Source of the DNA: Nitrobacteraceae bacterium AZCC 1564
GTDB lineage: Bacteria; Pseudomonadota; Alphaproteobacteria; Rhizobiales; Xanthobacteraceae
Direction: 5' to 3'
DNA length: 64,000 bases
NCBI GenBank assembly: GCA_036924835.1
Contig: JBAGRR010000001.1
Span: forward strand, 4,665,001 to 4,729,000
Every line of letters begins with the position of its first letter. The stretch's first letter is position 1. The notes under the pieces were generated by a model, which made no database searches, was not told the DNA's origin, and saw only the letters and a program-made list of their open reading frames with translations. Positions 1-64,000 of the stretch are shown here, piece by piece. The translations under genes were made by a program, and so were the position numbers.

Positions 1-58
1 GGTGGCCGGTGATGGTTCATCCAACCCTCTCCCAACATGAAATTTCCCCTTTGCCATA

Positions 59-135
59 AGTAACCACCTAAGTGGCGCTTGACAAGTTATCTACACCGGG
101 AGTAACCATCAAATCTCGATTAAAGAGGTTACCAC
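59..135. promoter_or_regulatory. Repeated AGTAACCA-type motifs, possible operator
   Basis: Two copies of AGTAACCAYC (59-68 and 101-110) lie 42 bp apart, about four helical turns, and a related inverted copy GGTTACCAC sits at 127-135. A TTGACA hexamer at 79-84 has no convincing -10 partner. The pattern suggests a regulator-binding region for the hydrolase/TMEM175 pair. AGTAAC half-sites remind me of HxlR-type operators, but no such regulator is in the window, so this is inference. Confidence 0.3.
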
Positions 136-175
136 ATAGTGTAGCGCCGAGCCGGGTTGGTCCAGGGAGACGAAG

Positions 176-889
176 ATGTCCGGGAAAGATGTGACGGTGG
201 TATTCGTCCATGGGGCGTGGGCCGACGGGTCGAGCTGGAGCAAGGTGATTGGCTTGCTCGCGAGCAGCGGTATCAAATCGGTCGCGGCGCCGTTGCCATT
301 GACCTCGCTGGCTGACGATGCGGCAGCGCTCGATCGCTCTTTGGAGCGCGTGAAAGGCGCGATCGTTCTCGTTGGTCACTCCTATGCGGGTGCGGTGATC
401 GCCGCGACGGGAAGTGAAAAGGTGCAAGCGCTGGTCTATGTCGCGGCGTTGGCGCCCGCCGAGAGCGAGACTGTTGCAGATGTTTTCTATCGCGCTGCGC
501 CGCATCCCGCTGCGCCCGCACTTGCACCGGACTCACACGGTCTGATCTGGCTTCCGGACCATGGTTTCGCCACGGCCTTCGCCCAGCATGCTAGCGCCGA
601 TGAAGCGACATGGCTCGCCGCTGTGCAGAGGCCGATTTCTGTCGCCTGTATCGGCACCAAGGCCCCGCGGCCTCTCTGGATGGATCGCCCGAGCTGGTTC
701 CTCGTCGCTGAAGAAGACCGGATGATCAATCCCGACACGCAGCGCTTCATGGCTGCGCGCATGAAAGCGAAAGTGGTATCGTACCCGTGCGATCACACGC
801 CGAGCGTGACTGCACCGCAGGCGGTTGCTGACCTCGTGATGGAGGCTGTGCGCAGCGTTGCGGCCAGCTTAGCCAACGGGAGGGTTTGA
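176..889 (+). CDS. alpha/beta hydrolase (esterase-like)
   Basis: A 237-residue cytoplasmic alpha/beta hydrolase with no signal peptide. The oxyanion region HGAWADGSSW is at residues 12-21, the nucleophile elbow GHSYAG at 67-72 (Ser69), the likely acid Asp181, and the catalytic His207 in a DHTPSV motif. The length and the HGAW...GHSYAG pattern match the small methyl-esterase/hydroxynitrile-lyase-like branch; the substrate cannot be read. The ATG at 176 is preceded by GGGAGA at 166-171. Its stop overlaps the next start (TGATG), so it is co-translated with the TMEM175-like gene. Possible operator repeats lie upstream. Confidence 0.85.
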   Translation: MSGKDVTVVFVHGAWADGSSWSKVIGLLASSGIKSVAAPLPLTSLADDAAALDRSLERVKGAIVLVGHSYAGAVIAATGSEKVQALVYVAALAPAESETVADVFYRAAPHPAAPALAPDSHGLIWLPDHGFATAFAQHASADEATWLAAVQRPISVACIGTKAPRPLWMDRPSWFLVAEEDRMINPDTQRFMAARMKAKVVSYPCDHTPSVTAPQAVADLVMEAVRSVAASLANGRV

Positions 890-1497
890 TGCAGGAAGCC
901 CGGAAAACAACCGCGGAGCGCTTAGGCGCTTTTTCTGATGCCGTGATCGCAGTGATCATCACCATCATGGTTCTGGAATTGAAGGCGCCGGAAGAGTCGG
1001 CGACATTTTCCGCTCTGCTGCCGCTATGGCCGACCGCCGTCAGTTACGCGATCAGTTATCTCTTCATCGCGATCATCTGGCTCAATCACCACTACCTGCT
1101 GCGCTTCGTCAAGCACGTCACGCCCGCTTTGATCTGGGTGAATTTCGTACATCTCTTCTTTGTTTCGCTGGTGCCATTTACGACCGCCTGGATTGCGCGG
1201 ACGCATCTGGCGTCGGCCCCGGTCGCGCTCTATGCCGGAATCTTCGTGTGCATCGATCTCGCTTACCGCGTGTTCGAGCGACAGGCATTCGATCAGGCTG
1301 ATGCCTCCGAACTTTCAGAGCACGTTCGGCACATCGCGCGCCGGCGGTCGTTGATCACCGTGCTCATCTTCGCCGCTGCCGTGGTGTGCGCCATCGTAAC
1401 GCCGTGGCTCGGCTTCGCTTTGGTTTGCTGCGCGCTGTTCTCATACCTCGCGCCCGAACTGCGCATCCTTCACTTCGCTCGCAGACCCCAAGCCTGA
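889..1497 (+). CDS. TMEM175-family (DUF1211) membrane protein
   Basis: A 202-residue integral membrane protein of the TMEM175 family, whose characterised members are potassium-permeable channels. The family signature, Arg11 followed by FSD at residues 15-17 in the first helix (RLGAFSDAVIAVIITIM), is intact, and further hydrophobic segments follow through the protein. I chose the ATG at 889 over a TTG at 886 because GGGAGGG at 878-884 gives good spacing. The start overlaps the hydrolase stop, so the two form a translationally coupled pair. Channel activity is inferred from the family; the link to the hydrolase is unexplained. Confidence 0.85.
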   Translation: MQEARKTTAERLGAFSDAVIAVIITIMVLELKAPEESATFSALLPLWPTAVSYAISYLFIAIIWLNHHYLLRFVKHVTPALIWVNFVHLFFVSLVPFTTAWIARTHLASAPVALYAGIFVCIDLAYRVFERQAFDQADASELSEHVRHIARRRSLITVLIFAAAVVCAIVTPWLGFALVCCALFSYLAPELRILHFARRPQA

Positions 1498-1542
1498 ACG
1501 GCGCGACAGCGCGTCCACACAGGAGGACATGCGTCTCGCCTC

Positions 1543-1574
1543 AATAACCTCTTTGAATGTAAATTGTCGGTTAT
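1543..1574. promoter_or_regulatory. Inverted repeat upstream of second hydrolase
   Basis: AATAACC at 1543-1549 and GGTTAT at 1569-1574 form a 6-bp inverted repeat with a 19-bp gap, just ahead of the AAGGAG ribosome site of the gene at 1591. It may be an operator; a chance match is possible. Confidence 0.25.
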
Positions 1575-1590
1575 CAAAAGGAGTTAAGCT

Positions 1591-2445
1591 ATGACGGCCA
1601 TCACCTACCGCTCTGTTAATGTCGACGGCGTGAAGATCTTCTATCGCCAGGCAGGCAATCCCGAAAAGCCGGCGCTGCTGCTGCTGCACGGCTTCCCGAG
1701 TGCGAGCCACATGTTTCGGGATTTGATCCCGCTGCTTGCCGATCGCTTTCATCTTGTCGCGCCTGATTTGCCGGGGTTCGGCCAATCGGACATGCCGGCC
1801 CCGAAGACTTTCGCTTACACGTTCGACCACATCGCCCATGTCATCGGCCGTTTCACCGAGGTGATCGGACTCGAGCGGTTCGCGATCTACGTGTTTGACT
1901 ACGGCGCACCGACAGGCTTCCGCATCGCCATGGATCATCCGGAACGCATCACCGGCATCATCTCGCAGAACGGCAACGCTTATGAAGAAGGCCTGAGCGA
2001 GGGATGGAATCCAATCCGCACCTACTGGAACGAGCCCTCGCAGGCCAATCGCGATGCGCTCCGCATGATGCTGAAGCCGGAGACAACCCGCTGGCAATAC
2101 ACCCACGGTGTGACTGACGAAGCGCTTGTGTCGCCCGACGGCATCGCGCTCGACAATTTCTATCTCGCACGCCCCGGCATGGATGAAGTTCAGCTCGATC
2201 TGTTCGGCGACTATAAGAGCAACGTCGCGCTCTATCCGAATTTCCAGAACTACTTCCGCACCCACAAGCCGCGGTTCTTGGCGATCTGGGGCAAGAATGA
2301 TCCGTTCTTCTTGCCGCCCGGAGCGGAAGCCTTCAAGCGCGACATGCCGCACGCTGTGGTGCGCTTCTTCGACACCGGCCACTTCGCGCTCGAGACCCAC
2401 GCGGCCGAGATCGCAGCCGCAATCCGCGAAGTCTTCGCGCACTGA
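1591..2445 (+). CDS. alpha/beta hydrolase with Asp nucleophile (haloalkane dehalogenase/epoxide hydrolase-like)
   Basis: A 284-residue alpha/beta hydrolase. HGFPS at residues 33-37 forms the oxyanion region. The nucleophile elbow reads VFDYGAP with Asp103 where serine hydrolases have Ser, as in haloalkane dehalogenases and epoxide hydrolases. Asp237 (GKNDPF) and His264 (DTGHFALE) complete the triad, with a cap region between about residues 130 and 220. Related proteins are commonly annotated only as alpha/beta hydrolase, so no substrate is assigned. The start has a clean AAGGAG at 1579-1584. The SDR relic follows about 37 bp downstream, which suggests a former operon. Confidence 0.85.
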   Translation: MTAITYRSVNVDGVKIFYRQAGNPEKPALLLLHGFPSASHMFRDLIPLLADRFHLVAPDLPGFGQSDMPAPKTFAYTFDHIAHVIGRFTEVIGLERFAIYVFDYGAPTGFRIAMDHPERITGIISQNGNAYEEGLSEGWNPIRTYWNEPSQANRDALRMMLKPETTRWQYTHGVTDEALVSPDGIALDNFYLARPGMDEVQLDLFGDYKSNVALYPNFQNYFRTHKPRFLAIWGKNDPFFLPPGAEAFKRDMPHAVVRFFDTGHFALETHAAEIAAAIREVFAH

Positions 2446-2482
2446 TGAACGAAATTAATCTGCAGTCTTTAGGAGAAATTAA

Positions 2483-3253
2483 ATGTCGAAGTCGGTTGCC
2501 ATTGTCACTGGCGCAAGCCGGTGAATTGGCCGTGCCACAGCCATCCGCCTCGCGAAAGACTTTTCCGCGATTACGCTCGCGGCACGCGGACGGGAGAACC
2601 TGGAGGCAACAGCAGCTGCGGTGAAAGCCGCTGGCGCTGAACCTCTCGTAATCGATCTCGATCTTGCCGACGTCTCGGCGCCGAAGAAAGTGGTCGATCA
2701 GACGCTCGCCAGGTTCGGGCAGATCGATGCGCTGCTCAATATCGCAGGCGCGGTGCCGCAGATCGACCTGTTCGAGATGACAGATGAGCAGTGGGACGGC
2801 GGCATAGCGTTGAAGCTCCATGGCGCGCGACGGCTTGCGATCGCTGCGTGGCCTGCGTTGAAGAGGGCCAAAGGCGCGGTGGTGTTCATGTCCGGAAACT
2901 CCGCGGTGTTTCCCAAGGCGCCTTACGCGGCGGTGGGCACCATCAATGCGGCCATCGTTGCGCTCGCCAAAGCGTTCGCGGACCGCGGCATCACCGATGG
3001 CGTGCAGGTCAACAGCGTGATGCCGGGTCCAGTCATGACCGGACGCCGCAAGTCCTATCTCGAACATTGGGCGCCGCTGCACAATATGACCATTGAGGAA
3101 GCGACCAAGAAGTTTCCGCTGGATGCCAGCATTGCACGTTACGGCGAGCCCGAGGAAATCGCTGATCTGATGGCGTTCCTTGTCTCGCCCGTAGCGCGCT
3201 GGATGACAGGCACGACGCTCCGCATGGATGGCGGCGAGGTCAAGTCGATCTGA
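2483..3253 (+). pseudogene. SDR oxidoreductase with premature TGA in the nucleotide-binding glycine motif
   Basis: Reading from ATG 2483 (AGGAG at 2471) gives MSKSVAIVTGASR, then TGA at 2522-2524, then IGRATAIRLAKDF and an open frame to 3253. The TGA replaces the GGA codon of the canonical TGASRGIG motif, a single G-to-T change, so the frame on both sides is intact. Read through, the product would be 256 residues with a C-terminal MTGTTLRMDGG typical of SDRs. The usual YxxxK is altered: Tyr is followed at +4 by Gly (PYAAVGTINAA). A restart at GTG 2621 would lack the NAD(P)-binding strand. Nonsense pseudogene, sequencing error and stop readthrough remain possible, in that order of likelihood. 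Confidence 0.8.
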
Positions 3254-3395
3254 AGCTAGATAGCCAAACAGAAGCAGGATGCCCGGACAATCCAGCGGGC
3301 GTCCTTTGTTTTGTGCGGGGAAGGGAGGCCTACAATTTTGTCCCGATTGCCGCCGCGTTTGCGCTATAGCGATCCCACGATGTGCGGGATTGGCG

Positions 3396-4226
3396 ATGAT
3401 GGCGGATAGACAAAGCCCTGTTGCGTTCTGGCGTGCCGACGATCTCGGCGCGGACATGTTGCGTGGGCGCTTTGAAGGCTTCTCCTACGATACGCACACC
3501 CACGACACCGCGTGCTTCGCTCTGATTACTGAAGGCGCGATCCGCATCCGGATGCGCGAGGGCGAATTCACCGCGCGCAAGGGCGATCTCTACGCCATCA
3601 ATGCCGACGAGATCCATGCGGGCTGGCCGATCGATCCGGCAGGATGGAGCCAGCGCACCATCTATGTCGATCTCGATCTGCTGCGCGGGAAGATCGATGA
3701 TGCTGATAAATCCCCATCGCCTTCGATCCGCGGGCCGATTATTCGCGACCGCGAACTCATCAGCGCGTTCACGGCGCTTCATGAGCTCTCGGAAACCGGC
3801 GGGCCGCGGATCGCGCGTGACGAACGCTATTTGCGTTTCACCAAGCGGTTGTTCGATCGCCACATCAACGATGCGCCGGATGCGCGTGCCGTTGGCCGTG
3901 AAAGCCGCGCCGTTCGTCTCGCCAGGGACTATCTCGATTCACATCTCGACGCGCGCGTCAGCCTCAATGACATTGCTGGGGCGGCTGACTTGTCGCCTTA
4001 CCGGCTCTATCGCGCGTTCGAGAGCGAGACCGGAATGACGCCACATGCCTATCAGCGTCAGGCGCGCATTCGTCTCGCGCTTCAATTATTGCGCAAGGGC
4101 GAGGAACTGGCCGTCACGGCGATGCTCGCAGGCTTCGCCGATCAGGCGCACTTCACGCGCCACTTCCGCAGCCGCATGGGGATCACGCCGGGGGCTTATC
4201 AGGCGGCTGTCCGCGGTCGCCGCTAG
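3396..4226 (+). CDS. AraC-family transcriptional regulator
   Basis: A 276-residue regulator with an N-terminal cupin-like AraC ligand domain (about residues 20-120; HTHDTACFALITEG, GDLYAINADEIHAG) and a C-terminal double helix-turn-helix (about 170-272; SLNDIAGAADLSPYRLYRAF and DQAHFTRHFRSRMGITPGAY). This is the AraC_binding plus HTH_18 layout of activators of small-molecule uptake or catabolism. The open frame reaches back to 3279, but the upstream part looks non-coding and ATG 3396 fits homologous starts. It ends tail-to-tail with the DUF2000 gene, sharing CTAG at 4223-4226. Confidence 0.85.
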   Translation: MMADRQSPVAFWRADDLGADMLRGRFEGFSYDTHTHDTACFALITEGAIRIRMREGEFTARKGDLYAINADEIHAGWPIDPAGWSQRTIYVDLDLLRGKIDDADKSPSPSIRGPIIRDRELISAFTALHELSETGGPRIARDERYLRFTKRLFDRHINDAPDARAVGRESRAVRLARDYLDSHLDARVSLNDIAGAADLSPYRLYRAFESETGMTPHAYQRQARIRLALQLLRKGEELAVTAMLAGFADQAHFTRHFRSRMGITPGAYQAAVRGRR

Positions 4227-4657
4227 CGATCTTTCAGAAGACCATATTTGCCGACGATCTTGCCAACGTCTTTGCGCGGGCCGTACACGCCGACCCCGAC
4301 ATAGGACAGCGCGTCGGTTTCACATTCGGCGACGGCGGCACCGAACGCCTGATAGTCGGTGGTTTGTTGGCCCTGCACCGGAAAACCGATGACGTCGAGC
4401 TTTCGTGCCAGGGCCTTCGCGCGGATGCCGGGCAGGTCGGCTGCCGATGCGCCGAGCACGGCGATGCCGATCGGAATGAGGCCGGGATGCACCGCGCCGG
4501 ATTTGTCGATCAAATCCGCGCCCGCGAGGTGCGGTCGCAGCTTGCCGATGGTCAGTGCGATCACCGCCGCGGCATTGGCGGCCCGGCCAACGGGCAGGCT
4601 GTCATCGATGACGATGACGCAGCGGCCGGGATCATTCAGGTCTTCAGCGTCGGACAT
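4223..4657 (-). CDS. DUF2000 family protein
   Basis: A 144-residue protein matching the DUF2000 fold: CVIVIDDSLPVGRAANAAAV near the start, then HPGLIPIGIAVLGAS and a C-terminal DVGKIVGKYGLL. The family has a peptidyl-tRNA-hydrolase-like fold and no assigned reaction. I start at ATG 4657 rather than 4741 because the domain begins just after it and AGAGAAAG lies upstream. It often sits beside AraC or LysR regulators; here it converges with the AraC gene, their stop codons overlapping within the palindrome CTAG. Confidence 0.8.
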   Translation of the reverse strand: MSDAEDLNDPGRCVIVIDDSLPVGRAANAAAVIALTIGKLRPHLAGADLIDKSGAVHPGLIPIGIAVLGASAADLPGIRAKALARKLDVIGFPVQGQQTTDYQAFGAAVAECETDALSYVGVGVYGPRKDVGKIVGKYGLLKDR

Positions 4658-4827
4658 AACTTTCTCTTTAGTTGGGGTAGGACAGGGCAAACGCCATCGT
4701 CTCGCGCGCAAGGTCGCGCGCGATTCCAGAGCGTCCATCATGCCGCGTATGAAACCGGAGGGGCTCCGCCTCGTCTTGAACGCTATTGCGGCGTGGTGAG
4801 CTTAATCGCTCGCCGCTAGCGAGGGCG
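4658..4827. other. Intergenic sequence, no gene seen
   Basis: Short open frames on both strands show no recognisable domain. Together with the dipeptidase remnant, the gene-free stretch 4658-5046 is best read as decayed coding sequence. Confidence 0.4.
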
Positions 4828-5000
4828 GACCACGTGGCCATCGGCCTCGACATGGTGATGGCCGCACCTCGATCCCGGCCGATCCGATCGGCTACACCGA
4901 TCTGATCGCTGCGATCCGCAAACTCACCACGCCGGAGAATGCCCGCAAGATTCTCGGCAAGAACTGGATGGCCGTATTCGGGCAGGCGAAGGCGACTTGA
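4828..5000 (+). pseudogene. 3' remnant of a membrane dipeptidase (peptidase M19)
   Basis: The + strand encodes DHVAIGLDMV and then, after a frame change near 4880, DPIGYTDLIAAIRKLT followed by PENARKILGKNWMAVFGQAK and TGA at 4998-5000. This is the C-terminal tail typical of M19 (renal dipeptidase-like) peptidases. The rest of the gene (about 300 residues) is absent upstream, where the AraC/DUF2000 genes lie. It is a decayed leftover, not an expressed gene. Confidence 0.65.
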
Positions 5001-5046
5001 GGAGGCAACTTAAGAAGGCAGCCTAAGAGGCGGGTTAGCGTAACGT

Positions 5047-5262
5047 CTAATGGCTCTTCGTGACTTTCGCGCTGCCCATGCCTTGCGGTGCGGGCAGCGC
5101 AATGGTTTCGATGCCGTCGATGTAGGCCACATCCATGTTATCGGCGGCAGCGACCGTCATCGGTGCGGCATGGGTTCCTGTGGACGGGTGCGCGATCAAT
5201 CCGGCGGTGACAAGCGCCAGCATGAAGATACCCGCGAACTCCTGAATCGTTGGCGGTGTCAT
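5047..5262 (-). CDS. Small membrane-anchored hypothetical protein
   Basis: A 71-residue protein I do not recognise. A hydrophobic segment (GIFMLALVTAGLIAH, about residues 11-25) near the N terminus could be a membrane anchor or uncleaved signal. The C-terminal half is small and polar (YIDGIETIALPAPQGMGSAK). The start at 5262 is well supported by AAAGGAGATG on the minus strand. It is monocistronic, flanked by the dipeptidase relic and a palindromic repeat that could hold its promoter. Confidence 0.55.
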   Translation of the reverse strand: MTPPTIQEFAGIFMLALVTAGLIAHPSTGTHAAPMTVAAADNMDVAYIDGIETIALPAPQGMGSAKVTKSH

Positions 5263-5314
5263 TCGACATCTCCTTTCAGAGCGTGTTCAAGCGAAACGCG
5301 TCAAAACAAAAATC

Positions 5315-5356
5315 GAGAGCTTCGGTTCTGATTCGATCAGAACGAATGTGCTCTCG
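5315..5356. repeat. Nested palindrome, GAGAGC...GTTCTGAT-TCG-ATCAGAAC...GCTCTC
   Basis: A perfect 8-bp inverted repeat with a 3-nt loop (GTTCTGAT/ATCAGAAC, 5325-5343) sits inside a second 6-bp repeat (GAGAGC 5315-5320, GCTCTC 5351-5356). I recall similar palindromes as dispersed intergenic repeats in Bradyrhizobium-type genomes. It lies between the 71-residue gene and the gene at 5468 and could affect either transcript. Confidence 0.5.
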
Positions 5357-5467
5357 GCAATCCTGTCTCCGCCGCACTTGGCGGCGGCCCGGTTCGACGT
5401 ACGTTCAGGTTGGACGGTTCATGATTCCGGATGAAGAATGCGTCCTGATTTTGAAATGGATATTGAT

Positions 5468-5794
5468 ATGCGCAGATTATTTTCCGGCCTTGTTGTCGCG
5501 GCAGTACTGACCGGTGCGTCCTATGCCCAGAACTGTCAGCGCGTCGGTAATCAGACGTATTGCGACAACGGCCTCTCAGGCCAGCGTGTCGGCAACACGA
5601 CATACTGGAACGATGGCGTCACCTCGCAACGTGTCGGCGGCACCACCTACAACAGTGATGGCACCAGCTCGCAGGACGTCGGAAACCAGACCTATTACAA
5701 CGACGGCACGTCATCGCGCCGCGTCGGCAACACGACCTATTTCAGCGACGGCCGCCAGTGCCAGCAGGTCGGCAATCAGATTTACTGCAATTAA
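5468..5794 (+). CDS. Secreted protein with tandem QRVGNxTYxxDG repeats
   Basis: A 108-residue protein with a signal peptide (MRRLFSGLVVAAVLTGASYA) followed by about five 15-residue repeats of pattern QRVGNTTYxxDGTSS and a final half repeat QQVGNQIYCN. Cys pairs bracket the array: NCQRVGN and YCDN at the front, QCQQVGN and YCN at the end. This suggests a disulfide-closed, beta-rich periplasmic or surface protein. Similar short repeat proteins are frequent in Bradyrhizobium-group genomes and have no known function. The ATG at 5468 is chosen as the start of the signal peptide. The DNA repeat unit is 45 bp, so copy number could vary by slippage. Confidence 0.75.
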   Translation: MRRLFSGLVVAAVLTGASYAQNCQRVGNQTYCDNGLSGQRVGNTTYWNDGVTSQRVGGTTYNSDGTSSQDVGNQTYYNDGTSSRRVGNTTYFSDGRQCQQVGNQIYCN

Positions 5795-5797
5795 TAA

Positions 5798-5820
5798 ACG
5801 GGCCGTTGAGCGCGGCCCGT
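5798..5820 (+). terminator. Stem-loop after the repeat-protein gene
   Basis: ACGGGCC (5798-5804) pairs with GGCCCGT (5814-5820) over a 9-nt loop, 3 nt after the stop codon. No T-run follows on either strand, so termination efficiency is uncertain. It lies between convergent genes. Confidence 0.5.
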
Positions 5821-5878
5821 GCAATTTCCGATATTTGAAACGAACGCGGCCACGCTTTGGGCAGGACGCGCAGAAGCC

Positions 5879-7699
5879 TCAAGCCTTCATGTTCGAGGCG
5901 ACCACGGTTGCGACGTCCGAATAGACGCCGACCAGCGGACCGAGGAGTTTGTGAAGCGCGTTCTTCGAGATCAGCGTGTTGTGCAGCACCAGATGATCGA
6001 CACCGGTGGTCATGAAGCACACCACGGCATCGTGCGGCGTCTCGACGATCGGCTCGCCCTTCACGTTGAATGAGGTGTTGATCAACACCGGTACGCCGGT
6101 GAGTGCCTCGAACTCCTTCAGCAGCCGATACAGCATCGGATTGGTGTCTTCGCGCACGGTCTGCACGCGCGCGGTGCCGTCCACATGCACGATCGCCGGA
6201 ATCCTGTCGCGCCATTCGGGGCGGACATTCTTTGCGATCAGCATGAAAGGTGAATCTTCGTCGCCCTCGAAAATCTCCTTTGCGCGCTCATAGAGCACGA
6301 TCGGCGCGAAGGGGCGAAACGGCTGGCGATGCTTCACGCGGCTGTTGAGGATGTCTTTCATTTCTGGCTTGCGTGGGTCGGCGATCAGGCTGCGGTTGCC
6401 GAGGGCGCGCGGGCCGAATTCGGAGCGATCCTGAAACCAGCCGATAACCTTTTGGTCGGCCAATAACATCGCGGTGTCGCGGCAGATATTGTCGCTCTTT
6501 ACTTGCGTGGTCTGGATACGGGTGAGCAGCCGCTGGCTTGCATCGTGAACTTCCTGGTCGGAATATTTTCGTCCCACATAAGCGTGGGTCATGACGAAGT
6601 TGCGTTTCTGCTTCAGCACTTCGAGATAGCCATAGAGCGCGCAGCCAATGGCAATGCCATCGTCGCCCGCGGCTGGCTGAATCCAGACATTGTCGAAACC
6701 GGCTTCGCGCGCCACGCGGCCGTTGGCGACGCAGTTCAGCGCGACACCGCCCGCGATGCAGAGGTTCTTCGCGCCGGTCTTTTCGCGCAGCCAGTTGGCG
6801 CGTGCGAGCAGCACTTTCTCGGTGTCGTCCTGCACGCGCCAGGCGAGATCCTCCCAGTGCTTCATGGACGGGCTGGTTTCCCATTTCTCGTCGCCGTCCA
6901 TGATGTAGGGGCGGTTGAGCGCTTGATTGGATTCTTGCGTCCAGCGCGGCACGATCAGCTTCTCGCCCTGCATCTCCATGGTCGGCTTGACGCGGTTCGG
7001 CCGGCCGTAAGGCGCAAGGCCCATCAGCTCGCCGCACTTATTCCAGTCACCGAAGACGTAGGTCGAGGCGCGGCTGTAGAGCGCGCCTAAGCCGGGCATG
7101 TTGTAGAATTCATCGCTCAAGAAACCGCGGTCCGGCTCCATCCAGACCTTCTTTAGGCATTCAAGCGTGGTGCCGCTGAACCTGTAATAGCTCTCGGACT
7201 CGCGCGCCAAGGCCGAGCCGACGTCGTCCGCCGGGTAGGACTCGGACACGTCCGAACGATAGCTGCCCACGCCGTCCACGATCATCACCACGCCATCCTC
7301 GAATGGCGAGGCGGCGAAGGCGCTATAGGCATGCGCCAGATGGTGCGAGATCGACACCACCTTGTCCGAGCGCGACAGATATAAAGGGTGTTTCTTGGCT
7401 TCAGCTCGCTCGAATTCGGGCAGGAAGCCAGGCAGGTCCTGATAGACGAGGCGTTGCTCCATCTCCGGCACAGGAAGGATGTAACAGTTGCGCACCACGA
7501 GATCGATATCGTCCATGGTGATGCCTTCAGCATCCAGGCAGTAATCGATCACTTCCTTGTAGAAGCCGCTCGCATGTTTCTCGCGCGTGATCCGCTCCTT
7601 GGCGATGGCGAACGCAATTTCGCCATCCCGCAGCAGACAGCCGCTCACATCATGGTCGTAGGTGTTCAGGCCGAGGACATAGGTGTGTTTCTTGGACAT
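5879..7699 (-). CDS. Carbamoyltransferase (NodU/TobZ/CmcH family)
   Basis: A 606-residue enzyme expected to move a carbamoyl group from carbamoyl phosphate, via an adenylate, to a hydroxyl acceptor. The N-terminal Kae1-like domain has VLGLNTYDHD (residues 8-17) and the metal-binding HHLAHA at 119-124. The C-terminal YrdC-like domain carries FGPRALGNRSLIADP and RPFRPFAPIVL. Length fits the family. No nod, antibiotic or capsule genes flank it, so the acceptor is unknown; the gene is single and convergent with the repeat protein. The start at 7699 has only a weak AGAAGA ribosome site, and GC and codon use look ordinary for the window. Confidence 0.9.
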   Translation of the reverse strand: MSKKHTYVLGLNTYDHDVSGCLLRDGEIAFAIAKERITREKHASGFYKEVIDYCLDAEGITMDDIDLVVRNCYILPVPEMEQRLVYQDLPGFLPEFERAEAKKHPLYLSRSDKVVSISHHLAHAYSAFAASPFEDGVVMIVDGVGSYRSDVSESYPADDVGSALARESESYYRFSGTTLECLKKVWMEPDRGFLSDEFYNMPGLGALYSRASTYVFGDWNKCGELMGLAPYGRPNRVKPTMEMQGEKLIVPRWTQESNQALNRPYIMDGDEKWETSPSMKHWEDLAWRVQDDTEKVLLARANWLREKTGAKNLCIAGGVALNCVANGRVAREAGFDNVWIQPAAGDDGIAIGCALYGYLEVLKQKRNFVMTHAYVGRKYSDQEVHDASQRLLTRIQTTQVKSDNICRDTAMLLADQKVIGWFQDRSEFGPRALGNRSLIADPRKPEMKDILNSRVKHRQPFRPFAPIVLYERAKEIFEGDEDSPFMLIAKNVRPEWRDRIPAIVHVDGTARVQTVREDTNPMLYRLLKEFEALTGVPVLINTSFNVKGEPIVETPHDAVVCFMTTGVDHLVLHNTLISKNALHKLLGPLVGVYSDVATVVASNMKA

Positions 7700-8004
7700 T
7701 GGCCATCTTCTGAGAGGAATAATCGGAACGGATCGAGCGATCGCGCATTGATGAAACGCGGAAGGGAGAGTGTGGTGCCATTGCGGCCGGCTGACGAGGA
7801 GGTCAGCATATTGAGAGGCAATATGAACGCAATGTTAAGGCGTGAGATGAATGAGCGTTCATAAAACCTCCAACTCAGTGGCTGTTATCGTTCGGTCGCT
7901 TGACCGGAGATAGAGGTTCACCATAATCTGCCGCCCGGATGATGGACTCGGCACATGTCGACGCCGGGTCTTTTTTGAATCGCCTGATTGGGACAGCAGG
8001 TTCA
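7700..8004. other. Intergenic, nothing recognised
   Basis: This is the 5' flank of the carbamoyltransferase gene. No conserved frame, clear promoter or strong hairpin was seen on either strand before the repeat at 8005. Confidence 0.4.
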
Positions 8005-8067
8005 CTAGTGTGGCGTCTCGCAATTGCCGATCACAAATCGATCGGTTATTCGGAGACGGGACACTAA
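8005..8067. repeat. Outer-arm-only remnant of the CTAG double-hairpin element (family 1)
   Basis: It starts CTAGTGTGGCGTCTCGCAAT, the outer left arm of the element at 18920, and ends CGGTTATTCGGAGACGGGAC plus ACTAA, the outer right arm of the same element. Neither arm has the extra bulge bases seen in inner arms, and the spacer and both inner arms are missing. The two arms are therefore not complementary along their stems. It looks like a precise internal deletion of the 165-bp dimer. Confidence 0.75.
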
Positions 8068-8121
8068 TCGCAGGCGGGGAGTGCTGAGCAGGTGCTTTCC
8101 CGCGAATGGGAGATCCTCAGA

Positions 8122-8430
8122 ATGGCTCAGAAGACAGGTAAGCCCCGCAGCTTCCTTACACGTGCACTGGCTGCGATGGCCTTGGTTGCAGTTTATTGCG
8201 TCAGCCTCATCGGCACGTCGGCAGTTCTGCTGTCCGCAACATCAACATCTGCCGAAGCGCGTGGGCGTGGCGGCGGTGGCCGTGGTCGCGGTGGCGGCTG
8301 GGGCCGTGGCCGTGGTTGGGGCCGTGGTCGCGGCTGGGGTCGCGGACGCGGCTTCGGTGTCTACGTCGCCCCGCCGGTGCGTGGCTGCTATTGGAGCCGC
8401 CGCTGGGGCCGGACCATCTGCCCGTATTGA
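8122..8430 (+). CDS. Small secreted Gly/Arg/Trp-rich protein
   Basis: A 102-residue protein. A hydrophobic N-terminal signal or anchor (about residues 12-35, ALAAMALVAVYCVSLIGTSA) is followed by a low-complexity GRGGG...GWGRGRGWG tract and a short tail with two Cys (RGCYWSRRWGRTICPY). Similar RG-rich secreted proteins are common in this bacterial group, without known function. I choose ATG 8122 over GTG 8092 because GGGAG lies about 9 bp upstream. The DNA tract is an imperfect 12-18-bp repeat and may be length-variable. Confidence 0.65.
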   Translation: MAQKTGKPRSFLTRALAAMALVAVYCVSLIGTSAVLLSATSTSAEARGRGGGGRGRGGGWGRGRGWGRGRGWGRGRGFGVYVAPPVRGCYWSRRWGRTICPY

Positions 8431-8440
8431 TATCTGTCTT

Positions 8441-8465
8441 GCCCGTGCGGTCTGATCGCGCGGGC
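8441..8465 (+). terminator. GC-rich stem-loop after the Gly/Arg-rich gene
   Basis: GCCCGTGCG (8441-8449) pairs with CGCGCGGGC (8457-8465) with one G-U pair and a 7-nt loop, 10 nt past the stop. No T-run follows. Confidence 0.45.
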
Positions 8466-8629
8466 TGACGGTCAAAGTGATCACGAGGTGCGCCGGTTTT
8501 CCGTCGCACCTTGTTTTCGTTTTGCGATCGTATCGTTTGTGATTGCTATGTGTTGCGTGTGCGTTCAGCGAACGTATTGAACGCATCTGTTCATCTGTAT
8601 GAACGCGAGAGCCGGCGTTGAAATATCGC

Positions 8630-9304
8630 TTAACTCTTCCGATGGCCTGCCGCGCGCATGCTTAAGTGCTGAGTATCCACGCCATCTCCTACAAGTGCAT
8701 CAGTCGCGACCGCGACGATGCGGTGGATGATGTCGTCGGTGTCGCTGGTATCGCACAAGCCGCCGGACAATTTGCGCAAGCGCTCGTTGTCGGTCACCGT
8801 CTGGCGGATCATCGCCAGCGCGAAGTGCAGGCCCCAATAGATATCGACTTCCTCACGATCGGGCAGGGCGTTGCGCAGCGCCACCGCGAAACGCTGCAAA
8901 TGGCGGAATTCGCGGTCGACGATCTTCTTGATCGGCGGCACGGTCTCGACCGAGGCGCGAGTGAGAAATCGTGCGGCCGCGGAGCGCTGGCGATCCGGAC
9001 TGAGACACCATCGCAGCGGCGGGCCGACCAGCGCGCGCAGAATGGCGTCGACGCTCGCCTTGCCGCCGCCGGCTTCTTCCGCGGCTTTCAGCTCAGCAAA
9101 GCGTTCACGGTTCAACACCGTGGTGCGGCTGACGAACAAATCCGCCAGCAATTCATCCTTGGAGCCGAAATGATAGTTCACCGCCGCGAGGTTGACCCCC
9201 GCCGCGGCCACGATATCGCGCATCGTCACTTCGCCGAAGCTGCGCTCTGCCCAAAGCGTTTCCGCGGCGGTAAGGATGGCGTTTTTGGTCTGGTCGCTTG
9301 CCAT
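8630..9304 (-). CDS. TetR-family transcriptional regulator
   Basis: A 224-residue TetR repressor. The N-terminal helix-turn-helix (about residues 8-55; TMRDIVAAAGVNLAAVNYHF) is followed by a long helical ligand domain with a TetR_C-like tail. It is transcribed away from the acyl-CoA dehydrogenase operon at 9543, and the shared 238-bp region holds an inverted repeat likely to be its operator. By position it probably controls that operon in response to an acyl-CoA or hydroxy-acid metabolite; the ligand is inference. The start at 9304 directly precedes the helix-turn-helix as usual for the family. Confidence 0.88.
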   Translation of the reverse strand: MASDQTKNAILTAAETLWAERSFGEVTMRDIVAAAGVNLAAVNYHFGSKDELLADLFVSRTTVLNRERFAELKAAEEAGGGKASVDAILRALVGPPLRWCLSPDRQRSAAARFLTRASVETVPPIKKIVDREFRHLQRFAVALRNALPDREEVDIYWGLHFALAMIRQTVTDNERLRKLSGGLCDTSDTDDIIHRIVAVATDALVGDGVDTQHLSMRAAGHRKS

Positions 9305-9352
9305 TTGGGCCAGTGGTTGAGTGTGGATTTCGCGTGGCGGAATTCAAATCAA

Positions 9353-9391
9353 ACATTTGTTCGGATGTCGCCTTGTAATTCAAACAAATGT
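9353..9391. promoter_or_regulatory. Probable TetR operator in divergent promoter
   Basis: ACATTTGTT (9353-9361) and AACAAATGT (9383-9391) form a perfect 9-bp inverted repeat with a 21-bp gap, in the region between the divergent TetR gene and the dehydrogenase operon. The centre-to-centre distance is 30 bp, about three helical turns. A role as the repressor's site is inferred from position. Confidence 0.6.
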
Positions 9392-9542
9392 ATGAAATCA
9401 AGCTAGCAGCAAGATCATCGTGCGGCAAGGCTGTTACTGCGGTCCATTCACGTCAGCAGGACTGACGTTCTTTCCTGGATGTGGACAGCCGGTCGCCGGT
9501 GTTGCAAGACGATTTCCAATTAACAACAGTGAGGACCGTCTC

Positions 9543-10778
9543 ATGGACTTTACGATGTCGGATCGCCAGCGCGAATGGCTGGAACGCGTGACCAACTTCA
9601 TGAACACGCACGTGCGGCCGGCCGTTCCAATCTATAAGGAGCAGGACGCGCAGGGCGATCGCTGGAAAGTCATTCCGATCCTCGAAGAGCTGAAGAAGAA
9701 GGCGAGGGCCGAAGGCCTCTGGAACATGTTCATGCCGCCGTCGTCGCACGAAGACGATGAATTCCGCGGTGCGGGCCTGACTAACCTCGAATACGCGCTG
9801 CTCTCCGAGCAGATGGGCCGCATCTCCTGGGCCTCGGAAGTGTTCAACTGCTCCGCGCCGGACACCGGCAACATGGAAGTGCTGATGCGCTACGGCACCA
9901 AGGAGCACAAGCGGCAGTGGCTGCGTCCGCTGATGGACGGCGAAATCCGCTCCGCGTTCCTGATGACCGAGCCTGCGGTGGCATCGTCGGATGCGACCAA
10001 CATCGAGACCCGCATCGAGCGTGACGGTGATCACTACGTCATCAACGGCCGCAAGTGGTGGTCGTCGGGCGTCGGCGATCCGCGCTGCAAGATCGCGATC
10101 CTGATGGGCAAGACCGATTTCAACGCGCCGAAGCATCAACAGCAGTCGCAGGTGCTGGTGCCGCTCGACACCAAAGGCATCACCGTCGAGCGCATGCTGC
10201 CGGTGTTCGGCTTCGACGATGCGCCGCATGGCCACGCTCAGGTGAAGCTCGAGAACGTCCGCGTTCCGGTCAGCAACATCCTGCTCGGCGAAGGCCGTGG
10301 TTTCGAGATCGCGCAGGGCCGCCTTGGTCCGGGTCGCATCCATCACTGCATGCGCACCATCGGCAAGGCGGAGGAAGCGCTGGAGAAGATGGTGAAGCGC
10401 CTGTCCTCGCGCACTGCATTCGGCAAGAAGATCATCGAACACTCGGTGTGGGAGCAGCGCATCGGTGAAGCCCGCACCAACATCGAGATGAACCGTCTGC
10501 TCTGCCTCAAGGCCGCCGACATGATGGACAAGGTGGGCAACAAGACCGCCCAGCTCGAAATCGCGATGATCAAGGTCGCGGCGCCGAACATGGCGCTCAA
10601 AATTATCGATCAGGCGATCCAGGCGTTCGGTGGTGCCGGCGTGTCCGATGAGGCCGGCCTCGCCAAGGACTACGCAGGCATTCGCACGCTGCGGCTTGCG
10701 GACGGTCCGGATGAAGTTCACAATCGCGCCATCGCGCGGCTTGAACTTCGCAAATATGCGAACGCGCCCGGCAAGTGA
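9543..10778 (+). CDS. Acyl-CoA dehydrogenase, ACAD10/ACAD11-like
   Basis: A 411-residue flavin acyl-CoA dehydrogenase. It shows the N-terminal helical domain, the middle-domain FAD/substrate motif [16 protein letters not shown], and a C-terminal helical domain ending in [18 protein letters not shown]. The ADGPDEVH signature and the following kinase-like gene place it with ACAD10/ACAD11. That clade works with a kinase domain to turn 4-hydroxyacyl-CoA, via a phosphorylated intermediate, into enoyl- or 3-hydroxyacyl-CoA (as LvaC/LvaA in Pseudomonas putida). ATG 9543 has GAGGA upstream. It is the first gene of a five-gene operon under the TetR repressor. Confidence 0.9.
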
Positions 10779-10799
10779 TTAATTGAAGCGGGTAAAAGA

Positions 10800-11861
10800 A
10801 TGGGTCTAGGGGTAAGGAACGACGCCGACTTTTCCGGCACAAAGCCGGTCGAGGAGCGTCATCGTATCGACGAAGCAAGTCTGGCACGCTGGATGAGCGA
10901 ACATGTCGAAGGTTTTGCGGGACCGCTCACGGTCTCGCAATTCAAGGGCGGTCAGTCGAACCCGACCTATCGTCTCGACACTCCGAAGACCTCCTACGTG
11001 ATGCGGCGCAAGCCGTTCGGCAAATTGCTGCCGTCGGCTCACGCTGTCGATCGCGAATTCAAGGTGATCGCGGCTCTGCACAAGCAGGGCTTTCCGGTGG
11101 CGCGCGCTTACGCGCTCTGCATGGACGACGCCGTGATCGGCGCGGCCTTCTACGTTATGTCGATGGAAGAGGGCCGCGTGTTTTGGAATCCGACCTTGCC
11201 GAACCTTCCGCCGGAGGAACGGCGTGCAGTGTTCACGTCGAAGATCGAAACACTGGCCAAGCTGCACAGCTACGAGCCGGAGACAATCGGGCTCGGCGAC
11301 TTCGGCAAACCGGGCAATTATTTCGCGCGGCAGGTGGATCGTTGGACCAAGCAGTACCGCGCGTCCGAGACCGATGTCATTCCGGAAATGGACAAGCTGA
11401 TCGAGTGGCTGCCGAAGACGGTGCCGGAGCAGCGGCGTGTCTCCATTGTCCATGGCGACTACCGGCTCGACAACATGATCTTCCATGCGGACAAGCCGCA
11501 GGTGAAGGCTGTGCTCGATTGGGAATTGTCCACGCTCGGCGATCCGATGGCGGACTTCGCCTATTTGCTCATGCAGTGGGTGATGCCGGGCCTCGAAGGT
11601 GCGGATCTCAAGGCGCTCAATATTCCGACCATGGAAGAGGCCGAGGCGATCTACTGCAAGGCCGCCAACGTGCCGCCGATCGAAAATCTCAACTGGTATT
11701 TTGCCTATAACCTGTTTCGCCTCGCCGGCATCGTGCAGGGCATTGCCAAGCGCATCGTCGATGGCACCGCTGCGAATGCGAAGGCGCAGGAATCCGCATC
11801 ACGCCGCATTCCGCTGGCGCAGGCGTCCTGGAAATACGCACAGCTCGCCGGCGCGAGCTGA
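10800..11861 (+). CDS. APH-type phosphotransferase (ACAD10/11 kinase-domain-like)
   Basis: A 353-residue aminoglycoside-phosphotransferase-fold kinase. It has a nucleotide-binding N lobe (FKGGQSNPTYRL, VMRRKPFGKLLPSAHAVDRE), the catalytic loop HGDYRLDN at residues 218-225 (Asp220), and the metal-binding DWE at 240-242. Fused to ACAD domains in animal ACAD10/11 and separate in bacteria (LvaA), these kinases phosphorylate the hydroxyl of hydroxyacyl-CoAs. It lies 21 bp behind the dehydrogenase, which supports a joint role. Antibiotic resistance is unlikely given the context. Start ATG 10800. Confidence 0.85.
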   Translation: MGLGVRNDADFSGTKPVEERHRIDEASLARWMSEHVEGFAGPLTVSQFKGGQSNPTYRLDTPKTSYVMRRKPFGKLLPSAHAVDREFKVIAALHKQGFPVARAYALCMDDAVIGAAFYVMSMEEGRVFWNPTLPNLPPEERRAVFTSKIETLAKLHSYEPETIGLGDFGKPGNYFARQVDRWTKQYRASETDVIPEMDKLIEWLPKTVPEQRRVSIVHGDYRLDNMIFHADKPQVKAVLDWELSTLGDPMADFAYLLMQWVMPGLEGADLKALNIPTMEEAEAIYCKAANVPPIENLNWYFAYNLFRLAGIVQGIAKRIVDGTAANAKAQESASRRIPLAQASWKYAQLAGAS

Positions 11862-11937
11862 CGCACGTTACACGCGATCGGGCAGGGCGCGGTATCACGC
11901 GCTCATGCCATCTTCATAAAACGCTCGGGAGAACGTC

Positions 11938-12723
11938 ATGGGTCGCCTTGAAGGCAAGTCCGTCATCATCACCGGCGCGGGCAGCGGCATCGGCCGCGCA
12001 GCGTCACTCTTGTTCACCAAGGAAGGCGCGAAGCTGATCGCGGTGGACAAGACCGACGGCGTGAAGGAAACCGTCGAGGACGTGCGCAAGGCGGGCGGCA
12101 CTGCGGAAGCCATGATGCTGGATGCGGGCTCCGAAGACGACGTGAAGGCTTATATCGCGAAGGCGATCTCCACCTACGGCAAGCTCGACGCGATCTGGGC
12201 CAACGCCGGCATCAGCGGCGGCCTCGTGCCGCTTCAGGAGCAAACAGTCGAGCACTGGCAGGAGATTCTCCGCGTCAACCTGATCGGACCGTTCCTCGCG
12301 ATAAAGTATGCGATGCCGCATCTGGTGGGGCAGGGCCACGGCGCCATCGTCTGCACCGCATCGGTTGCAGGCCTGAAGTCCGGCGCCAGTGGTCACCCTT
12401 ATGCGTCGAGCAAGGCAGGCGTCATCAGCCTGGTACAGACCACGGCGTATTCTCTGTCGGGCACGGGCGTGCGCATCAACGCGGTGTGTCCCGGATTGAT
12501 CGAGACCGGCATGACCAAGCGGATTTTCGACGGCGCGAAAGAGCGCGGCACGGAAGGCAAAATTGGTCAGCTCAATCCGCTCAAGCGCGCGGGACAGCCG
12601 CAAGAGATCGCAGCAATGGGGTTGTTCCTCGCGAGCGACGAGTCATCCTACGTCAACGGACAGGCGTTCCCCGTCGATGGCGGTCTGACCGCGTCGATGC
12701 CTTACGCTGGAAAACCGATCTGA
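11938..12723 (+). CDS. SDR-family oxidoreductase (operon gene 3)
   Basis: A 261-residue classical short-chain dehydrogenase: TGAGSGIG cofactor motif at residues 12-19, NAG motif (WANAGIS), catalytic Tyr155 and Lys159 (PYASSKAG), and the C-terminal YVNGQAFPVDGG. Asp after the second strand (AVDKTD) suggests NAD preference. Third gene of the ACAD/APH operon with a GGGAG ribosome site. It could oxidise the 3-hydroxyacyl product or a related alcohol; the substrate is inferred only from neighbours. The next gene starts 8 bp after its stop. Confidence 0.9.
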   Translation: MGRLEGKSVIITGAGSGIGRAASLLFTKEGAKLIAVDKTDGVKETVEDVRKAGGTAEAMMLDAGSEDDVKAYIAKAISTYGKLDAIWANAGISGGLVPLQEQTVEHWQEILRVNLIGPFLAIKYAMPHLVGQGHGAIVCTASVAGLKSGASGHPYASSKAGVISLVQTTAYSLSGTGVRINAVCPGLIETGMTKRIFDGAKERGTEGKIGQLNPLKRAGQPQEIAAMGLFLASDESSYVNGQAFPVDGGLTASMPYAGKPI

Positions 12724-12730
12724 TTTCCGC

Positions 12731-13465
12731 ATGTCGAACCCTGCCAAACCATTCGTCGCGCAACATGCTGTCCCTAAGGGTCTGACATCGACGCGCTGGT
12801 GGTGGGTGCGCCACGCGCCGGTGCGGATAGACGGCGGCAACATCTACGGACAGTCCGACATCGCCTGCGACTGCAGCGACAAGGTGGTGTTCGCAGGCGT
12901 TGCGCGTTTCCTGCCGAAAAATGCAGTCTGGTACGCAAGTCATCTGCAGCGCACGCACCAGACGGCGGAAGCGATCTGGGCGGCAGGCCTCAGGGCACCC
13001 GTAGAGATGATCAGGGACAAGGCCTTCGCCGAACAAGACCTCGGCGAATGGCAGGGTATGAACCGCGCCGCATTCTTTGCCGCGCGCCCCGCATCCATTG
13101 CCAGCTACTGGTTCGCGCCCGCCCATGAACGCGCGCCAGGGGGCGAGAGCTTCAATGATCTGTCGGAGCGTACCGTGGCCGCGATCCGCCGCATCAACGC
13201 TGAGCAGGCGGGCAAGGATATCGTCTGCGTCTCCCACGGCGGGCCGATCAAGGCGGCGATTGCCTTCGCGCTCGGGCTCGATCCCGGCGCAGGTCTCGCC
13301 TTCGCCATCGACAACTGCTCGGTGACGCGGCTGGACTATCTCTCGAGCGAGGACCACAGCGGCTGGCGCGTGCCGATGATCAATCAGCAGCCATGGATCG
13401 CCAGTCCCGCGCACGATGCCATGCATCAGCCCGCGGGGCCGGAAGTAACCAACAAGCTCGCATAA
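12731..13465 (+). CDS. Histidine phosphatase family protein (phosphoglycerate-mutase-like)
   Basis: A 244-residue branch-1 histidine phosphatase. The phosphoacceptor motif RHAP is at residues 27-30 (His28), the second catalytic His169 is in SHGGPI, and a conserved acid is in QDLGEWQGM. Family members hydrolyse small phosphate esters. In an operon with a hydroxyacyl-CoA kinase and dehydrogenase it could remove phosphate from stalled phospho-intermediates, but this is speculation. It follows the SDR by 8 bp, and a CTAG double hairpin begins 7 bp after its stop, separating it from the last operon gene. Confidence 0.85.
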   Translation: MSNPAKPFVAQHAVPKGLTSTRWWWVRHAPVRIDGGNIYGQSDIACDCSDKVVFAGVARFLPKNAVWYASHLQRTHQTAEAIWAAGLRAPVEMIRDKAFAEQDLGEWQGMNRAAFFAARPASIASYWFAPAHERAPGGESFNDLSERTVAAIRRINAEQAGKDIVCVSHGGPIKAAIAFALGLDPGAGLAFAIDNCSVTRLDYLSSEDHSGWRVPMINQQPWIASPAHDAMHQPAGPEVTNKLA

Positions 13466-13471
13466 GCATAA

Positions 13472-13635
13472 CTAGTGTCCCGTCTCCGAATAACCGACCA
13501 ATTTGCCGCGCGCTCGCACGGTTATTCGGAGACGAAAGGACACTAGCAAATCAAAATACTAGTGTGGCTTCGTCTCGCAATTGCCGATAAGAGACTGCCG
13601 CAAGAGAGGTCGGCAATTGCGAGACGCCACACTAG
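13472..13635. repeat. CTAG double-hairpin element, family 1
   Basis: Hairpin A (13472-13546) has arms CTAGTGTCCCGTCTCC.. and ..GGAGACGAAAGGACACTAG. The spacer CAAATCAAAATA is 13547-13558. Hairpin B (13559-13635) has arms CTAGTGTGGCTTCGTCTCGC.. and ..GCGAGACGCCACACTAG. In each hairpin only the arm facing the spacer has three extra bases (AAA; CTT). The reverse complement of the whole unit matches 18920-19084, including most loop bases. It lies between two co-directional operon genes. Confidence 0.9.
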
Positions 13636-13674
13636 CGCCATCGCCGAAAAAAAACATTTCAGGGAGAGAAACGC

Positions 13675-14442
13675 ATGACCTTGTTCGATCTGAGCGGCAA
13701 AGTCGCCGTCGTCACCGGCTCGACCCGCGGTATCGGCCGCGCCATCGCGGAGCGTATGGTGGAGCATGGCGCTAAGGTAGTGATCTCATCGCGCAAGCAG
13801 GATGTCTGCGATCAAGTGTCGAAGGAGATCAACGCGCAGTATGGCAAGGACAAGACCATCGCCATTGCCGCTAACATCTCCAGCAAGGAGAATCTGCAGA
13901 ACCTTGTCGACGAGACCAACCGAGCCTTCGGCAAGATCGACGTGCTTGTCTGCAACGCGGCATCGAATCCATATTACGGCCCGATGGCCGGCATTTCCGA
14001 CGACCAGTTCAGCAAGATCCTCAGCAACAACATCATCGCCAACAACTGGCTGATCAGCATGGTGGTGCCGCAGATGATCGAGCGCAAGGATGGTTCGATC
14101 ATCATCGTCTCATCGATCGGTGGTCTGAAGGGCTCGACCACCATTGGCGCGTACTGCGTCTCGAAGGCGGCTGATATGCAGCTCGCGCGCAATCTCGCCT
14201 GCGAATACGGCAAGCACAACATCCGTGTGAACTGCATCGCGCCGGGCCTGATCAAGACCGATTTCGCCAAGGCGTTGTGGGATAATCCCGAGACGCTGAA
14301 GGCCTCGACCGCACGCTCGCCGCTGCTGCGCATCGGCATCCCAGACGAAATCGCCGGCGCAGCCGTGTTTCTCGGATCGGCCGCGGGCAACTTCATGACT
14401 GGGCAGTCAATGGTGATCGACGGCGGTGCGACCATCAGCTAA
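13675..14442 (+). CDS. SDR-family oxidoreductase (last gene of the ACAD operon)
   Basis: A 255-residue classical SDR with VVTGSTRGIGRA at residues 13-24, NAA motif (VCNAASNPYYGP), catalytic YCVSK, and the C-terminal FMTGQSMVIDGGA. It resembles the DHRS4/FabG-like dehydrogenases that often follow ACAD10/11 modules. AGGGAGAG lies upstream of ATG 13675. It was probably part of the operon starting at 9543, but 209 bp containing a double-hairpin repeat now separates it from the phosphatase gene, so read-through may be reduced. Confidence 0.9.
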   Translation: MTLFDLSGKVAVVTGSTRGIGRAIAERMVEHGAKVVISSRKQDVCDQVSKEINAQYGKDKTIAIAANISSKENLQNLVDETNRAFGKIDVLVCNAASNPYYGPMAGISDDQFSKILSNNIIANNWLISMVVPQMIERKDGSIIIVSSIGGLKGSTTIGAYCVSKAADMQLARNLACEYGKHNIRVNCIAPGLIKTDFAKALWDNPETLKASTARSPLLRIGIPDEIAGAAVFLGSAAGNFMTGQSMVIDGGATIS

Positions 14443-14490
14443 AGGCGGGTCAGGACTTGCGTCGCAACGGACTTTGCTGTCGCGGCGCAC

Positions 14491-14565
14491 CTCGTGTCCC
14501 AATTCCGAGGTTCGCTGGAAGGACTCCGGGGGATAGCGGAGCGAACTTCTGAACCACCGCACTGG
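14491..14565. repeat. Outer-arm-only remnant of the CTAG element (family 2)
   Basis: The left arm CTCGTGTCCCAATTCCGAGG resembles the outer right arm (inverted) of the elements at 39147 and 49551. The right arm GCGAACTTCTGAACCACCGC plus ACTGG is the inverse of their outer left arm. Inner arms, bulge bases and spacer are absent and the CTAG ends are mutated. It has the same deletion form as the remnant at 8005, from another stem family. Confidence 0.65.
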
Positions 14566-14633
14566 CATGCTGGTGAAGCAGGCATCTGAAAACCGGGGAT
14601 GGTGAGCGCAATGTTCCATTTGCGCGCATGCTC

Positions 14634-14765
14634 TTACGCCAGGAACAATAGGCACGCGCCCGCGATTGCCAGCGGGGCCATGCAAATGGCGCCCAGAACC
14701 AACGATATTGGATCGGCCTCGTTCTCGTTGTTCTCAGTTGCGTGAACTGGCTTGTCTTCGCGCAC
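14634..14765 (-). CDS. Possible 43-residue membrane microprotein
   Basis: A GTG-started frame on the minus strand encodes an acidic N-terminal part (REDKPVHATENNENEADP) and one hydrophobic segment (ISLVLGAICMAPLAIAGACL). GGAGG lies 4 nt before the GTG, slightly close. The clean split into polar head and single membrane span argues for a real small protein; no homolog is known to me. It lies alone between convergently placed transcripts. Moderate to low certainty. Confidence 0.4.
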   Translation of the reverse strand: MREDKPVHATENNENEADPISLVLGAICMAPLAIAGACLLFLA

Positions 14766-14902
14766 GATGCCTCCAAATCATCTCAAGCGGCGTGCGTTGC
14801 TGCGTTAAGCGCATGCGCAACTCGAGAGAACGTGAAGGGTTTCAAGAGATTTCAGGTAGATCAGGTTGTTTTTGTTTTTCCCGACCGTGGAAAGGAAAAC
14901 AA

Positions 14903-15277
14903 ATGTGGAAATTATCCTTGGCAATTTCGACACTCGTCACATCACTGGCTGTGTTGTCGCCGCCGGCGGTTGCGCAGGACTATCCGTTCTGCCTGCGGCG
15001 GAGCGATGAAGCGGGACCGGGAACTTGTTACTATCGAAGCTATAGGCAGTGCAGCGCGGCAGCGTCGGGAATTAACGGGTACTGTTACCCCAATCCGCGC
15101 ATGGCATACGGTTCCTACCGAAGGCCGATGCGCTACGCGCCCGGACCCGGCATTCCGGGGAATCCCTATCCGTCTGGCGGCATTCCGGGGAATCCCTATG
15201 CGGGCGGCGGGCCTTCAGGCGCCAATCAGGCCACCAATCGTCCGAACGCCAGCAATGAAATTGGCAGTGGCCGCTGA
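14903..15277 (+). CDS. DUF3551 secreted protein
   Basis: A 124-residue protein: signal peptide (residues 1-25, ...LAVLSPPAVAQ), then the DUF3551 core with conserved Cys residues (YPFCLRRSDEAGPGTCYYRS ... QCSAAASGINGYCYPNP), then a Gly/Pro-rich tail containing a duplicated GGIPGNPY segment. DUF3551 proteins are abundant in Bradyrhizobium relatives and have no established function. ATG 14903 is supported by AAAGGA upstream. A strong stem-loop follows at 15340. Confidence 0.8.
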   Translation: MWKLSLAISTLVTSLAVLSPPAVAQDYPFCLRRSDEAGPGTCYYRSYRQCSAAASGINGYCYPNPRMAYGSYRRPMRYAPGPGIPGNPYPSGGIPGNPYAGGGPSGANQATNRPNASNEIGSGR

Positions 15278-15339
15278 CGGGTGGTGGTCGTGGTAACGCG
15301 CTCTGCTCGCTAGATCGAACGACGCCATCTTACTGGCCG

Positions 15340-15372
15340 TACCGATCACCGAGAAAGACTCGGTGATCGGTA
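15340..15372. terminator. 14-bp stem-loop between convergent genes
   Basis: TACCGATCACCGAG (15340-15353) pairs perfectly with CTCGGTGATCGGTA (15359-15372) over loop AAAGA. It lies between the DUF3551 gene and the end of the large outer-membrane gene and could stop transcription from both sides. No T-run follows. Confidence 0.7.
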
Positions 15373-15428
15373 TCGGTGGACGCTTCACGCGAACCGGGTG
15401 TCAGGTTGCTCGAAAACGCTCTCAAACT

Positions 15429-18386
15429 TCATTCGCTGAAGCGATAGTTCACACCCATGGTCAGGAGATGTTCGCGTGTGCGGATCGCTTCGGTCGATAC
15501 CGCGCTGATCACGTTGGGAACGGTGAAACTCACAGACCGCTCGCCGAAGTCGACATACTTGTATTCGGCGCTGACCGACCAACGGGATGACAGTGCGTGT
15601 TCGACGCCTGCGCCGACGGTCCAGCCCAGATTCGTTGCGCTGGTCGAGGACAACGAACCGCCGGGAATGCCATTCGCATTGAGCGTGTAGGTTTCACGCG
15701 CCAGCGCACCGCCGGCCTTCACATAGAAGAGATTCCGGCTGGCCGCATATCCAAGGCGCCCCGTCAGCATCCCGAGATTGCGGGTGGCATTCTCGCAATT
15801 CAGGCCGGCGAAGAAGAATGGCATGGCGCCGAAGCAAGTCTGCGTTCCCTCGAGCTGGCTGAGTGAGCCTGAGAGTTCGGCGCCGACCACCATCTTGCCG
15901 GTCTGATAGTTGAAACCGATCTGAGCACCGCCCAGTGCGCCGCCGACGTGCACCCGATCGCCAGTTGGCGGAGGTGGGAACGGATCGGACCAGTTGCTGC
16001 TGCCAAATCCGGCTCCGAGATGGCCGCCCACATACCAACCGGTCCAATGCGCAGGTGGAGCTTCTTCTGCCGCGGCGACACGTGCCCGATCAGGCCCCCC
16101 GAACTTGTAAGAGGCTTGCAGGAAGCCGCCGTAACGCTCGCTCGTGTATTTGAGCGGCGACAAGTTAGCCGCGCCTGGGAAGCGTGTTGCGGCCTCATCC
16201 GTGGCGAAGAACCAGTAACGCCCGCCAATGCCGAGGTTGAACTGGTCGGTGACGGCATAGGACAAGATGGCTTCAATCTGCGTCCCCCAGCCGTGTCCAG
16301 GCGCAGGAGCCGGGTTGATGTCTGTTCGATTCCAGTGATTGTCCACAGTGGCATGATTGACATAGGGCAGGTAGGCGGCATCCACCTCCAGCCTCCAGCG
16401 ATCTGCAAGTCCAAATCGTGCGTTGAGGCCCAGCGCCGCACCGCGCCATTGCTCGGTTTCCGTCAAACCAAGGGAATCAGCGGGAGCCGGCACGCCGCAC
16501 GCGGTCGCGTCGTAACCAAGCTGTACACAGCCGAACCCGCGGCCGCGCTGATAAAAGTAGCGGTAGCCGACATATGCGCCGAGCTTGCTGTCGTCGCCGC
16601 TTAGCAGAGTTGTACCGAGGTCGAGGCTTCCGTAGCGCAGGCTGCTGTCACGCACCTCATGCACCGTGTTGGAATACGGAATATTGGCCGGGCTGAAATC
16701 TTCGTCGTGCAGCGTGCCGTTCACCAGTGACCCAAGACCGAAGTTACCTTTGATGAACAGGCCGCTGGTGTGATCAAGGCGGGCGAACGTTTCCGCCGAA
16801 TGCCCGTTCATGTCGCTATAGATCAGGCGGGAGTTCAGTTGTGTGGTCTTGTTCGGAGCGTACAGGTCCTTCTGAATACCGCCGTTGCTGAACCAGTAGC
16901 GTGCGCCGGTCTCGATGAGCCAATCGGATACGCGTTGCGGAGCCTTAAAGAGCAAGGGGCCATGAACCGAAGCTGTCGATGTCGGGTCGACGCCGAAGCG
17001 GTAGTTCAGGCCCATCTTGAACAGATGCGTCCGCTGTCCGATGCCCACATTTGACGTGTTGCCGAATTGATCGCTGAGTTCGACAGTCTTTGTTCCGAAG
17101 TCCAGGTAGTTATATTCGAGCTTACCTGACCACGCCGGCGTGAAGGCGTATTCGACGCCCGAGCCCAGCATATACCCCCAGCGCAAAGGGCTGCCCTTGT
17201 AGGCATTGGGTAGATCCTCGCGAGTGGCAGTGTCGCTCTCCTTCGCCCACGCGGCACCGGCTTTTCCATAAATGAGGATATTGTCGTGAGCCCATCCGAG
17301 GCGGCCTGCGATTGTGCCGAGCGCGTCGATATGGCTGTGACAGTTGAAATTCCAGGAAAATTTAGGCGGTACGAAAGTCGACGCACATTTGGCGAAGCCG
17401 TCAAGGTTTGACCAGCTCGCATCGATTTCGCCGCCGATGACCAAAGATCCTGCCTGACGGTTGAAGCCGATCTGTCCGCCCGCGATCATGCCATCCGCTG
17501 TGCCCGAACCGGGAAATCCAACATTGGAGATAGCAGCAAGGGGGCCGGTCGCAGACTTCCAATCCGTTGTTCCCCAAGCGCCGCCGGTATGCACGCCCGC
17601 ATAAACGCCATCCCATACGCGGGATGGCGGCGCATCTGATGATGGCTGGGACGCGCGAGCGAATGGCGCTCCGGTGAGTTTGGTGTTTAGCCCCAGCTTG
17701 ACGAGATGGATGTTCTGATCGAGCCCGACATTCACCCTGTTGCCGTTCGGATCTGTAAGGTCGACCCGATCCCCGAATCCGAGGTAGTTGTATTCAATCT
17801 TGGCCGAGGTCAGCGGTGAGAATGCGTATTCCACGCCGCCACCAAGCGCGAGGCCGAGACGCGTTTGCCGGCTTTGCAGCATTTCGGGCGGATAGGCTCC
17901 GAGCGTAGGTGCTATCGTCAGCTTTTCATAGAGCCAGCCGCCACCGGCCTTTCCATAAACGAGAAAGTCGCCGGTTGCGTAACCAAGCCGGCCAGTTAGC
18001 GTTCCGAGCGCCTCGATGTTCGCATCGCATGTGGAAAACGCTCTGGCACACTGCACGCTGCCGTCGATATCGGCGAAGCTGCCTTCTGCTTCGATACCTA
18101 GAACGAAATTCCCGCGCTGATAATTGTAGCCAGCCTGAGCGCCACGCACGATGCCGCCGCCGGTGAAGTGCCCCGCGAATGGAATAGCGAGAGGAGCACC
18201 ACTCGCGTCGTTCCAGTCGCTTCCCGAAATCGCGTTGCCGATATGCGCCCCGACATAGAGGCCGGTCCAATCAGATGTTGGCGCTGTCTGTGCCTGAGTT
18301 TCACCAATCAACGCAAAAAAAAGACATGCGGATGCTCCGCATGACCAAGAAAACTTATCCACGGAGCCCCCGCCTAAACGCCTCAT
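15429..18386 (-). CDS. Four-barrel outer-membrane protein (three Omp25/31-like plus one omptin-like domain)
   Basis: A 985-residue protein. After a signal peptide (about residues 1-33) come an Omp25/Omp31-like barrel opening DWTGLYVGAHIG, a second opening VWDGVYAGVHTGG, a different barrel of about 270 residues (WLIETGARYWFSNGG ... SERYGGFLQASYKF) with omptin-like features, and a third Omp25-like barrel opening HWTGWYVGGHLG and ending MGVNYRF. Single Omp25 proteins are about 200-250 residues, so this is about four times the normal length. Terminal MG(L/V)NYRF-type strands recur at each small-barrel end. I prefer ATG 18386 to TTG 18401. An alternative view is one large multi-strand barrel. Confidence 0.85.
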   Translation of the reverse strand: MRRLGGGSVDKFSWSCGASACLFFALIGETQAQTAPTSDWTGLYVGAHIGNAISGSDWNDASGAPLAIPFAGHFTGGGIVRGAQAGYNYQRGNFVLGIEAEGSFADIDGSVQCARAFSTCDANIEALGTLTGRLGYATGDFLVYGKAGGGWLYEKLTIAPTLGAYPPEMLQSRQTRLGLALGGGVEYAFSPLTSAKIEYNYLGFGDRVDLTDPNGNRVNVGLDQNIHLVKLGLNTKLTGAPFARASQPSSDAPPSRVWDGVYAGVHTGGAWGTTDWKSATGPLAAISNVGFPGSGTADGMIAGGQIGFNRQAGSLVIGGEIDASWSNLDGFAKCASTFVPPKFSWNFNCHSHIDALGTIAGRLGWAHDNILIYGKAGAAWAKESDTATREDLPNAYKGSPLRWGYMLGSGVEYAFTPAWSGKLEYNYLDFGTKTVELSDQFGNTSNVGIGQRTHLFKMGLNYRFGVDPTSTASVHGPLLFKAPQRVSDWLIETGARYWFSNGGIQKDLYAPNKTTQLNSRLIYSDMNGHSAETFARLDHTSGLFIKGNFGLGSLVNGTLHDEDFSPANIPYSNTVHEVRDSSLRYGSLDLGTTLLSGDDSKLGAYVGYRYFYQRGRGFGCVQLGYDATACGVPAPADSLGLTETEQWRGAALGLNARFGLADRWRLEVDAAYLPYVNHATVDNHWNRTDINPAPAPGHGWGTQIEAILSYAVTDQFNLGIGGRYWFFATDEAATRFPGAANLSPLKYTSERYGGFLQASYKFGGPDRARVAAAEEAPPAHWTGWYVGGHLGAGFGSSNWSDPFPPPPTGDRVHVGGALGGAQIGFNYQTGKMVVGAELSGSLSQLEGTQTCFGAMPFFFAGLNCENATRNLGMLTGRLGYAASRNLFYVKAGGALARETYTLNANGIPGGSLSSTSATNLGWTVGAGVEHALSSRWSVSAEYKYVDFGERSVSFTVPNVISAVSTEAIRTREHLLTMGVNYRFSE

Positions 18387-18483
18387 TCCCCGTGTGAACA
18401 ATAGAGTGAGTCGCCCGGGTTACTCCAGAAATCTCATGTGACAAATGCAGCGCAGAGGCGGCTGACCGCAAACGCGCCGCTGA

Positions 18484-18885
18484 TCAGCTCTTGGCCTTCT
18501 TCGCCTTCTTGGCGGTCTTCTTGGGAGTCTTGTTGGCGGGCGTTTTGGCCGGCTTGGCAGCCTTCACAGGCTTTGCCGGTTTGTCCTGCTTGGCAGGCGC
18601 AGCCGCAACGGGCTTGGGGGCGGCGTCCTCGATAGCCCGGCGCATCGCGCGGGCGTAGCTGTCGGCGACGTTGTCGGCGGACATCTGCAGGCGCTTGGCG
18701 GCGGCGGAGCCGTGCTCCATCGCATCCTTGGCGAGCTGCTTGTATTGGTCCTTGGCTTCCTTGGTCTTCGCCTTAGCCGCGAGCTGCAGGTAGTGGTCGC
18801 GCCGCTCCTTGGTGGCCGCAACCAGGCTCTTATTCTGTTCTTTCGCAACGCGTCGGATGACGACGTCCAGATCGGCTCCCGCCAT
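18484..18885 (-). CDS. Histone H1-like lysine/alanine-rich protein
   Basis: A 133-residue protein. The N-terminal part (about 1-85) is charged and helical (VVIRRVAKEQNKSLVAATKE; QLAAKAKTKEAKDQYKQLAK). The C-terminal part (about 90-133) is a KPAKPVKAAKPAKTP / KKTAKKAKKAKS tail like histone H1 and bacterial HC1-type nucleoid proteins. It probably binds DNA non-specifically. ATG 18885 has AGAGGGAAG upstream; the longer open frame runs into the repeat at 18920 and is not real coding. The repeat starts 35 bp upstream and so overlaps its promoter region. Confidence 0.75.
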   Translation of the reverse strand: MAGADLDVVIRRVAKEQNKSLVAATKERRDHYLQLAAKAKTKEAKDQYKQLAKDAMEHGSAAAKRLQMSADNVADSYARAMRRAIEDAAPKPVAAAPAKQDKPAKPVKAAKPAKTPANKTPKKTAKKAKKAKS

Positions 18886-18919
18886 GTAAATCTTCCCTCT
18901 GTTCTCAGCCCGCAGCTTT

Positions 18920-19084
18920 CTAGTGTGGCGTCTCGCAATTGCCAACCTGTCTTGCGGCTGATCTCTTATTGGCAATTGCGAGACAAAGCCACACTAGCAT
19001 TTTGATTCTGCTAGTGTCCTTCGTCTCCGAATAACCGTGCGAGCGCGCCGCAAATAGGTCGGTTATTCGGAGACGGGACACTAG
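18920..19084. repeat. CTAG double-hairpin element, family 1, inverted copy
   Basis: Hairpin 18920-18997 (arms CTAGTGTGGCGTCTCGCAAT and GCGAGACAAAGCCACACTAG), spacer CATTTTGATTCTG (18998-19010), hairpin 19011-19084 (arms CTAGTGTCCTTCGTCTCCGA and CGGAGACGGGACACTAG). Inner arms carry the extra bases (AAA; TT here). It matches the reverse complement of 13472-13635 across stems, spacer and most of the loops. It lies upstream of the histone-like gene. Confidence 0.9.
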
Positions 19085-19096
19085 CCCGATCCTGAT

Positions 19097-19124
19097 CGTC
19101 ATTCGCCTGTCATTGGCGATGACG
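19097..19124 (-). terminator. Stem-loop after the IclR gene
   Basis: CGTCATTCGCC (19097-19107) pairs with GGCGATGACG (19115-19124) with one bulged T. It lies downstream of the minus-strand IclR gene. No T-run, so a weak call. Confidence 0.4.
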
Positions 19125-19210
19125 GGATCGCCCGCAGGCGTGCTGCGGAGCATTCTATGGGGCTTGAGTTTCCGGCGTGTTAACCCGGTGAGGGCGCGCC
19201 GGGCTTGGCG

Positions 19211-20017
19211 CTACGCAAGAGGTTGAAGGACTGCGCTGCTGTCAGGTTGCGGGGCAGCGGCTGGCACCAATGATCGCTCGATCGCCCGCGCGGCGCGCTT
19301 CAATGCCGGCACGAAGGAGAGGGCGCGTTCAAGCGGTAGCCGTGTGATCGGCCCGTGCACGGCAACGGTGGCGCAGAGGCGATTGCGCGCGTCGTAGATC
19401 GGCACGGCGGCAGCGGCCATGCCTTCCATGAACTCGCAATTGTCGGTGCCGACCGCCGTCTTGCGGATCATTGCGACTGCGCCTTCAATCTGCGAAGCGG
19501 TGGTGAGGGTGTGCGGCGTATAACGCTGCAACGGCTGCGAGCGCAGCAGCGTTTTGCGCAGCGATGGCGCGAACGCGAGAAAGATCTTGCCGCTCGCCGT
19601 GCAATGCAGCGGCACATGCGAGCCGACTTTCAAACGGAATTGCAGCGGCCAGTCGGACTCCACGCGATCGAGATAAATCAGCTTATCGCCGTCGATCATG
19701 GTGATGTTGCAGGTCTCGCCGATCTCTTCCACGAGCGAGGAGAGGATCGCGCGCCGCGGCGCCAGCGCAAACGAATGACGCATGCCGTCGAGCGCAAGAC
19801 TCGTGAGACGATGGCCGATCTCGTAACGCCGTCCATCCACCGCGCGCCGCACGAATCCGAGCTGTTCAAGCAGCGAGACGAAGCGATGCGTCGTCGCTTT
19901 CGGCAATTGGATCGCCGACATCAGGTCATTCAGCGTCGGCGGCTCATCCGCTTTCGCGATGATCTCAAGCAATAGCAGTGCACGTTCCGAGACCGAGGAT
20001 GTTGTCTGCATCGACAT
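19211..20017 (-). CDS. IclR-family transcriptional regulator
   Basis: A 268-residue IclR regulator. The N-terminal winged helix (about 8-68; SERALLLLEIIAKADEPPTL, LPKATTHRFVSLLEQLGFVR) is followed by the GAF-like effector domain (about 85-250; LHCTASGKIFLAF, FMEGMAAAAVPIYD). It is divergent from the GMC oxidoreductase with 114 bp between starts and most likely controls the GMC/MHS pair. The start is ATG 20017 or 20011; the N-terminal extension to 20086 overlaps the promoter of the neighbour. Confidence 0.88.
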   Translation of the reverse strand: MSMQTTSSVSERALLLLEIIAKADEPPTLNDLMSAIQLPKATTHRFVSLLEQLGFVRRAVDGRRYEIGHRLTSLALDGMRHSFALAPRRAILSSLVEEIGETCNITMIDGDKLIYLDRVESDWPLQFRLKVGSHVPLHCTASGKIFLAFAPSLRKTLLRSQPLQRYTPHTLTTASQIEGAVAMIRKTAVGTDNCEFMEGMAAAAVPIYDARNRLCATVAVHGPITRLPLERALSFVPALKRAARAIERSLVPAAAPQPDSSAVLQPLA

Positions 20018-20131
20018 CGCAAGCCGTCCCAATGAGTGAGTTCGCGAGGATTCATCCACGTTGACAGAACTGCGTATGACATTCAACTTTTTAGGACAAA
20101 ACGTCTCAATAAATGGAATTTTTGGGCAGGA

Positions 20132-21748
20132 ATGTCAGAGCAGGTGGAATACATCGTTGTGGGCGCTGGATCGGCGGGATGCGTGCTCGCCAATCGCCTC
20201 AGTGCCGATGGGCGCAACAAGGTGCTGCTGCTGGAGGCAGGACCGAAGGACAACTATCTCTGGATCCACATTCCCATCGGTTATGGGAAGACGATGTTCC
20301 ACAAGGCCTACAACTGGGGCTTCTACACAGACCCCGAGGCCAACATGAAAGATCGCCGCATCTACTGGCCGCGCGGACGCGGCCTCGGCGGCTCAAGCTC
20401 CATCAATGGACTGATCTTCATTCGCGGCCAGCGCGAGGACTACGATCACTGGGCGCAGCTCGGCAATCAAGGGTGGGATTGGAACAGCATCCTGCCGTAC
20501 TTCATCAAATCCGAACACAACAGCCGCGGCGCGAGCGCCACGCACGGCGGCAGCGGACCATTATGGTCGTCCGACATCGCCGAGAAGAACGAATTAATGG
20601 AAGCGATCATTCGCGGCGCAGGCGAACTCGGCGTGCCGCGCACGAATGACTTCAATAGCGGCGATCAAGAAGGCGTCGGCTACTTCCAGCTCTTCACCCA
20701 CAACGGATGGCGCATCAGCTCGGCAGTGGCTTATCTCAAGCCTGCGAAGGGACGCAGCAATCTGCGGATCGAAACTGATGCGCAGGCGACAGGCCTGATC
20801 ATGCAGGGCAAGCGCGCGGTCGGCGTCAGGTACATCCAGAACGGTGAGGTGAAGGAGGCACGTGCCGCGCGGGAGGTGATCCTCTCCGCGGGCGCATTGC
20901 AGTCGCCGCAGCTCTTGCAGCTTTCCGGCATCGGTCCTGCGCCGTTGCTGCAGCGCCACGGCATCAATGTCGTTCACGATCTGCCGGGCGTCGGGCGCAA
21001 TCTGCAGGACCATCTGCAATTCCGCCTGATGTTCCGCGTCTCGAAGCCGATCACCACCAATGACGATCTGCGTACGCTCGCAGGGCAGGCGCGCATCGGC
21101 CTGAAGTGGCTGATGAAGGGCACCGGGCCGCTCGGCATCGGCATCAATCAGGGTGGCCTGTTCACGCGCGTGCTGCCGGGATCGACGACACCGGACATCC
21201 AGTTTCACTTCAGCACATTGTCGGCGGACATGGCGGGCGGCAAACCGCACGACTGGTCGGGTTGCACCTTCTCGGTGTGCCAGTTGCGGCCGGAGTCGCG
21301 TGGTGTGGTCGATATCAAGTCGGCCGATCCGCTGGAGCCGCCGTCGATGCGGCCGAACTATCTTGCGGCCGAGACCGACCGCATCTGCGCGGTGGAGTCG
21401 ATCAAATATGCCCGCCGTCTTGCAGCAACCGATGCGCTGAAGAGCTACATCGCGGGCGAATACAAGCCCGGCGCGTTGGTGCAATCCGACGACGAGATTC
21501 TTGATTTCGCGCGCGGCAACGGCGCGACGATCTTCCATCCCTCCGGCACCTGCAAGATGGGCTCGGATCCCATGGCCGTGACCGATGCACGTTTGCGCGT
21601 GCACGGCATCGACGGGCTGCGCGTGGTGGATTGCTCGATCATGCCGACACTGGTGTCGGGAAACACTCACGCACCGGTGGTGATGATCGCAGAGAAAGCC
21701 TCCGACATGATTCTCGCGGACTCGAAAGAAAGTTCGATGGCGGCTTGA
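20132..21748 (+). CDS. GMC-family oxidoreductase (choline dehydrogenase-like)
   Basis: A 538-residue FAD-dependent GMC alcohol dehydrogenase. FAD-binding VVGAGSAGCVLANRL at residues 9-23, GMC signature 1 (GRGLGGSSSINGLIFIRG), signature 2 (GALQSPQLLQLSGIGP), and the C-terminal active-site region with His in HPSGTCKMG and in SGNTHAPV. No signal peptide is visible, so it is cytoplasmic or membrane-associated and passes electrons to quinone or another acceptor. The following MHS transporter suggests uptake and oxidation of one alcohol substrate. Choline is not supported, since no betB/betI neighbours exist. Confidence 0.9.
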   Translation: MSEQVEYIVVGAGSAGCVLANRLSADGRNKVLLLEAGPKDNYLWIHIPIGYGKTMFHKAYNWGFYTDPEANMKDRRIYWPRGRGLGGSSSINGLIFIRGQREDYDHWAQLGNQGWDWNSILPYFIKSEHNSRGASATHGGSGPLWSSDIAEKNELMEAIIRGAGELGVPRTNDFNSGDQEGVGYFQLFTHNGWRISSAVAYLKPAKGRSNLRIETDAQATGLIMQGKRAVGVRYIQNGEVKEARAAREVILSAGALQSPQLLQLSGIGPAPLLQRHGINVVHDLPGVGRNLQDHLQFRLMFRVSKPITTNDDLRTLAGQARIGLKWLMKGTGPLGIGINQGGLFTRVLPGSTTPDIQFHFSTLSADMAGGKPHDWSGCTFSVCQLRPESRGVVDIKSADPLEPPSMRPNYLAAETDRICAVESIKYARRLAATDALKSYIAGEYKPGALVQSDDEILDFARGNGATIFHPSGTCKMGSDPMAVTDARLRVHGIDGLRVVDCSIMPTLVSGNTHAPVVMIAEKASDMILADSKESSMAA

Positions 21749-21788
21749 AAGACGAAACGACAAACAAAATGAAACGGGGAGAGGAACA

Positions 21789-23111
21789 ATGGTCCAGGAT
21801 GCATTGCTTAAAAGGGTGGTTATCGCCTCGCTAATCGGGGCGACGGTGGAGTGGTACGACTTTTTCCTCTACGGAGTGGTCGCTGGAATCGTCTTCAATC
21901 AACTTTATTTCCCGGCGGGCGATCCGGTGATCGCGACGCTGTTGGCCTACACGACATTTGCGGTCGGCTTCGTCACACGGCCGCTGGGCGGTGTGATCTT
22001 CGGCCACTTCGGTGACCGGATTGGTCGCAAAAGCATGCTGGTGCTCACGCTGATGATCATGGGCGTTGCGACATTCCTGATCGGGCTTGTGCCGACTTAC
22101 GCGCAAATCGGAATCTGGGCGCCGATCCTTCTTCTGACGCTGCGCGTGCTGCAAGGCATCGGCCTCGGCGGCGAGTGGGGTGGCGCAGTGTTGATGACAT
22201 ATGAATACGCAAGCCCTGAGAAGCGCGGCTTTTATGCAAGCCTTCCGCAGATCGGCCTGTCCATCGGGCTGTGCCTTGCGTCCGGCGTCGTTGCGCTGCT
22301 GTCCTATTCGCTCACCAACGAGCAATTCCTTGCCTGGGGTTGGCGCATCGCTTTCGTGCTCAGCTTCGTGCTGGTGCTGATCGGGCTCTACATCCGGCTC
22401 AATATCATGGAGACGCCGGAATTCGCCAAGCTGAAGGACAGCCGCGAAGAGGTGAAGGTGCCCTTCGCCACGATGATCCGTGATTATCCGAAGGAGATCA
22501 TCGCCGGCATGGGCGCGCGTTACATCGACGGCGTGTTCTTCAACATCTTCGGCGTCTACTCGATTGCGTATCTCACTTCGCAGCTCAAGATCCCGCGTAC
22601 CGAAGCGTTGCTCGGGGTCTGTACTGCTGCGCTGTTGATGTGCGTGTTCATTCCGTATTTCGGCCGAGTGTCGGATCGCGTCGGCCGCACGCGCACCTAC
22701 TTCTGGGGATCGCTGATCACCGGATTGTCGGCGCTGCCAGCGTTCTACATCTGGATGACTTATCCTGGGCAGCCGATCCTGGTCTGGGCCGCGTTGATCA
22801 TTCCGTTCGCGATCTTCTATGCAGCGATCTACGGACCGGAAGCGGCGTTGTTCTGTGATCTGTTCGGACCGCACGTACGCTACACCGGCATCTCATTCGT
22901 CTATCAGTTCTCCGGTATCTTCGCGAGCGGACTGACGCCAATCATCGCCACGTATCTCGTGCAGAGTTACACGAGCAATGCAGGATGGGCGATAGCGTGG
23001 TACTGCGTCTTTGCCGGTGTTGTCAGCGCGCTGTCGGCGCTCTGGATCAACAGCCTTGCGAAGACGCGGCAGAAGGAAGAGCAATTGGTGGCGAAGCCGC
23101 TTGCCGCGTGA
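21789..23111 (+). CDS. MHS-family (ShiA/ProP-like) MFS transporter
   Basis: A 440-residue 12-helix major facilitator of the metabolite:H+ symporter group. It begins with VVIASLIGATVEWYDFFLYG, has the loop motif GHFGDRIGRKSMLV between helices 2 and 3, RVLQGIGLGGEWGGAVLM in helix 4, and the repeat motif RVSDRVGRTRTYFWG in the second half. Members import osmolytes, shikimate, citrate or alpha-ketoglutarate. It is 40 bp behind the GMC gene with a strong GGGGAGAGG ribosome site, and an intrinsic terminator follows, closing the two-gene operon. Confidence 0.92.
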   Translation: MVQDALLKRVVIASLIGATVEWYDFFLYGVVAGIVFNQLYFPAGDPVIATLLAYTTFAVGFVTRPLGGVIFGHFGDRIGRKSMLVLTLMIMGVATFLIGLVPTYAQIGIWAPILLLTLRVLQGIGLGGEWGGAVLMTYEYASPEKRGFYASLPQIGLSIGLCLASGVVALLSYSLTNEQFLAWGWRIAFVLSFVLVLIGLYIRLNIMETPEFAKLKDSREEVKVPFATMIRDYPKEIIAGMGARYIDGVFFNIFGVYSIAYLTSQLKIPRTEALLGVCTAALLMCVFIPYFGRVSDRVGRTRTYFWGSLITGLSALPAFYIWMTYPGQPILVWAALIIPFAIFYAAIYGPEAALFCDLFGPHVRYTGISFVYQFSGIFASGLTPIIATYLVQSYTSNAGWAIAWYCVFAGVVSALSALWINSLAKTRQKEEQLVAKPLAA

Positions 23112-23139
23112 CGTAACACGCATCTCGACACGACAAACA

Positions 23140-23166
23140 ATGGTCCGGCTTCGCCGGGCCATTTTT
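23140..23166 (+). terminator. Intrinsic terminator of the GMC-MHS operon
   Basis: ATGGTCCGGC pairs with GCCGGGCCAT over a TTC loop, followed by a TTTTTGTTT tract. This is a canonical intrinsic terminator 29 bp past the stop codon. Confidence 0.9.
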
Positions 23167-23513
23167 GTTTGGGCGATAATGTGTCCGCGAGAAAATAAGA
23201 GCGACACAACCTAGAGGCCCCAGCAAACGGAGGGCATCATCCTTTACTCATTCAAGTGATCCGCTTCATCTTTGCAACCTCGGTGCAAGTAGATCGATCG
23301 CGCTGGCTTCACCTTGTCGTCAAAGTTCGGCCCTCACGGCATGTTTATTTCGCATCATTCAGTGCCATGCATGACCGATTGAGGATCGCGTTGTGTAGGA
23401 ACAAAGTCCAACTTTAGTGAGTTTGCCCGCGCGATCTGCGCATTTCGCAGGGGTTTGTTGCCAGACGGAACCTGTATCGCTGTTGGTGTAAAGTCGAAAT
23501 ACAGAGGCTGCTT
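23167..23513. other. Intergenic, no gene seen
   Basis: About 350 bp of slightly AT-richer sequence holding the 5' region of the methyltransferase gene. No repeat, conserved frame or clear sigma-70 promoter was recognised. Confidence 0.4.
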
Positions 23514-24452
23514 TTGGTTGATATCAACGCGCTGCTATGCTGTCCCAGGTGCCGCTCGGAGTTGCATCTGGATCAGAATCCAATTCGTTGTGCCGGAACC
23601 CACTGCACCTTTTCGAAGGAGGGATTTCCGCGTGCGTCCGATCAGCCTGTGCTGATTGATTTCGAGCGCAGCATCTTCGATCGCGCAGCGTATCACGATC
23701 ATCGTGGCTCGGTGTTCAAGCGTGATGATACCGGGAAAGGCTTTCGCGTTCGTGTGCGCCGGATGCTGACGGGGCCCAATCCGGTGACGCCGGCCAAATC
23801 ACGCGAGATGATTGCGATGATGAAGCGGTACACCCCTCGGCCTGTCGTGCTCGTTATCGGTGGCGGAGCGATTGGAGCCGGGGCAGATGCACTCTACGCG
23901 GACCCTGATATCGAGGTTGTAGGAACCGATGTCTACGCTTCACCGAATACAAACGTCGTTGCCGATGGTCACTTCCTGCCATTCCGTGACGCGATCTTCG
24001 ACGGCGTCTGGATCCAGGCCGTGCTTGAACATGTGCTGGAGCCGCAAACAGTGGTGAACGAAATCCATCGCGTGCTGAGGCCCAACGGTGTTGTCTATGC
24101 CGACACGCCGTTCATCCAGCAGGTGCACGAGCAGGCGTATGACTTCACGCGCTTTACGCTCAGCGGACACCGCTGGCTGTTTCGCCGCTTCGAGGAAATC
24201 GACTCTGGGGCTGTCGGCGGAGCAGGGAAGGCGCTGGTGTGGTCGCTGCGCTACGTCGCGTTGTCGCTCGGGCTTGGCACACGTTTGTCAACGATCGCCG
24301 CCCTGCCATTCTTCTGGTTGCGTTATATCGACGGCTTCGCGAAGCCCGGCCCCAAATCGGACGCTGCGAGTGGCGTGTTCTTCTTTGGCCGCAGGTCTGA
24401 CCGCGAGCTCAAGGCCAAGGACATGCTGCGCTACTACGCATCGAAACGCTGA
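23514..24452 (+). CDS. Zinc-ribbon SAM-dependent methyltransferase
   Basis: A 312-residue protein joining an N-terminal Trm112-like zinc ribbon (Cys10, Cys13, Cys26, Cys31: CPRC ... CAGTHC) to a class I methyltransferase. The methyltransferase shows SAM motif VVLVIGGGAIGAG, VGTDVYASPNT, and the type-11 motif VLEHVLEPQTVVNEIHRVLR. C-terminal hydrophobic stretches may support membrane contact. The TTG start at 23514 is chosen because GAGG lies 6 nt upstream and the zinc ribbon begins at once. The substrate is unknown; such fusions occur in lipid, glycan and small-molecule methylation. Confidence 0.8.
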   Translation: MVDINALLCCPRCRSELHLDQNPIRCAGTHCTFSKEGFPRASDQPVLIDFERSIFDRAAYHDHRGSVFKRDDTGKGFRVRVRRMLTGPNPVTPAKSREMIAMMKRYTPRPVVLVIGGGAIGAGADALYADPDIEVVGTDVYASPNTNVVADGHFLPFRDAIFDGVWIQAVLEHVLEPQTVVNEIHRVLRPNGVVYADTPFIQQVHEQAYDFTRFTLSGHRWLFRRFEEIDSGAVGGAGKALVWSLRYVALSLGLGTRLSTIAALPFFWLRYIDGFAKPGPKSDAASGVFFFGRRSDRELKAKDMLRYYASKR

Positions 24453-24471
24453 GGCCGATGAGAGCGCTCGG

Positions 24472-26711
24472 TTAGAGGCCGATGGCGTCTCTCACCTTTG
24501 CTGCCGTGAACGGAAGGTCGCGCAGACGGCGCCCTGTGGCGCCTGCAATGGCATTGGCGATCGCTGCGGCCGTCGGGCCTTGCCCCGCTTCGCCGGCTCC
24601 AAGAAACGGCGAACCCGGCCTGTCGATGATGTGCACGTCAACAGTGTCCGGAACGGCATCGAAGCGCAGGATCGGGTAGGTCGACCAATCGATGGACGTG
24701 ATCCGCGTGTCGTCGAACGTGACGCCTTCATACAATGTCCAGCTCGTCGCCTGGAGGATCGCGCCCTCGATCTGGTTGCGAATGCCGTCGGGATTAACGA
24801 CTTGACCCGCATCGACAGCGCTGACGGCGCGGATCACTCGCACACGTCCTGTTTCGCGGTTGACCTCCACCTCCAGCGCAAGCGCGCAATAAGCCGCCAG
24901 GTTTTTATAGCGCGCAAACGCGAAGCCGCGGCCGCGTCCTTCGATTCGTTTGTAGCGATCCCAACCGAATTCATCTGCAGCGCGAGTGATGACATCGCGG
25001 GCGCGCTCATCGGTCAGGTGGGCGAGGCGGAAGGCGACCGGGTCCTGACCTGCCTCGCGCGCGAGTTCGTCCATGAAGCTCTCGATGGCGAATACGTTGG
25101 TGTATGCGCCGAGTGAACGCATGGCGGAAATTCGCAGCGGCATGTCGGGCAGGAAGTGGTGCACCACGGTTGCGCGGTCGAGCGCATACAGCGGAATCGC
25201 GTTGCGATCTCCGCCGCCTTCCGGCAGCGGCAATGGCTCCGGCGGCGGGACTGGGAAGTGACTTTCGATGTGTTGCGCCGCCAGCAGCGATCCGGCCTTT
25301 CCCGGACGCATGGAATGCGTATTGCTCCACACATCATAATTCCAGCCAACGATCTTGCCGTTGGCATCAAGGGAGGCCGATGCCTTGGAGATCATCGCGG
25401 GTCCATAGGGCTCCCACGCATGTTCCTGTTCGCGCATCCACTGCACACGTACCGGCGGGCCGCTCATGGCGAGCGCGATCACTGCGGCATCTGCTGCTGC
25501 GTCATCGGCGCCGTTGTGGCCGTAACACCCTGATCCCTGCACGTGAACACAGCGCACTTTGTCGTTAGGCATCTTCAGCATTTCGGCGATCGCCGCCCGG
25601 TCCGGATAGACGCCCTGCGTGTGGGTCCAGATGGTCAGTTCATCATTCTGATGTTGCGCGACTGCGCAGGATGGACCGATCGACCCATGGCATTGATAGG
25701 GACGGGTGTAGGTGGCCTCGATTGTTGTTTGCGCCTGACGGGTGGCGTTCTTGATGTCGAGGATCGTGCTGTCCTGCGACGGCAGTGCGCGAATGACATC
25801 GGGAAGGGGCTTGCTTGCAGGCAGCGCCGGCTTTTCCGACCAGTGCGCGGCCGCGGACAACGCACGCATGGCTGTCACCGCCTGAAATTCTTCCTTCGCG
25901 ACCACTGCAAGGAAATCGCCGTTGCGAATGGTCTTCAGTACACCCGGCATCGCATCGATAGCGGCGAGATCGACGCTGTCGAGTTTCGCGCCATAGCTGG
26001 GCGGGCGAACCACGCGTGCATGCACCATGCCCGGCAGCCGCATGTCCTGCACATAGGCCTCTCCACCGGTGACCTTGGCCGGGATGTCGACGCGCGGCAC
26101 CGATGTGTTCATGACTTTGAATGTCGATGGATCGCGGAGATTCGAGACCGGCTGCGCGGGAATGCGAGGCGAGGCGGTCTCGGCCAATGATCCATAGGTC
26201 GCGCTGATGTTCGTCCCGACGATCGTTCCCTTGCCGTCGGTCTTGAGCTGACCTGGCGAGGTATTGAATTTGCGCGCGGCTTCCGCGATCAGCAGGTCGC
26301 GCATTTGAGCGGCCGCGTTGCGGATCGCGGTTGCACTGTCCTGCATGGAGTGGCTGCCGGCGGTGTAACCTTCATTCGCCGTGCGTCCCGTATCGGCTGT
26401 GACCAGGTTGATGCTGTCGAATGGCACGTCGAGTTCTTCGGCGGCCACCTGGATCAGCGCGGTCTTGATGCCCTGGCCGAGTTCGGCCTTCCCGCTCAGC
26501 ACGGTGATGCTTCCCTTGGCATCGATCCTGATCCAGAGTTGAGATACGGATCCTTGGCCAGGCTTCCCGGCAATTTCGCGGATGGTTTGGCGCCCGCTTC
26601 GGGGGCGGTTTCCTCCTGAGCAAGCACCGGTGAGAGCGAAAAAGCAACGACGAGCGCGCCGCCAACTTTCAGGATCGTGCGGCGCGAGAGCGGACCGAGT
26701 GGCGCGTTCAT
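24472..26711 (-). pseudogene. Molybdopterin-binding subunit of a xanthine-dehydrogenase-family (IorB-like) enzyme, frameshifted
   Basis: The gene starts at ATG 26711 with a Tat signal peptide (SRRTILKVGGALVVAFSLSP), runs through AKDPYLNS and then loses frame at about 26536: one base is missing between AAC TC and TGG. In the other frame WIRIDAKGSITVLSGKAELG and the whole catalytic part continue to 24472, including RGRGFAFARYKN and GAGEAGQGPTAAAIANAI near the end with the active-site Glu region. Restored, it would be about 746 residues, normal for the family. Its start overlaps the [2Fe-2S] gene stop (ATGA). Real pseudogene or sequencing error cannot be told apart here. Confidence 0.85.
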
Positions 26712-27190
26712 CAGATGGCTCCCTTCGCTGAAGCTCTTTGCATCAAATTAGCGGCGCGACGCACAGCTTTAAGAATGCGCATATGCGTGCCGCAGCGGCA
26801 CAGATTGGATTGCAGCGCGGTGCGGATAGCGCTGTCTGATGGATTGTTGTCCTGCGCGAGCAGCGCCTGCGCCCGCATGATCATCCCGGCGATACAGTAG
26901 CCGCACTGTGCAGCCTGTTCTTCGATGAAGGCCTGCTGGATCGGCGCTGGACTGTCTTCGGTGCCGAGGCCTTCCACCGTGGTGATCTTGCGTCCTTCGA
27001 ACAGCGCGACGGGCGTCACGCAGGAGAGCACCGGCTTGCCGTCCGCGATGACCGTGCACGCGCCACACTGCCCAAGGCCGCAACCGAATTTGGCAGCATT
27101 GAGCTGCAGATCGTTACGCAGCACGTAGAGCAACGGTGTATCGGGCGCCGCATTCACGGAATGAGTTTGGCCGTTGACCATCAGGTCCAT
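26711..27190 (-). CDS. [2Fe-2S] subunit of molybdenum hydroxylase (IorA/CoxS-like)
   Basis: A 159-residue iron-sulfur protein. The plant-type ferredoxin cluster is bound by Cys residues in KFGCGLGQCGACTVIADG, and the second C-terminal cluster by CGYCIAGMIM and NLCRCGTHMRI. It carries electrons from the Mo site to the cytochrome subunit. Start ATG 27190 (GGAGAGA upstream) places the ferredoxin fold right at the N terminus. It has no Tat signal of its own and would be exported bound to the Tat-bearing large subunit. Middle gene of the cyt c - FeS - Mo operon. Confidence 0.92.
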   Translation of the reverse strand: MDLMVNGQTHSVNAAPDTPLLYVLRNDLQLNAAKFGCGLGQCGACTVIADGKPVLSCVTPVALFEGRKITTVEGLGTEDSPAPIQQAFIEEQAAQCGYCIAGMIMRAQALLAQDNNPSDSAIRTALQSNLCRCGTHMRILKAVRRAANLMQRASAKGAI

Positions 27191-27201
27191 GCGTCTCTCC
27201 G

Positions 27202-28557
27202 CTAACGGGTGGTCGATGAAGTGGAGGCCTCTGCCTCGGTTCGTATCTTCCGCAACGGATCCGGCACGTTCGGCCATCGCGGCTTTTGTGCAAACCGCGT
27301 GCGGATATATTGCGCCAGCGAGATTACTTGTTGATCCGTCAGTGTGTTCGAAAAGCCCGGCATGATCGGCCCGCGCGTGCCGCTGGTCGCCGGAACCCCA
27401 TCGAGGATGACGCGGAGCGCATTGCGCGGATCGTTGGCGCTGACGGCCGTGCTCAGTGCGAGGTTGATGCCGCCGTACGGTACCGGACGGCCTGCGTCAT
27501 GACAGGGCGCGCAGGTGCTGGCATAGAGTACCGCGCCTGCGTCATCGGGCGACTCCACCTTTGCCGTGGCCTGGCTTCCCGCCGACTGCGGCTTGCTGCC
27601 GGTGCCGGATGTGTTGTTGCTCGCCACCAGCAGGTTGTCGTCCTTGCGCTGCTGCCCTGACGGCTGCTTCATGAGCGAAGCGACATAGACTGCGATGGCT
27701 TTGACATCCTGATCCGAAACAGTTGCGAGATTGCCGACGACCTGTCCCATCGGCCCGCGCGCCACGCCGTGCAGACCGTGCCATCCCTGGCGCAAATAGG
27801 CATTCAGCGAATCCGCATCCCACGGGATCGGCGCTTGAGATGCAGCGTTGATGGTGAACGCGTGCCAGCCCTCCGCATCACCACCCGCAAACGCCTGACG
27901 GGTCTTTTCCGCGCCGAGCCAATTGCGCGGCGTGTGGCACGCGCCGCAATGGCCGATGCCTTCCACGAGGTACGCGCCGCGATTCCATTCGCCGTCGCGC
28001 GATGGATCGGGGGTGAAAGGTCCTTTGCGCAGGAACATCATATTCCACGCGGCGAGCAGGGGACGGATGTTGAACGGAAACGAGAGATCGTTGGCGCGGG
28101 TCGGGGCACGCACCGGTGTCCGCGTCATCAGATACGCATAGAGCGCGCTGTTGTCGTTATCCGAGACCAGCGTGAAGTGATCATAGGGAAACGCAGGGTA
28201 GAGATAGTTGCCTTCGCGGTCGACGCCTGTTCGCATCGCGCGCTGGAAGGCTTCTTCCGACCAGTTTCCGATGCCGGTTTCAGGATCAGGCGTGATGTTG
28301 GTCGAATTGATTGTGCCGAACGGCGTGGGGATATCGCGGCCGCCTGCAAAGGTTTTGCCACCTTCGGTCGTATGACACGTATTGCAGTCACCTAGCGCTG
28401 CGAGATCGGCACCGCGTTTGATCAGGGACATGTCGAACTTTTGTGCGCTGCCGGCCGGGATGGACGGGATTTCCGGACTGCGGATGGCAAGAAAGGTAAG
28501 GGCCATCACCACCGCCGCCGACGCGGCTCCAATCATTGCGAGTTTGACATAGCGCAT
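27202..28557 (-). CDS. Triheme cytochrome c subunit
   Basis: A 451-residue membrane-anchored periplasmic protein with an N-terminal hydrophobic segment (about residues 8-26) and three CxxCH heme sites: CNTCH, CGACH and CAPCH. Each domain has a distal Met region (for example GPIMPGFSNTLT in the third). Such triheme subunits pair with IorAB-type hydroxylases and pass electrons to the respiratory chain, as in alcohol dehydrogenase cytochromes and nicotinate or aldehyde dehydrogenases. It is the promoter-proximal operon gene, 11 bp ahead of the [2Fe-2S] gene. ATG 28557 was chosen over the longer frame as the start of the signal region. Confidence 0.9.
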   Translation of the reverse strand: MRYVKLAMIGAASAAVVMALTFLAIRSPEIPSIPAGSAQKFDMSLIKRGADLAALGDCNTCHTTEGGKTFAGGRDIPTPFGTINSTNITPDPETGIGNWSEEAFQRAMRTGVDREGNYLYPAFPYDHFTLVSDNDNSALYAYLMTRTPVRAPTRANDLSFPFNIRPLLAAWNMMFLRKGPFTPDPSRDGEWNRGAYLVEGIGHCGACHTPRNWLGAEKTRQAFAGGDAEGWHAFTINAASQAPIPWDADSLNAYLRQGWHGLHGVARGPMGQVVGNLATVSDQDVKAIAVYVASLMKQPSGQQRKDDNLLVASNNTSGTGSKPQSAGSQATAKVESPDDAGAVLYASTCAPCHDAGRPVPYGGINLALSTAVSANDPRNALRVILDGVPATSGTRGPIMPGFSNTLTDQQVISLAQYIRTRFAQKPRWPNVPDPLRKIRTEAEASTSSTTR

Positions 28558-28794
28558 ACTGACGTTCGCAACATGAGTGGTAGATGTCAGACGCGAACAC
28601 GCTAGCGTTTGTTCCTGATGAAGTGCGTACAAATGGGTGCTTTTGCTCTGAATTTTCCGTGAGGCACTTCAAGCATTTCATCGCGATCCGATGATCGGGC
28701 GTTTGGTGCCCGCCTTCAGGGGTGCGGGCGAAACAGCGATGATTATGTCAAATCGCTGGGATTTCCCCCACCACGACAGTCAGTATCACGCTGC

Positions 28795-29704
28795 TCAAGC
28801 ACGGCGTGCTCGCGGCCTTGCCCCCTCGATGAGGCTGCGCTGTTTGGAGAATGCATCAGCGATGAAATCGAGCACGGTACGAATCCGTGTGACGCGGCGC
28901 AGGTCCCGATGGGTGAGCAACCACAGGGACCCTTCCATGCCAGGCAGCGGCGCGGTCACGCGGCGAAGCGCTGCAATTGGGTCGGCGAGATAGCAGGGCA
29001 AAGCCGTCACGCCCAACCCGGCCTCTGCTGCTGAGCGAAGCGCAAGCAGCGAATCCGCCCGAAAGACAATCCGCTCTCGCGGGCAGGTTCGCGGACATCC
29101 AACGCGCGGACCGCAGATGGCTGAGGCTGTCTTCAAATCCGAGCCAGTCATACTCGCTCAGCGTCTTTTTCCCGCATCTCTCGAGATAGGCAGAAGAGGC
29201 ATAAGGTGCTGTCGCGACCGTTGCGAGCCGCCGGCCGATAAGCTGTTCCGGCGCCGCGACTGCCGGGCGAAGCGCGATGTCCGCGTCGCGCTTGGTGAGC
29301 GTGAAGAAAGTATTGGCGACGATCAACTCCACAACGATGTCGGGATGCCTGGTCCTGAGTGCCGCGAGAACAGGCGTGATCATATCGACGAGCGTATCCG
29401 TCGTCGTCAACCGTACAAGACCTGACGGACGTAAATCCTCGCCCGCAAGCCGCCGCTCCAAATCGGTGAGGTCGGCAAAGACACGGGCTCCCGTCGCGAT
29501 CACCATCTCGCCTGCAGACGTCGGCGTGTAGCCGTCACGCGCTCGCTCAAACAGCTTGGCCCCGAGGCGAAGTTCGATGGCGCTGAGGCGGCGAAATGCG
29601 GTGGAATGGTCCACTTTCAGCAAACGGGCGGCCCCGGTCAGCGTACCGGCCGTGCCTATGGCTTGGATCAGTTTCAGATCATTCGGCGAGAAGGATTCCG
29701 GCAT
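28795..29704 (-). pseudogene. LysR-family regulator with frameshift
   Basis: From ATG 29704 the frame encodes a normal LysR helix-turn-helix (NDLKLIQAIGTAGTLTGAAR, LKVDHSTAFRRLSAIELRLG) and most of the effector domain up to SARWMSANLPA. The fold then continues in another frame as ERIVFRADSLLALRSAAEAG and on to 28795. Removing one base near 29077 restores a continuous protein of about 302 residues. It is divergent from the NTF2-like gene at 29832. A sequencing error or a recent inactivating indel would both explain this. Confidence 0.82.
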
Positions 29705-29831
29705 CTGGCGACTCCCACGCTCGCGTTGGTCCTTGCACATAACGCAAGCTAAGCTTGGGAGTTCGCTGCATTTCCTTGCGGAGTTGCCGTACCCAGATTG
29801 ATCCGATCGAAGCAACATTCAGGAGATCGCC

Positions 29832-30257
29832 ATGGGAGCTCCATCCCCCGAACTGTGTAATCTTTGGCTGGCGCGGGCCTTCAACGCCAAGGACGTAGAG
29901 GCTGCGACCGCCATGTACCACCCGGATTCCTCGATCGTCGAAGTGCAGCAGGTCCATGGCAGCGCCACCGTCGCGCGCGGTGCCGACGGCATCCGTAAAA
30001 CGATGGCGGCGTATATCGGCATGAATCCGCACATGGATGTGGTGACGCATCACACCACTATTGCCGGCGATTTCGCGATGACGCGCTCGCAATGGCTGAT
30101 CCGGGGCCGGGACAAGAATGGCAAAGCGACGGAAGTCCATCACCACGGAATGGAGGTGCATCGCAAGCTGCCGGACGGCACGTGGGTGTTCTTCATCGAT
30201 CATCCTTTCGGTGCCGATCCCGAATGGGCGATGAAGGCGCCGCCTCCCACCGAATGA
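29832..30257 (+). CDS. NTF2-like (SnoaL-type) protein
   Basis: A 141-residue single-domain cone fold protein: NLWLARAFNAKDVEAATAMY at the N terminus, then IVEVQQVHGSATVARGADGI and DFAMTRSQWLIRG, WVFFIDHPFGAD at the end. The fold covers isomerases, small hydrolases and binding proteins; the polar pocket residues do not allow a specific call. It starts at ATG 29832 with AGGAGA upstream, is divergent from the broken LysR gene (127 bp between starts) and converges with the efflux pump gene. Confidence 0.75.
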   Translation: MGAPSPELCNLWLARAFNAKDVEAATAMYHPDSSIVEVQQVHGSATVARGADGIRKTMAAYIGMNPHMDVVTHHTTIAGDFAMTRSQWLIRGRDKNGKATEVHHHGMEVHRKLPDGTWVFFIDHPFGADPEWAMKAPPPTE

Positions 30258-30333
30258 CAATCATGGGCCACGCGGCTCCAAGCATGACGCTGTTTCAAGG
30301 TTGGCCGCGGCATGCGCTCTGAAGCGTGATCTC

Positions 30334-31920
30334 TCAGTGCCCCGCCGGAGTATGCGCGCTCCGATCGACCGAGCGCAGCGTCAAGGCGAGGGGTACCAGG
30401 ATCGCGGCCATGGCGGCGAGCACAATGAACACGTCGATATAGGCGAGAAGGGTGGATTGCGTTCGCACCAATTGGCCGATGTAGGCCATGCTGGTGCCTG
30501 ACGAACTTCCGGTGAGGGTCTGCGCTTTGAAGAAGTTCTGAATCTGGTTGAGCGTGTCGTTAAAGAACGGATTCCATGATCCGATATGTTCGACCATACG
30601 CGATTGGTGAAATTGCTGACGCCGCGCCAGCATGGTCTGCGTCAGCGCTACGCCCATCGAGCCGCCGAAGTTACGCGCGAGATTGATCATCGCCGAGGCC
30701 TGGTCGGTCTTGTTCGGCGGAATGCCGTCATAGGATGCGGTGGTGATCGGAATGAAGATCAGCGGCAGCCCGATGCCGAGATAAATGCGCGACCAGGCGA
30801 AGAACCAGAAGTCCGCATCCGGCGACATCCGCACCAGATCAATCATTGCATAGCCCGCAAACGCCGCGCCGATCGAGATCAAGTATTTCGGCTGCACGAA
30901 GCTGAGCTGTCCGACCACCACCATCATCACCATCGTCACCAGGCCGCCGGGCGAGATGGCGAAGCCCGCAAGCGTCGCAGTGTAGCCGAACTGCTCCTGC
31001 AGCAGTTGTGGCAGCGCCTGCGTGGTCGCGATTAGCAGCGCGCCGGTAGCGAGCATGATGACGAAACAGGTGCCGAATTGCCGTCCGGAAAGCATCTGCA
31101 AGTCGATGAGCGGCCGTTCGCGGTTCAATTCCCATGGAATGAACAGCAGCAGCGCGACCGCGGACGTGATCGCGAAGGCGATGATGAAATTGGAGCCGAA
31201 CCAGTCCTCGATCTGGCCGCGGTCGAGCACGACTTCCATACTGCCGAGAAATGTCGCCACCAGCAGGAAGCCGATGAGATCGAAGTCCGGTCCTTTCTCC
31301 CACAGCTTCCTGCGTTCTTCCGCGCGCTCCGGCGAACTGGGAATGATGAGATAGATCAGGACGACGGAGACGATGCCGACCGGGACGTTGATGAGGAAGC
31401 ACCAGTGCCATGAGATATTGTCGCTGAGCCAGCCGCCGAGCGTCGGGCCCACCACTGGCGCCACCACGACGGCGATGCCGTACAGCGCAAAGCCCTGGCC
31501 GCGCTTGCTCGGCGGAAAGGCTGCGGCGAGAATCGACTGCGCCACCGGCGTCATACCGCCGCCTGCGAGGCCCTGCATCACGCGGAAGATCAGCAGTGCT
31601 TGCAGATTCCATGAAAGGCCGCAGAGCAGGGAGCTGAGCGTGAACAGCGCAATGCAGACCAGGAAGAAATTCTTGCGGCCGAACATCTCGGCAATCCAGC
31701 CTGACGCGGACAGCACCACGGAGTTGGCGACAAGATAAGTGGTGATCACCCACGACGCCTCGTCGATGCTGACCGCAAGGCCGCCGGAGATATAACGCAG
31801 CGCGACATTGGCGATGGTGGTGTCGAGCACTTCCATGAACGTCGCCACCGCCACCAGAATCGCGATCAGCCACGGATTCGCATTGCCATATTCGGATTGC
31901 TCGGCGCCTGTGTTGGCCAT
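30334..31920 (-). CDS. DHA2-family (EmrB/QacA-like) MFS efflux pump
   Basis: A 528-residue, 14-helix drug:H+ antiporter. It has motif D1-like TFMEVLDTTIANVALRYISG in helix 1, the loop AEMFGRKNFFLVCI, motif C region GPTLGGWLSDNISWHWCFLI, and the FFNDTLNQIQNF periplasmic segment near the C terminus. With the HlyD-type protein upstream it should form an EmrAB-TolC type pump. I start at ATG 31920 (GGAG at about -9) because the longer frame would begin inside repeat DNA. The first double-hairpin element begins 15 bp upstream of this start. Confidence 0.92.
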   Translation of the reverse strand: MANTGAEQSEYGNANPWLIAILVAVATFMEVLDTTIANVALRYISGGLAVSIDEASWVITTYLVANSVVLSASGWIAEMFGRKNFFLVCIALFTLSSLLCGLSWNLQALLIFRVMQGLAGGGMTPVAQSILAAAFPPSKRGQGFALYGIAVVVAPVVGPTLGGWLSDNISWHWCFLINVPVGIVSVVLIYLIIPSSPERAEERRKLWEKGPDFDLIGFLLVATFLGSMEVVLDRGQIEDWFGSNFIIAFAITSAVALLLFIPWELNRERPLIDLQMLSGRQFGTCFVIMLATGALLIATTQALPQLLQEQFGYTATLAGFAISPGGLVTMVMMVVVGQLSFVQPKYLISIGAAFAGYAMIDLVRMSPDADFWFFAWSRIYLGIGLPLIFIPITTASYDGIPPNKTDQASAMINLARNFGGSMGVALTQTMLARRQQFHQSRMVEHIGSWNPFFNDTLNQIQNFFKAQTLTGSSSGTSMAYIGQLVRTQSTLLAYIDVFIVLAAMAAILVPLALTLRSVDRSAHTPAGH

Positions 31921-31934
31921 CACGCCGTACTCCG

Positions 31935-32101
31935 CTAGTGTTCCGGTTCTGACATTCGTATCATCTCGCAGCAGGCACTTAACGAATGTCAGAACCAAAG
32001 GAACACTAGCAAATACAAAACTCTAGTGCGGTTTTGGATCTGACGTTCGTATGATGAGCTCGCGGTCGATACTGATACGAACGTCAGATCCACCGCACTA
32101 G
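31935..32101. repeat. CTAG double-hairpin element, family 3
   Basis: Hairpin 31935-32009 (CTAGTGTTCCGGTTCTGACA ... AGAACCAAAGGAACACTAG), spacer CAAATACAAAACT (32010-32022), hairpin 32023-32101 (CTAGTGCGGTTTTGGATCTG ... CAGATCCACCGCACTAG). The inner arms again have the three extra bases. The last CTAG is shared with the next element. Confidence 0.88.
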
Positions 32102-32264
32102 TACCGCCGATTTGAAGTCCCTGCATCACTCTCGGCAAACGCGCGACAGGGACTTCAAATCGAAAGCGGTACTAGAATCATAGCTTTGCTAGTACCCTTT
32201 GCTTTCCGAAGTTCGTTAAGATGAGTGCTGCGACGTATCACGAACTTCGGAAAGCGGGTACTAG
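32098..32264. repeat. CTAG double-hairpin element, family 4, fused to the previous element
   Basis: Hairpin 32098-32175 (CTAGTACCGCCGATTTGAAG ... TTCAAATCGAAAGCGGTACTAG region), spacer AATCATAGCTTTG (32176-32188), hairpin 32189-32264 (CTAGTACCCTTTGCTTTCCG ... CGGAAAGCGGGTACTAG). Inner arms carry AAA/TTT. It shares one CTAG (32098-32101) with the family 3 element, and its terminal CTAG holds the stop codon of the HlyD-type gene. The two elements fill the space between the efflux genes. Confidence 0.88.
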
Positions 32265-33460
32265 CGCACGGTGACGCGCGGCACCACCGACATGCCGGGG
32301 CCGAGTTCGACATCCGGGCGCTCATTGAATGTGATCTTCACCGGCACACGCTGAACCACCTTGACGAAATTGCCGGTGGCGTTTTCAGCGGGGAGCAGAC
32401 TGAACGCAGTGCCGCTGCCGGCCTGGATGCTGTCGACACGGCCTTTGAAGACGCGGCTACCGAACGCATCGATGCTGATATCAACCGGCTGCCCGACACG
32501 CATGTCGGCAAGCTGCGATTCCTTGAAGTTGGCGGTGACCCACACATCGAGCGGCACCACCACCATGATCGACTGCCCTGGTGATGCGAGCGCCCCGACC
32601 GCAGCCGTAAGCTTGGCGATGCGGCCATCGACGGTCGCGCGCAACTCGGTGCGGCCGAGATTGGCATCGGCCTGCGCCTTTTGTGCCTTGCCCTGATCAA
32701 CCTGTGCTGCCACTGCAGCCTTCTGTGCCACCAGCACATCAATTTGCCGTTCTGCTGAAATCTTCGCGGAATTGGCCGCATCGAACGCGGCTTGCCTCCC
32801 TTGCAGATCGGTCGCGGCCTGCTGCGCGCGCTGCACGGTGCCAGCGCCCTTTTGCACGAGATCTTGGTAACGGTTGTTTTCATCTTGAGCGAATTTGAGT
32901 GCCGCTTGGGCTTGCGCCACCTGCTGCTCGGCCTGTTGGATCTGGGATTTCTGCGCATTGATCTGGGCTTCGAGGTTCGTGACGCTCGCCTCAGCCTGGC
33001 GGATTTGCGCGGCCGCCTGATCGACCGCTGCCTGATAGTCGCGCGGGTCGATCTTTGCGAGTAGATCACCCGCTTTCACGATCTGGTTGTCGGTGACGTT
33101 GACCTGAACGATGGTGCCGGTGATCTGCGGGCTGACCAGCACGGGACGGCTGTCGATAAATGCGTCGTCCGTGGTCTCGAAGTGCCGCGCATTCAGATAC
33201 CATGCGATGCCGGCAATTATCCCAGCAATGATGAGGCCGAAGCAGACGATCATCGCGGTCGGGTGCTTGCGAAACGCGCCTTTCAATCCGCCGTTCTTTT
33301 TGTCGGCGGGTTCATCTGCCGGCTTATCCTGCACGCGATCCGGTTGCTGCGGACGTTCCAACTTCGCCGCCGGATCGGTCGCGCGCGGCGTGCGCTTGTC
33401 TTGCTCCTGATGCGCGTCGTCGCGGACCTGCGCATTCAGGGTCGCGCGTGTCGAACTCAT
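32261..33460 (-). CDS. HlyD/EmrA-type periplasmic adaptor subunit
   Basis: A 399-residue membrane fusion protein: charged cytoplasmic N terminus, one membrane span (about residues 69-88), lipoyl half-motif FIDSRPVLVSPQITGTIVQV, a Gln/Ala-rich coiled coil (about 135-255), second lipoyl half and beta-barrel (ATVDGRIAKLTAAVGALASP; ELGPGMSVVPRVTVR). It links the EmrB-like pump to an outer-membrane channel not in this window. Its TAG stop is formed by the CTAG end of a repeat element. The pump gene follows 340 bp later, entirely across repeat DNA. Confidence 0.92.
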   Translation of the reverse strand: MSSTRATLNAQVRDDAHQEQDKRTPRATDPAAKLERPQQPDRVQDKPADEPADKKNGGLKGAFRKHPTAMIVCFGLIIAGIIAGIAWYLNARHFETTDDAFIDSRPVLVSPQITGTIVQVNVTDNQIVKAGDLLAKIDPRDYQAAVDQAAAQIRQAEASVTNLEAQINAQKSQIQQAEQQVAQAQAALKFAQDENNRYQDLVQKGAGTVQRAQQAATDLQGRQAAFDAANSAKISAERQIDVLVAQKAAVAAQVDQGKAQKAQADANLGRTELRATVDGRIAKLTAAVGALASPGQSIMVVVPLDVWVTANFKESQLADMRVGQPVDISIDAFGSRVFKGRVDSIQAGSGTAFSLLPAENATGNFVKVVQRVPVKITFNERPDVELGPGMSVVPRVTVR

Positions 33461-33650
33461 GTGGCTTTAATCCTGTTATCGTCCCGATCCCGGACGCGGT
33501 GCAGGTTTTCAATACCAAACGAAACAGGGTGCAGGCAGTTCCTGCCATGCGCTAGGCGAAACGCTGCGTGCACGAATTTGGCCAGCCAGCGCCACGGCGG
33601 GCGGTGTATCAAACGTCTCTTATTCGAGGACATTTCAGTCGCATCAAGCC

Positions 33651-33678
33651 ACCTGCGAAAATCGCGTGATTCGCAGGT
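33651..33678 (-). terminator. Stem-loop downstream of the substrate-binding protein gene
   Basis: ACCTGCGAA (33651-33659) pairs perfectly with TTCGCAGGT (33670-33678), 30 bp past the stop of the minus-strand gene ending at 33708. There is no T-run, so this may be an mRNA-stabilising hairpin. Confidence 0.5.
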
Positions 33679-33707
33679 AGCCTAAAGGCAGGTATTCGAA
33701 GGTCTTG

Positions 33708-34916
33708 TTACTTCACCAGCGGACATTCGCTTTCCGCGAGGGAGCGAAATGCCTGATCGCCGGGGATCGTCGCCAGCACTTTGTAATAGTCCCACGGATA
33801 TTTGGATTCGGTTGGCTTTTTGACCTGAACCAGCAGCATGTCGTGAGCCATGCGTCCATCCTTGCGGATGGTTCCACCGCGCGAAAAGAAATCGTCCACC
33901 GGCATTTCACGCATCTTTGCCAGCACGGCCTGAGTATCGGTGGTGCCCGCGGCCTTCACCGCCTTGAGATAGTGCGCGACTTCTGAATAGACGCCGGCAT
34001 GGGTCATCGTCGGCATCGCGTTGCGGCGGGCAAAGAACTTCTTCGACCATGCGCGCGTGTCGTCGTTGAGGTCCCAGTAGAATCCCTCAACGAAGGTCAG
34101 GCCCTGTGCTGTTTGCAGGCCCATGCTGTGGATGTCCGAGATGTAGACGAGCGGCGTGACGATGATGTGGTCCTTGTTCAGCCCGAATTCAGCCGCCTGC
34201 TTCACGGAATTGATGGTGTCGGAACCCGCATTGGCGAATGCGATCACTTTTGCTTTTGAGGCCTGAGCCTGCAGCAGGAATGAACTGAAGTCCGAATTGT
34301 TCAGGGGATGGCGCACGTTACCGACCACGGTGCCGCCGAGCGCAGTGAGGGTCTTGGCGGCCTCTGCCTGTAGCGACAGGCCGAGCGCATAATCCACCGT
34401 CATGAAGAACCAGCTCTTGTCGCCTTTGGCCACCAGTGCCTTGGCGAGACCTGCCGCATTCGAGTAGGCGTCGTAGACCCACTGGATACCGTTCGGCGAG
34501 CACTGCTTGCCGGTCAACTCGGTCGTGGCTGCGGTCGCGTAAAGCGCGATCTTGTTCTTGTCCTTCACCAGTTGCTGGATCGCGAGCGCGACGGCTGAGT
34601 TTGGCATATCGGCCACCACGTCGACGCCATCGACGTCGATCCAGTGCCGCACGATGGTGGTGGCGACGTCAGTCTTGTGCTGATGGTCGGCGGAGACAAT
34701 TTCGATCGGCCGGTTGCCGATCTTTCCGCCTGCATCTTCGGCGGCCATCTTCGCGGCCTCCACTGAGCCGAGCCCGGCCTGATCGGCATAAAGGCTCGAC
34801 ATATCGCTGAGAACGCCGATCTTGATGGGCTTGTCTGTGGTTTGCGCTTGGGCTGCAATACTTCCGAAAAGGATGCCGGAAGTTAGAATGGCAAGCGCCT
34901 TCATTTGAAACTTCAT
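33708..34916 (-). CDS. ABC transporter substrate-binding protein (LivK-like)
   Basis: A 402-residue periplasmic binding protein of the branched-chain amino acid/amide type: signal peptide (about 1-24, ending IAAQAQ), then PIKIGVLSDMSSLYADQAGL and two lobes with AYSNAAGLAKALVAKG and the typical C-terminal PWDYYKVLATIPG. No permease or ATPase genes are adjacent, so it relies on transporter parts elsewhere. Together with two RidA-fold genes upstream and the GntR gene, it suggests uptake and handling of an amino or imino compound. GGAAGGTGA precedes ATG 34916. Confidence 0.9.
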   Translation of the reverse strand: MKFQMKALAILTSGILFGSIAAQAQTTDKPIKIGVLSDMSSLYADQAGLGSVEAAKMAAEDAGGKIGNRPIEIVSADHQHKTDVATTIVRHWIDVDGVDVVADMPNSAVALAIQQLVKDKNKIALYATAATTELTGKQCSPNGIQWVYDAYSNAAGLAKALVAKGDKSWFFMTVDYALGLSLQAEAAKTLTALGGTVVGNVRHPLNNSDFSSFLLQAQASKAKVIAFANAGSDTINSVKQAAEFGLNKDHIIVTPLVYISDIHSMGLQTAQGLTFVEGFYWDLNDDTRAWSKKFFARRNAMPTMTHAGVYSEVAHYLKAVKAAGTTDTQAVLAKMREMPVDDFFSRGGTIRKDGRMAHDMLLVQVKKPTESKYPWDYYKVLATIPGDQAFRSLAESECPLVK

Positions 34917-34950
34917 AAGTCACCTTCCGCTGTTACGTTGACGCAAACTG

Positions 34951-35364
34951 TCACTTCGCCGCCGGAAGCCCGACGACAGCCTCGATCTCCACTTTCATTT
35001 CCGGGATTGCGAGCCGGCTCACCTCGATGAGGGTGCTGGCGGGCCGCGCCGAGCCAAAGAACTCTTGCCGCACCGGATTGATCTTGGCGCGGTCGTCGAT
35101 GTTCGTGAGAAACACCGTCACCTTGAGCACGTCGGCCATTGTGGCGCCCGCTGCATCGAGCACCAGCTTGAGGTTCGTCAGGATCTGGCGAGTCTGGGTC
35201 GCTGAATCGTCACCGCCGACGAGTTGTCCATCGCCGTTATGCGCGGTGAGACCGGACACGAACAGGATATTCCCGAAGCGCACGGCATCGGTGTAGTGAC
35301 TTAAAGGAGCAGGGAGCCCGGCAACCTTGAATTCCTGGCGTTCGGGCGAATGGGACTGGGACAC
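34951..35364 (-). CDS. RidA-family protein (enamine/imine deaminase type)
   Basis: A 137-residue YjgF/YER057c/UK114-fold protein. The catalytic Arg is present (Arg107 in SARPASTLIEV), as is the conserved IEAVVGLP terminal strand, so it can be an active trimeric 2-aminoacrylate/imine deaminase. It starts at GTG 35364 with AAGGAGAATTGCC in front. It sits between the second RidA-like gene (92 bp upstream) and the binding-protein gene (34 bp downstream), in one transcription unit facing the GntR regulator. Confidence 0.88.
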   Translation of the reverse strand: MSQSHSPERQEFKVAGLPAPLSHYTDAVRFGNILFVSGLTAHNGDGQLVGGDDSATQTRQILTNLKLVLDAAGATMADVLKVTVFLTNIDDRAKINPVRQEFFGSARPASTLIEVSRLAIPEMKVEIEAVVGLPAAK

Positions 35365-35456
35365 GGCAATTCTCCTTGAACTTACGAGCTGAAAAAAGTT
35401 GCCGGTGTCTCCGCTGTCGTCTCTGCGTCAACGGAGAGAACGGCGTGCGCGGTTCG

Positions 35457-35867
35457 TCAGATGGCCGCGATGGTCTGCACCTCTACCAGGAACGGCTCCT
35501 TCACCAGCCGATCGACCATCAGCATTGTGTTCGGAGGATATTTTCCGTTCGGAAACATCTTCGGAAATTCACGCAGACGAAATTCCATGAACTTCGGAAT
35601 GTCCTGCGAATGAACGAGATAGGTCGTGAACTGGACCACGTTGCCCCATGACGCGCCGGCAGACTTCAGCGCAGCTTCGATGTTTCTGAAGACCTGCTTC
35701 GTCTGGGTGTCGAAGTCACCTTCGCCGATGACATTGCCCTTGGAGTCACCCGACAGCATGCCGGCGATGAAAAGAAATTCGTTCGCCTTCACGCGGGTGA
35801 CGTGGGTGTATTGTCCCATCGGGGGCCCGAGTTCGTCCGGGTTGTAGATGTTGATGTCTGCTGACAT
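35457..35867 (-). CDS. RidA-fold protein lacking the catalytic arginine
   Basis: A 136-residue RidA-superfamily protein. The segment matching RPxxST of active RidA reads KYPPNTMLMVDRLV here (about residues 109-122), so the deaminase Arg is missing. This fits the subgroups of the superfamily that lack deaminase activity and whose roles are mostly unknown. It starts at ATG 35867 behind GAGAGGAAAG and is the first gene of the unit with the active-type RidA and the binding protein. A binding or hydrolytic role on the same substrate is possible. Confidence 0.85.
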   Translation of the reverse strand: MSADINIYNPDELGPPMGQYTHVTRVKANEFLFIAGMLSGDSKGNVIGEGDFDTQTKQVFRNIEAALKSAGASWGNVVQFTTYLVHSQDIPKFMEFRLREFPKMFPNGKYPPNTMLMVDRLVKEPFLVEVQTIAAI

Positions 35868-36213
35868 GGGCTTTCCTCTCTTTTTCTCTGGGTTGAAAGA
35901 CGAAGGCTTGAGATGCGCTGCGGAATGCGAAGCGGCGTACGCCGATCGATCGGCGCGAGCGTGCGTTTGCATTCAGCGAAATTCGCGTTGGTGAGGGCTG
36001 AGCACTGCGCCGCTGCTCTTCGAAGCGCCGGCATGAGCCGCGCCGCGTAATGAGACGTCATGAACTTCATCGGCAAGCCAACCCATTCTGGTCTCAACAA
36101 GCGTGAAGATCGGCAGATGCGGCGGGTAGCGCAGGCGAGAGCCGCTCTCGCAGGTCCGTGGAGGCGTGTGAATTGTCCGCTCCCGGCGCCTTGTGAAAGG
36201 CAACCATTTTTGA
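35868..36213. other. Divergent intergenic region, RidA-like/GntR
   Basis: About 380 bp separate the two starts. Apart from the AT-rich repeat at 36214-36229 close to gntR, no second clear operator, hairpin or small frame was recognised. Confidence 0.4.
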
Positions 36214-36229
36214 ATACAATATACAATAT
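36214..36229. promoter_or_regulatory. Probable GntR (FCD) operator, ATACAAT direct repeat
   Basis: ATACAATATACAATAT is a tandem ATACAAT pair in an otherwise GC-rich region, 18 bp upstream of the gntR start. Inverse TTGTAT half-sites are typical of FCD-type GntR regulators. It is probably an autoregulatory site that also affects the divergent RidA operon; inferred. Confidence 0.55.
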
Positions 36230-36246
36230 GGGCAGGTGAGAAATTC

Positions 36247-36909
36247 ATGGCAAAAGCTGCACAAATCAACAGCGTTATGAGTGTTTCCGAGACATTGTAC
36301 GGGCGCTTGCGGGACGGAATTCTTTCGGGCGACTTCCCGCCGGGACGCGTGCTGCGCCAGGAGGAGCTGTCGCGCCGCTTCGGTGCGAGCCGCGTGCCGC
36401 TGCGAGAGGCGATGACGCGGCTCGAGGTTGAGGGCCTTGTGGTGCTCAGGCCGCGGCGCGGCTATGCGGTGCTCTCACTGGAGCCTGCGGAAATTCGCGA
36501 GATCTTCGAGCTGCGCGCCGTTGTCGAGGAGCACCTTGCGGGCATCGCTGCGAAGACGAGAACCGAGAAGGATATCGGGGCCGTCCTGCAATCGTTGTCG
36601 CGCATGGAGCGGATTGCTGCGAAGACGCCGAACCAGACCGACAAATGGCTGGATGCCAATTCGGAATTCCACATGCGCCTTTTGGGCGCCGCGCATCGCC
36701 GCCATGCCGGCCGTTTCGCGGGCATGCTTCGCGATCAGGTCGAGCCGTACATTCGGGTGGAGATCGGACTCACGAAAGAGGTCATGCAGGCAGAGGACGA
36801 ACATCGAAAGATGTTCGACGCGCTGCAGGCCGGTGATGCATCGCGCTTGCGAAAGCTGTGCCGCCAGCACTGCGAGAACACGGCATCGCGGTTGATCAAG
36901 GCGCTGTAG
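36247..36909 (+). CDS. GntR-family regulator with FCD domain
   Basis: A 220-residue FadR-subfamily regulator: winged helix at about 15-78 (ETLYGRLRDGILSGDFPPGR, SRRFGASRVPLREAMTRLEV) and an FCD effector domain at about 88-215 with the metal-binding pattern including FHMRLLGAAHRRH and EDEHRKMFDALQAGD. It is divergent from the RidA/binding-protein unit and likely represses it. FCD ligands are usually carboxylic acids. The ATACAAT repeats lie just upstream. Confidence 0.9.
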   Translation: MAKAAQINSVMSVSETLYGRLRDGILSGDFPPGRVLRQEELSRRFGASRVPLREAMTRLEVEGLVVLRPRRGYAVLSLEPAEIREIFELRAVVEEHLAGIAAKTRTEKDIGAVLQSLSRMERIAAKTPNQTDKWLDANSEFHMRLLGAAHRRHAGRFAGMLRDQVEPYIRVEIGLTKEVMQAEDEHRKMFDALQAGDASRLRKLCRQHCENTASRLIKAL

Positions 36910-36972
36910 GCCGCTTGGCACGCGTGAAGCGCTCGCCCGAAGTTTCAACTCGCCGCGCCCGTGAGACTTAAA

Positions 36973-37012
36973 GGAACAAAAGTTTCTGAAAGGGAACAAA
37001 AGTTTCTGAAAG
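36973..37012. repeat. Perfect 20-bp tandem duplication
   Basis: GGAACAAAAGTTTCTGAAAG occurs twice head-to-tail, 40 bp upstream of the small gene at 37053. GGAAC resembles the -35 element of EcfG (general stress) promoters in alphaproteobacteria, but no good CGTT -10 follows at 16-17 bp. It may be a promoter or operator duplicate. Confidence 0.6.
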
Positions 37013-37052
37013 ACATTGCTGTCCTACTATTTCGTTTCACAGGAGGACCAGC

Positions 37053-37265
37053 ATGCGAAAGACGATAATTTTGGCAGCATGCGCGGCACTGCTCATTGGT
37101 CCGGCATTTGCCCAGACCAGTCAGCCTCAAGGCGGCGCCAATCCGGGCGCATCGGAAATGTCGAAAGCTGCCGCAAAGAAGGGAAAAAGCACGACGGGAA
37201 TGGCCGGCAAAACAAAGCAGAAAATGCAGAAGGACGGCACGAAATCCAAGGCGCCGAAATACTAA
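37053..37265 (+). CDS. Small secreted basic protein
   Basis: A 70-residue protein with a clear signal peptide (MRKTIILAACAALLIGPAFA) and a mature part of about 49 residues rich in Lys, Ala, Gly and Thr (MSKAAAKKGKSTTGMAGKTK). No domain is recognised. The ribosome site CAGGAGGAC is strong and an intrinsic terminator follows, so it is a genuine monocistronic gene. The tandem 20-bp repeat upstream may control it. Similar short basic periplasmic proteins occur widely in this group. Confidence 0.7.
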   Translation: MRKTIILAACAALLIGPAFAQTSQPQGGANPGASEMSKAAAKKGKSTTGMAGKTKQKMQKDGTKSKAPKY

Positions 37266-37284
37266 TCTTCTCAATTAAGAGTTG

Positions 37285-37313
37285 CGTCGCGCTCCGAACG
37301 AGCGCGACGTCTT
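37285..37313 (+). terminator. Intrinsic terminator
   Basis: CGTCGCGCTC (37285-37294) pairs with GAGCGCGACG (37300-37309) over CGAAC, followed by TCTTTG. It closes the 70-residue gene. Confidence 0.85.
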
Positions 37314-37445
37314 TGTCATCGGCCGTGTTGCCAGGACGGTCGGTCTCTTTAATCACTCAATCGTCACTTGGATGCATCGGCGCTCCACGCGGAATAAGTG
37401 GTTTTCTGCCGGGCAAACAAATCGTCTAGCGCGTGAGGGTCCGCC

Positions 37446-39140
37446 ATGTCGCAGTCGGTCGCAGAGATACTTGTGGATGTGCTTGAGAAGGTCGGTGTCC
37501 GGCAGATTTTCGGTCTCATCGGAGACTCGCTGAATCCACTCGCCGACGCGGTACGCCGAAGCAAGATTGAATGGATCGGCGTGCGTCATGAAGAGGGCGC
37601 CGCGCTTGCCGCAGCCGGACAGGCAAAACTGACAGGCGGGCTTGGTGTCTGCGCGGGCACCACGGGGCCGGGCAGCACGCATCTCGTCGCCGGTCTTTAT
37701 GAAGCGGCGCGCGATCATGCGCCGGTGCTTGCACTCTCAGGCGACATGCCGCGTCAGATGCACGGAACGGACTTCATCCAGACCACCGAGCCTGATCTGT
37801 TATTCAGGGATGTCTCGCTCTACACGGAGACCATCTCCACCGCGCAGCAGGCACCAAGCGTGATTCATCAAGCCATCGCGGCAGCGTTCGCTGGTCCTGG
37901 TGTCGCGCACCTGACGCTGCCGCAGGACGTGCTCGGCCTTAAGGCGGAGCATTCGGTGACGAGCATTGCCACACTCGGCGGACGCGGAGAAATCGTGCCG
38001 AATGAATACGACATGGCTGATCTCGTGCGCCGCATCGATGAAGCGGGCAATGTCGTCATCATGTGCGGTGCGGGCTGCCGAGGCCTCGCTGATCCCTTGC
38101 GCCGGCTGTCCGATCGCCTGAAGGCACCGCTCGTTCATTCCGTACGCGGCAAGGAGATCATGGCCTATGACGATCCGCACTGGATGGGCGGCCTTGGCAT
38201 GATCGGCACGAGGCCGGTCTATCATGCGGTGCAAACCTGCGACCTGCTGCTGATGATTGGCACCGATTATCCTTATTCGAACTTCCTTCCCTCGAAAGGC
38301 AACGTCGCGCAGATCGACGAGCGCGCGCAGGTGCTGGGACGGCGCACGCCGACCGCGCTCGGCGTTCGCGGTTCCGCGCGTCCTGCGATCGATATTTTGC
38401 TCGAAAGCGTCAAGCCGAAGACCGACACCCGCTTCTTCGAGCGCGTGAGCGAGGAGCGGCGCCGGTGGGACAAGATGCTCGATGAGCAGGCCGACATCAC
38501 GCGCAGCCGCGACAAGATCCATCCGCAGGCGGTGGCGCGTGCCGCGAGCGACTGCGCGCAATCCGATGCGATCTTCGTGCTCGATACGGGCTTGAACACG
38601 CTGTGGTCGGGCAACTGGATTCGGCAGAGTGGGAGGCAGCACATTGTCGGATCGTTCAACAACGCCGCCGTCGGCACCGCGCTCGGACAAGCCAACGGCA
38701 TTCAGGCGCTCGATCGCTTGCGGCAAGTCATCGTGCTGACGGGTGACGGTGGGCTCAACATGCTGCTCGGCGAGTTCATGACGGCGGTTCATCACAAGCT
38801 GCCGCTGAAGGTGATCGTGTTCAACAACTCCGCACTCGGGCTGATCACGCTGGAGGCGGAGAGTATTGGCCTCGTGCCGTTCCGTCAGGCCATCGAATTT
38901 CCAAATCCCGATTTCGCGGCGTTCGCGCGGGCGTGCGGTGGCCACGGCTTTACCGCGAAGGACCCGGGCTTCCTCACCGCCGAAATCAACCAGGCGCTAT
39001 CTGTTGACGGCCCGGCGATCGTCGATTGCGTCGTCGCCGCCGACGAGATGCCGAACATGCCGCATGTCGAGCTCGAACAGGTCGGCCATTTTGCGCTGGC
39101 CAAGATCAAGGAGACCGTGGCCAGATTTTACGGCGGCTGA
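37446..39140 (+). CDS. ThDP-dependent enzyme, PoxB-like pyruvate oxidase/dehydrogenase
   Basis: A 564-residue thiamin diphosphate enzyme. The N-terminal Pyr domain has GLIGDSLNPLADAVR and the cofactor-activating Glu (RHEEGAALAAAGQAK, residues 47-61). The central domain is FAD-binding-like, and the C-terminal PP domain has the GDG motif at 433-435 ending in Asn460-Asn461 (VFNNSALGL). The GLIGDSLN start and RHEE context match pyruvate:quinone oxidoreductase (PoxB) better than acetolactate synthase. It may convert pyruvate to acetate plus CO2 with quinone reduction. It converges with the MmgE/PrpD gene across a repeat element that begins 7 bp after its stop. Confidence 0.85.
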   Translation: MSQSVAEILVDVLEKVGVRQIFGLIGDSLNPLADAVRRSKIEWIGVRHEEGAALAAAGQAKLTGGLGVCAGTTGPGSTHLVAGLYEAARDHAPVLALSGDMPRQMHGTDFIQTTEPDLLFRDVSLYTETISTAQQAPSVIHQAIAAAFAGPGVAHLTLPQDVLGLKAEHSVTSIATLGGRGEIVPNEYDMADLVRRIDEAGNVVIMCGAGCRGLADPLRRLSDRLKAPLVHSVRGKEIMAYDDPHWMGGLGMIGTRPVYHAVQTCDLLLMIGTDYPYSNFLPSKGNVAQIDERAQVLGRRTPTALGVRGSARPAIDILLESVKPKTDTRFFERVSEERRRWDKMLDEQADITRSRDKIHPQAVARAASDCAQSDAIFVLDTGLNTLWSGNWIRQSGRQHIVGSFNNAAVGTALGQANGIQALDRLRQVIVLTGDGGLNMLLGEFMTAVHHKLPLKVIVFNNSALGLITLEAESIGLVPFRQAIEFPNPDFAAFARACGGHGFTAKDPGFLTAEINQALSVDGPAIVDCVVAADEMPNMPHVELEQVGHFALAKIKETVARFYGG

Positions 39141-39146
39141 GGCCAG

Positions 39147-39312
39147 TTAGTGTGGTGGTTCAGAAGTTCGCTTCATTTGCTCCGAGAGCCCTTCAAGCGA
39201 ACTTTTGAACCTAAACCACACTAGAATCATAGATTTCTAGTGTCCTTTCGAATCCGAAGTTCGCTAGGAGGTTCGCTGCAGTATCAGGCGAACTTCGGAT
39301 TCGGGACACTAG
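39147..39312. repeat. CTAG double-hairpin element, family 2
   Basis: Hairpin 39147-39224 (TTAGTGTGGTGGTTCAGAAG ... CTTTTGAACCTAAACCACACTAG region), spacer AATCATAGATTT (39225-39236), hairpin 39237-39312 (CTAGTGTCCTTTCGAATCCG ... CGGATTCGGGACACTAG). The inner arms carry the extra TAA/TTT. It fills the gap between two convergent genes, and its final CTAG supplies the TAG stop of the minus-strand gene. Confidence 0.9.
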
Positions 39313-40778
39313 ATGGAAACGGACATCTTGGCGATATCGCCTGCGTTCGCCAGTGCCTCCACGTTCCAGCATGACTCCATCACCTGGCGGATCTTGGCGG
39401 CGGGAATGATGCCATCCGCCAGGTCGTTGAACTTGGTTTCGAGCTGTTTGTCGGTCATTGGCACTTCGACACTGCCGATCGCGTGCTGGATGTATTTGTG
39501 CAGCGAGCGGCCGTCCTTGGTGACGATGGTCATGTCCACCTGCGCCGCGTCGATGCCCGGCGTCACCACGGGCATCACCTTGGAGCGCAGCGCGACGATG
39601 GTTGGGTCTTTCGCCGTGCGGTCGCTGAATTGTTTTTCGCCGCCTGCGCCTTCGACGATGCCGACTGCAACGGCATGATAGATGCTGAACTTGCTTTCAA
39701 GGCCGGTCTGCGGTGTCTTCTTGCCGGTGAGTTCGAGCACCAGCGGATGCACTTTCAGATCGATGCGTTCGACCTGGTCGGCTGTCAGCTTGTTCTCATT
39801 GCGCAACTGCACGGCGGCATCGATCGCCGGATGCATAACGATGCCGCAGGCAAACGGCTTATAGGTGTTGAGCGCAGCCTCGTAGCGCTTGCCGAGATCG
39901 CCGGTGATCTCGTTATAATCCTGCTTGGTGCTGATGGTGTTGGCCCAGCCGCGCTTGGCCTCGATCATGCTGTCGGAGCTGGTGTAGTTCTTCGAAGCGA
40001 GCGTCGCCGCGAAGATGCCGTTCGCTGCTGCCCGTCCGGGATTGAAGCTCTTGTTCATGGAACCGAAGGATTCGCGTAGCCCCACGGGCTGTGAGGCCGC
40101 AAGGCCCAGTGCCCACACCATCTGCTCTTCGTTCAGTCCCATCAGCTTGCCGACGGCAGCGGCGGAGCCGAACACGCCGGCGGTGCCGGTGATGTGCCAG
40201 CCGACGTCGTAATGGTTGGGATAGACGGCATTGCCGATGCGGCATTCGGTTTCGACGCCGAGCACCAAGGCGTTGAGGAAGTCCTTGCCCGAGACCGGCG
40301 TCATCTCGGAATAGGCGAGGATCGCGGAGGCAACGGGACCTGCGGGATGGATGATCGTCTTCAGGTGGGTGTCGTCGTAATCGAAGATGTGGCTCGACAC
40401 GCCGTTGATGAAGGCGGCATTCATGATGTCGAAGCGTTCGGTGCGGCCGAGCAGGGATGCCTGCTGTGGACCGGAGAATGGCGCGAGCGCAGAAACGGCG
40501 ATGTCCACTGTCTGATGATGCGAGCCGCCGATGGCGACGCCGACCCAGTTCAGCAGCGTGCGCACGCCTTCCTTGCGCACATTGGCCGGCAGATCGTCGT
40601 AGCGCGCGGTGACGACGTAATGTGCGAGCGTACGGGTGACATCTTTCGGCGCAGCGGATTTGGCGGCTTCACCCGATGCGGCCTTCGGTGCCTGCGCGAA
40701 TGCCGCGGTCGTGGCGTTGGCGGCGAGGGGCAGGGCGGCCGCAGTCTGCAACAATGTCCTGCGATCGGTGAGCGGCAT
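39309..40778 (-). CDS. MmgE/PrpD-family protein with Tat-like signal
   Basis: A 489-residue protein. After a twin-arginine-like leader (TDRRTLLQTAAALPLAANAT, ending AFAQA) it has the MmgE/PrpD fold: NWVGVAIGGSHHQTVDIAVS, HIFDYDDTHLKTIIHPAGPV with the conserved Asp/His of the active site, and GMNEEQ/ASQPVGLRESFGSMNKSF-type motifs. Family members are 2-methylcitrate dehydratases and related racemases; an exported form is unusual. ATG 40778 has AGGGAGACG upstream. The stop codon lies in the terminal CTAG of the repeat. It is distinct from prpD at 53896. Confidence 0.85.
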   Translation of the reverse strand: MPLTDRRTLLQTAAALPLAANATTAAFAQAPKAASGEAAKSAAPKDVTRTLAHYVVTARYDDLPANVRKEGVRTLLNWVGVAIGGSHHQTVDIAVSALAPFSGPQQASLLGRTERFDIMNAAFINGVSSHIFDYDDTHLKTIIHPAGPVASAILAYSEMTPVSGKDFLNALVLGVETECRIGNAVYPNHYDVGWHITGTAGVFGSAAAVGKLMGLNEEQMVWALGLAASQPVGLRESFGSMNKSFNPGRAAANGIFAATLASKNYTSSDSMIEAKRGWANTISTKQDYNEITGDLGKRYEAALNTYKPFACGIVMHPAIDAAVQLRNENKLTADQVERIDLKVHPLVLELTGKKTPQTGLESKFSIYHAVAVGIVEGAGGEKQFSDRTAKDPTIVALRSKVMPVVTPGIDAAQVDMTIVTKDGRSLHKYIQHAIGSVEVPMTDKQLETKFNDLADGIIPAAKIRQVMESCWNVEALANAGDIAKMSVSI

Positions 40779-40909
40779 GGGCGTCTCCCTGAAACTGGGT
40801 TCGCGGCGCGGCAAACGTTTGCGTTGAGCCGGCGCAATGTGCCACAGCGGGCGCCGGAGTGTTCTCACCTTGCGGTGAGCGTGCGGCGTTTTCAGGTTTG
40901 TTCGAAGAT

Positions 40910-41833
40910 TCAGTAGGTGGTGTCGTGCGGGTCCGCGTGATGCGGGGCTGCAGCGGCGAACTGCTGCACGATCCAGTCGATGAAGACACGCACGCGCGGT
41001 GAGAGCTGGCGGTTGCGCGGATAGAGCACCGAGACTGGCCCAGGCGGTACAGCATATTCGGTAAGCACACGCACCAACCGGCCTTTTGCGATGTCCCGCT
41101 CGATGTGAAACACCGGCATCTGCGCGAGTCCAAGCCCGAGGCGCACGCCGTCGAGAAAGCTTTCGGTACCCGTCACTGAAAACGGCGAGAGCATATCGAT
41201 GCGCTTGATGCCGTCCGGTTCTACAAACTCGAACGGCGCAAGTGCGCCTGTGGTGAGCGAGCGCAGGCTTACCGCGCGATGGTTCGTGAGATCATCCGGC
41301 GTATGCGGGCGGCCATAACGTTCGAGATAGGCAGGAGCCGCGCAGGTGATGCGCTCGAGCATGGTGACATTACGCGCGATGAGATCGCTGTCGGGCAGCG
41401 CGCCGTAGCGCAGCACGCAGTCCACGCCTTCGCGCACCACGTCGACCCAGCGATCGCTCTCGCTCATGGCGATCTCGATGTCGGGATAGTTGGCGAAGAA
41501 CTGCGGCAGGCCTGGCATGATGAAGTAACGCGCGAGCGTGCCTTGTACCTCGACCCGCAGCGTACCTTTCGGAACAGCGCCGCTGAACGCGCCTTCGGCG
41601 TCCTCGATGTCATCAAGAATGGCGAGGCAGCGACGATAGTAAGCCTCGCCGTCAAGGGTCGGCATCACCGTTCGCGTGGTGCGCTGAAGCAGCCGCACGC
41701 CCAGCCGCTCCTCCATTTGCCGCACCACCTGTGTTGCCGTGGAGCGGGGAATATCCAGGTCATGCGCGGCCTGGGTAAAGCTCCGGCGGTCCACCACCCG
41801 GGTGAACAGCCGCATCGCGTCGAGGCGGTCCAT
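40910..41833 (-). CDS. LysR-family regulator
   Basis: A 307-residue LysR regulator of the AaeR/DmlR-like group: helix-turn-helix at residues 4-63 (MRLFTRVVDRRSFTQAAHDL, STATQVVRQMEERLGVRLLQ), then a two-lobed effector domain with the pattern LRVEVQGTLARYFIMPGLPQ and VREGVDCVLRYGALPDSDLI. It is divergent from the SDR gene at 41958 with a 124-bp shared region, which is the usual arrangement for a LysR regulator and its target. Confidence 0.92.
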   Translation of the reverse strand: MDRLDAMRLFTRVVDRRSFTQAAHDLDIPRSTATQVVRQMEERLGVRLLQRTTRTVMPTLDGEAYYRRCLAILDDIEDAEGAFSGAVPKGTLRVEVQGTLARYFIMPGLPQFFANYPDIEIAMSESDRWVDVVREGVDCVLRYGALPDSDLIARNVTMLERITCAAPAYLERYGRPHTPDDLTNHRAVSLRSLTTGALAPFEFVEPDGIKRIDMLSPFSVTGTESFLDGVRLGLGLAQMPVFHIERDIAKGRLVRVLTEYAVPPGPVSVLYPRNRQLSPRVRVFIDWIVQQFAAAAPHHADPHDTTY

Positions 41834-41957
41834 AGGCCTATTGTTCCAAATTCAAGAGCAGTGTTGCTGTTTCTAACGTGATTATCTTCGAAAATCCAAG
41901 GTGTATCTCCTCATGCACCAGCTCGAGAGCGGGCTCTGGCAAATCCAGGAGATCAAA

Positions 41958-42698
41958 ATGACCAACGACACCAATAAGGTAGCAATCGTCACCGGCGCTT
42001 CCCGCGGCATTGGCGCCGCCATCGCCGAACGGCTCGCGGCGGACGGTTTCACCGTCGTCATTAATTACGCCGGCAGCGCCGGTGAGGCCGAAGCACTGGC
42101 CAACAAGATCGAGAAGGCCGGCGGCCGCGCCACCACGGCCCAGGCCGATGTCAGCGACCCGGCGGCAGTCGCCCGGATGTTCGACGCGGCGGATGCCGCA
42201 TTCGGCGGCGTCGACGTTCTGGTGAACAACGCTGGCATCATGCACCTGGCTTCGGTGGCCGAGGTCGACGACAAGCTGTTCGACAGCCATGTCGCGATCA
42301 ATATCAAGGGCACGTTCAACACTCTGCGTGAAGCCGCGAAGCGTCTGCGCAACGGCGGACGCATCATCAACATGTCGTCGAGCCAGGTTGGCCTGCTTCA
42401 TCCGACGTACGGTGTCTATGCCGCGACCAAGGCAGCGGTCGAAGCCATGACCCACGTCCTGTCCAAGGAACTGCGCGGCCGCAACATCACCGTCAACGCC
42501 GTGGCACCGGGCCCGACCGCAACGAAGCTCTTCCTCGACGGCAAGCCGCAGCAGGTGATCGATCACTTGACTAAGCTTGCACCGCTGGAGCGCCTTGGTC
42601 AGCCGGAAGATGTCGCCAACACAGTGGCGTTCCTTGCAGGCAAGGATGGCGGCTGGATCAACGGCCAGGTGCTGCGCGCCAACGGCGGGATCATCTGA
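41958..42698 (+). CDS. SDR-family oxidoreductase (LysR-linked)
   Basis: A 246-residue classical SDR: IVTGASRGIGAAIAERLA at about residues 10-27, NNAG, catalytic YAATK in GVYAATKAAVE, and the C-terminal GWINGQVLRANGGII. The basic/aliphatic end of strand 2 (VINYAGS) suggests NADPH use. AGGAGATC precedes ATG 41958. It is divergent from a LysR gene and followed 84 bp later by another SDR gene. Its substrate is likely a quinone, aldehyde or ketone, which the sequence does not resolve. Confidence 0.92.
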   Translation: MTNDTNKVAIVTGASRGIGAAIAERLAADGFTVVINYAGSAGEAEALANKIEKAGGRATTAQADVSDPAAVARMFDAADAAFGGVDVLVNNAGIMHLASVAEVDDKLFDSHVAINIKGTFNTLREAAKRLRNGGRIINMSSSQVGLLHPTYGVYAATKAAVEAMTHVLSKELRGRNITVNAVAPGPTATKLFLDGKPQQVIDHLTKLAPLERLGQPEDVANTVAFLAGKDGGWINGQVLRANGGII

Positions 42699-42782
42699 TC
42701 ATCACCTTCATCTCTCTCATCCACCTGATCGGCTCGTCACAGCGTCCGCCCTGAGCGCGGACGCCAACGGAGGAACTGTGCC

Positions 42783-43724
42783 ATGTCCGACGTCAAGTCC
42801 AACTCAGACGCAAACGTCACCGCTTCCAAGAAAATCATTCTCGTCACCGGCGCATCGAGCGGCTTCGGCCGGCTCACTGCCGAGGCGCTCGCTAAACCCG
42901 GCCACACCGTCTACGCCTCCATGCGCGATGTCGCTGGGCGCAACGCCAAGAATGCGGCCGAGATGGCTGAGATCTCGAAGCGCGACAACGTCGATCTGCG
43001 CGCCATCGAACTCGATGTGCAGTCGGAGCCATCCGCGAACGCTGCCGTTGAAAAGATCATCGCTGAGAGCGGCCGCATCGACGTGCTGGTTCACAATGCC
43101 GGACACATGATGTTCGGCCCGGCGGAGTCGTTCACGCCGGAACAGTTCGCCGAGCAGTACGACGTGAACGTGCTCGGCACGCAGCGCGTCAACCGCGCGG
43201 TGCTTCCGCACATGCGCAAGCAGAAGCAAGGTTTGCTGGTGTGGGTCTCGAGCAGCAGCTCGGCCGGCGGCACGCCGCCTTACCTCTCGCCATACTTCGC
43301 AGCAAAAGCCGCGATGGATGCGCTCGCGGTTCAGTATGCCCGTGAACTGTCGCGCTGGGGCATCGAGACCTCGATCGTGGTGCCGGGCGCCTTCACCAAG
43401 GGCACCAACCACTTCGCGCATTCAGGCCGTCCGGCGGATGAGGCTCGCCTCGCCGAGTACGAAGCCGGTCCGTACAAGGGCTTTGGCGAACAGGTGCAGA
43501 AGGCATTCGCCGCCATCGTGCCGGACGATGCGGACGTGACGGGCGTCGCCGATGCCATCGTCGATATCGTCGACACGCCCTTCGGCATGCGCCCGTTCCG
43601 CATTCACTACGATCCCACACAGGACGGCGCCGATGTCGGCTTCACCGTGCTCGATCGTCTGCGTGCTGAAATGCTGCACCGGGTTGGCCTATCCGATTTG
43701 CTCAAGCCTGCGAAGCTGGTCTGA
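42783..43724 (+). CDS. SDR-family oxidoreductase, long C-terminal form
   Basis: A 313-residue SDR. The cofactor motif is LVTGASSGFGRLTAEALA (about residues 20-37), with VHNAGHM, the catalytic YFAAK (SPYFAAKAAMDAL) and a longer C terminus than classical SDRs. The GFGR variant and DVDPSF-type C terminus resemble retinol-dehydrogenase-like SDRs of this length. The RDVAGRNAKNAAE segment after strand 2 suggests NADP. The second gene behind the LysR-linked SDR, it ends at a strong bidirectional terminator. Confidence 0.9.
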   Translation: MSDVKSNSDANVTASKKIILVTGASSGFGRLTAEALAKPGHTVYASMRDVAGRNAKNAAEMAEISKRDNVDLRAIELDVQSEPSANAAVEKIIAESGRIDVLVHNAGHMMFGPAESFTPEQFAEQYDVNVLGTQRVNRAVLPHMRKQKQGLLVWVSSSSSAGGTPPYLSPYFAAKAAMDALAVQYARELSRWGIETSIVVPGAFTKGTNHFAHSGRPADEARLAEYEAGPYKGFGEQVQKAFAAIVPDDADVTGVADAIVDIVDTPFGMRPFRIHYDPTQDGADVGFTVLDRLRAEMLHRVGLSDLLKPAKLV

Positions 43725-43789
43725 CGTGCTCGCGCGATAGTGCTGGTGCCTCGAGAAGTGCGGCGCAGCTTTAGAGCGTGGAAACAAAA

Positions 43790-43816
43790 AAAGGCCCCGG
43801 GGAATTCGGGGCCTTT
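43790..43816. terminator. Bidirectional intrinsic terminator
   Basis: AAAGGCCCCG (43790-43799) pairs with CGGGGCCTTT (43807-43816) over GGGAATT. On the minus strand it is followed by TTTTTTTG, making a strong terminator for the Omp25-like gene; on the plus strand it ends the SDR transcript. Confidence 0.9.
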
Positions 43817-43860
43817 AAGTTGAACTGGAGAGTTCTATAAGCTGTTCTTCTTAGTAGCTG

Positions 43861-44601
43861 TTAGTACTTGGCGAGGACGGGACCGCCCCAGTTGAAGTGA
43901 TAGTTCACGCCAACCTTCACAGTGTGGATGTCGTCCTTGAAGCTGAGAGCCTGAGCAACATTGCCTGGCTGCGTGGTGTAGAGCACGTTGGTGGTGTCGA
44001 AGTTGTAGTACTGGTACTCAACCTTCGCCGACCAGGCGGGAGCGAACATGTATTCGAAGCCGCCACCGACGGTCCAGCCGGTGTCCTTGCGATCCGTCAC
44101 AGCCGGCAGGAAGCCAGCGGTTGCCGCAAGACCGTTGTTGTCGCGGAACGCAACACCGCCCTTGGCGTAGATCAGGCCAGGACCCCAGGTGTAGCCGAGG
44201 CGGCCGGTGACCGAAGCGAGCCAATCGGATTTGTCGCGCAGCACGTCGAAGCCGTCGGTGAACGAACGACGGTTGTTCGAAAGGCCGCTGATCTGACCTT
44301 CGATACCGATCAGCCAATTCGGAGCGAACTGGTAGTCAGCACCGACCTGACCACCGCCCAGGAACGCAGCATCGCGGCTGCTGCCCGAAAGCAGCGGGTC
44401 GGTGGTGGCGAAGCTGTTGTCGCCGCCGAAGGCAGCGCCCAAGTGCGCACCGACATAGAAGCCGGTCCAGTTGTAGATCGGTGCAGGCGGCGCATACACC
44501 GGAGCCTTGGTGTAGGTGCGGGCCGGCAGGTCGGCCGCGAAGGAGGCGGTCGAAGCGAGGACAGCAGCGGAGGCTGTCAGTAGAGCGATACGGATACGCA
44601 T
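43861..44601 (-). CDS. Omp25/Omp31-like outer-membrane beta-barrel protein
   Basis: A 246-residue 8-strand barrel. The signal peptide (residues 1-22, ending SFAADLP) is followed by a proline-rich linker and the diagnostic YNWTGFYVGAHLGAAFGGDN, then GGGQVGADYQFAPNWLIGIE and the C-terminal strand VKVGVNYHFNWG. Family members stabilise the envelope and are abundant surface proteins in Rhizobiales. ATG 44601 has GGGGAAG upstream. It is a normal single-barrel relative of the giant protein at 15429. A T-tailed terminator follows. Confidence 0.92.
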   Translation of the reverse strand: MRIRIALLTASAAVLASTASFAADLPARTYTKAPVYAPPAPIYNWTGFYVGAHLGAAFGGDNSFATTDPLLSGSSRDAAFLGGGQVGADYQFAPNWLIGIEGQISGLSNNRRSFTDGFDVLRDKSDWLASVTGRLGYTWGPGLIYAKGGVAFRDNNGLAATAGFLPAVTDRKDTGWTVGGGFEYMFAPAWSAKVEYQYYNFDTTNVLYTTQPGNVAQALSFKDDIHTVKVGVNYHFNWGGPVLAKY

Positions 44602-44978
44602 GGTCTTCCCCGAGCTTGGCGAGATCTTCCCGAAAGCGGAAGCTTCCCCCCGTTGAATTGGGCGGACGCTATCGGCCGTCCAGTTAATGGAGAATGGACA
44701 ACGGGGTCGTTGGTTGCCGCCTGCTTCGCACCGGCGCATCTTTCTCTTGGACCGTGACCAAAAAGACACGATCAAGGTCAAAATCGAAACGGTTCATTAA
44801 GCATAACGCGTTGGCGGCGTTCATGATTCGTCGGACGGCTGGTTATTCCGGTCACTCGGGCAGGGCTGCTGTCGTGAGTTAAGACTCAGGAGCCGAAGGT
44901 GGCGGGCGGAGCGACCAGCCGGGCCTGGCTTCGCAGGATAGCTCCTTCTGGGAACCTCTTTCGTTGCCGCATGGTTTG
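44602..44978. other. Divergent intergenic region
   Basis: Holds the 5' regions of the Omp25-like gene and the flavoprotein gene. No additional gene was recognised; the one clear structure is the inverted repeat at 44979-45008. Confidence 0.4.
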
Positions 44979-45008
44979 CCTCACGGGCTTGTTTCAAACT
45001 TCGTGAGG
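44979..45008 (+). promoter_or_regulatory. Inverted repeat overlapping the ribosome site of the flavoprotein gene
   Basis: CCTCACG (44979-44985) and CGTGAGG (45002-45008) form a perfect 7-bp inverted repeat with a 16-nt gap. The right arm contains GTGAGG, the likely Shine-Dalgarno sequence 8 nt before ATG 45017. It could be an operator, or an RNA hairpin that hides the ribosome site. Confidence 0.5.
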
Positions 45009-45016
45009 TCTGCCCG

Positions 45017-46093
45017 ATGAGTGAGATCGACGTTCGCAAGGGGATGCCGTCGAGCAGGATCGACAAGGAGGAATTCGTTCGGCGCTATCGTGCCCGGTTC
45101 GCCGATCCCGCGTTCGATCCGCTACAGCGCGAACTTTCAGTCATTATCGATGCAGCCTGGGATGCCTACGCGCATTCGCGCAAGTCGCCCCGCACGCGCA
45201 AGGCAGGCGAGGGATTTGCCGATCCGCAATACGATCTCGCAACGGACTGGCTCGCGGCGCGCGATGCAATTATCGAAGCTCAACGGCGCCATGACGACCC
45301 GGCGGCGCCGCCACGTATCCTGCTCATCAACGGTTCATCGCGCAGTGAGAACACGTGTCCCGGTGAAATGTCGAAGACCTGGCGTCTTCTCAAGCTGGCA
45401 GAGCCGATCTTCCAGGCCGAAGGATTCGAAGTCGAGATCCTCGATCTCTCGCGGCTGGCGAGCGAATTCGGAAAGCAGATCCATCCTTGCAAATCATGTG
45501 TGGCGACGGCGATGCCGCTGTGTCACTGGCCATGCAGTTGTTATCCGAATTACTCACTCGGTCAGACCGATGATTGGATGAACGAGATCTACCCGATGTG
45601 GGTGGCCGCGCATGGCATCATGATCATTACGCCGGTGAACTGGTATCACGCGCCGACAGGATTGAAGGCGATGATCGACCGTCTGGTCTGTGCCGATGGC
45701 GGAAATCCGGATCCGACATCGACCCACGGCAAGCATGCGATTGAGGCCAAGGCCCTCGAGATGAAGGGCTGGAATTACCCGAAGCATCTCGAAGGGCGTC
45801 ACTTCGCCGTTGTCGTGCATGGCGATGTCATCGGTGCCGAAACCTTGCGGCGTACGCTGGTGGATTGGTTGACCGACATGTATCTGGTGTCGGCGAGTCG
45901 CACCGCCGAGCTCGACGGTTACATCGGCTATGAAGAGCCTTATGCGATATCACATCAGGCGCTCGACAAGAACGAAGCTTTTCAGGAAGAGACGCGCAAT
46001 GCAGCGCGCGCTTTGGCGAACGCGGTAAAGCTCGCACGTGTTGGAAAATACGAGCAACCGGATGAAGCGCTGCAGGATCCTATCCTGAAGTAG
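45017..46093 (+). CDS. NADPH-dependent FMN reductase-like flavoprotein
   Basis: A 358-residue flavodoxin-fold protein. A helical N-terminal extension of about 95 residues precedes the FMN-binding core: RILLINGSSRSENT (phosphate loop) near 100-113, then MIITPVNWYHAPTGLKAMID. A Cys-rich insert (HPCKSCVATAMPLCHWPCSC) sits between. Family members are azo-, quinone- or iron-chelate reductases. The extension and Cys cluster make it longer than the usual 180-250 residues and may bind metal. It is preceded by the inverted repeat at 44979. Confidence 0.82.
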   Translation: MSEIDVRKGMPSSRIDKEEFVRRYRARFADPAFDPLQRELSVIIDAAWDAYAHSRKSPRTRKAGEGFADPQYDLATDWLAARDAIIEAQRRHDDPAAPPRILLINGSSRSENTCPGEMSKTWRLLKLAEPIFQAEGFEVEILDLSRLASEFGKQIHPCKSCVATAMPLCHWPCSCYPNYSLGQTDDWMNEIYPMWVAAHGIMIITPVNWYHAPTGLKAMIDRLVCADGGNPDPTSTHGKHAIEAKALEMKGWNYPKHLEGRHFAVVVHGDVIGAETLRRTLVDWLTDMYLVSASRTAELDGYIGYEEPYAISHQALDKNEAFQEETRNAARALANAVKLARVGKYEQPDEALQDPILK

Positions 46094-46233
46094 CGCCGAT
46101 GGACGGGCGACCGCTAAATCTCGATCCAAAGCTTCAAACATTAATGAGTGAGGACACAGGCTTATCGCGATGAAGCGGGGAACGATGTGGAAAGTCACCG
46201 ATTGACCGTAAGACTTCTCGAAAGGACAGTTCC

Positions 46234-46794
46234 ATGGACATCAAAGGCAAGAAAATCGCGATCCTCGCCACCAATGGTTTCGAACAATCGGAGCTGGAAG
46301 TTCCCCGCGATCGGCTCAAGAAGGCCGGCGCAACAGTTGATGTGATCTCGCTCGCAGCGGGAGAAATCAAAGGCTGGGATATGAAGGACTGGGGACGGCC
46401 GGTCAAGGTCGACAAGACGCTCGATCAGGCGTCGCCATCTGAATACGACGCCGTGGTTCTACCCGGCGGTCAGATCAATCCCGACCTGCTGCGCGTCGAG
46501 CCGAAGGCGCTGAAGTTCATCAAGGACATCTTCGATGCAAAGAAGATCGTCGCAGCCGTGTGTCACGCGCCCTGGTTGCTGATCGAGACCGGCATCGCGA
46601 AGGGGCGGAAGATGACATCGTATAAGTCGATCAAGACGGACGTCGCCAACGCCGGCGCGAAGTGGGAAGATTCTCAGGTCGTGGTCGATCAAGGTGTCAT
46701 TACATCCCGCAACCCGGGAGACCTCGAGGCGTTCAGCTCGAAGATCATCGAGGAGGTGCATGAGGGCCGCCACACGCAGCGAAGCGCGGCTTGA
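46234..46794 (+). CDS. DJ-1/PfpI family protein (YhbO/PfpI type)
   Basis: A 186-residue type-1 glutamine-amidotransferase-like protein. Catalytic Cys110 and His111 (AAVCHAPWLL) and Glu17 (GFEQSE) are present, with VVLPGGQINPDLLR before the elbow. PfpI/YhbO proteins act as stress-protective hydrolases or glyoxalase/deglycase-like enzymes. An AAAGGA ribosome site lies before ATG 46234. It follows the flavoprotein by 140 bp and precedes a small secreted protein gene; all three may belong to an oxidative or electrophile stress response, inferred from families. Confidence 0.9.
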   Translation: MDIKGKKIAILATNGFEQSELEVPRDRLKKAGATVDVISLAAGEIKGWDMKDWGRPVKVDKTLDQASPSEYDAVVLPGGQINPDLLRVEPKALKFIKDIFDAKKIVAAVCHAPWLLIETGIAKGRKMTSYKSIKTDVANAGAKWEDSQVVVDQGVITSRNPGDLEAFSSKIIEEVHEGRHTQRSAA

Positions 46795-46890
46795 GTGCGC
46801 GCCGAGCGTCTTTCCGCACATTACCATCCATCTTTCAGATTCGTGCGATGGCGCTTTGCCATGCCGTCGCACGCAACAGGGATCGATCCG

Positions 46891-47190
46891 ATGAAGAAGA
46901 TAGCTCTTGTCACTCTCGGTCTCGTGTTGGCAACGCCAGTCTTTGCACAGTCAGGCGATCCTGCCGCAGGATCCGCAAGCTCTCCCCGAATGAGCAACCC
47001 AAGCGGCAGCGGCACGTCGACGTCAGGCGGACGTGATTACAATAATGACCAGGGCCGCGATAAAATGGGTACGACGGGCAAAGCCGGTTCGCAGTACCAC
47101 AACGAGGAAGCGTCACCGCAGCCGGCGCAGCCGAACGTCACTGGCCAGCAAAAATCCGGCACGAATGCGGAAGGGCGCGCCAAGCCCTGA
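46891..47190 (+). CDS. Small secreted Gly/Ser/Asn-rich protein
   Basis: A 99-residue protein with a signal peptide (MKKIALVTLGLVLATPVFAQ) and a disordered, polar mature part (PSGSGTSTSGGRDYNNDQGR; QPAQPNVTGQQKSGTNAEG). No domain is recognised. The open frame extends back to 46795, but ATG 46891 begins the signal peptide. It is similar in style to the 70-residue protein at 37053; such proteins recur in this bacterial group. Confidence 0.65.
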   Translation: MKKIALVTLGLVLATPVFAQSGDPAAGSASSPRMSNPSGSGTSTSGGRDYNNDQGRDKMGTTGKAGSQYHNEEASPQPAQPNVTGQQKSGTNAEGRAKP

Positions 47191-47639
47191 TCGCTAACCA
47201 AACGCGGGTCATTCCAGCCAGCGCCGATGGCTCGCGTTCTGGCGGGGGTGATCACCTATTGCTAAGCGCGAGGCCTTCGCTGCGATGTTTCTTTGGCGCC
47301 CGTCCGGCAATGCACGGCCTGATTGCTTCAGGTGCGAAGCGCTACGCAATGAACGTCTCCATGAGGCCTCCAACCGTCCAGTCAAAGTGCGCGTTATCAT
47401 CTGCTGCAGTCCAGGATCATCACGATATCATTCGAGTCACCACCGCACGGCCGTCTTCAAGAATTGACCGGTCGGCGGCTATCTCGATGCCACGCGCACT
47501 GCATGCGGGCTCCGCGCGCCGCCATCTCGCCACGGGTACTCTCCCGCGCTAGGAAAGGAAGCATGACCTTCCGATTCCCGGTCGCGCAATGGACACAGTC
47601 CTCACACGCCCGGCTTGCACGCAGGACGATACACGCGCG
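47191..47639. other. Intergenic, nothing recognised
   Basis: About 450 bp with short open frames on both strands, none with a signal peptide, domain or ribosome site. It could hold the promoter of the transporter gene at 47640. Confidence 0.4.
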
Positions 47640-48518
47640 ATGACGCTAACGCCCGAGACAATATCCTTGGTGCTGGCCTTCATGGCCGCTCTCCTGTTCG
47701 GGACCGGTGTTGTCATCACGCAGTTTGGCTTGAAGTATCTGCCGCCGATGTCGGGTGCGGCCGTCAGTATGCCCGCGTTCACGGCCTTGTTCCTGCTGTT
47801 CTCGCCGATCCTGTTGCACGGGGCGACGGTGGAGTGGCGGGCCGTGCCGATCTTCATCGGCGTCGGCCTTGTCTATCCGGCGTTATTGACGACGCTGACA
47901 TTCGCGTCGAACCGCGCGCTGGGTCCAGTTGTCACTGGCGCGCTCGGCAATCTGGCGCCGTTGTTTTCAGTCGCACTTGCGGTTGCGGTGCTCGGCGAAG
48001 AGCTGCATTCGCTGCAATTGGTCGGACTCGTGGTCGCCATTGCAGGCGTGTTTCTCATCACGCTCTCGCGCGCCAGCGACAAGGGCGACTGGCGAACATG
48101 GGCGCTGCTGCTGCCGCTTGGTGCGGCGGTGCTGCGCGGCGGCATCCCGCCGATCATCAAGGTTGGGCTCGCCATATGGCCGAGCCCGATTGCCGCCTGC
48201 CTGATCGGCTATCTTGTATCGTCGCTGGTGGTGCTAACATCCGAGCGTATCCGCACAGGACGGTTTCTTCCCAAGGGACCGATCGCCGGGCACCTGTGGT
48301 TCGCTGCTGTCGGCATCTGCAACGGCGTTGCCACGTTGATGCTCTATGCTGCCGTCGGTTATGGCCGCGTGTCGGTGGTAACGCCGTTGGTCGCGACATA
48401 TCCCCTCGTCACCGTGGTGCTGAGCGCGCTCATTCTCACGCACGTCCGCATCACCGCGAAGCTCTCGCTTGGCACCGTCGCCGCTGTGGCGGGCGTCGTG
48501 CTGGTGCTGATCGGGTGA
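47640..48518 (+). CDS. EamA/DMT-superfamily transporter
   Basis: A 292-residue, ten-helix drug/metabolite transporter with two EamA repeats: the first ends near ALAVAVLGEELHSLQLVGLV, the second near VVLSALILTHVRITAKLSLG. The glycine-rich ATLMLYAAVGYGRVSVVTPL before the last helices is typical. Members export amino acids, nucleosides or drugs. I start at ATG 47640, just before helix 1; ATG 47589 would add 17 polar residues and has no ribosome site. The divergent-type LysR gene follows in the same direction 46 bp later. Confidence 0.85.
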   Translation: MTLTPETISLVLAFMAALLFGTGVVITQFGLKYLPPMSGAAVSMPAFTALFLLFSPILLHGATVEWRAVPIFIGVGLVYPALLTTLTFASNRALGPVVTGALGNLAPLFSVALAVAVLGEELHSLQLVGLVVAIAGVFLITLSRASDKGDWRTWALLLPLGAAVLRGGIPPIIKVGLAIWPSPIAACLIGYLVSSLVVLTSERIRTGRFLPKGPIAGHLWFAAVGICNGVATLMLYAAVGYGRVSVVTPLVATYPLVTVVLSALILTHVRITAKLSLGTVAAVAGVVLVLIG

Positions 48519-48564
48519 GTCTACCTGCTTGACGGGAAGGGGCGGGAGTTACACATTTCCTGCC

Positions 48565-49452
48565 ATGGAATACGCAGACCTCCGCATTCTCGAAGCTGTT
48601 GCCCGCCACGGCAGCATGAACCGCGCCGCGGCCGAACTGCACATGGTGCAATCCAATGTGACGGCGCGGATCCGCTCGCTTGAAGAGCAGATTGGAGCCG
48701 AGCTGTTTCAGCGCACCAGCCGGGGCGTGGTGCTGACGCCGGCCGGCCAGCGGCTGTTGCCCTATGCGTCGCGGGTCGGAGCGCTGCTGAAGGAAGCGCG
48801 CGAGGCTGCGCGCGATGACGGCACGCCGCGCGGACCGCTTCACATCGGCACGCTGGAAACCACTGCGGCGCTTCGGCTGCCAACCGCGCTCTCGGCCTAC
48901 ACGCAAGCCTATCCCGAGGTGGCGCTGACGCTGACCACCGGAACGAGCAGCAGCCTTGTCGAAGACGTCGTCGAGCGCTGTCTCGATGGGGCGTTCGTGG
49001 CCGCTCCTGTGCACCATGCCGATCTCACCGAAGAGGTGATGTTTCGCGAGGAGCTGATGCTGGTCACAGCGCCGGCGCTCCGCAATCCGGATGATCTTGC
49101 CAAGCAGCGCGATCTCAAGATCATCGTCTTTCGTCGTGGCTGTTCATATCGTCAGCGGCTGGAAAATCTCCTGGCGCAGAGCGGCATTCAGACCGCCCAG
49201 CCGCTCGAATTCGGCTCGCTCGATGCCATCATCGGCTGCGTCGCTGCCGGCGTCGGCATCACGCTGCTGCCGAAGGCGGTGGTATCGCCCGCGTGGCGCG
49301 ACGGGCGCGTGCTCGCGCACGAACTGCCGCCCGAGCAGGCCCGCGTCGATACGGTGTTCGTCCGCCGCAAGGACACACACCTCACCAGCACGCTTGCCGC
49401 GTTCCTGGAAATCGCACGGCCATCGCCGCTGAAACTGGCGGCCGGCGAATAG
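48565..49452 (+). CDS. LysR-family regulator
   Basis: A 295-residue LysR regulator with helix-turn-helix at residues 3-60 (ADLRILEAVARHGSMNRAAA, SNVTARIRSLEEQIGAELFQ) and an effector domain (PLHIGTLETTAALRLPTALS; FGSLDAIIGCVAAGVGITLL). ATG 48565 is set by the normal family start. It follows the DMT transporter gene closely and may regulate it. A repeat element begins about 100 bp after its stop. Confidence 0.9.
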   Translation: MEYADLRILEAVARHGSMNRAAAELHMVQSNVTARIRSLEEQIGAELFQRTSRGVVLTPAGQRLLPYASRVGALLKEAREAARDDGTPRGPLHIGTLETTAALRLPTALSAYTQAYPEVALTLTTGTSSSLVEDVVERCLDGAFVAAPVHHADLTEEVMFREELMLVTAPALRNPDDLAKQRDLKIIVFRRGCSYRQRLENLLAQSGIQTAQPLEFGSLDAIIGCVAAGVGITLLPKAVVSPAWRDGRVLAHELPPEQARVDTVFVRRKDTHLTSTLAAFLEIARPSPLKLAAGE

Positions 49453-49550
49453 CCCGTCATCACTCTCAGAGATAGCCGCTCTCTCAACAATTCGTTACCG
49501 CTGGTAGCGATCCGTTCCTATGTTTCCTGCCTGAACAGCAAAGGGCGGAG

Positions 49551-49718
49551 GTAGTGTGGTGGTTCAGAAGTTCGCATCATTTTCTCTGCGAGTCCTTCAA
49601 GCGAACTTCTGAACCTGAACCACGCTAGAATCATCTGATTGGCTAGTGTCCTTTCGAATCCGAAGTTCGCTACAGGATACGCTGCGCTATGAGGCGAACT
49701 TCGGATTCAGGAAACCAG
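49551..49718. repeat. CTAG double-hairpin element, family 2, decaying copy
   Basis: Hairpin 49551-49628 (GTAGTGTGGTGGTTCAGAAG ... CTTCTGAACCTGAACCACGCTAG region), spacer AATCATCTGATTGG (49629-49642), hairpin 49643-49718 (CTAGTGTCCTTTCGAATCCG ... CTTCGGATTCAGGAAACCAG). It has the same family and orientation as 39147, with both outer CTAG ends mutated (GTAG and CCAG). It ends 2 bp before the proposed start of the MFS gene. Confidence 0.88.
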
Positions 49719-49720
49719 GA

Positions 49721-50980
49721 ATGCCAGGGTCGAGCGCACGTGACGCGGCCAAGATCGCAACAAACAAGCTCGCGCCAAACAACAACACCAACTTCAGCGG
49801 CTGGCGGGCTACCCTGTCGGCCTCTTGCGCGAGCCTTGTGGGCATCGGACTTGCGCGCTTCGCCTACACACCGCTGCTGCCGGCCATCATTGGCGCGCAC
49901 TGGTTCGCGCCGTCAGCCGCCGCCTACCTTGGCGCAGCGAATCTTGCCGGTTACCTTGCAGGTGCGCTGCTCGGGCGGCCGCTGGTGGCGCGCATGCCCG
50001 CACATATCGCACTGCGCGGCCTGATGTTACTTGCGTCAATCGCATTCTTCGCCTGCGCCGTACCTGTGTCGCTGATATGGTTTTTCGTCTGGCGCTTGCT
50101 GTCTGGAATTTCCGGCGGCGCGCTGATGGTGCTTGCGGCGCCGACAGTGTTGCCGCATGTGCCGCATCGCCGTCGTGGCATTGCGAGCGGCGCGATCTTC
50201 GCAGGTGTGGGCTTAGGCATTGCGGCGTCCGGAACACTTGTGCCGCTGCTGCTTCGTCAGGGCCTTACCGAGACATGGTGCGGCCTCGGTGTGGTATCAT
50301 TCATTCTGACTCTGGTTGCGTGGTCTGGCTGGCCGACGGATGCCGCGCCTGCGCAAGTCATGCCCGAGCCGCAATCGCCGAAGCCTTTACCGACGGTTCG
50401 GCTGCGTGCGCTCTATGTCGAGTATGCACTCAACGCTGCTGCGCTCGTGCCGCACATGCTCTTCCTCGTCGACTTTGTCGCGCGTGGCCTCAAGCAAGGT
50501 CTCGATACCGGCGCGCAATACTGGGTGCTGTTCGGCCTTGGCGCCGTCGTTGGCCCGGTGCTGAGTGGCCACCTCGCGGATCGGATCGGTTTCAGGTCGG
50601 CGTTGCGCTGGGCATTCGTCTTGCAGGCGCTCGGCGTGGTGCTTCCGGTGCTGAGCACCGGTGCGCCCTCTTTGATCGTCTCCAGCCTCATGGTCGGCGC
50701 GTTCACGCCCGGCATCGTGCCACTTGTGCTTGGCCGCATCCATGAACTGGTGCCGCATGACGTGTCGGCGCAGAAGGCCGCATGGAGCGCGTCCACCACG
50801 AGCTTCGCCTTGCTGCAGGCGGGAGCCGCGTATGGCTTAACGTTCGTCTTCGCGCAGACCGGCGGTAACTACCATCTGCTGTTCATGATCGGAGCTGCCG
50901 CAGTCCTCGTGGCGTTGTGTATTGATCTTGCAGTCGGCGCTTTTGCATCGCGCGGCAAGCCTCACGATGTGCATAAGTAA
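49721..50980 (+). CDS. YbfB/YjiJ-family MFS transporter
   Basis: A 419-residue, 12-helix transporter of the YbfB/YjiJ group: WRATLSASCASLVGIGLARF with helix 1, then GRPLVARMPAHIALRGLMLL and SGHLADRIGFRSALRWAFVL loops. Substrates are unknown. The frame stays open into the repeat element (back to a GTG at 49646), but those residues are repeat-encoded. I use ATG 49721, which lacks a properly spaced ribosome site, so the native 5' end may have been altered by the element. Confidence 0.82.
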   Translation: MPGSSARDAAKIATNKLAPNNNTNFSGWRATLSASCASLVGIGLARFAYTPLLPAIIGAHWFAPSAAAYLGAANLAGYLAGALLGRPLVARMPAHIALRGLMLLASIAFFACAVPVSLIWFFVWRLLSGISGGALMVLAAPTVLPHVPHRRRGIASGAIFAGVGLGIAASGTLVPLLLRQGLTETWCGLGVVSFILTLVAWSGWPTDAAPAQVMPEPQSPKPLPTVRLRALYVEYALNAAALVPHMLFLVDFVARGLKQGLDTGAQYWVLFGLGAVVGPVLSGHLADRIGFRSALRWAFVLQALGVVLPVLSTGAPSLIVSSLMVGAFTPGIVPLVLGRIHELVPHDVSAQKAAWSASTTSFALLQAGAAYGLTFVFAQTGGNYHLLFMIGAAAVLVALCIDLAVGAFASRGKPHDVHK

Positions 50981-51049
50981 GTACTCCTCGATTAGCACCA
51001 GCCGTAGCTATCGCAGACGCAGCGGTTGTTGCTGATTGGGTGAGGGCGC

Positions 51050-51574
51050 TTACTTCTTCTGATACGTGGTGAAAACGTAATCCTTGGATGTCACGATGGT
51101 ATGGCAAGCGGCGCCGCAGTCGGCGCCAGTTCCTTCCGGCGAAAAGGCGTCCGACGCAGCGTCATAGTTGAACTGCGCGTATCCCCAGTTGCCAGTGTTC
51201 GGGAATCTCTTGCTGTCCCTGACCATGAAATCAACATCGTGCAGTACGTCCGGCACGAGTGTTGGAGCAGGAGCTTCCGCGCTTTTCTTGGTTTTCCAAT
51301 GAATCTTCGCCATCTTCGAGCCGTCCGGGAAAGGCTTCCCGTTGTCCGGAATGCCCGCCTTATAGGCGTCGATCATAACGGGATTGGCGACGATCACAGC
51401 CATCACGTCACCAGCTTGGCTGATGGAGACCACTTCCCAGTTTTCGTATCCTCTGAACTCAGAGAAGGCGAGCCCGTCCGGCACTTGCACAGTGTATTTG
51501 TCTTGAGCCGAAATGGCTCTGCCCGCCAGCATGACCGCGATAACGACCGACAGCAATGATGCAACTCTCAACAT
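51050..51574 (-). CDS. Cytochrome P460-family protein
   Basis: A 174-residue periplasmic heme protein: signal peptide (about residues 1-23, ending RAISA) and a cytochrome P460 domain with FMVRDSKRFPNTGNWGYAQF and the heme site CGAACH near the C terminus. P460 proteins bind a cross-linked c-type heme and can oxidise hydroxylamine or bind NO; the short CxxCH class is often of unknown role. I choose ATG 51574 because GGAGGA then sits 6 nt upstream; at ATG 51580 it would touch the start codon. Single gene. Confidence 0.88.
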   Translation of the reverse strand: MLRVASLLSVVIAVMLAGRAISAQDKYTVQVPDGLAFSEFRGYENWEVVSISQAGDVMAVIVANPVMIDAYKAGIPDNGKPFPDGSKMAKIHWKTKKSAEAPAPTLVPDVLHDVDFMVRDSKRFPNTGNWGYAQFNYDAASDAFSPEGTGADCGAACHTIVTSKDYVFTTYQKK

Positions 51575-51764
51575 GCTCATTCCTCCGTCGTGGTTTGAAA
51601 AACAATTTCAATAGCGCGTGAAAAAGCATTGACTGGACGTGCGGCGTTCAACTCCTTTGTCAGCATCAGTACGGGAAATGCACGCATCAGCCATCACCCG
51701 TGACCGAGACAACGGTAGCATCGGGCGCGGTCGCAAGCTATCCGGAAGTCAACTCGATCGCTGT

Positions 51765-52685
51765 CTATCTTTGCGGCGTTCCTTCAGGCACGATGGTGCT
51801 GACGATCGAGGCGTCGAGTTCTTCATATTTGAAAAGGCCGATGGTGTCGTAGAGCTCGGCGCGCGTCTGCATCTCGTCCACCATCTTGTGCGCGCCGCCG
51901 TCGCGCGCGATCGCCGCGTAGAGTTTCTGCTGCGCCTTGTTCGCGACCCGCAGTGACGACACAGGCCAGATCACCATCCGGTAGCCCATGTCTTGAAACT
52001 CCTGCGCCGTGAAGAACGGTGTCTTGCCGAACTCGGTCATGTTGGCGAGGAGAGGGACGCCGGGCATGCGTTCGGCGAAGGCGCGAAACATTTCGGCTGT
52101 GTTCAGCGCTTCAGGGAAAATCGCATCGGCGCCGGCCTCCATATAGAGTTTGGCGCGGGCCACGGCGCCATCAAGGCCCTCGCTGGCGGCGGCATCGGTG
52201 CGTGCGATCACCACCAGATCCCGCCGCGCCTTGGCGGCGGCAGCAACCTTGGCTGCCATGTCATGCGCATCCGCAAGTTTCTTGTCGTTGAGATGCCCGC
52301 ATTTCTTCGGCAGCAATTGATCCTCGAGATGAACCGCGCCCGCGCCGGCATCTTCGAACACGCGGACCATGTGCATGGCATTGAGCGCTTCGCCATAGCC
52401 GGTGTCGCCATCGACCAGCAACGGTAGCGCCGACGAGCGAACGATCTGGCGAATGAAGAATGCGACTTCATCGACAGTGATGATGCCGAGATCCGGCAAG
52501 CCCATGGACGCAGTCATTGCTGCGCCGGAGAGATAAAGCGCTTCGAAGCCCGCGGCTTTGGCCTGCAGCGCGGCCATGCCGTTATGGGCGCCGGGCAGGC
52601 GGAGAATTTCAGGACGGTTCAAAAGAGCGCGGAAGCGGCGTCCTGCGCTTTCGGTGGAAAGATCGGCGGCGACAAGGTAAGGCAT
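51765..52685 (-). CDS. prpB: Methylisocitrate lyase
   Basis: A 306-residue isocitrate lyase/PEP mutase superfamily enzyme. Metal-binding VDGDTGYGE at residues 91-99 and the catalytic KKCGH at 127-131 (Cys129) identify 2-methylisocitrate lyase, which splits the compound into pyruvate and succinate. It is the last gene of prpD-prpC-prpB, 10 bp after prpC, with GGAGAAATC before ATG 52685. The final step of propionyl-CoA disposal by the methylcitrate cycle. Confidence 0.93.
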   Translation of the reverse strand: MPYLVAADLSTESAGRRFRALLNRPEILRLPGAHNGMAALQAKAAGFEALYLSGAAMTASMGLPDLGIITVDEVAFFIRQIVRSSALPLLVDGDTGYGEALNAMHMVRVFEDAGAGAVHLEDQLLPKKCGHLNDKKLADAHDMAAKVAAAAKARRDLVVIARTDAAASEGLDGAVARAKLYMEAGADAIFPEALNTAEMFRAFAERMPGVPLLANMTEFGKTPFFTAQEFQDMGYRMVIWPVSSLRVANKAQQKLYAAIARDGGAHKMVDEMQTRAELYDTIGLFKYEELDASIVSTIVPEGTPQR

Positions 52686-52695
52686 GATTTCTCCG

Positions 52696-53883
52696 TCAGG
52701 CCGCGCGCACCGTGGACGGCGATTTGCCACGTGCCTCGATCGGCACGAAGTTCAGGTTCTCGGGACCGACATAGTTGGCCGATGGACGAATGATCTTGTT
52801 GTCGATGCGCTGTTCGATCACATGCGCTGCCCAGCCGGATGTGCGCGAGATCACGAACAGTGGTGTGAACATCGCGGTCGGCACGTCCATGGCATTGTAG
52901 GACACAGCGCTGAACCAGTCGAGATTGGCAAACATCTTCTTGGTCTCTGTCATCACGACCTCGATGCGATCGGCAATGTCGAACATCTTCATCGACCCAC
53001 GCTCGCGTGACAGGCGGCGCGCGACTTCCTTGATCACCTTGTTGCGCGGATCGGCGATCGTATAGACGGGATGACCGAAGCCGATGACCACTTCCTTGGC
53101 CGCGACACGGCGGCGGATGTCCTGCTCTGCTTCATCAGCGTCGGCGTACCGCTTCTGGATTTCGAACGCGACTTCGTTCGCCCCACCATGCTTCGGCCCA
53201 CGCAGCGCGCCGATAGCCCCTGCGATGGCGGAGTACACGTCCGAACCGGTGCCGGCGATCGAGCGCGCCGTGAATGTCGAGGCATTGAACTCGTGCTCGG
53301 CATAGAGGATCAGCGAGGTATGCATCGCGCGTTCGTGAGACGCGGAAGGCGCGCGGCCGTGAAGCAGATGGAGGAAATGCCCGCCGATGGAGTCGTCATT
53401 GGTTTCCACTTCGATCCGGCGGCCATGGTGCGCAAAGTGATGCCAGTACAGCAGCATCGATCCCAGTGAAGCCATCAGCCGGTCCGCGATGTCGCGTGCG
53501 CCGGGATGGTTATGGTCGTAGGCTTCGGGAAGAACGCAGCCGAGTGTCGAGACGCCGCTGCGCATCACGTCCATGGGATGCGCAGCCGCAGGCAGTGCCT
53601 CCAGTGCGGTGCGCACCGCGGAGGGAAGGCCGCGAAGACTCTTCAGCTTGGCTTTATAAGCCGCGAGTTCGGCAGTCGTTGGCAGCGTGCCATGCACCAG
53701 AAGATGCGCGATCTCCTCGAATTCGCAGGTTTCTGCCACATCGAGAATGTCGTAGCCGCGATAATGCAGGTCATTGCCACTGCGCCCGACCGTGCACAGC
53801 GCCGTGTTGCCGGCGACGACGCCGGACAGCGCCACGGATTTTTTCGGTGCGGGCTTTACCGCTTGCGTGGTCTCGTGAGCCAT
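52696..53883 (-). CDS. prpC: 2-methylcitrate synthase
   Basis: A 395-residue citrate-synthase-fold enzyme. Catalytic His197 ([10 protein letters not shown]) and His232 (GPKHGGANE), plus the C-terminal Asp in NLDWFSAV, are present. The length and operon position next to prpD and prpB favour 2-methylcitrate synthase (propionyl-CoA plus oxaloacetate) over the housekeeping citrate synthase. The ribosome site GGGGAGGAC is strong, and the gene begins 12 bp after prpD. Confidence 0.92.
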
Positions 53884-53895
53884 GACGTCCTCCCC

Positions 53896-55440
53896 TTATT
53901 CAGCCGCGACGGCTTTGCTGTGTTCTGAAGCTGACCAGTCGAAGATGCCGTGCGCAGCGTCGTTGCCCAGCCGCTTGGCGTGCACGGTGAAGGTGAGATC
54001 GGCGAGTTCGCCCGCCTTGAGCGAGGTCAGCCGCTCGACCATCGCGATGAAACGATCCTGCTCGGAGGGGGCGATGATGCCTTCCGACAGTGTGCGGAAT
54101 TTCTTGATGTAGTCCGACCGCGTAAATGGGCGTGCACCGAGGGGGTGAGCATCCGCCACCGCCAGCTCATCGCTGATCGTCGAGCCGCCCTTGAGCGTCA
54201 CGACCACACGGCCGCCGAACGCCTTCTCTTTCGGATCGTGCGAGTGATAGCGGCGTGTCCATTCCGGATCTTCGACGGTTGAAATCTTGTGCCACAACGC
54301 AACGGTGCTCGCGCGATTGGCGCGCTCCGGAGTATAGGATTTCTCGTGATGCCAGCCGCCGTCTTCCAGCGCAACGGCAAAGATGTACATGATCGAGTGG
54401 TCGAGGGTTCCACGGCTCGTCTTCGGGTCCATCTTCTGCGGATCGTTGGCGCCAGTGCCGATCACATAATGCGTGTGGTGGCTGGTGTGGATCACGATGC
54501 TCTCGACTTTCGACAGATCGCCGATCTTCGGGCCCATGCGGCGCGCAAGGTCGATCAGTGCCTGGCTCTGGTATTCCGCCGAGTGCTCTTTGGTGTAAGT
54601 GTCAAGGATCGCGCGCTTGGACTCGCCCTTTTCCGGCAGCGGCACGACATATTGCGCCTTTGGCCCCGACAGCAGCCACGCGATGAAACCGTCTTCGCCT
54701 TCCCATGCAGGCGAGGGCGCACTTTCACCGCGCATCACGCGATCGACCGCTTCAACAGCCATCTTGCCAGCGAACGCCGGCGCATAAGCCTTCCAGCTCG
54801 AAATCTCGCCCTTGCGCGACTGCCGCGTCGTGGTGGTGACATGCAGCGCTTGCTGCACGGCCTGATAGATCGTTTCCGTCGGAGGATTCAGCAGCGTGCC
54901 GATGCCGGCAGCAGCAGAAGGGCCAAGATGGGCGATGTGATCGATCTTGTGTTCATGCAGGCAAATGCCTTTCACCAGATCGACCTGAATCTCGTAGCCG
55001 GTGGCAAGACCGCGCACGAGATCCGCGCCCGATGCGCCGACATGCTGAGCAACCGCCAGGATCGGCGGAATGTTATCACCGGGATGCGAATAGTCAGCGG
55101 CGAGGAACGTGTCGTGAAAATCGAGTTCGCGGACAGCGACGCCATTGGCCCACGCAGCCCATTCCGGTGAGCTGCGTTCGGACGTGTTGAGGCCGAACAC
55201 GGTCGCGCCGGGCTGGAACGAATGCGCCTGTGCTTGAGCGCGTGCGCTGGCGACGGGACGGCGGGCGAGCGATGCTGCGGCGACCGCGGCGTTGTCGATG
55301 ATGCGGTTGCCGATCATCTCGACGACATCCGCTTCCACCGCGACCGGATCGGCTGCGACCTCGGCGATCTTCCACGCGAGCTGGTCGGCGCGCTGAAGTT
55401 TCTCTGCGGACTTGTAGGTGCGAACGGCGTGCTGCTTCAC
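53896..55440 (-). CDS. prpD: 2-methylcitrate dehydratase
   Basis: A 514-residue Prp[21 protein letters not shown] at the N terminus, [20 protein letters not shown] with active-site residues, and [20 protein letters not shown]. It dehydrates 2-methylcitrate to 2-methylaconitate; an aconitase must complete the step, and no acnD/prpF is seen here. It starts at GTG 55440 with no Shine-Dalgarno in front. The bases immediately upstream already encode the facing regulator, so the normal divergent promoter and leader appear to be missing. Confidence 0.92.
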
Positions 55441-56652
55441 GATGGGCTTCGAGACGCATTGGCTGATCCCGCACTAGGGGAAGCGATTTCAGCTGCGGAG
55501 ATCCGCGAACTCGCCATCAACATGCCGGCGGTGGGGCGTGGCTTGCTCGCCCTGCATCGCAAATATCGCTTCACGTCCGAACAGGTTGCGGGACTTGCCG
55601 CACGATTGGGGGAAGACCGGCAGGCGGAAACCGTGGCGCTGCCTTCGACGCCTTATGAAGAGGTCCGCGACTTCTTCTATGCGCGCCACAACCATATTGG
55701 CGAACTCGATGAAGCGGCCGAAGCCCTGTCGGCCAAACTTGGTCTTGTGCCGGAGACGATTGTCAGCACTCTCGCCGGGCACCTTGCACGTGAGCATGGT
55801 GTCACGTTGGTGATGGAGGAAACATCCGGTGACGTGCAGCGCCGCTTCGACAAGACGCTCAAGGTGCTGCGGTTGTCGCCACGTCTGCGGCCGGGGCAGC
55901 AGGCGTTTCAACTGGCGACGCAAGTGGCGATGCTGGGCTTCGAGCGTGAGCTGCGCGAACTGGTGGAAGTCGCACGCTTCAACAATGCGGAGACGGAGGG
56001 CCTGGCGCGCATCGGGCTCGCCAACTATTTCGCCGGTGCGCTCATTATGCCGTATCGCAGGTTCCTCGCGTCTGCCGAGCGGGTGCGTTACGACATCGAG
56101 CTTCTCGGTCCGGAGTATCAGGTCGGCTTCGAGACGATCTGCCATCGCCTGAGCACGCTGCAGCGGAGTTCAGAACGGGGCATTCCGTTCTTCTTCATTC
56201 GCGTCGACCGCGCCGGAAACATCTCGAAGCGCCAGTCGGCGACCGATTTCCACTTCTCGCGCGTTGGCGGTACATGTCCTCTGTGGAATGTTTATGAGGC
56301 GTTCGCGAGTCCGGGCAAGATCCTTACTCAACTGGCGCAGATGCCCGACGGGCGCACTTACCTATGGATCGCAAGAACCGTTCATCATCATCGTGGTGGC
56401 TACGGCTCCGCCGGTAAAACGTTCGCTGTTGCGCTCGGCTGCGATGTCCGCCATGCCGAACGCGTCGTCTATTCGCGTGGTCTCGATCTCAAAAGCCCGG
56501 ATAGCCCCACGCCGATCGGTGTTGGATGCAAGGTGTGTGAACGTTCGGAGTGTTCGCAGCGCGCCTTCCCTCCGATCGGACGAACGCTTCAGGTGGATGA
56601 GACGCTCTCGCGCTTCGCGCCGTACACAGCAGTGCGAACAGCGGAGCCGTGA
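55441..56652 (+). pseudogene. Short-chain fatty acyl regulator (ScfR/PrpR-like), N-terminal HTH domain missing
   Basis: The frame encodes the central and C-terminal parts of an ScfR/PrpR/RamB-type regulator: [38 protein letters not shown], an IrrE-like region (ETIVSTLAGHLAREHGVTLV) and a DUF2083-type end with VGCKVCERSECSQRAFPP. About 75 residues carrying the XRE-type helix-turn-helix should precede this; instead the frame runs into the antisense of prpD. The remaining 403 codons plus about 75 equal the usual family length of about 475. It seems to be the result of a deletion between prpD and its regulator. Confidence 0.8.
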
Positions 56653-57064
56653 AACTCCCACGCGCGTTTAGTTACTCCCGCAACACATCGCGCGATTCGG
56701 CCGAGGGCGCATACTCATAAATTTAGCGTGATCGGCGCCGCTTGATCGATGTCGACTCTGTGATGATTGTTTCGTGATATCTGCTCTGCCTTGATAGCAC
56801 GCGCGCCGACTGAATCAGACGCAATCTATCGAATGACGGCAAGCTGAGCAATTGTCTTCCAAGTAAGAAGACGTTCATGGCAGGACTGCGTTGGTGGAAT
56901 GCTCGATAGATCGGTGCGAAAGTGCCCTCTCGCAGCAAATGGCTGTGTATTTATCGTATAACGATGTTGTATCGGAGCCACGCTTCGCTACGAAATAATT
57001 TTCGTCACCAACGTGTCATCTACGGATGTTTGCTAAGAGCGCAAACCCCCGTCAGGAGTCTCCT
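56653..57064. other. Porin upstream region
   Basis: About 410 bp, AT-richer toward the 3' end, probably the promoter and leader of the porin gene. TCGTATAACGA near 56957 is a short dyad. No further gene or strong hairpin was recognised. Confidence 0.4.
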
Positions 57065-58675
57065 ATGCACATCTATCGATTCACTTCCGCCGCGATGCTC
57101 GCGGCCACCGCACTTACTGCGGTCACGATTCAACAAGCGCGGGCAGAAAACGCCGGCGGCAGCGATGCCGAGATTGCGCTCTTGAAGCAGCAGTTGCGTC
57201 TGCTCGAGGGCAAGCTCGACAAACTTCAGAAGCAGACCACGGCGAATACAGCAGCCGCCGCGAGTGCCAAGGCTGAAGCAAAGGCCGAAGCCAAGGCCGC
57301 AGCAAAGGCCGCGGTCGCCAATGCCAACGCGGCCATCCCGGCGAAAGCTCCGGTGCCGTATTCCGGCGCGGTGGTATCGATGCCGAACAACCGGCCGACC
57401 ATCTGCACCGCCGACGGCGAAAACTGCGTCGGCATCACGGGTCGTCTGCACTGGGATGTCGGTGGTTACGACTATCATCCCAACACGGCGGCAACCTCGC
57501 CGCAGCGGCTCGACTCCGGTCAGAATGTCCGCCGCGCACGCATCGGCCTCGCTGGCAAATTCCTGAGCGACTGGAATTTTGCCCTGATCTACGACTTCGG
57601 CGGCACCTCCGACGGTTTTGGCGGCGCGGCGGCCGGGTCGCTTCCGGGCGGCGGCACGTCGGGCATCGAGAACGCCTATCTGAGCTACACGGGCCTCAAG
57701 CCGTTCGGCGGCAAGATGGCGATCGAAGGCGGCATCATGGACATTCCTTGGACGCTGGATGAGGCCACGAGCTCGAACGACATCACCTTCATGGAGCGCT
57801 CCTCAGCCCAGGTCATCGCGGTCAATGTCGCCGCCGGTGATTTCCGCTCGACCTTCGGCACGCGCTGGTGGAATGACTCGGTCTGGGTCGGTGGCTATGT
57901 CACCGGTCCAACCACAGGCTCGATTCACTCCGCCTCCAGCGTGACGCCCGCCGGCTCCACCGAACAGTATGGCGCCGTCGTCCGCGCCGCAGGCCAGCTC
58001 GTCAGTGGCAAGGATTACTCGCTGCACATCGGCGCCAACGCCGAGTGGCTGATCCAGCCGCCGCGCAACCTTGTGACCAATGCCCAGACGGTGTCGTTCA
58101 GCGATCGTCCCGAGCTGCGCATCGATCCGACCACGCTTATTTCGACCAACGCAATCGCCAACGCCTCGGGCGTGCAGGTTTACGGCGCTGAAGCGGCGGC
58201 GACCTATGGACCGCTGTACTTACAGGGTGAGTATTACTGGTACAACGTCGATCGCGATGCCTCGACGGGATTGGCGCCGGTGGGCGCGCCGAGCCTGCAG
58301 TTCCAGGGTGGCTATGCCCAGGCGAGTTACGTGCTGACCGGCGAGACCCGCACTTACAACACGTCAACCGCCGCGTATAACGGCATCAAGCCGCGAGATC
58401 CGTTCTCGCTGCAAGGCGGCGGCTGGGGCGCCTGGGAAGTCGCGGGCCGCGTCTCGACCATCGATCTTAATGATCGGGTTGGAACAGCGCTCGGCGTCGC
58501 AGGCGGCCGGCAGACCGTCTACACCGCGGGTCTGAACTGGTACGTCAATAACAATCTCCGTTTCATGCTGAACTATCTGCATGGCGATGTCGCCAAGCAG
58601 CAGTCGCCGACGTCAACGGTGGATGTCGGCTCGACATTCGACGCGGTGGCGATGCGCACCCAGTTCGCGTTCTAA
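57065..58675 (+). CDS. Porin, OprP/phosphate-selective-like
   Basis: A 536-residue outer-membrane porin. The signal peptide (residues 1-27, ending QQARA) is followed by a short coiled coil (DAEIALLKQQLRLLEGKLDK), an Ala/Lys/Glu linker (about 62-85), then the barrel: GRLHWDVGGYDYHPN, NVRRARIGLAGKFLSDWNFA, and the C-terminal FDAVAMRTQFAF ending in Phe as needed for BAM recognition. It resembles OprO/OprP-type channels with N-terminal coiled coils, common in Bradyrhizobium. CAGGAGTC precedes ATG 57065 and a strong terminator follows. Ion selectivity is not assigned. Confidence 0.9.
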   Translation: MHIYRFTSAAMLAATALTAVTIQQARAENAGGSDAEIALLKQQLRLLEGKLDKLQKQTTANTAAAASAKAEAKAEAKAAAKAAVANANAAIPAKAPVPYSGAVVSMPNNRPTICTADGENCVGITGRLHWDVGGYDYHPNTAATSPQRLDSGQNVRRARIGLAGKFLSDWNFALIYDFGGTSDGFGGAAAGSLPGGGTSGIENAYLSYTGLKPFGGKMAIEGGIMDIPWTLDEATSSNDITFMERSSAQVIAVNVAAGDFRSTFGTRWWNDSVWVGGYVTGPTTGSIHSASSVTPAGSTEQYGAVVRAAGQLVSGKDYSLHIGANAEWLIQPPRNLVTNAQTVSFSDRPELRIDPTTLISTNAIANASGVQVYGAEAAATYGPLYLQGEYYWYNVDRDASTGLAPVGAPSLQFQGGYAQASYVLTGETRTYNTSTAAYNGIKPRDPFSLQGGGWGAWEVAGRVSTIDLNDRVGTALGVAGGRQTVYTAGLNWYVNNNLRFMLNYLHGDVAKQQSPTSTVDVGSTFDAVAMRTQFAF

Positions 58676-58710
58676 GACAGCTCGTATCTGTTACGATTAC
58701 GATCACATGC

Positions 58711-58740
58711 GGCAATCCAGAACCATCGTTCTGGATTGCC
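58711..58740. terminator. 13-bp perfect stem-loop between convergent genes
   Basis: GGCAATCCAGAAC (58711-58723) pairs with GTTCTGGATTGCC (58728-58740) over CATC, then GTGTCTTT on the plus strand. It ends the porin transcript and lies next to the stop of the convergent flavoprotein gene. Confidence 0.85.
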
Positions 58741-58746
58741 GTGTCT

Positions 58747-59607
58747 TTATCTGATGTCGCGCGATGTCGGTGGGATGTGCCGCGGCGTATAGTCTCCGGG
58801 CACGCCAAGGAAGGTGTTGGACACGAACGGCGTTCCACTCTGGTGCAGTGTGTGTCCGGCGTGGCCGTTACCGTGCTCGGGTTTAAGAACCTGCAACTCG
58901 TCGTAGTCGCCACCATTCTGCGGCCTGAACGCGATGGGCTCGGTGGCCGCGATGTCCAGCAGGCGGCGGATGTAGGCCTGCGCCATACTTTCCACAGCAT
59001 TGGCCGTCGCCTTGTTGACCTCGTAGAACACAGCGGGCGGAACGACTGTGAGGCCGGGATAGAACAGCAGGCCGTGATGGATCGGCCAGAGCAGATCATC
59101 GATGTTGCCGTTGACGCCGCGTGGGCCATAGTGGGTCATGCGGCCGCCGACGGTCATTGCCACCATCGCGCGCTTGCCCTGAAGAATGCCTTCGCCGAAA
59201 CGTTTGCCCCATTGCGCGCCGCCATGTGGGCCGACACCGTATGCGAAGCCGTAGGCATAAACGCGGTCGAACCATCCCTTCATGATGGCGGGCATGCCGT
59301 ACCACCAAAACGGAAACTGCAGCACCACGACATCGGCCCACAAGAGCTTGCGTTGTTCTTCGGCAATGTCGGCCGACTGGTTGCCGGCCGCGTAAGCCTC
59401 CTTCGATGCATGGCCGTAGTTGAGCGGCGCATCGCGGTCGCGTACGGGGAAGTCGTCGCCGTCGGCAACGGCTTTCCATCCCATGGCGTAGAGGTCGGAG
59501 ACGACAACCTCGTGCCCGGCGGCGGTCAGAGCCTCGACGGCGCGGTCCTTGAGATGACCGGTGAGCGATTTCGGCTCCGGGTGGGCGTAGATGATCAGGT
59601 ATTTCAT
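58747..59607 (-). CDS. NAD(P)H:quinone oxidoreductase-like flavoprotein (NQO1/MdaB fold)
   Basis: A 286-residue flavodoxin-fold protein: KYLIIYAHPEPKSLTGHLKD at the N terminus, VVVLQFPFWWYGMPAIMKGW in the FMN/FAD contact region, and MVAMTVGGRMTHYGPRGVNG typical of the NQO1/KefF group. It would reduce quinones or nitro compounds by two electrons using NAD(P)H. About 40 residues beyond the usual domain form a His/Gly/Pro-rich tail. GAGGACT precedes ATG 59607. It is divergent from a LysR gene, 93 bp between starts, its probable regulator. Confidence 0.9.
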   Translation of the reverse strand: MKYLIIYAHPEPKSLTGHLKDRAVEALTAAGHEVVVSDLYAMGWKAVADGDDFPVRDRDAPLNYGHASKEAYAAGNQSADIAEEQRKLLWADVVVLQFPFWWYGMPAIMKGWFDRVYAYGFAYGVGPHGGAQWGKRFGEGILQGKRAMVAMTVGGRMTHYGPRGVNGNIDDLLWPIHHGLLFYPGLTVVPPAVFYEVNKATANAVESMAQAYIRRLLDIAATEPIAFRPQNGGDYDELQVLKPEHGNGHAGHTLHQSGTPFVSNTFLGVPGDYTPRHIPPTSRDIR

Positions 59608-59659
59608 GGCAGTCCTCACGATCGGTTCGTTACCGCACCGAAGATGGGATCTCTCAGCC

Positions 59660-59679
59660 ATCTATTGAAATTGTAAGAT
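59660..59679. promoter_or_regulatory. Candidate LysR site between divergent genes
   Basis: ATCTATTGAAATTGTAAGAT is an AT-rich imperfect dyad (ATCT...AGAT) centred 31 bp before the LysR start and 62 bp before the flavoprotein start. It fits the loose T-N11-A type sites of LysR proteins. Confidence 0.45.
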
Positions 59680-59700
59680 TATGGTGCTGGTATCGATCGC

Positions 59701-60618
59701 ATGGATGACAGGCGCACTGACTTGAATCTGCTGCTGGCTCTCGACGCCCTGCTGTCGGAGCAGAACGTCACGCGCGCGGCCAAGCGCCTCAATCTCAGCC
59801 AGCCGGCGCTCAGTGCGCAGTTGGCGCGGCTGCGTGATCTGTTCGGCGATCAGCTCTTCGTGCCGACCTCACGCGGTGTGCTGCCGACTGCGGCTGCGGA
59901 GGAATTGCGCGAGCCGGTGCGCCGCGCGCTGGAAGAAGCGAGAGGCGTGTTCGGACAGGGGCAGGGCTTCGATCCCGCCACCGCCGAGTTCACCTTCACC
60001 ATCGCATCGAGTGACTACATGCAGGTCGCCGTGCTGTTGCCGTTTCTGACGGCGATCAGCGAGGCGGCCCCGAAGGTGAGGGTGATGGCGAAACTCGGGA
60101 ACGCCCGCACGGCACGGGTCGAGCTCGAACGCGGCGATCTTGATCTTGCTTTCCTGCAGACAGGGAGCCCGGATGCGCTCGGCCTGCATGCGTTGCCGTT
60201 ACTCCGGGAAAACTATGTCGGCATCGCCCGGCGCGGCAGCGTGCCAACGGGACGGATGCCGATGAAACGGTTTGTCGCCGCGCGTCACATCATTGTCTCG
60301 CCATCCGGCGAGGGGTTTTTTGGGCCGACCGATGAAGCGCTTGCGGCAGCAGGTCAGACGCGGACGGTGTCCTTCGCGGTGTCGTCGTTCGTGACATTGA
60401 TCGAGGCGGTGGCCCAGAGCGAACTGATTGCGCTGGCGCCGGAGCGGCTCGCGCGGCGCTACGCCGACAGGCTGGATTTGTTTAAAGCGCCGCTGGACGT
60501 TCAGGGCTTCGGCATTGCGATGGTGTGGCATGACCGGACGAAAGATCATCCGGCGCATCGCTGGCTTCGCGACAGACTGGCGGCGTTCTGCAACGTAACA
60601 CCGCGCGCGCGACGCTAA
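59701..60618 (+). CDS. LysR-family regulator
   Basis: A 305-residue LysR regulator of the NodD/SyrM-like branch: helix-turn-helix at residues 6-65 (LNLLLALDALLSEQNVTRAA, QPALSAQLARLRDLFGDQLF), effector domain with FTFTIASSDYMQVAVLLPFL and ELERGDLDLAFLQTGSP. It is divergent from the quinone-reductase-like gene and likely controls it in response to a quinone or other electrophile; inferred from context. Confidence 0.92.
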   Translation: MDDRRTDLNLLLALDALLSEQNVTRAAKRLNLSQPALSAQLARLRDLFGDQLFVPTSRGVLPTAAAEELREPVRRALEEARGVFGQGQGFDPATAEFTFTIASSDYMQVAVLLPFLTAISEAAPKVRVMAKLGNARTARVELERGDLDLAFLQTGSPDALGLHALPLLRENYVGIARRGSVPTGRMPMKRFVAARHIIVSPSGEGFFGPTDEALAAAGQTRTVSFAVSSFVTLIEAVAQSELIALAPERLARRYADRLDLFKAPLDVQGFGIAMVWHDRTKDHPAHRWLRDRLAAFCNVTPRARR

Positions 60619-61046
60619 AGGCTTAAACTCATTGAACGATAACTAAGTGAACGATGCTGGCCGATCGTCTGGTCACTTGAGATGCTCCAGCATGATTCTA
60701 CCATGAAAAAATCAGCCGATTGCAGAATCGTCTTGATATATTCCCTAACGAGTGTTCTCATCTCGCCCACAGCGCAGGACGTGGATTAGCGATTACGTTG
60801 ACGTTCTGACGCAGCAAAGCCGTACAGCATACGAATCTTAAGACGATGTTGCGGGGTAAAGGTTTTTAGATCGCAGTTTTGCGTCCGTACTCACTCAGAA
60901 GTGGCGGAATAATCTATTGGGTTAAGTTCACGATTTCCAGGTGCCTCATACTCAATCATCTATGAGCGCCTGAAACTTAAAGCTGCAAATGGCAATGGCA
61001 GCTCTGCTCTGATCTGACGTTTCAGCAAAGTCCGCCGAGCGCTCTC
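60619..61046. other. AT-richer intergenic region, possible small RNA locus
   Basis: About 450 bp with visibly lower GC than the surroundings and no convincing open frame. It ends in the stem-loop and T-run at 61047-61067, which has no upstream gene to terminate on the plus strand. An uncharacterised small RNA or leader RNA for the lysin gene is possible. Confidence 0.3.
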
Positions 61047-61067
61047 GCCTCGGCGCGAGGCCTTTTT
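61047..61067 (+). terminator. Orphan intrinsic terminator-like stem-loop
   Basis: GCCTCG (61047-61052) pairs with CGAGGC (61056-61061), followed by CTTTTTG. It lies 62 bp before the start of the lysin gene and about 430 bp after the end of the LysR gene, so it may end a small RNA or attenuate the lysin gene. Confidence 0.5.
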
Positions 61068-61128
61068 GCATCCAGCACGTCAATTCCTGCATTTCATAGA
61101 TAGCTTTTGCTTTGACGCGGAGGAGGAC

Positions 61129-62595
61129 ATGTCAGAGACCACTGCGAGATTACGTAAGCTTTGGGCGAATTTCGAGTGTGACGAAAGCAAGATGGTGGTT
61201 ATCCCGTTCGGTCCGGACAACATCCGGGTCGCTCCGCCCACGGCCCCGGTTTGGGAAGCTTTGGCCGCTGTTTTCCAACATCATGGATATAAAATTCGGA
61301 CACGCGATACCGACAGCTATAATTGCCGCTCCATAAAAGGGTCCACCGAACGGAGCCTGCACTCGTTCGGAATTGCTCTCGATGTAAATTGGAATACCAA
61401 TCCCTTCATCGACCATGCCGGAAATAGAAAAGTTCGATTTTCGCAGAAGCCAACCCAGGATGAACGTGCCGAGGACGTTCGGCTCGGTCTTGCCGATACC
61501 GATATGACAGAAGCAATGATTGCCGACGTCTTGAAGATACGCACTGCTGACGGCAAGCAGGCGCTGGAATGGGGAGGGCATTGGAATTCAGTCAAGGACT
61601 CCATGCACTTCGAGATCGATGTCGGCCCCGCTGATCTTGAGCGCGGCATTGATCCGAGCACAGTGGTCGGTCTGAGTTCATTCATCGCACGCATCGAGGA
61701 GAGAGCCGAGACCGTAACTCCTGTCGCGGAGATGGAATCCTCCACAACGGTTGTCCCGGCATCCGGCGATCGTTTTGTTGTCATCGCCCGCGACGGCCTG
61801 AGGCTGCGCGGTGGTCCGTCAACAGAGTTCGATGTGACGCGCACCGTTGCGGCGGGAACTATTGTGAATGTCTTGTCGCGCCAGGATACGTGGGCGCTGG
61901 TCGATCTCGAAGGCGATGGCAAGGCCGACGGCTTCATGAGTTTTCCGTTTTTGCGTCCCGCCGACGCAACGATGGGCCCAGCAGCCGGTGCTAGCGATAT
62001 GTCGACTGTTGCACCGGTCGTTGGGGACATCACCGGCCTTGTCACCCCGGAAATGGTGAAGCAGATGTTTCCCGCCGGGACCAAGCTGGCGAACATTGCA
62101 GCGAACCTTCCGTTCGTTCTCGCCGGGCTTCGCTCCCGTCGGCTCGGTGACAGAGCCATGGTGTTAATGGCGCTAGCTACAATTCGGGCGGAGACAGAAG
62201 GCTTTGTGCCTATCAGTGAAGGCATCAGCCGCTTCAATACAAATCGTTCGCCGTTCGACCGCTATGAGGGAAGATCGGATCTGGGTAACACCGTTGCTGG
62301 AGACGGCCCGCGCTTTAAGGGACGCGGCTACATCCAATTGACAGGCCGGCAGAACTATCAACGTATCGGGCAGCAGGTCGGTTCCAACCTGATCGAGAAC
62401 CCTGAGCTTGCGAACGACCCCGCAACGGCGGGCCTCATCCTCGCTCAATTTCTCAAGAACAAGGACTCCGCAATTCGCGCCGCCCTCGCAATCAGCGATC
62501 TGTTGAAAGCCCGTAAGTTGGTCAACGGTGGTAGCCACGGCTTTGATCGTTTCAAGGATACTTACGATCGAGGGTCTGGAATCTTACCGCGCTGA
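61129..62595 (+). CDS. Three-domain peptidoglycan hydrolase: M15 peptidase, SH3b, GH19 lysozyme-like
   Basis: A 488-residue protein. The N-terminal M15-type D,D-peptidase has SLHSFGIALD (His78, Asp85), EWGGHW and MHFEID (His160). An SH3-like domain follows (about 213-285; VIARDGLRLRGGPSTEFDVT). The C-terminal GH19/chitinase-like glycosidase (about 300-488) has Glu355 in IRAETEGF and the hallmark KGRGYIQLTGRQNY. It would cut both peptide and glycan strands of peptidoglycan. No signal peptide is visible, and no holin, phage or secretion genes are adjacent. ATG 61129 has GGAGGAGG in front. A domesticated phage endolysin or an antibacterial effector are both plausible. Confidence 0.85.
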   Translation: MSETTARLRKLWANFECDESKMVVIPFGPDNIRVAPPTAPVWEALAAVFQHHGYKIRTRDTDSYNCRSIKGSTERSLHSFGIALDVNWNTNPFIDHAGNRKVRFSQKPTQDERAEDVRLGLADTDMTEAMIADVLKIRTADGKQALEWGGHWNSVKDSMHFEIDVGPADLERGIDPSTVVGLSSFIARIEERAETVTPVAEMESSTTVVPASGDRFVVIARDGLRLRGGPSTEFDVTRTVAAGTIVNVLSRQDTWALVDLEGDGKADGFMSFPFLRPADATMGPAAGASDMSTVAPVVGDITGLVTPEMVKQMFPAGTKLANIAANLPFVLAGLRSRRLGDRAMVLMALATIRAETEGFVPISEGISRFNTNRSPFDRYEGRSDLGNTVAGDGPRFKGRGYIQLTGRQNYQRIGQQVGSNLIENPELANDPATAGLILAQFLKNKDSAIRAALAISDLLKARKLVNGGSHGFDRFKDTYDRGSGILPR

Positions 62596-62732
62596 TCGAG
62601 TGCCCGCGACAACAACAGCATCGCGGAGGTGTCGTTGTTCGCTTCCTTCGCATTTTCACAAGCTTACCTTATGGAGGCGCCCGACCGATCTGAGCAGTAT
62701 TGGTGCGTGAGCGATCGGGCGCGCCTGGCGCC

Positions 62733-63386
62733 TTACGCGCGCTTCGGTCTGCGGATCGCGCGCACCTTGCCACTGTTTCCGCCGCCGCAGAAAAAACGAT
62801 CAGCGCCGTCGGACTCCAGTCCCGACACGCCAGTGTCCGGCGGCATCTTGAGACTTTCGAGAACCTCTCCACTCTTGGGATCGATGCGCCGCACATCGCT
62901 CTCGTCGCCTTCCCAGGTCCCGTGCCAGAGTTCGCCGTCCACCCATGTCACGCCGGTGACGAAGCGGTTGGTTTCGATGGTGCGCAGGATCTTGCCCGTG
63001 TTCGGATCGATCTGATGGATCTTGCGATCGCGATATTGCCCGACCCACAACGAGCCTTCCGCCCAGGCGAGCCCGGAATCTCCGCCGTCGCCCGGCGCGG
63101 GGATGGTGGAGAGCACATCGCCGGTTTTGGGATCAATCTTCTGAATGCGTTTCTCGGCGATCTGAAAGAAATACTGGCCATCAAAGGCCGTTCCCGCATG
63201 CGCAGGTACGTCGATGGCACGCTCCACCTTTCCGCTGGCGGGATCGAACGCACTGATGTTGTCGCCGGCGGCGAACCAGACGCTCTTGCCGTCGTACGTC
63301 ACGCCGTGCACATGCGCGACGCCGGGAAAGGGACCGTATTCCTGAATGATTTCGGCGTTGCTGGCATTGGTTGCTGATTGCTTCAT
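62733..63386 (-). CDS. Small beta-propeller protein (Vgb/glutaminyl-cyclase-like repeats)
   Basis: A 217-residue protein made of four to five repeated blades with pattern FDPASGKVERAI, IDPKTGDVLSTI, IDPNTGKILRTI and IDPKSGEVLESL, and W/H-rich loops (TWVDGELWHGTWEGD). It lacks a signal peptide. Related proteins are Vgb lyase-like or glutamine cyclotransferase-like propellers, but it is shorter than either, so no reaction is assigned. GAGGATGAG precedes ATG 63386. It lies 39 bp behind the regulator at the window end and probably shares its transcript. Confidence 0.75.
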   Translation of the reverse strand: MKQSATNASNAEIIQEYGPFPGVAHVHGVTYDGKSVWFAAGDNISAFDPASGKVERAIDVPAHAGTAFDGQYFFQIAEKRIQKIDPKTGDVLSTIPAPGDGGDSGLAWAEGSLWVGQYRDRKIHQIDPNTGKILRTIETNRFVTGVTWVDGELWHGTWEGDESDVRRIDPKSGEVLESLKMPPDTGVSGLESDGADRFFCGGGNSGKVRAIRRPKRA

Positions 63387-63425
63387 GTGCTCATCCTCTG
63401 ATCGCTGTTGATGAAGCCATCCTAA

Positions 63426-64000
63426 CTACGCTGGCAGCGGAGCAGGGAGTAACAACGTCGTCGTGAAACCGGGAACAGGCGGCGTCATCCAGCGTCGCGC
63501 GCGCCCATGGCCGAACGACTGCACCTTACCTGCCAGTGCAAGGGAGTCGAGTGCGCGTTGCACGGTGCGCTGGCTGGTGTCGAGGGCAAGCGCCAGCGCC
63601 GAACTCGACCATGTTTCGCCGTCGGCAAGCAGGGCGAGCACCGCCGCATGTTGCTCCTCGACGGGATGCGCCAGCACCATGATCTTGCGTGCGCTGAGTG
63701 GGGCGAGCGCGAAGCCGCGCGGCGTAGCGCTCACACTTGCGATCTTCTGCAATATGCTGCGCAGCCGGCCGATTTCCACCCGCAGCCGCGCGCGATGGGA
63801 TTCATCGGCATGCTTGGCGCGAAACGCCCGCGCGACCAGCTCGTCCCGTGACACATCGCTCGGCCAGGCTTCAGCAAGGGTGCGCGCGAGCGCGAACAGC
63901 ACCGGGCGCGTGGCGAGCGAAACGGTGTCATGCGGATCGCGCACGATATAACGGCAGGCATCGACCACAACGTCCTTTGAGGATTGCAGCGCTTCGACCT
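63426..64000 (-). CDS. Winged-helix regulator, partial (5' end beyond the window)
   Basis: At least 190 residues; the frame stays open through GTG 63968 to the window edge, reading VEALQSSKDVVVDACRYIVR before RDPHDTVSLATRPVLFALAR. A winged-helix-like domain with VEIGRLRSILQKIASVSATP, then a second one with TSQRTVQRALDSLALAGKVQ, suggest a DNA-binding protein, possibly with a GAF or other sensor domain N-terminal to this part. The true start lies beyond 64000. It is probably the first gene of a unit with the beta-propeller gene. Confidence 0.7.
   Translation of the reverse strand, partial: VEALQSSKDVVVDACRYIVRDPHDTVSLATRPVLFALARTLAEAWPSDVSRDELVARAFRAKHADESHRARLRVEIGRLRSILQKIASVSATPRGFALAPLSARKIMVLAHPVEEQHAAVLALLADGETWSSSALALALDTSQRTVQRALDSLALAGKVQSFGHGRARRWMTPPVPGFTTTLLLPAPLPA

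Follow-up and report, generated by a model that had tools for sequence, protein, structure and literature searches.

The window, as we term the whole stretch of 64,000 nucleotides that was analysed, contains six copies of a double-hairpin element of about 165 bp. It raises the question of what this element is, what moves it, and why its hairpins carry extra bases on one arm only.

Architecture of the double-hairpin element

All six copies in the original prediction were recovered at the positions it had given, with lengths of 164-168 nt. Element a (13472..13635, plus strand) comprises a C-type hairpin (13472-13546), a spacer and a G-type hairpin (13559-13635), and element b (18920..19084, minus strand) a G-type hairpin (18920-18997), a spacer and a C-type hairpin (19011-19084). 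Elements c (31935..32101, plus strand; hairpins 31935-32009 and 32023-32101) and d (32098..32264, minus strand; hairpins 32098-32175 and 32189-32264) form a tandem pair with the CTAG at 32098-32101 in common, and the right CTAG of element d includes the TAG stop of an emrA-like frame. The two remaining copies, element e (39147..39312; G-type hairpin 39147-39224, C-type hairpin 39237-39312) and the partly degraded element f (49551..49718; G-type hairpin 49551-49628, C-type hairpin 49643-49718), lie on the minus strand. The outer boundaries are CTAG in all copies, except for TTAG at the left of e, GTAG at the left of f and CCAG at the right of f. The outer part of the right hairpin of element f was not seen when this element was folded whole. 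Folded individually, all twelve hairpins presented the bulge facing the spacer that had been predicted, with 2 nt in the C-type hairpin of element b and 3 nt in every other. Two smaller relatives absent from the original prediction, both without a bulge as judged by eye, were also detected: a 63-nt derivative (8005..8067, minus strand) in which a G-type outer arm is fused to a C-type outer arm, with CTAA as its right boundary, and a degraded 75-nt derivative (14491..14565, plus strand) with C-type and G-type outer arms, bounded by CTCG and CTGG.

The two hairpins of a unit are inverted relative to each other, and CTAG is paired inside the 25-bp stems. The outer arms, each about 25 bp long, form an imperfect inverted repeat with one C-type and one G-type end, while the extra bases of the inner copy, about three, sit between the end-proximal CTAGTG.CC block and an internal GAAGTTCGC-like block. 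Across the twelve window hairpins, 97.7% of 300 cells were paired, against 72.2% in shuffles, and 73 cells had changed on both sides, against 22.6 (sd 3.8) in shuffles.

The same architecture was evident in an 864 kb sample of the genome, in which 206 hairpins were identified. In one search the best 150 of 219 matches were aligned, 23 further rows were added by hand and both-strand duplicates were dropped, and the E limit was 0.01 for one half of the sample and 1e-4 for the other, so that this count may miss some weak hairpins. The spacer measured 12-14 nt in 72 of 75 hairpin pairs, and the commonest clusters were a plus hairpin and a minus hairpin separated by 13 nt (38 clusters), 12 nt (12) or 14 nt (5), with one CTAG common to neighbouring elements in seven clusters. 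The predicted rule that the extra bases fall on the inner arm held in 182 of the 203 hairpins that could be parsed. The net inner-arm excess was +3 in 144 of them, +4 in 21, +2 in 12, +5 in three, +1 in two, zero in 17 and negative in four, at least two of the latter having the appearance of strand miscalls within arrays. Fourteen hairpins of the sample were lone. Eight lacked a net bulge, seven of these being free-standing, and the other six were bulged, five with remnants of a spacer or partner as judged by eye, one of them at a stretch end.

Abundance, distribution and insertion at CTAG

The expectation of further copies in the genome was confirmed. With up to three mismatches allowed, a 28-nt arm pattern matched the 6 Mb genome 196 times and its reversed control not once, and a hairpin model matched all 150 scored candidates, drawn from 3,676 first-look candidates. 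By extrapolation from the sample, the genome would contain some 1,400 hairpins, roughly 2% of its DNA. The element was present in all 29 genomes of the same genus and in 4 of 40 genomes from other families of the order. Within the family, all 47 scored candidates were hairpin matches in one genome (G044), and none of 47 contained the element in another (G052). Eight plasmid records of Roseibium/Labrenzia showed about 77% agreement with element e across 100 nt, and no phage record matched it. No hairpin was found in the 15 loci scanned among the 80 that match the window protein encoded at 20036-21748.

Copies nested in one another, together with a site that is empty in a relative, substantiated the view that this is a repeated mobile element. 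In nine nested insertions, deletion of the element except for one tetranucleotide restored a sequence that is found insert-free elsewhere in the sample. This analysis obtained spanning matches at 14 of up to 80 joined sites, with five self-hits excluded, and two of the nine insertions share one compound array, their partners being nested arrays too. In the relative G023, the emrA/emrB site is empty of the element and does not itself contain CTAG. Insertion at CTAG is precise, and the nested sites have gained one CTAG, a gain that reads alike under duplication of TA, duplication of CTAG or carriage of CTAG by the element. A TA or CTAG target is what would be expected of an IS630-family MITE, and the title of one reference reportedly has IS630 prefer TA within CTAG. 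The element is also short (165 nt), non-coding and of high copy number, as MITEs are, with its outer arms as terminal inverted repeats. The sample contains 749 CTAG tetranucleotides, 444 of them lying neither in element blocks nor near stretch ends, and no preference for stop codons beyond that of CTAG itself was detected, 22 of 76 blocks and 107 of 444 other CTAGs coinciding with the TAG stop of a long frame (p 0.39). Orientation with respect to the replichores was likewise unbiased (14/15 versus 19/23), though the element is nearly symmetric.

Candidate transposases and the ends of IS630 elements

The window had been described as devoid of helper genes, and searches for Y1, DDE_3, DDE_5 and rve domains returned no match inside it. 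The suggested link to IS200/IS605 or RAYT transposases was not supported: Y1_Tnp was unmatched in this genome and was matched in only 3 of the 29 same-genus genomes, all of which bear the element. Among 28 loci scanned around Y1 genes, a single one contained the element, adjoining an IS200-like gene in G060, and a Y1/RAYT mover was rejected on these grounds. In derivatives of IS200/IS605 the hairpins at the two ends point the same way, unlike the inverted hairpins of this element. DDE_3 matches were obtained in 8 of the 29 same-genus genomes, this one included; here the match is a single fragment of 58 positions, not hit by the transposases of G044 and G058. DDE_5 (IS701) was matched in 4 of 61 relatives, two of them among the 29 of the genus, and rve in this genome amounted to one sub-threshold fragment. 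None of rve, DDE_5 and the DDE_3 of this genome alone explains the copies present here. Nor did any gene emerge as recurring beside the elements in 65 loci from relatives, some of them overlapping; the largest clusters correspond mostly to the element itself, and the smaller ones span up to three genomes.

The outer arms did match the ends of IS630-family insertion sequences found elsewhere. G044 carries a CTAG-flanked IS630 element; of the 21 interior bases at each of its ends, 19 and 18 are shared with arms of this genome, the best of 500 shuffles reaching 13 and 14. Five other CTAG-flanked IS630 elements, with seven ends compared, agreed at only 9-10. Relatives, at 90.6-93.5% protein identity, were identified in nine Bradyrhizobium plasmid records, in three of which the ends were read. 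The end letters of the Bradyrhizobium sp. CB82 element are identical to those of G044, each end matching the C-type arm at 22 of 25 positions, and the B. barranii element has one C-type end (21/25) and one G-type end (23/25), in the same polarity as the 165-bp element. The transposases of these insertion sequences match NCBIfam IS630 and Pfam DDE_3. Over the 206 hairpins, comparison with whichever of three IS ends fitted best gave a median of 20 of 25 matching positions for the outer arm and 11 for the inner arm, read likewise; the outer arm was better in 193 hairpins, equal in two and worse in 11.

The ends match an IS630 element in sequence, but the best fit is not with the insertion sequence of the same genome. 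Among six hairpins sampled in G044, four were nearer to the G060 ends, one was tied and one, degraded, was nearer to those of G044, and all eight hairpins taken from G060 were nearer to the G044 ends than to its own (14 hairpins from 24 rows, excluding both-strand duplicates and the partial match L348 16243-16291). The ends of G058 and G060 matched the arms of this genome at 14-15 of 21, no better than shuffles, and reached 21/25 with an element of G089. No insertion sequence with this type of IS630 end was found in this genome, which suggests that it was lost, escaped detection or is supplied from outside, and G052 has 12 DDE_3 matches though none of its 47 scored candidates was the element. 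The insertion sequences resemble the element in their 25-bp ends flanked on both sides by CTAG (once CTAA) in G044, G058, G060 and the Bradyrhizobium plasmids, and in the combination of C-type and G-type ends in B. barranii. They differ from it in encoding a transposase and measuring about 1.15-1.2 kb, and neither hairpin nor bulge was seen at their ends, so that they do not account for these two features.

A probable composite IS630-type element and its alternatives

The 165-bp unit is probably a composite MITE, a non-autonomous transposon, of the IS630/Tc1-mariner family, whose inner ends would be silenced by an insertion of about 3 nt. The two bulge-free outer arms, of about 25 bp, would act as terminal inverted repeats, bound and cut by an IS630-type transposase supplied in trans, and insertion at CTAG would duplicate either TA or all four bases. 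Beyond each outer arm come a loop of about 20-25 nt and the reverse complement of that arm, allowing each end to fold as a hairpin. The roughly three extra bases would deprive the inner copy of its function as a transposase end, and the unit would then move only as a whole. The composite may have arisen when two CTAG sites separated by 13 nt each received a short palindromic MITE, an origin that would explain why all four hairpin boundaries are CTAG and why the spacer is conserved. More tentatively, we propose a self-locked composite: two palindromic MITEs would have fused, and an insertion of 3-4 nt would have permanently silenced the internal ends without disrupting the hairpins, keeping the unit from coming apart again. 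Such a design may have spread through several families of the order, diversifying by paired changes in the stems.

The inner insertion could instead be an effectless relic of a single founder. All copies may stem from one composite, and the spacer is conserved too, but we regard this as doubtful, since by eye a bulge of 2-4 nt is retained across families whose stems have diverged, with paired changes, and free-standing single hairpins mostly lack a bulge (seven of eight). It is also unlikely that the elements, while being IS630-type MITEs, keep hairpins and bulge for an RNA function in the host, such as bidirectional termination or 3' end protection, with no role for the bulge in transposition. 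The strong stems with compensatory change agree with this possibility, as do elements lying directly after genes, such as a and e, which begin 6 nt past the end of open frames with family matches. The inner-arm bulge found in most hairpins is not predicted by an RNA role, however, and placement at TAG stops is no commoner than at other CTAGs. Rfam returned no match at gathering score within the window. Some families of the IS701, IS481 and IS5 groups use CTAG or similar targets, but a MITE of another such DDE family is improbable given the scarcity of DDE_5 among the relatives, the fragmentary rve match and the agreement of the arms with IS630 ends. A REPIN-like element, its bulged hairpins read on single-stranded DNA by a Y1 (IS200/IS605 or RAYT) transposase, would suit the two inverted hairpins with their spacer and constant asymmetric bulge, the compensatory changes also described in the REPIN passages of PMC3116915, and the G060 locus, but is highly improbable in view of the Y1_Tnp distribution, the lack of replichore bias (though the element is nearly symmetric) and the match to IS630 ends. 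The gain of CTAG is not decisive on this point, as the same gain would be seen with an element that brings a CTAG with it.

Among known repeats, RUP of Streptococcus pneumoniae (107 bp, 110 copies in one strain, terminal inverted repeats like those of IS630-Spn1) is similarly a short repeat with IS630-like ends whose copies insert into one another, but its host is unrelated and the RUP passages of PMC3049150 describe no pair of bulged hairpins whose inner ends are silenced. According to the relevant parts of PMC3116915 and PMC3733652, REPs measure 20-40 bp, most being tagged GTAG or CGTC and the GTAG ones tied to RAYT, and REPINs or REP doublets share with the element two inverted palindromes, a spacer, high copy number and compensatory changes. 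The element differs from REPINs in its 75-nt hairpins, its CTAG target and the lack of a Y1 match in the genome, and has no unpaired GTAG/CGTC tag at the foot of a short hairpin. Br-REP1 and Br-REP2, also palindromic intergenic repeats, from Bradyrhizobium and Rhodopseudomonas, genera that may be related to this host, have different consensus sequences and much shorter stems in the sections of PMC5082802 devoted to them. Mitochondrial double-hairpin elements, likewise two hairpins in a possibly mobile unit, are organellar, and the portion of PMC2800124 concerned discusses their transposition at the DNA or RNA level without an identified mover. A literature search recognised no paper describing this element, and a review of prokaryotic MITEs contains none of the words IS630, CTAG, hairpin and bulge.

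These results link a transposase family to a very abundant unnamed repeat, which by extrapolation makes up about 2% of the genome, and provide a testable reason for its constant bulge. They also describe a genome that is very rich in MITE copies but yielded no mover. Since most insertion sites are CTAG, a tetranucleotide that is rare here, the supply of targets may be compared with the number of elements across dozens of genomes.

Structure of the double-hairpin element

The six CTAG-bounded double hairpins of the original prediction were confirmed at 13472-13635, 18920-19084, 31935-32101, 32098-32264, 39147-39312 and 49551-49718, spanning 164-168 nt each, and the asymmetric bulge described for them was also upheld, with 2-3 unpaired bases on the spacer-facing (inner) arm of all 12 hairpins when folded singly. 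The stems of these hairpins are supported by many paired changes, with both-sided changes at 17/25 stem pairs and pairing in 97.7% of cells, as compared to 72.2% in shuffles. Two further lone hairpins, both bulge-free, were detected inside the window, and Rfam returned no matches within it. No description of this element was recognised among the open-licence papers searched. At 32261-32264 and 39309-39312, the element CTAG supplies the TAG stop of the adjacent open frame, an occurrence no commoner than with other CTAGs in a sample of 864 kb, composed of the window plus 40 further 20-kb stretches. A tandem repeat resembling GGCCGTGGTCGCGGTGGC at 8263-8352 probably encodes a Gly/Arg-rich stretch.

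The same sample contained 206 hairpins and outlined a consistent element grammar. The predominant arrangement, a plus hairpin, 13 nt and a minus hairpin, was observed in 38 clusters, followed by spacers of 12 nt (12 clusters) and 14 nt (5 clusters), and in 7 clusters tandem elements have a single CTAG in common. Among pairs taken with a spacer of 8-20 nt, 72/75 present a spacer of 12-14 nt. Hairpins were classified by their excess of C over G at positions 8-10, and 71 of the 75 pairs consist of one hairpin richer in C (C-type, CTAGTGTCC or similar) and one richer in G (G-type, CTAGTGTGG or similar), indicating that the element has a polarity; the C-type hairpin is on the left in 33 of these pairs and the G-type in 38, with 4 of 75 undecided. 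Read from the C side, the 49 spacers of 13 nt are close to CAAANTTATGATT. The net number of extra inner-arm bases is +3 in 144/203 hairpins, another positive value in 38, zero in 17 and negative in 4, at least 2 of which are strand miscalls in arrays. Composites of three hairpins, encompassing C-type and G-type hairpins of one subtype and then a G-type hairpin of another, were identified at three loci (L220 4713-4953, L227 16351-16591 and L142 15436-15649), a recurrence suggestive of the joint movement of a nested composite.

Abundance, distribution and insertion at CTAG

A hairpin model matched 150/150 scored candidates among the 3,676 proposed, placing at least 150 hairpins in this genome, and extrapolation puts the total at about 1,400, or some 2% of the genome (the contig containing the window is 5,994,409 bp). 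The nearest neighbour in the sample of each of 75 whole elements shows a median identity of 90.9% and a maximum of 96.4%. The element was present in 29/29 same-genus genomes (host included), in 15/32 others of the family and in 4/40 genomes from the order's other families. By eye, the other-family copies inspected retain CTAG or a variant, a 3-4 nt bulge and mostly a 13-nt spacer, and their stem sequences are quite different. In addition, eight records from Roseibium and Labrenzia plasmids contain 100 nt with about 77% identity to the window element at 39147-39312.

The element moves, and its target is CTAG. Elements were found within elements in arrays at L233 3083-3429, L223 1465-1814 and L226 15039-15317. 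For empty sites, flanks joined with one tetranucleotide were searched against the sample, skipping sites near stretch ends; spanning matches were obtained at 14 of up to 80 sites, and 9 were left after 5 own-locus matches were dropped. One CTAG (or variant) was gained at each of the 9, two of which belong to one compound array with partners that are nested arrays themselves. The emrA-emrB junction of a relative (G023) lacks the tandem pair (31935-32101 and 32098-32264) present in the host genome, and the empty site there does not itself contain a CTAG. CTAG is rare, with 749 instances in 864 kb, a number that drops to 444 once element blocks and the vicinity of stretch ends are excluded. No replichore bias was found (14/15 vs 19/23), a result that speaks neither for nor against a double-strand mechanism. 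An IS630 element of a relative (G036, L308 107-1222), with ends of a different type (CTAGAGCG...), is located at the CTAG that bounds one of the hairpins, indicating that the elements are also targets for other CTAG-specific ISs.

Candidate transposases and IS630 ends

The proposed link to IS200/IS605-RAYT transposases was not borne out, and a Y1 transposase is probably not the mover: Y1_Tnp had no matches in the host genome and was present in 3/29 same-genus genomes. An IS200-like element directly adjoins a double hairpin at L240 1187-1857 (G060), the sole case among 28 scanned Y1 loci. DDE_5 (IS701), with matches in 2/29 same-genus genomes, and rve, with one below-cut-off fragment in the host genome, were likewise judged unlikely.

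The element was probably moved by an IS630-family transposase, as judged from end sequences. An inverted-repeat pair with CTAG on both sides was identified in 9/30 IS630 loci from relatives. One of these (L324, from G044) is a CTAG-flanked element of about 1.2 kb with ends CTAGTGTCCTGAACCAGAAGTTCGC and CTAGTGTCCCGAGTCACAAGTTCGC, as compared to CTAGTGTCCCGAATCCGAAGTTCGC for the C-type outer arm of the host genome. The L324 ends match their closest host arms at 19 and 18 of 21 interior bases, against maxima of 13 and 14 in shuffles (n=500), and seven ends from five other CTAG-flanked IS630 elements reach only 9-10 of 21. A second IS630 subgroup, from G058 and G060 (93.6% mutual protein identity, 49-50% to that of G044), matches an element of another relative (G089) at up to 21/25, and its ends match host arms at 14-15 of 21, no better than shuffles.

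Nine Bradyrhizobium plasmid records carry IS630 relatives 90.6-93.5% identical in protein, and inverted ends were present in 5/6 plasmid copies whose flanks were examined. The B. sp. CB82 copy has the same end letters as that of G044, matching the C-type arm at 22/25 at each end. The B. barranii copy has a C-type end (21/25, boundary CTAA) and a G-type end (23/25), and the copies of B. guangxiense (21 and 21), Pseudomonas sp. MPC6 (19 and 21) and Sphingobium indicum (17 and 20) were also scored out of 25; no inverted ends were found in the flanks of the Roseomonas mucosa copy. All three proteins scanned (G044, G058 and B. barranii) matched IS630 models. A CTAG target duplicate has been reported for ISRj1 of Bradyrhizobium (PMC8692435), and a title cited in PMC2170065 describes a preference of IS630 for the TA in CTAG.

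Local ISs and local elements are not each other's best fit. In G044, 4 of the 6 hairpins sampled are nearer the G060 ends than G044's own, one is tied and a degraded one is nearer G044, and 8/8 hairpins of G060 are nearer the G044 ends than G060's own. The element is hence tied to an IS group and not to any one IS proven to partner it in the same cell. DDE_3 (IS630) is represented in the host genome by one short fragment, unmatched by the G044 or G058 transposase, so that no mover was found there among the four families searched (Y1_Tnp, DDE_5, rve and DDE_3). Given also that 21/29 same-genus genomes lack any DDE_3 match, movement would be past, or via an undetected or visiting enzyme.

The bulge and the origin of the element

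The ends of the ISs lack both the hairpin and the bulge. Across the 206 hairpins, the median match to whichever of three IS ends fits best is 20/25 for the bulge-free outer arms and 11/25 for the inner arms, the latter compared starting at the inner-arm CTAG and retaining the insert; the outer arm is better in 193/206, equal in 2 and worse in 11. Judging from the pairing of the two arms, an inner arm rid of its extra bases would match equally well, and the insert therefore makes the difference. The sample includes 14 lone hairpins, 8 without a net bulge and 6 bulged. With remnants assessed by eye, 7 of the former are free-standing and one has partner remnants, and one of the latter is free and 5 retain traces of a spacer or partner, including one located at a stretch end; in 4 of the 7 free-standing bulge-free hairpins, a C-type arm is plainly combined with a G-type arm. 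This pattern fits the notion that only bulge-free arms may act as ends. By analogy with the way Tc1/mariner-type transposases bind, displacing one half of an end by 3 bp relative to the other would be expected to abolish its use.

The founder could have been two palindromic MITEs inserted in CTAG sites 13 nt apart, an event that would generate two hairpins with four CTAGs and leave AT-rich host DNA as the spacer. The likeness of spacers across several families argues for one such founder.
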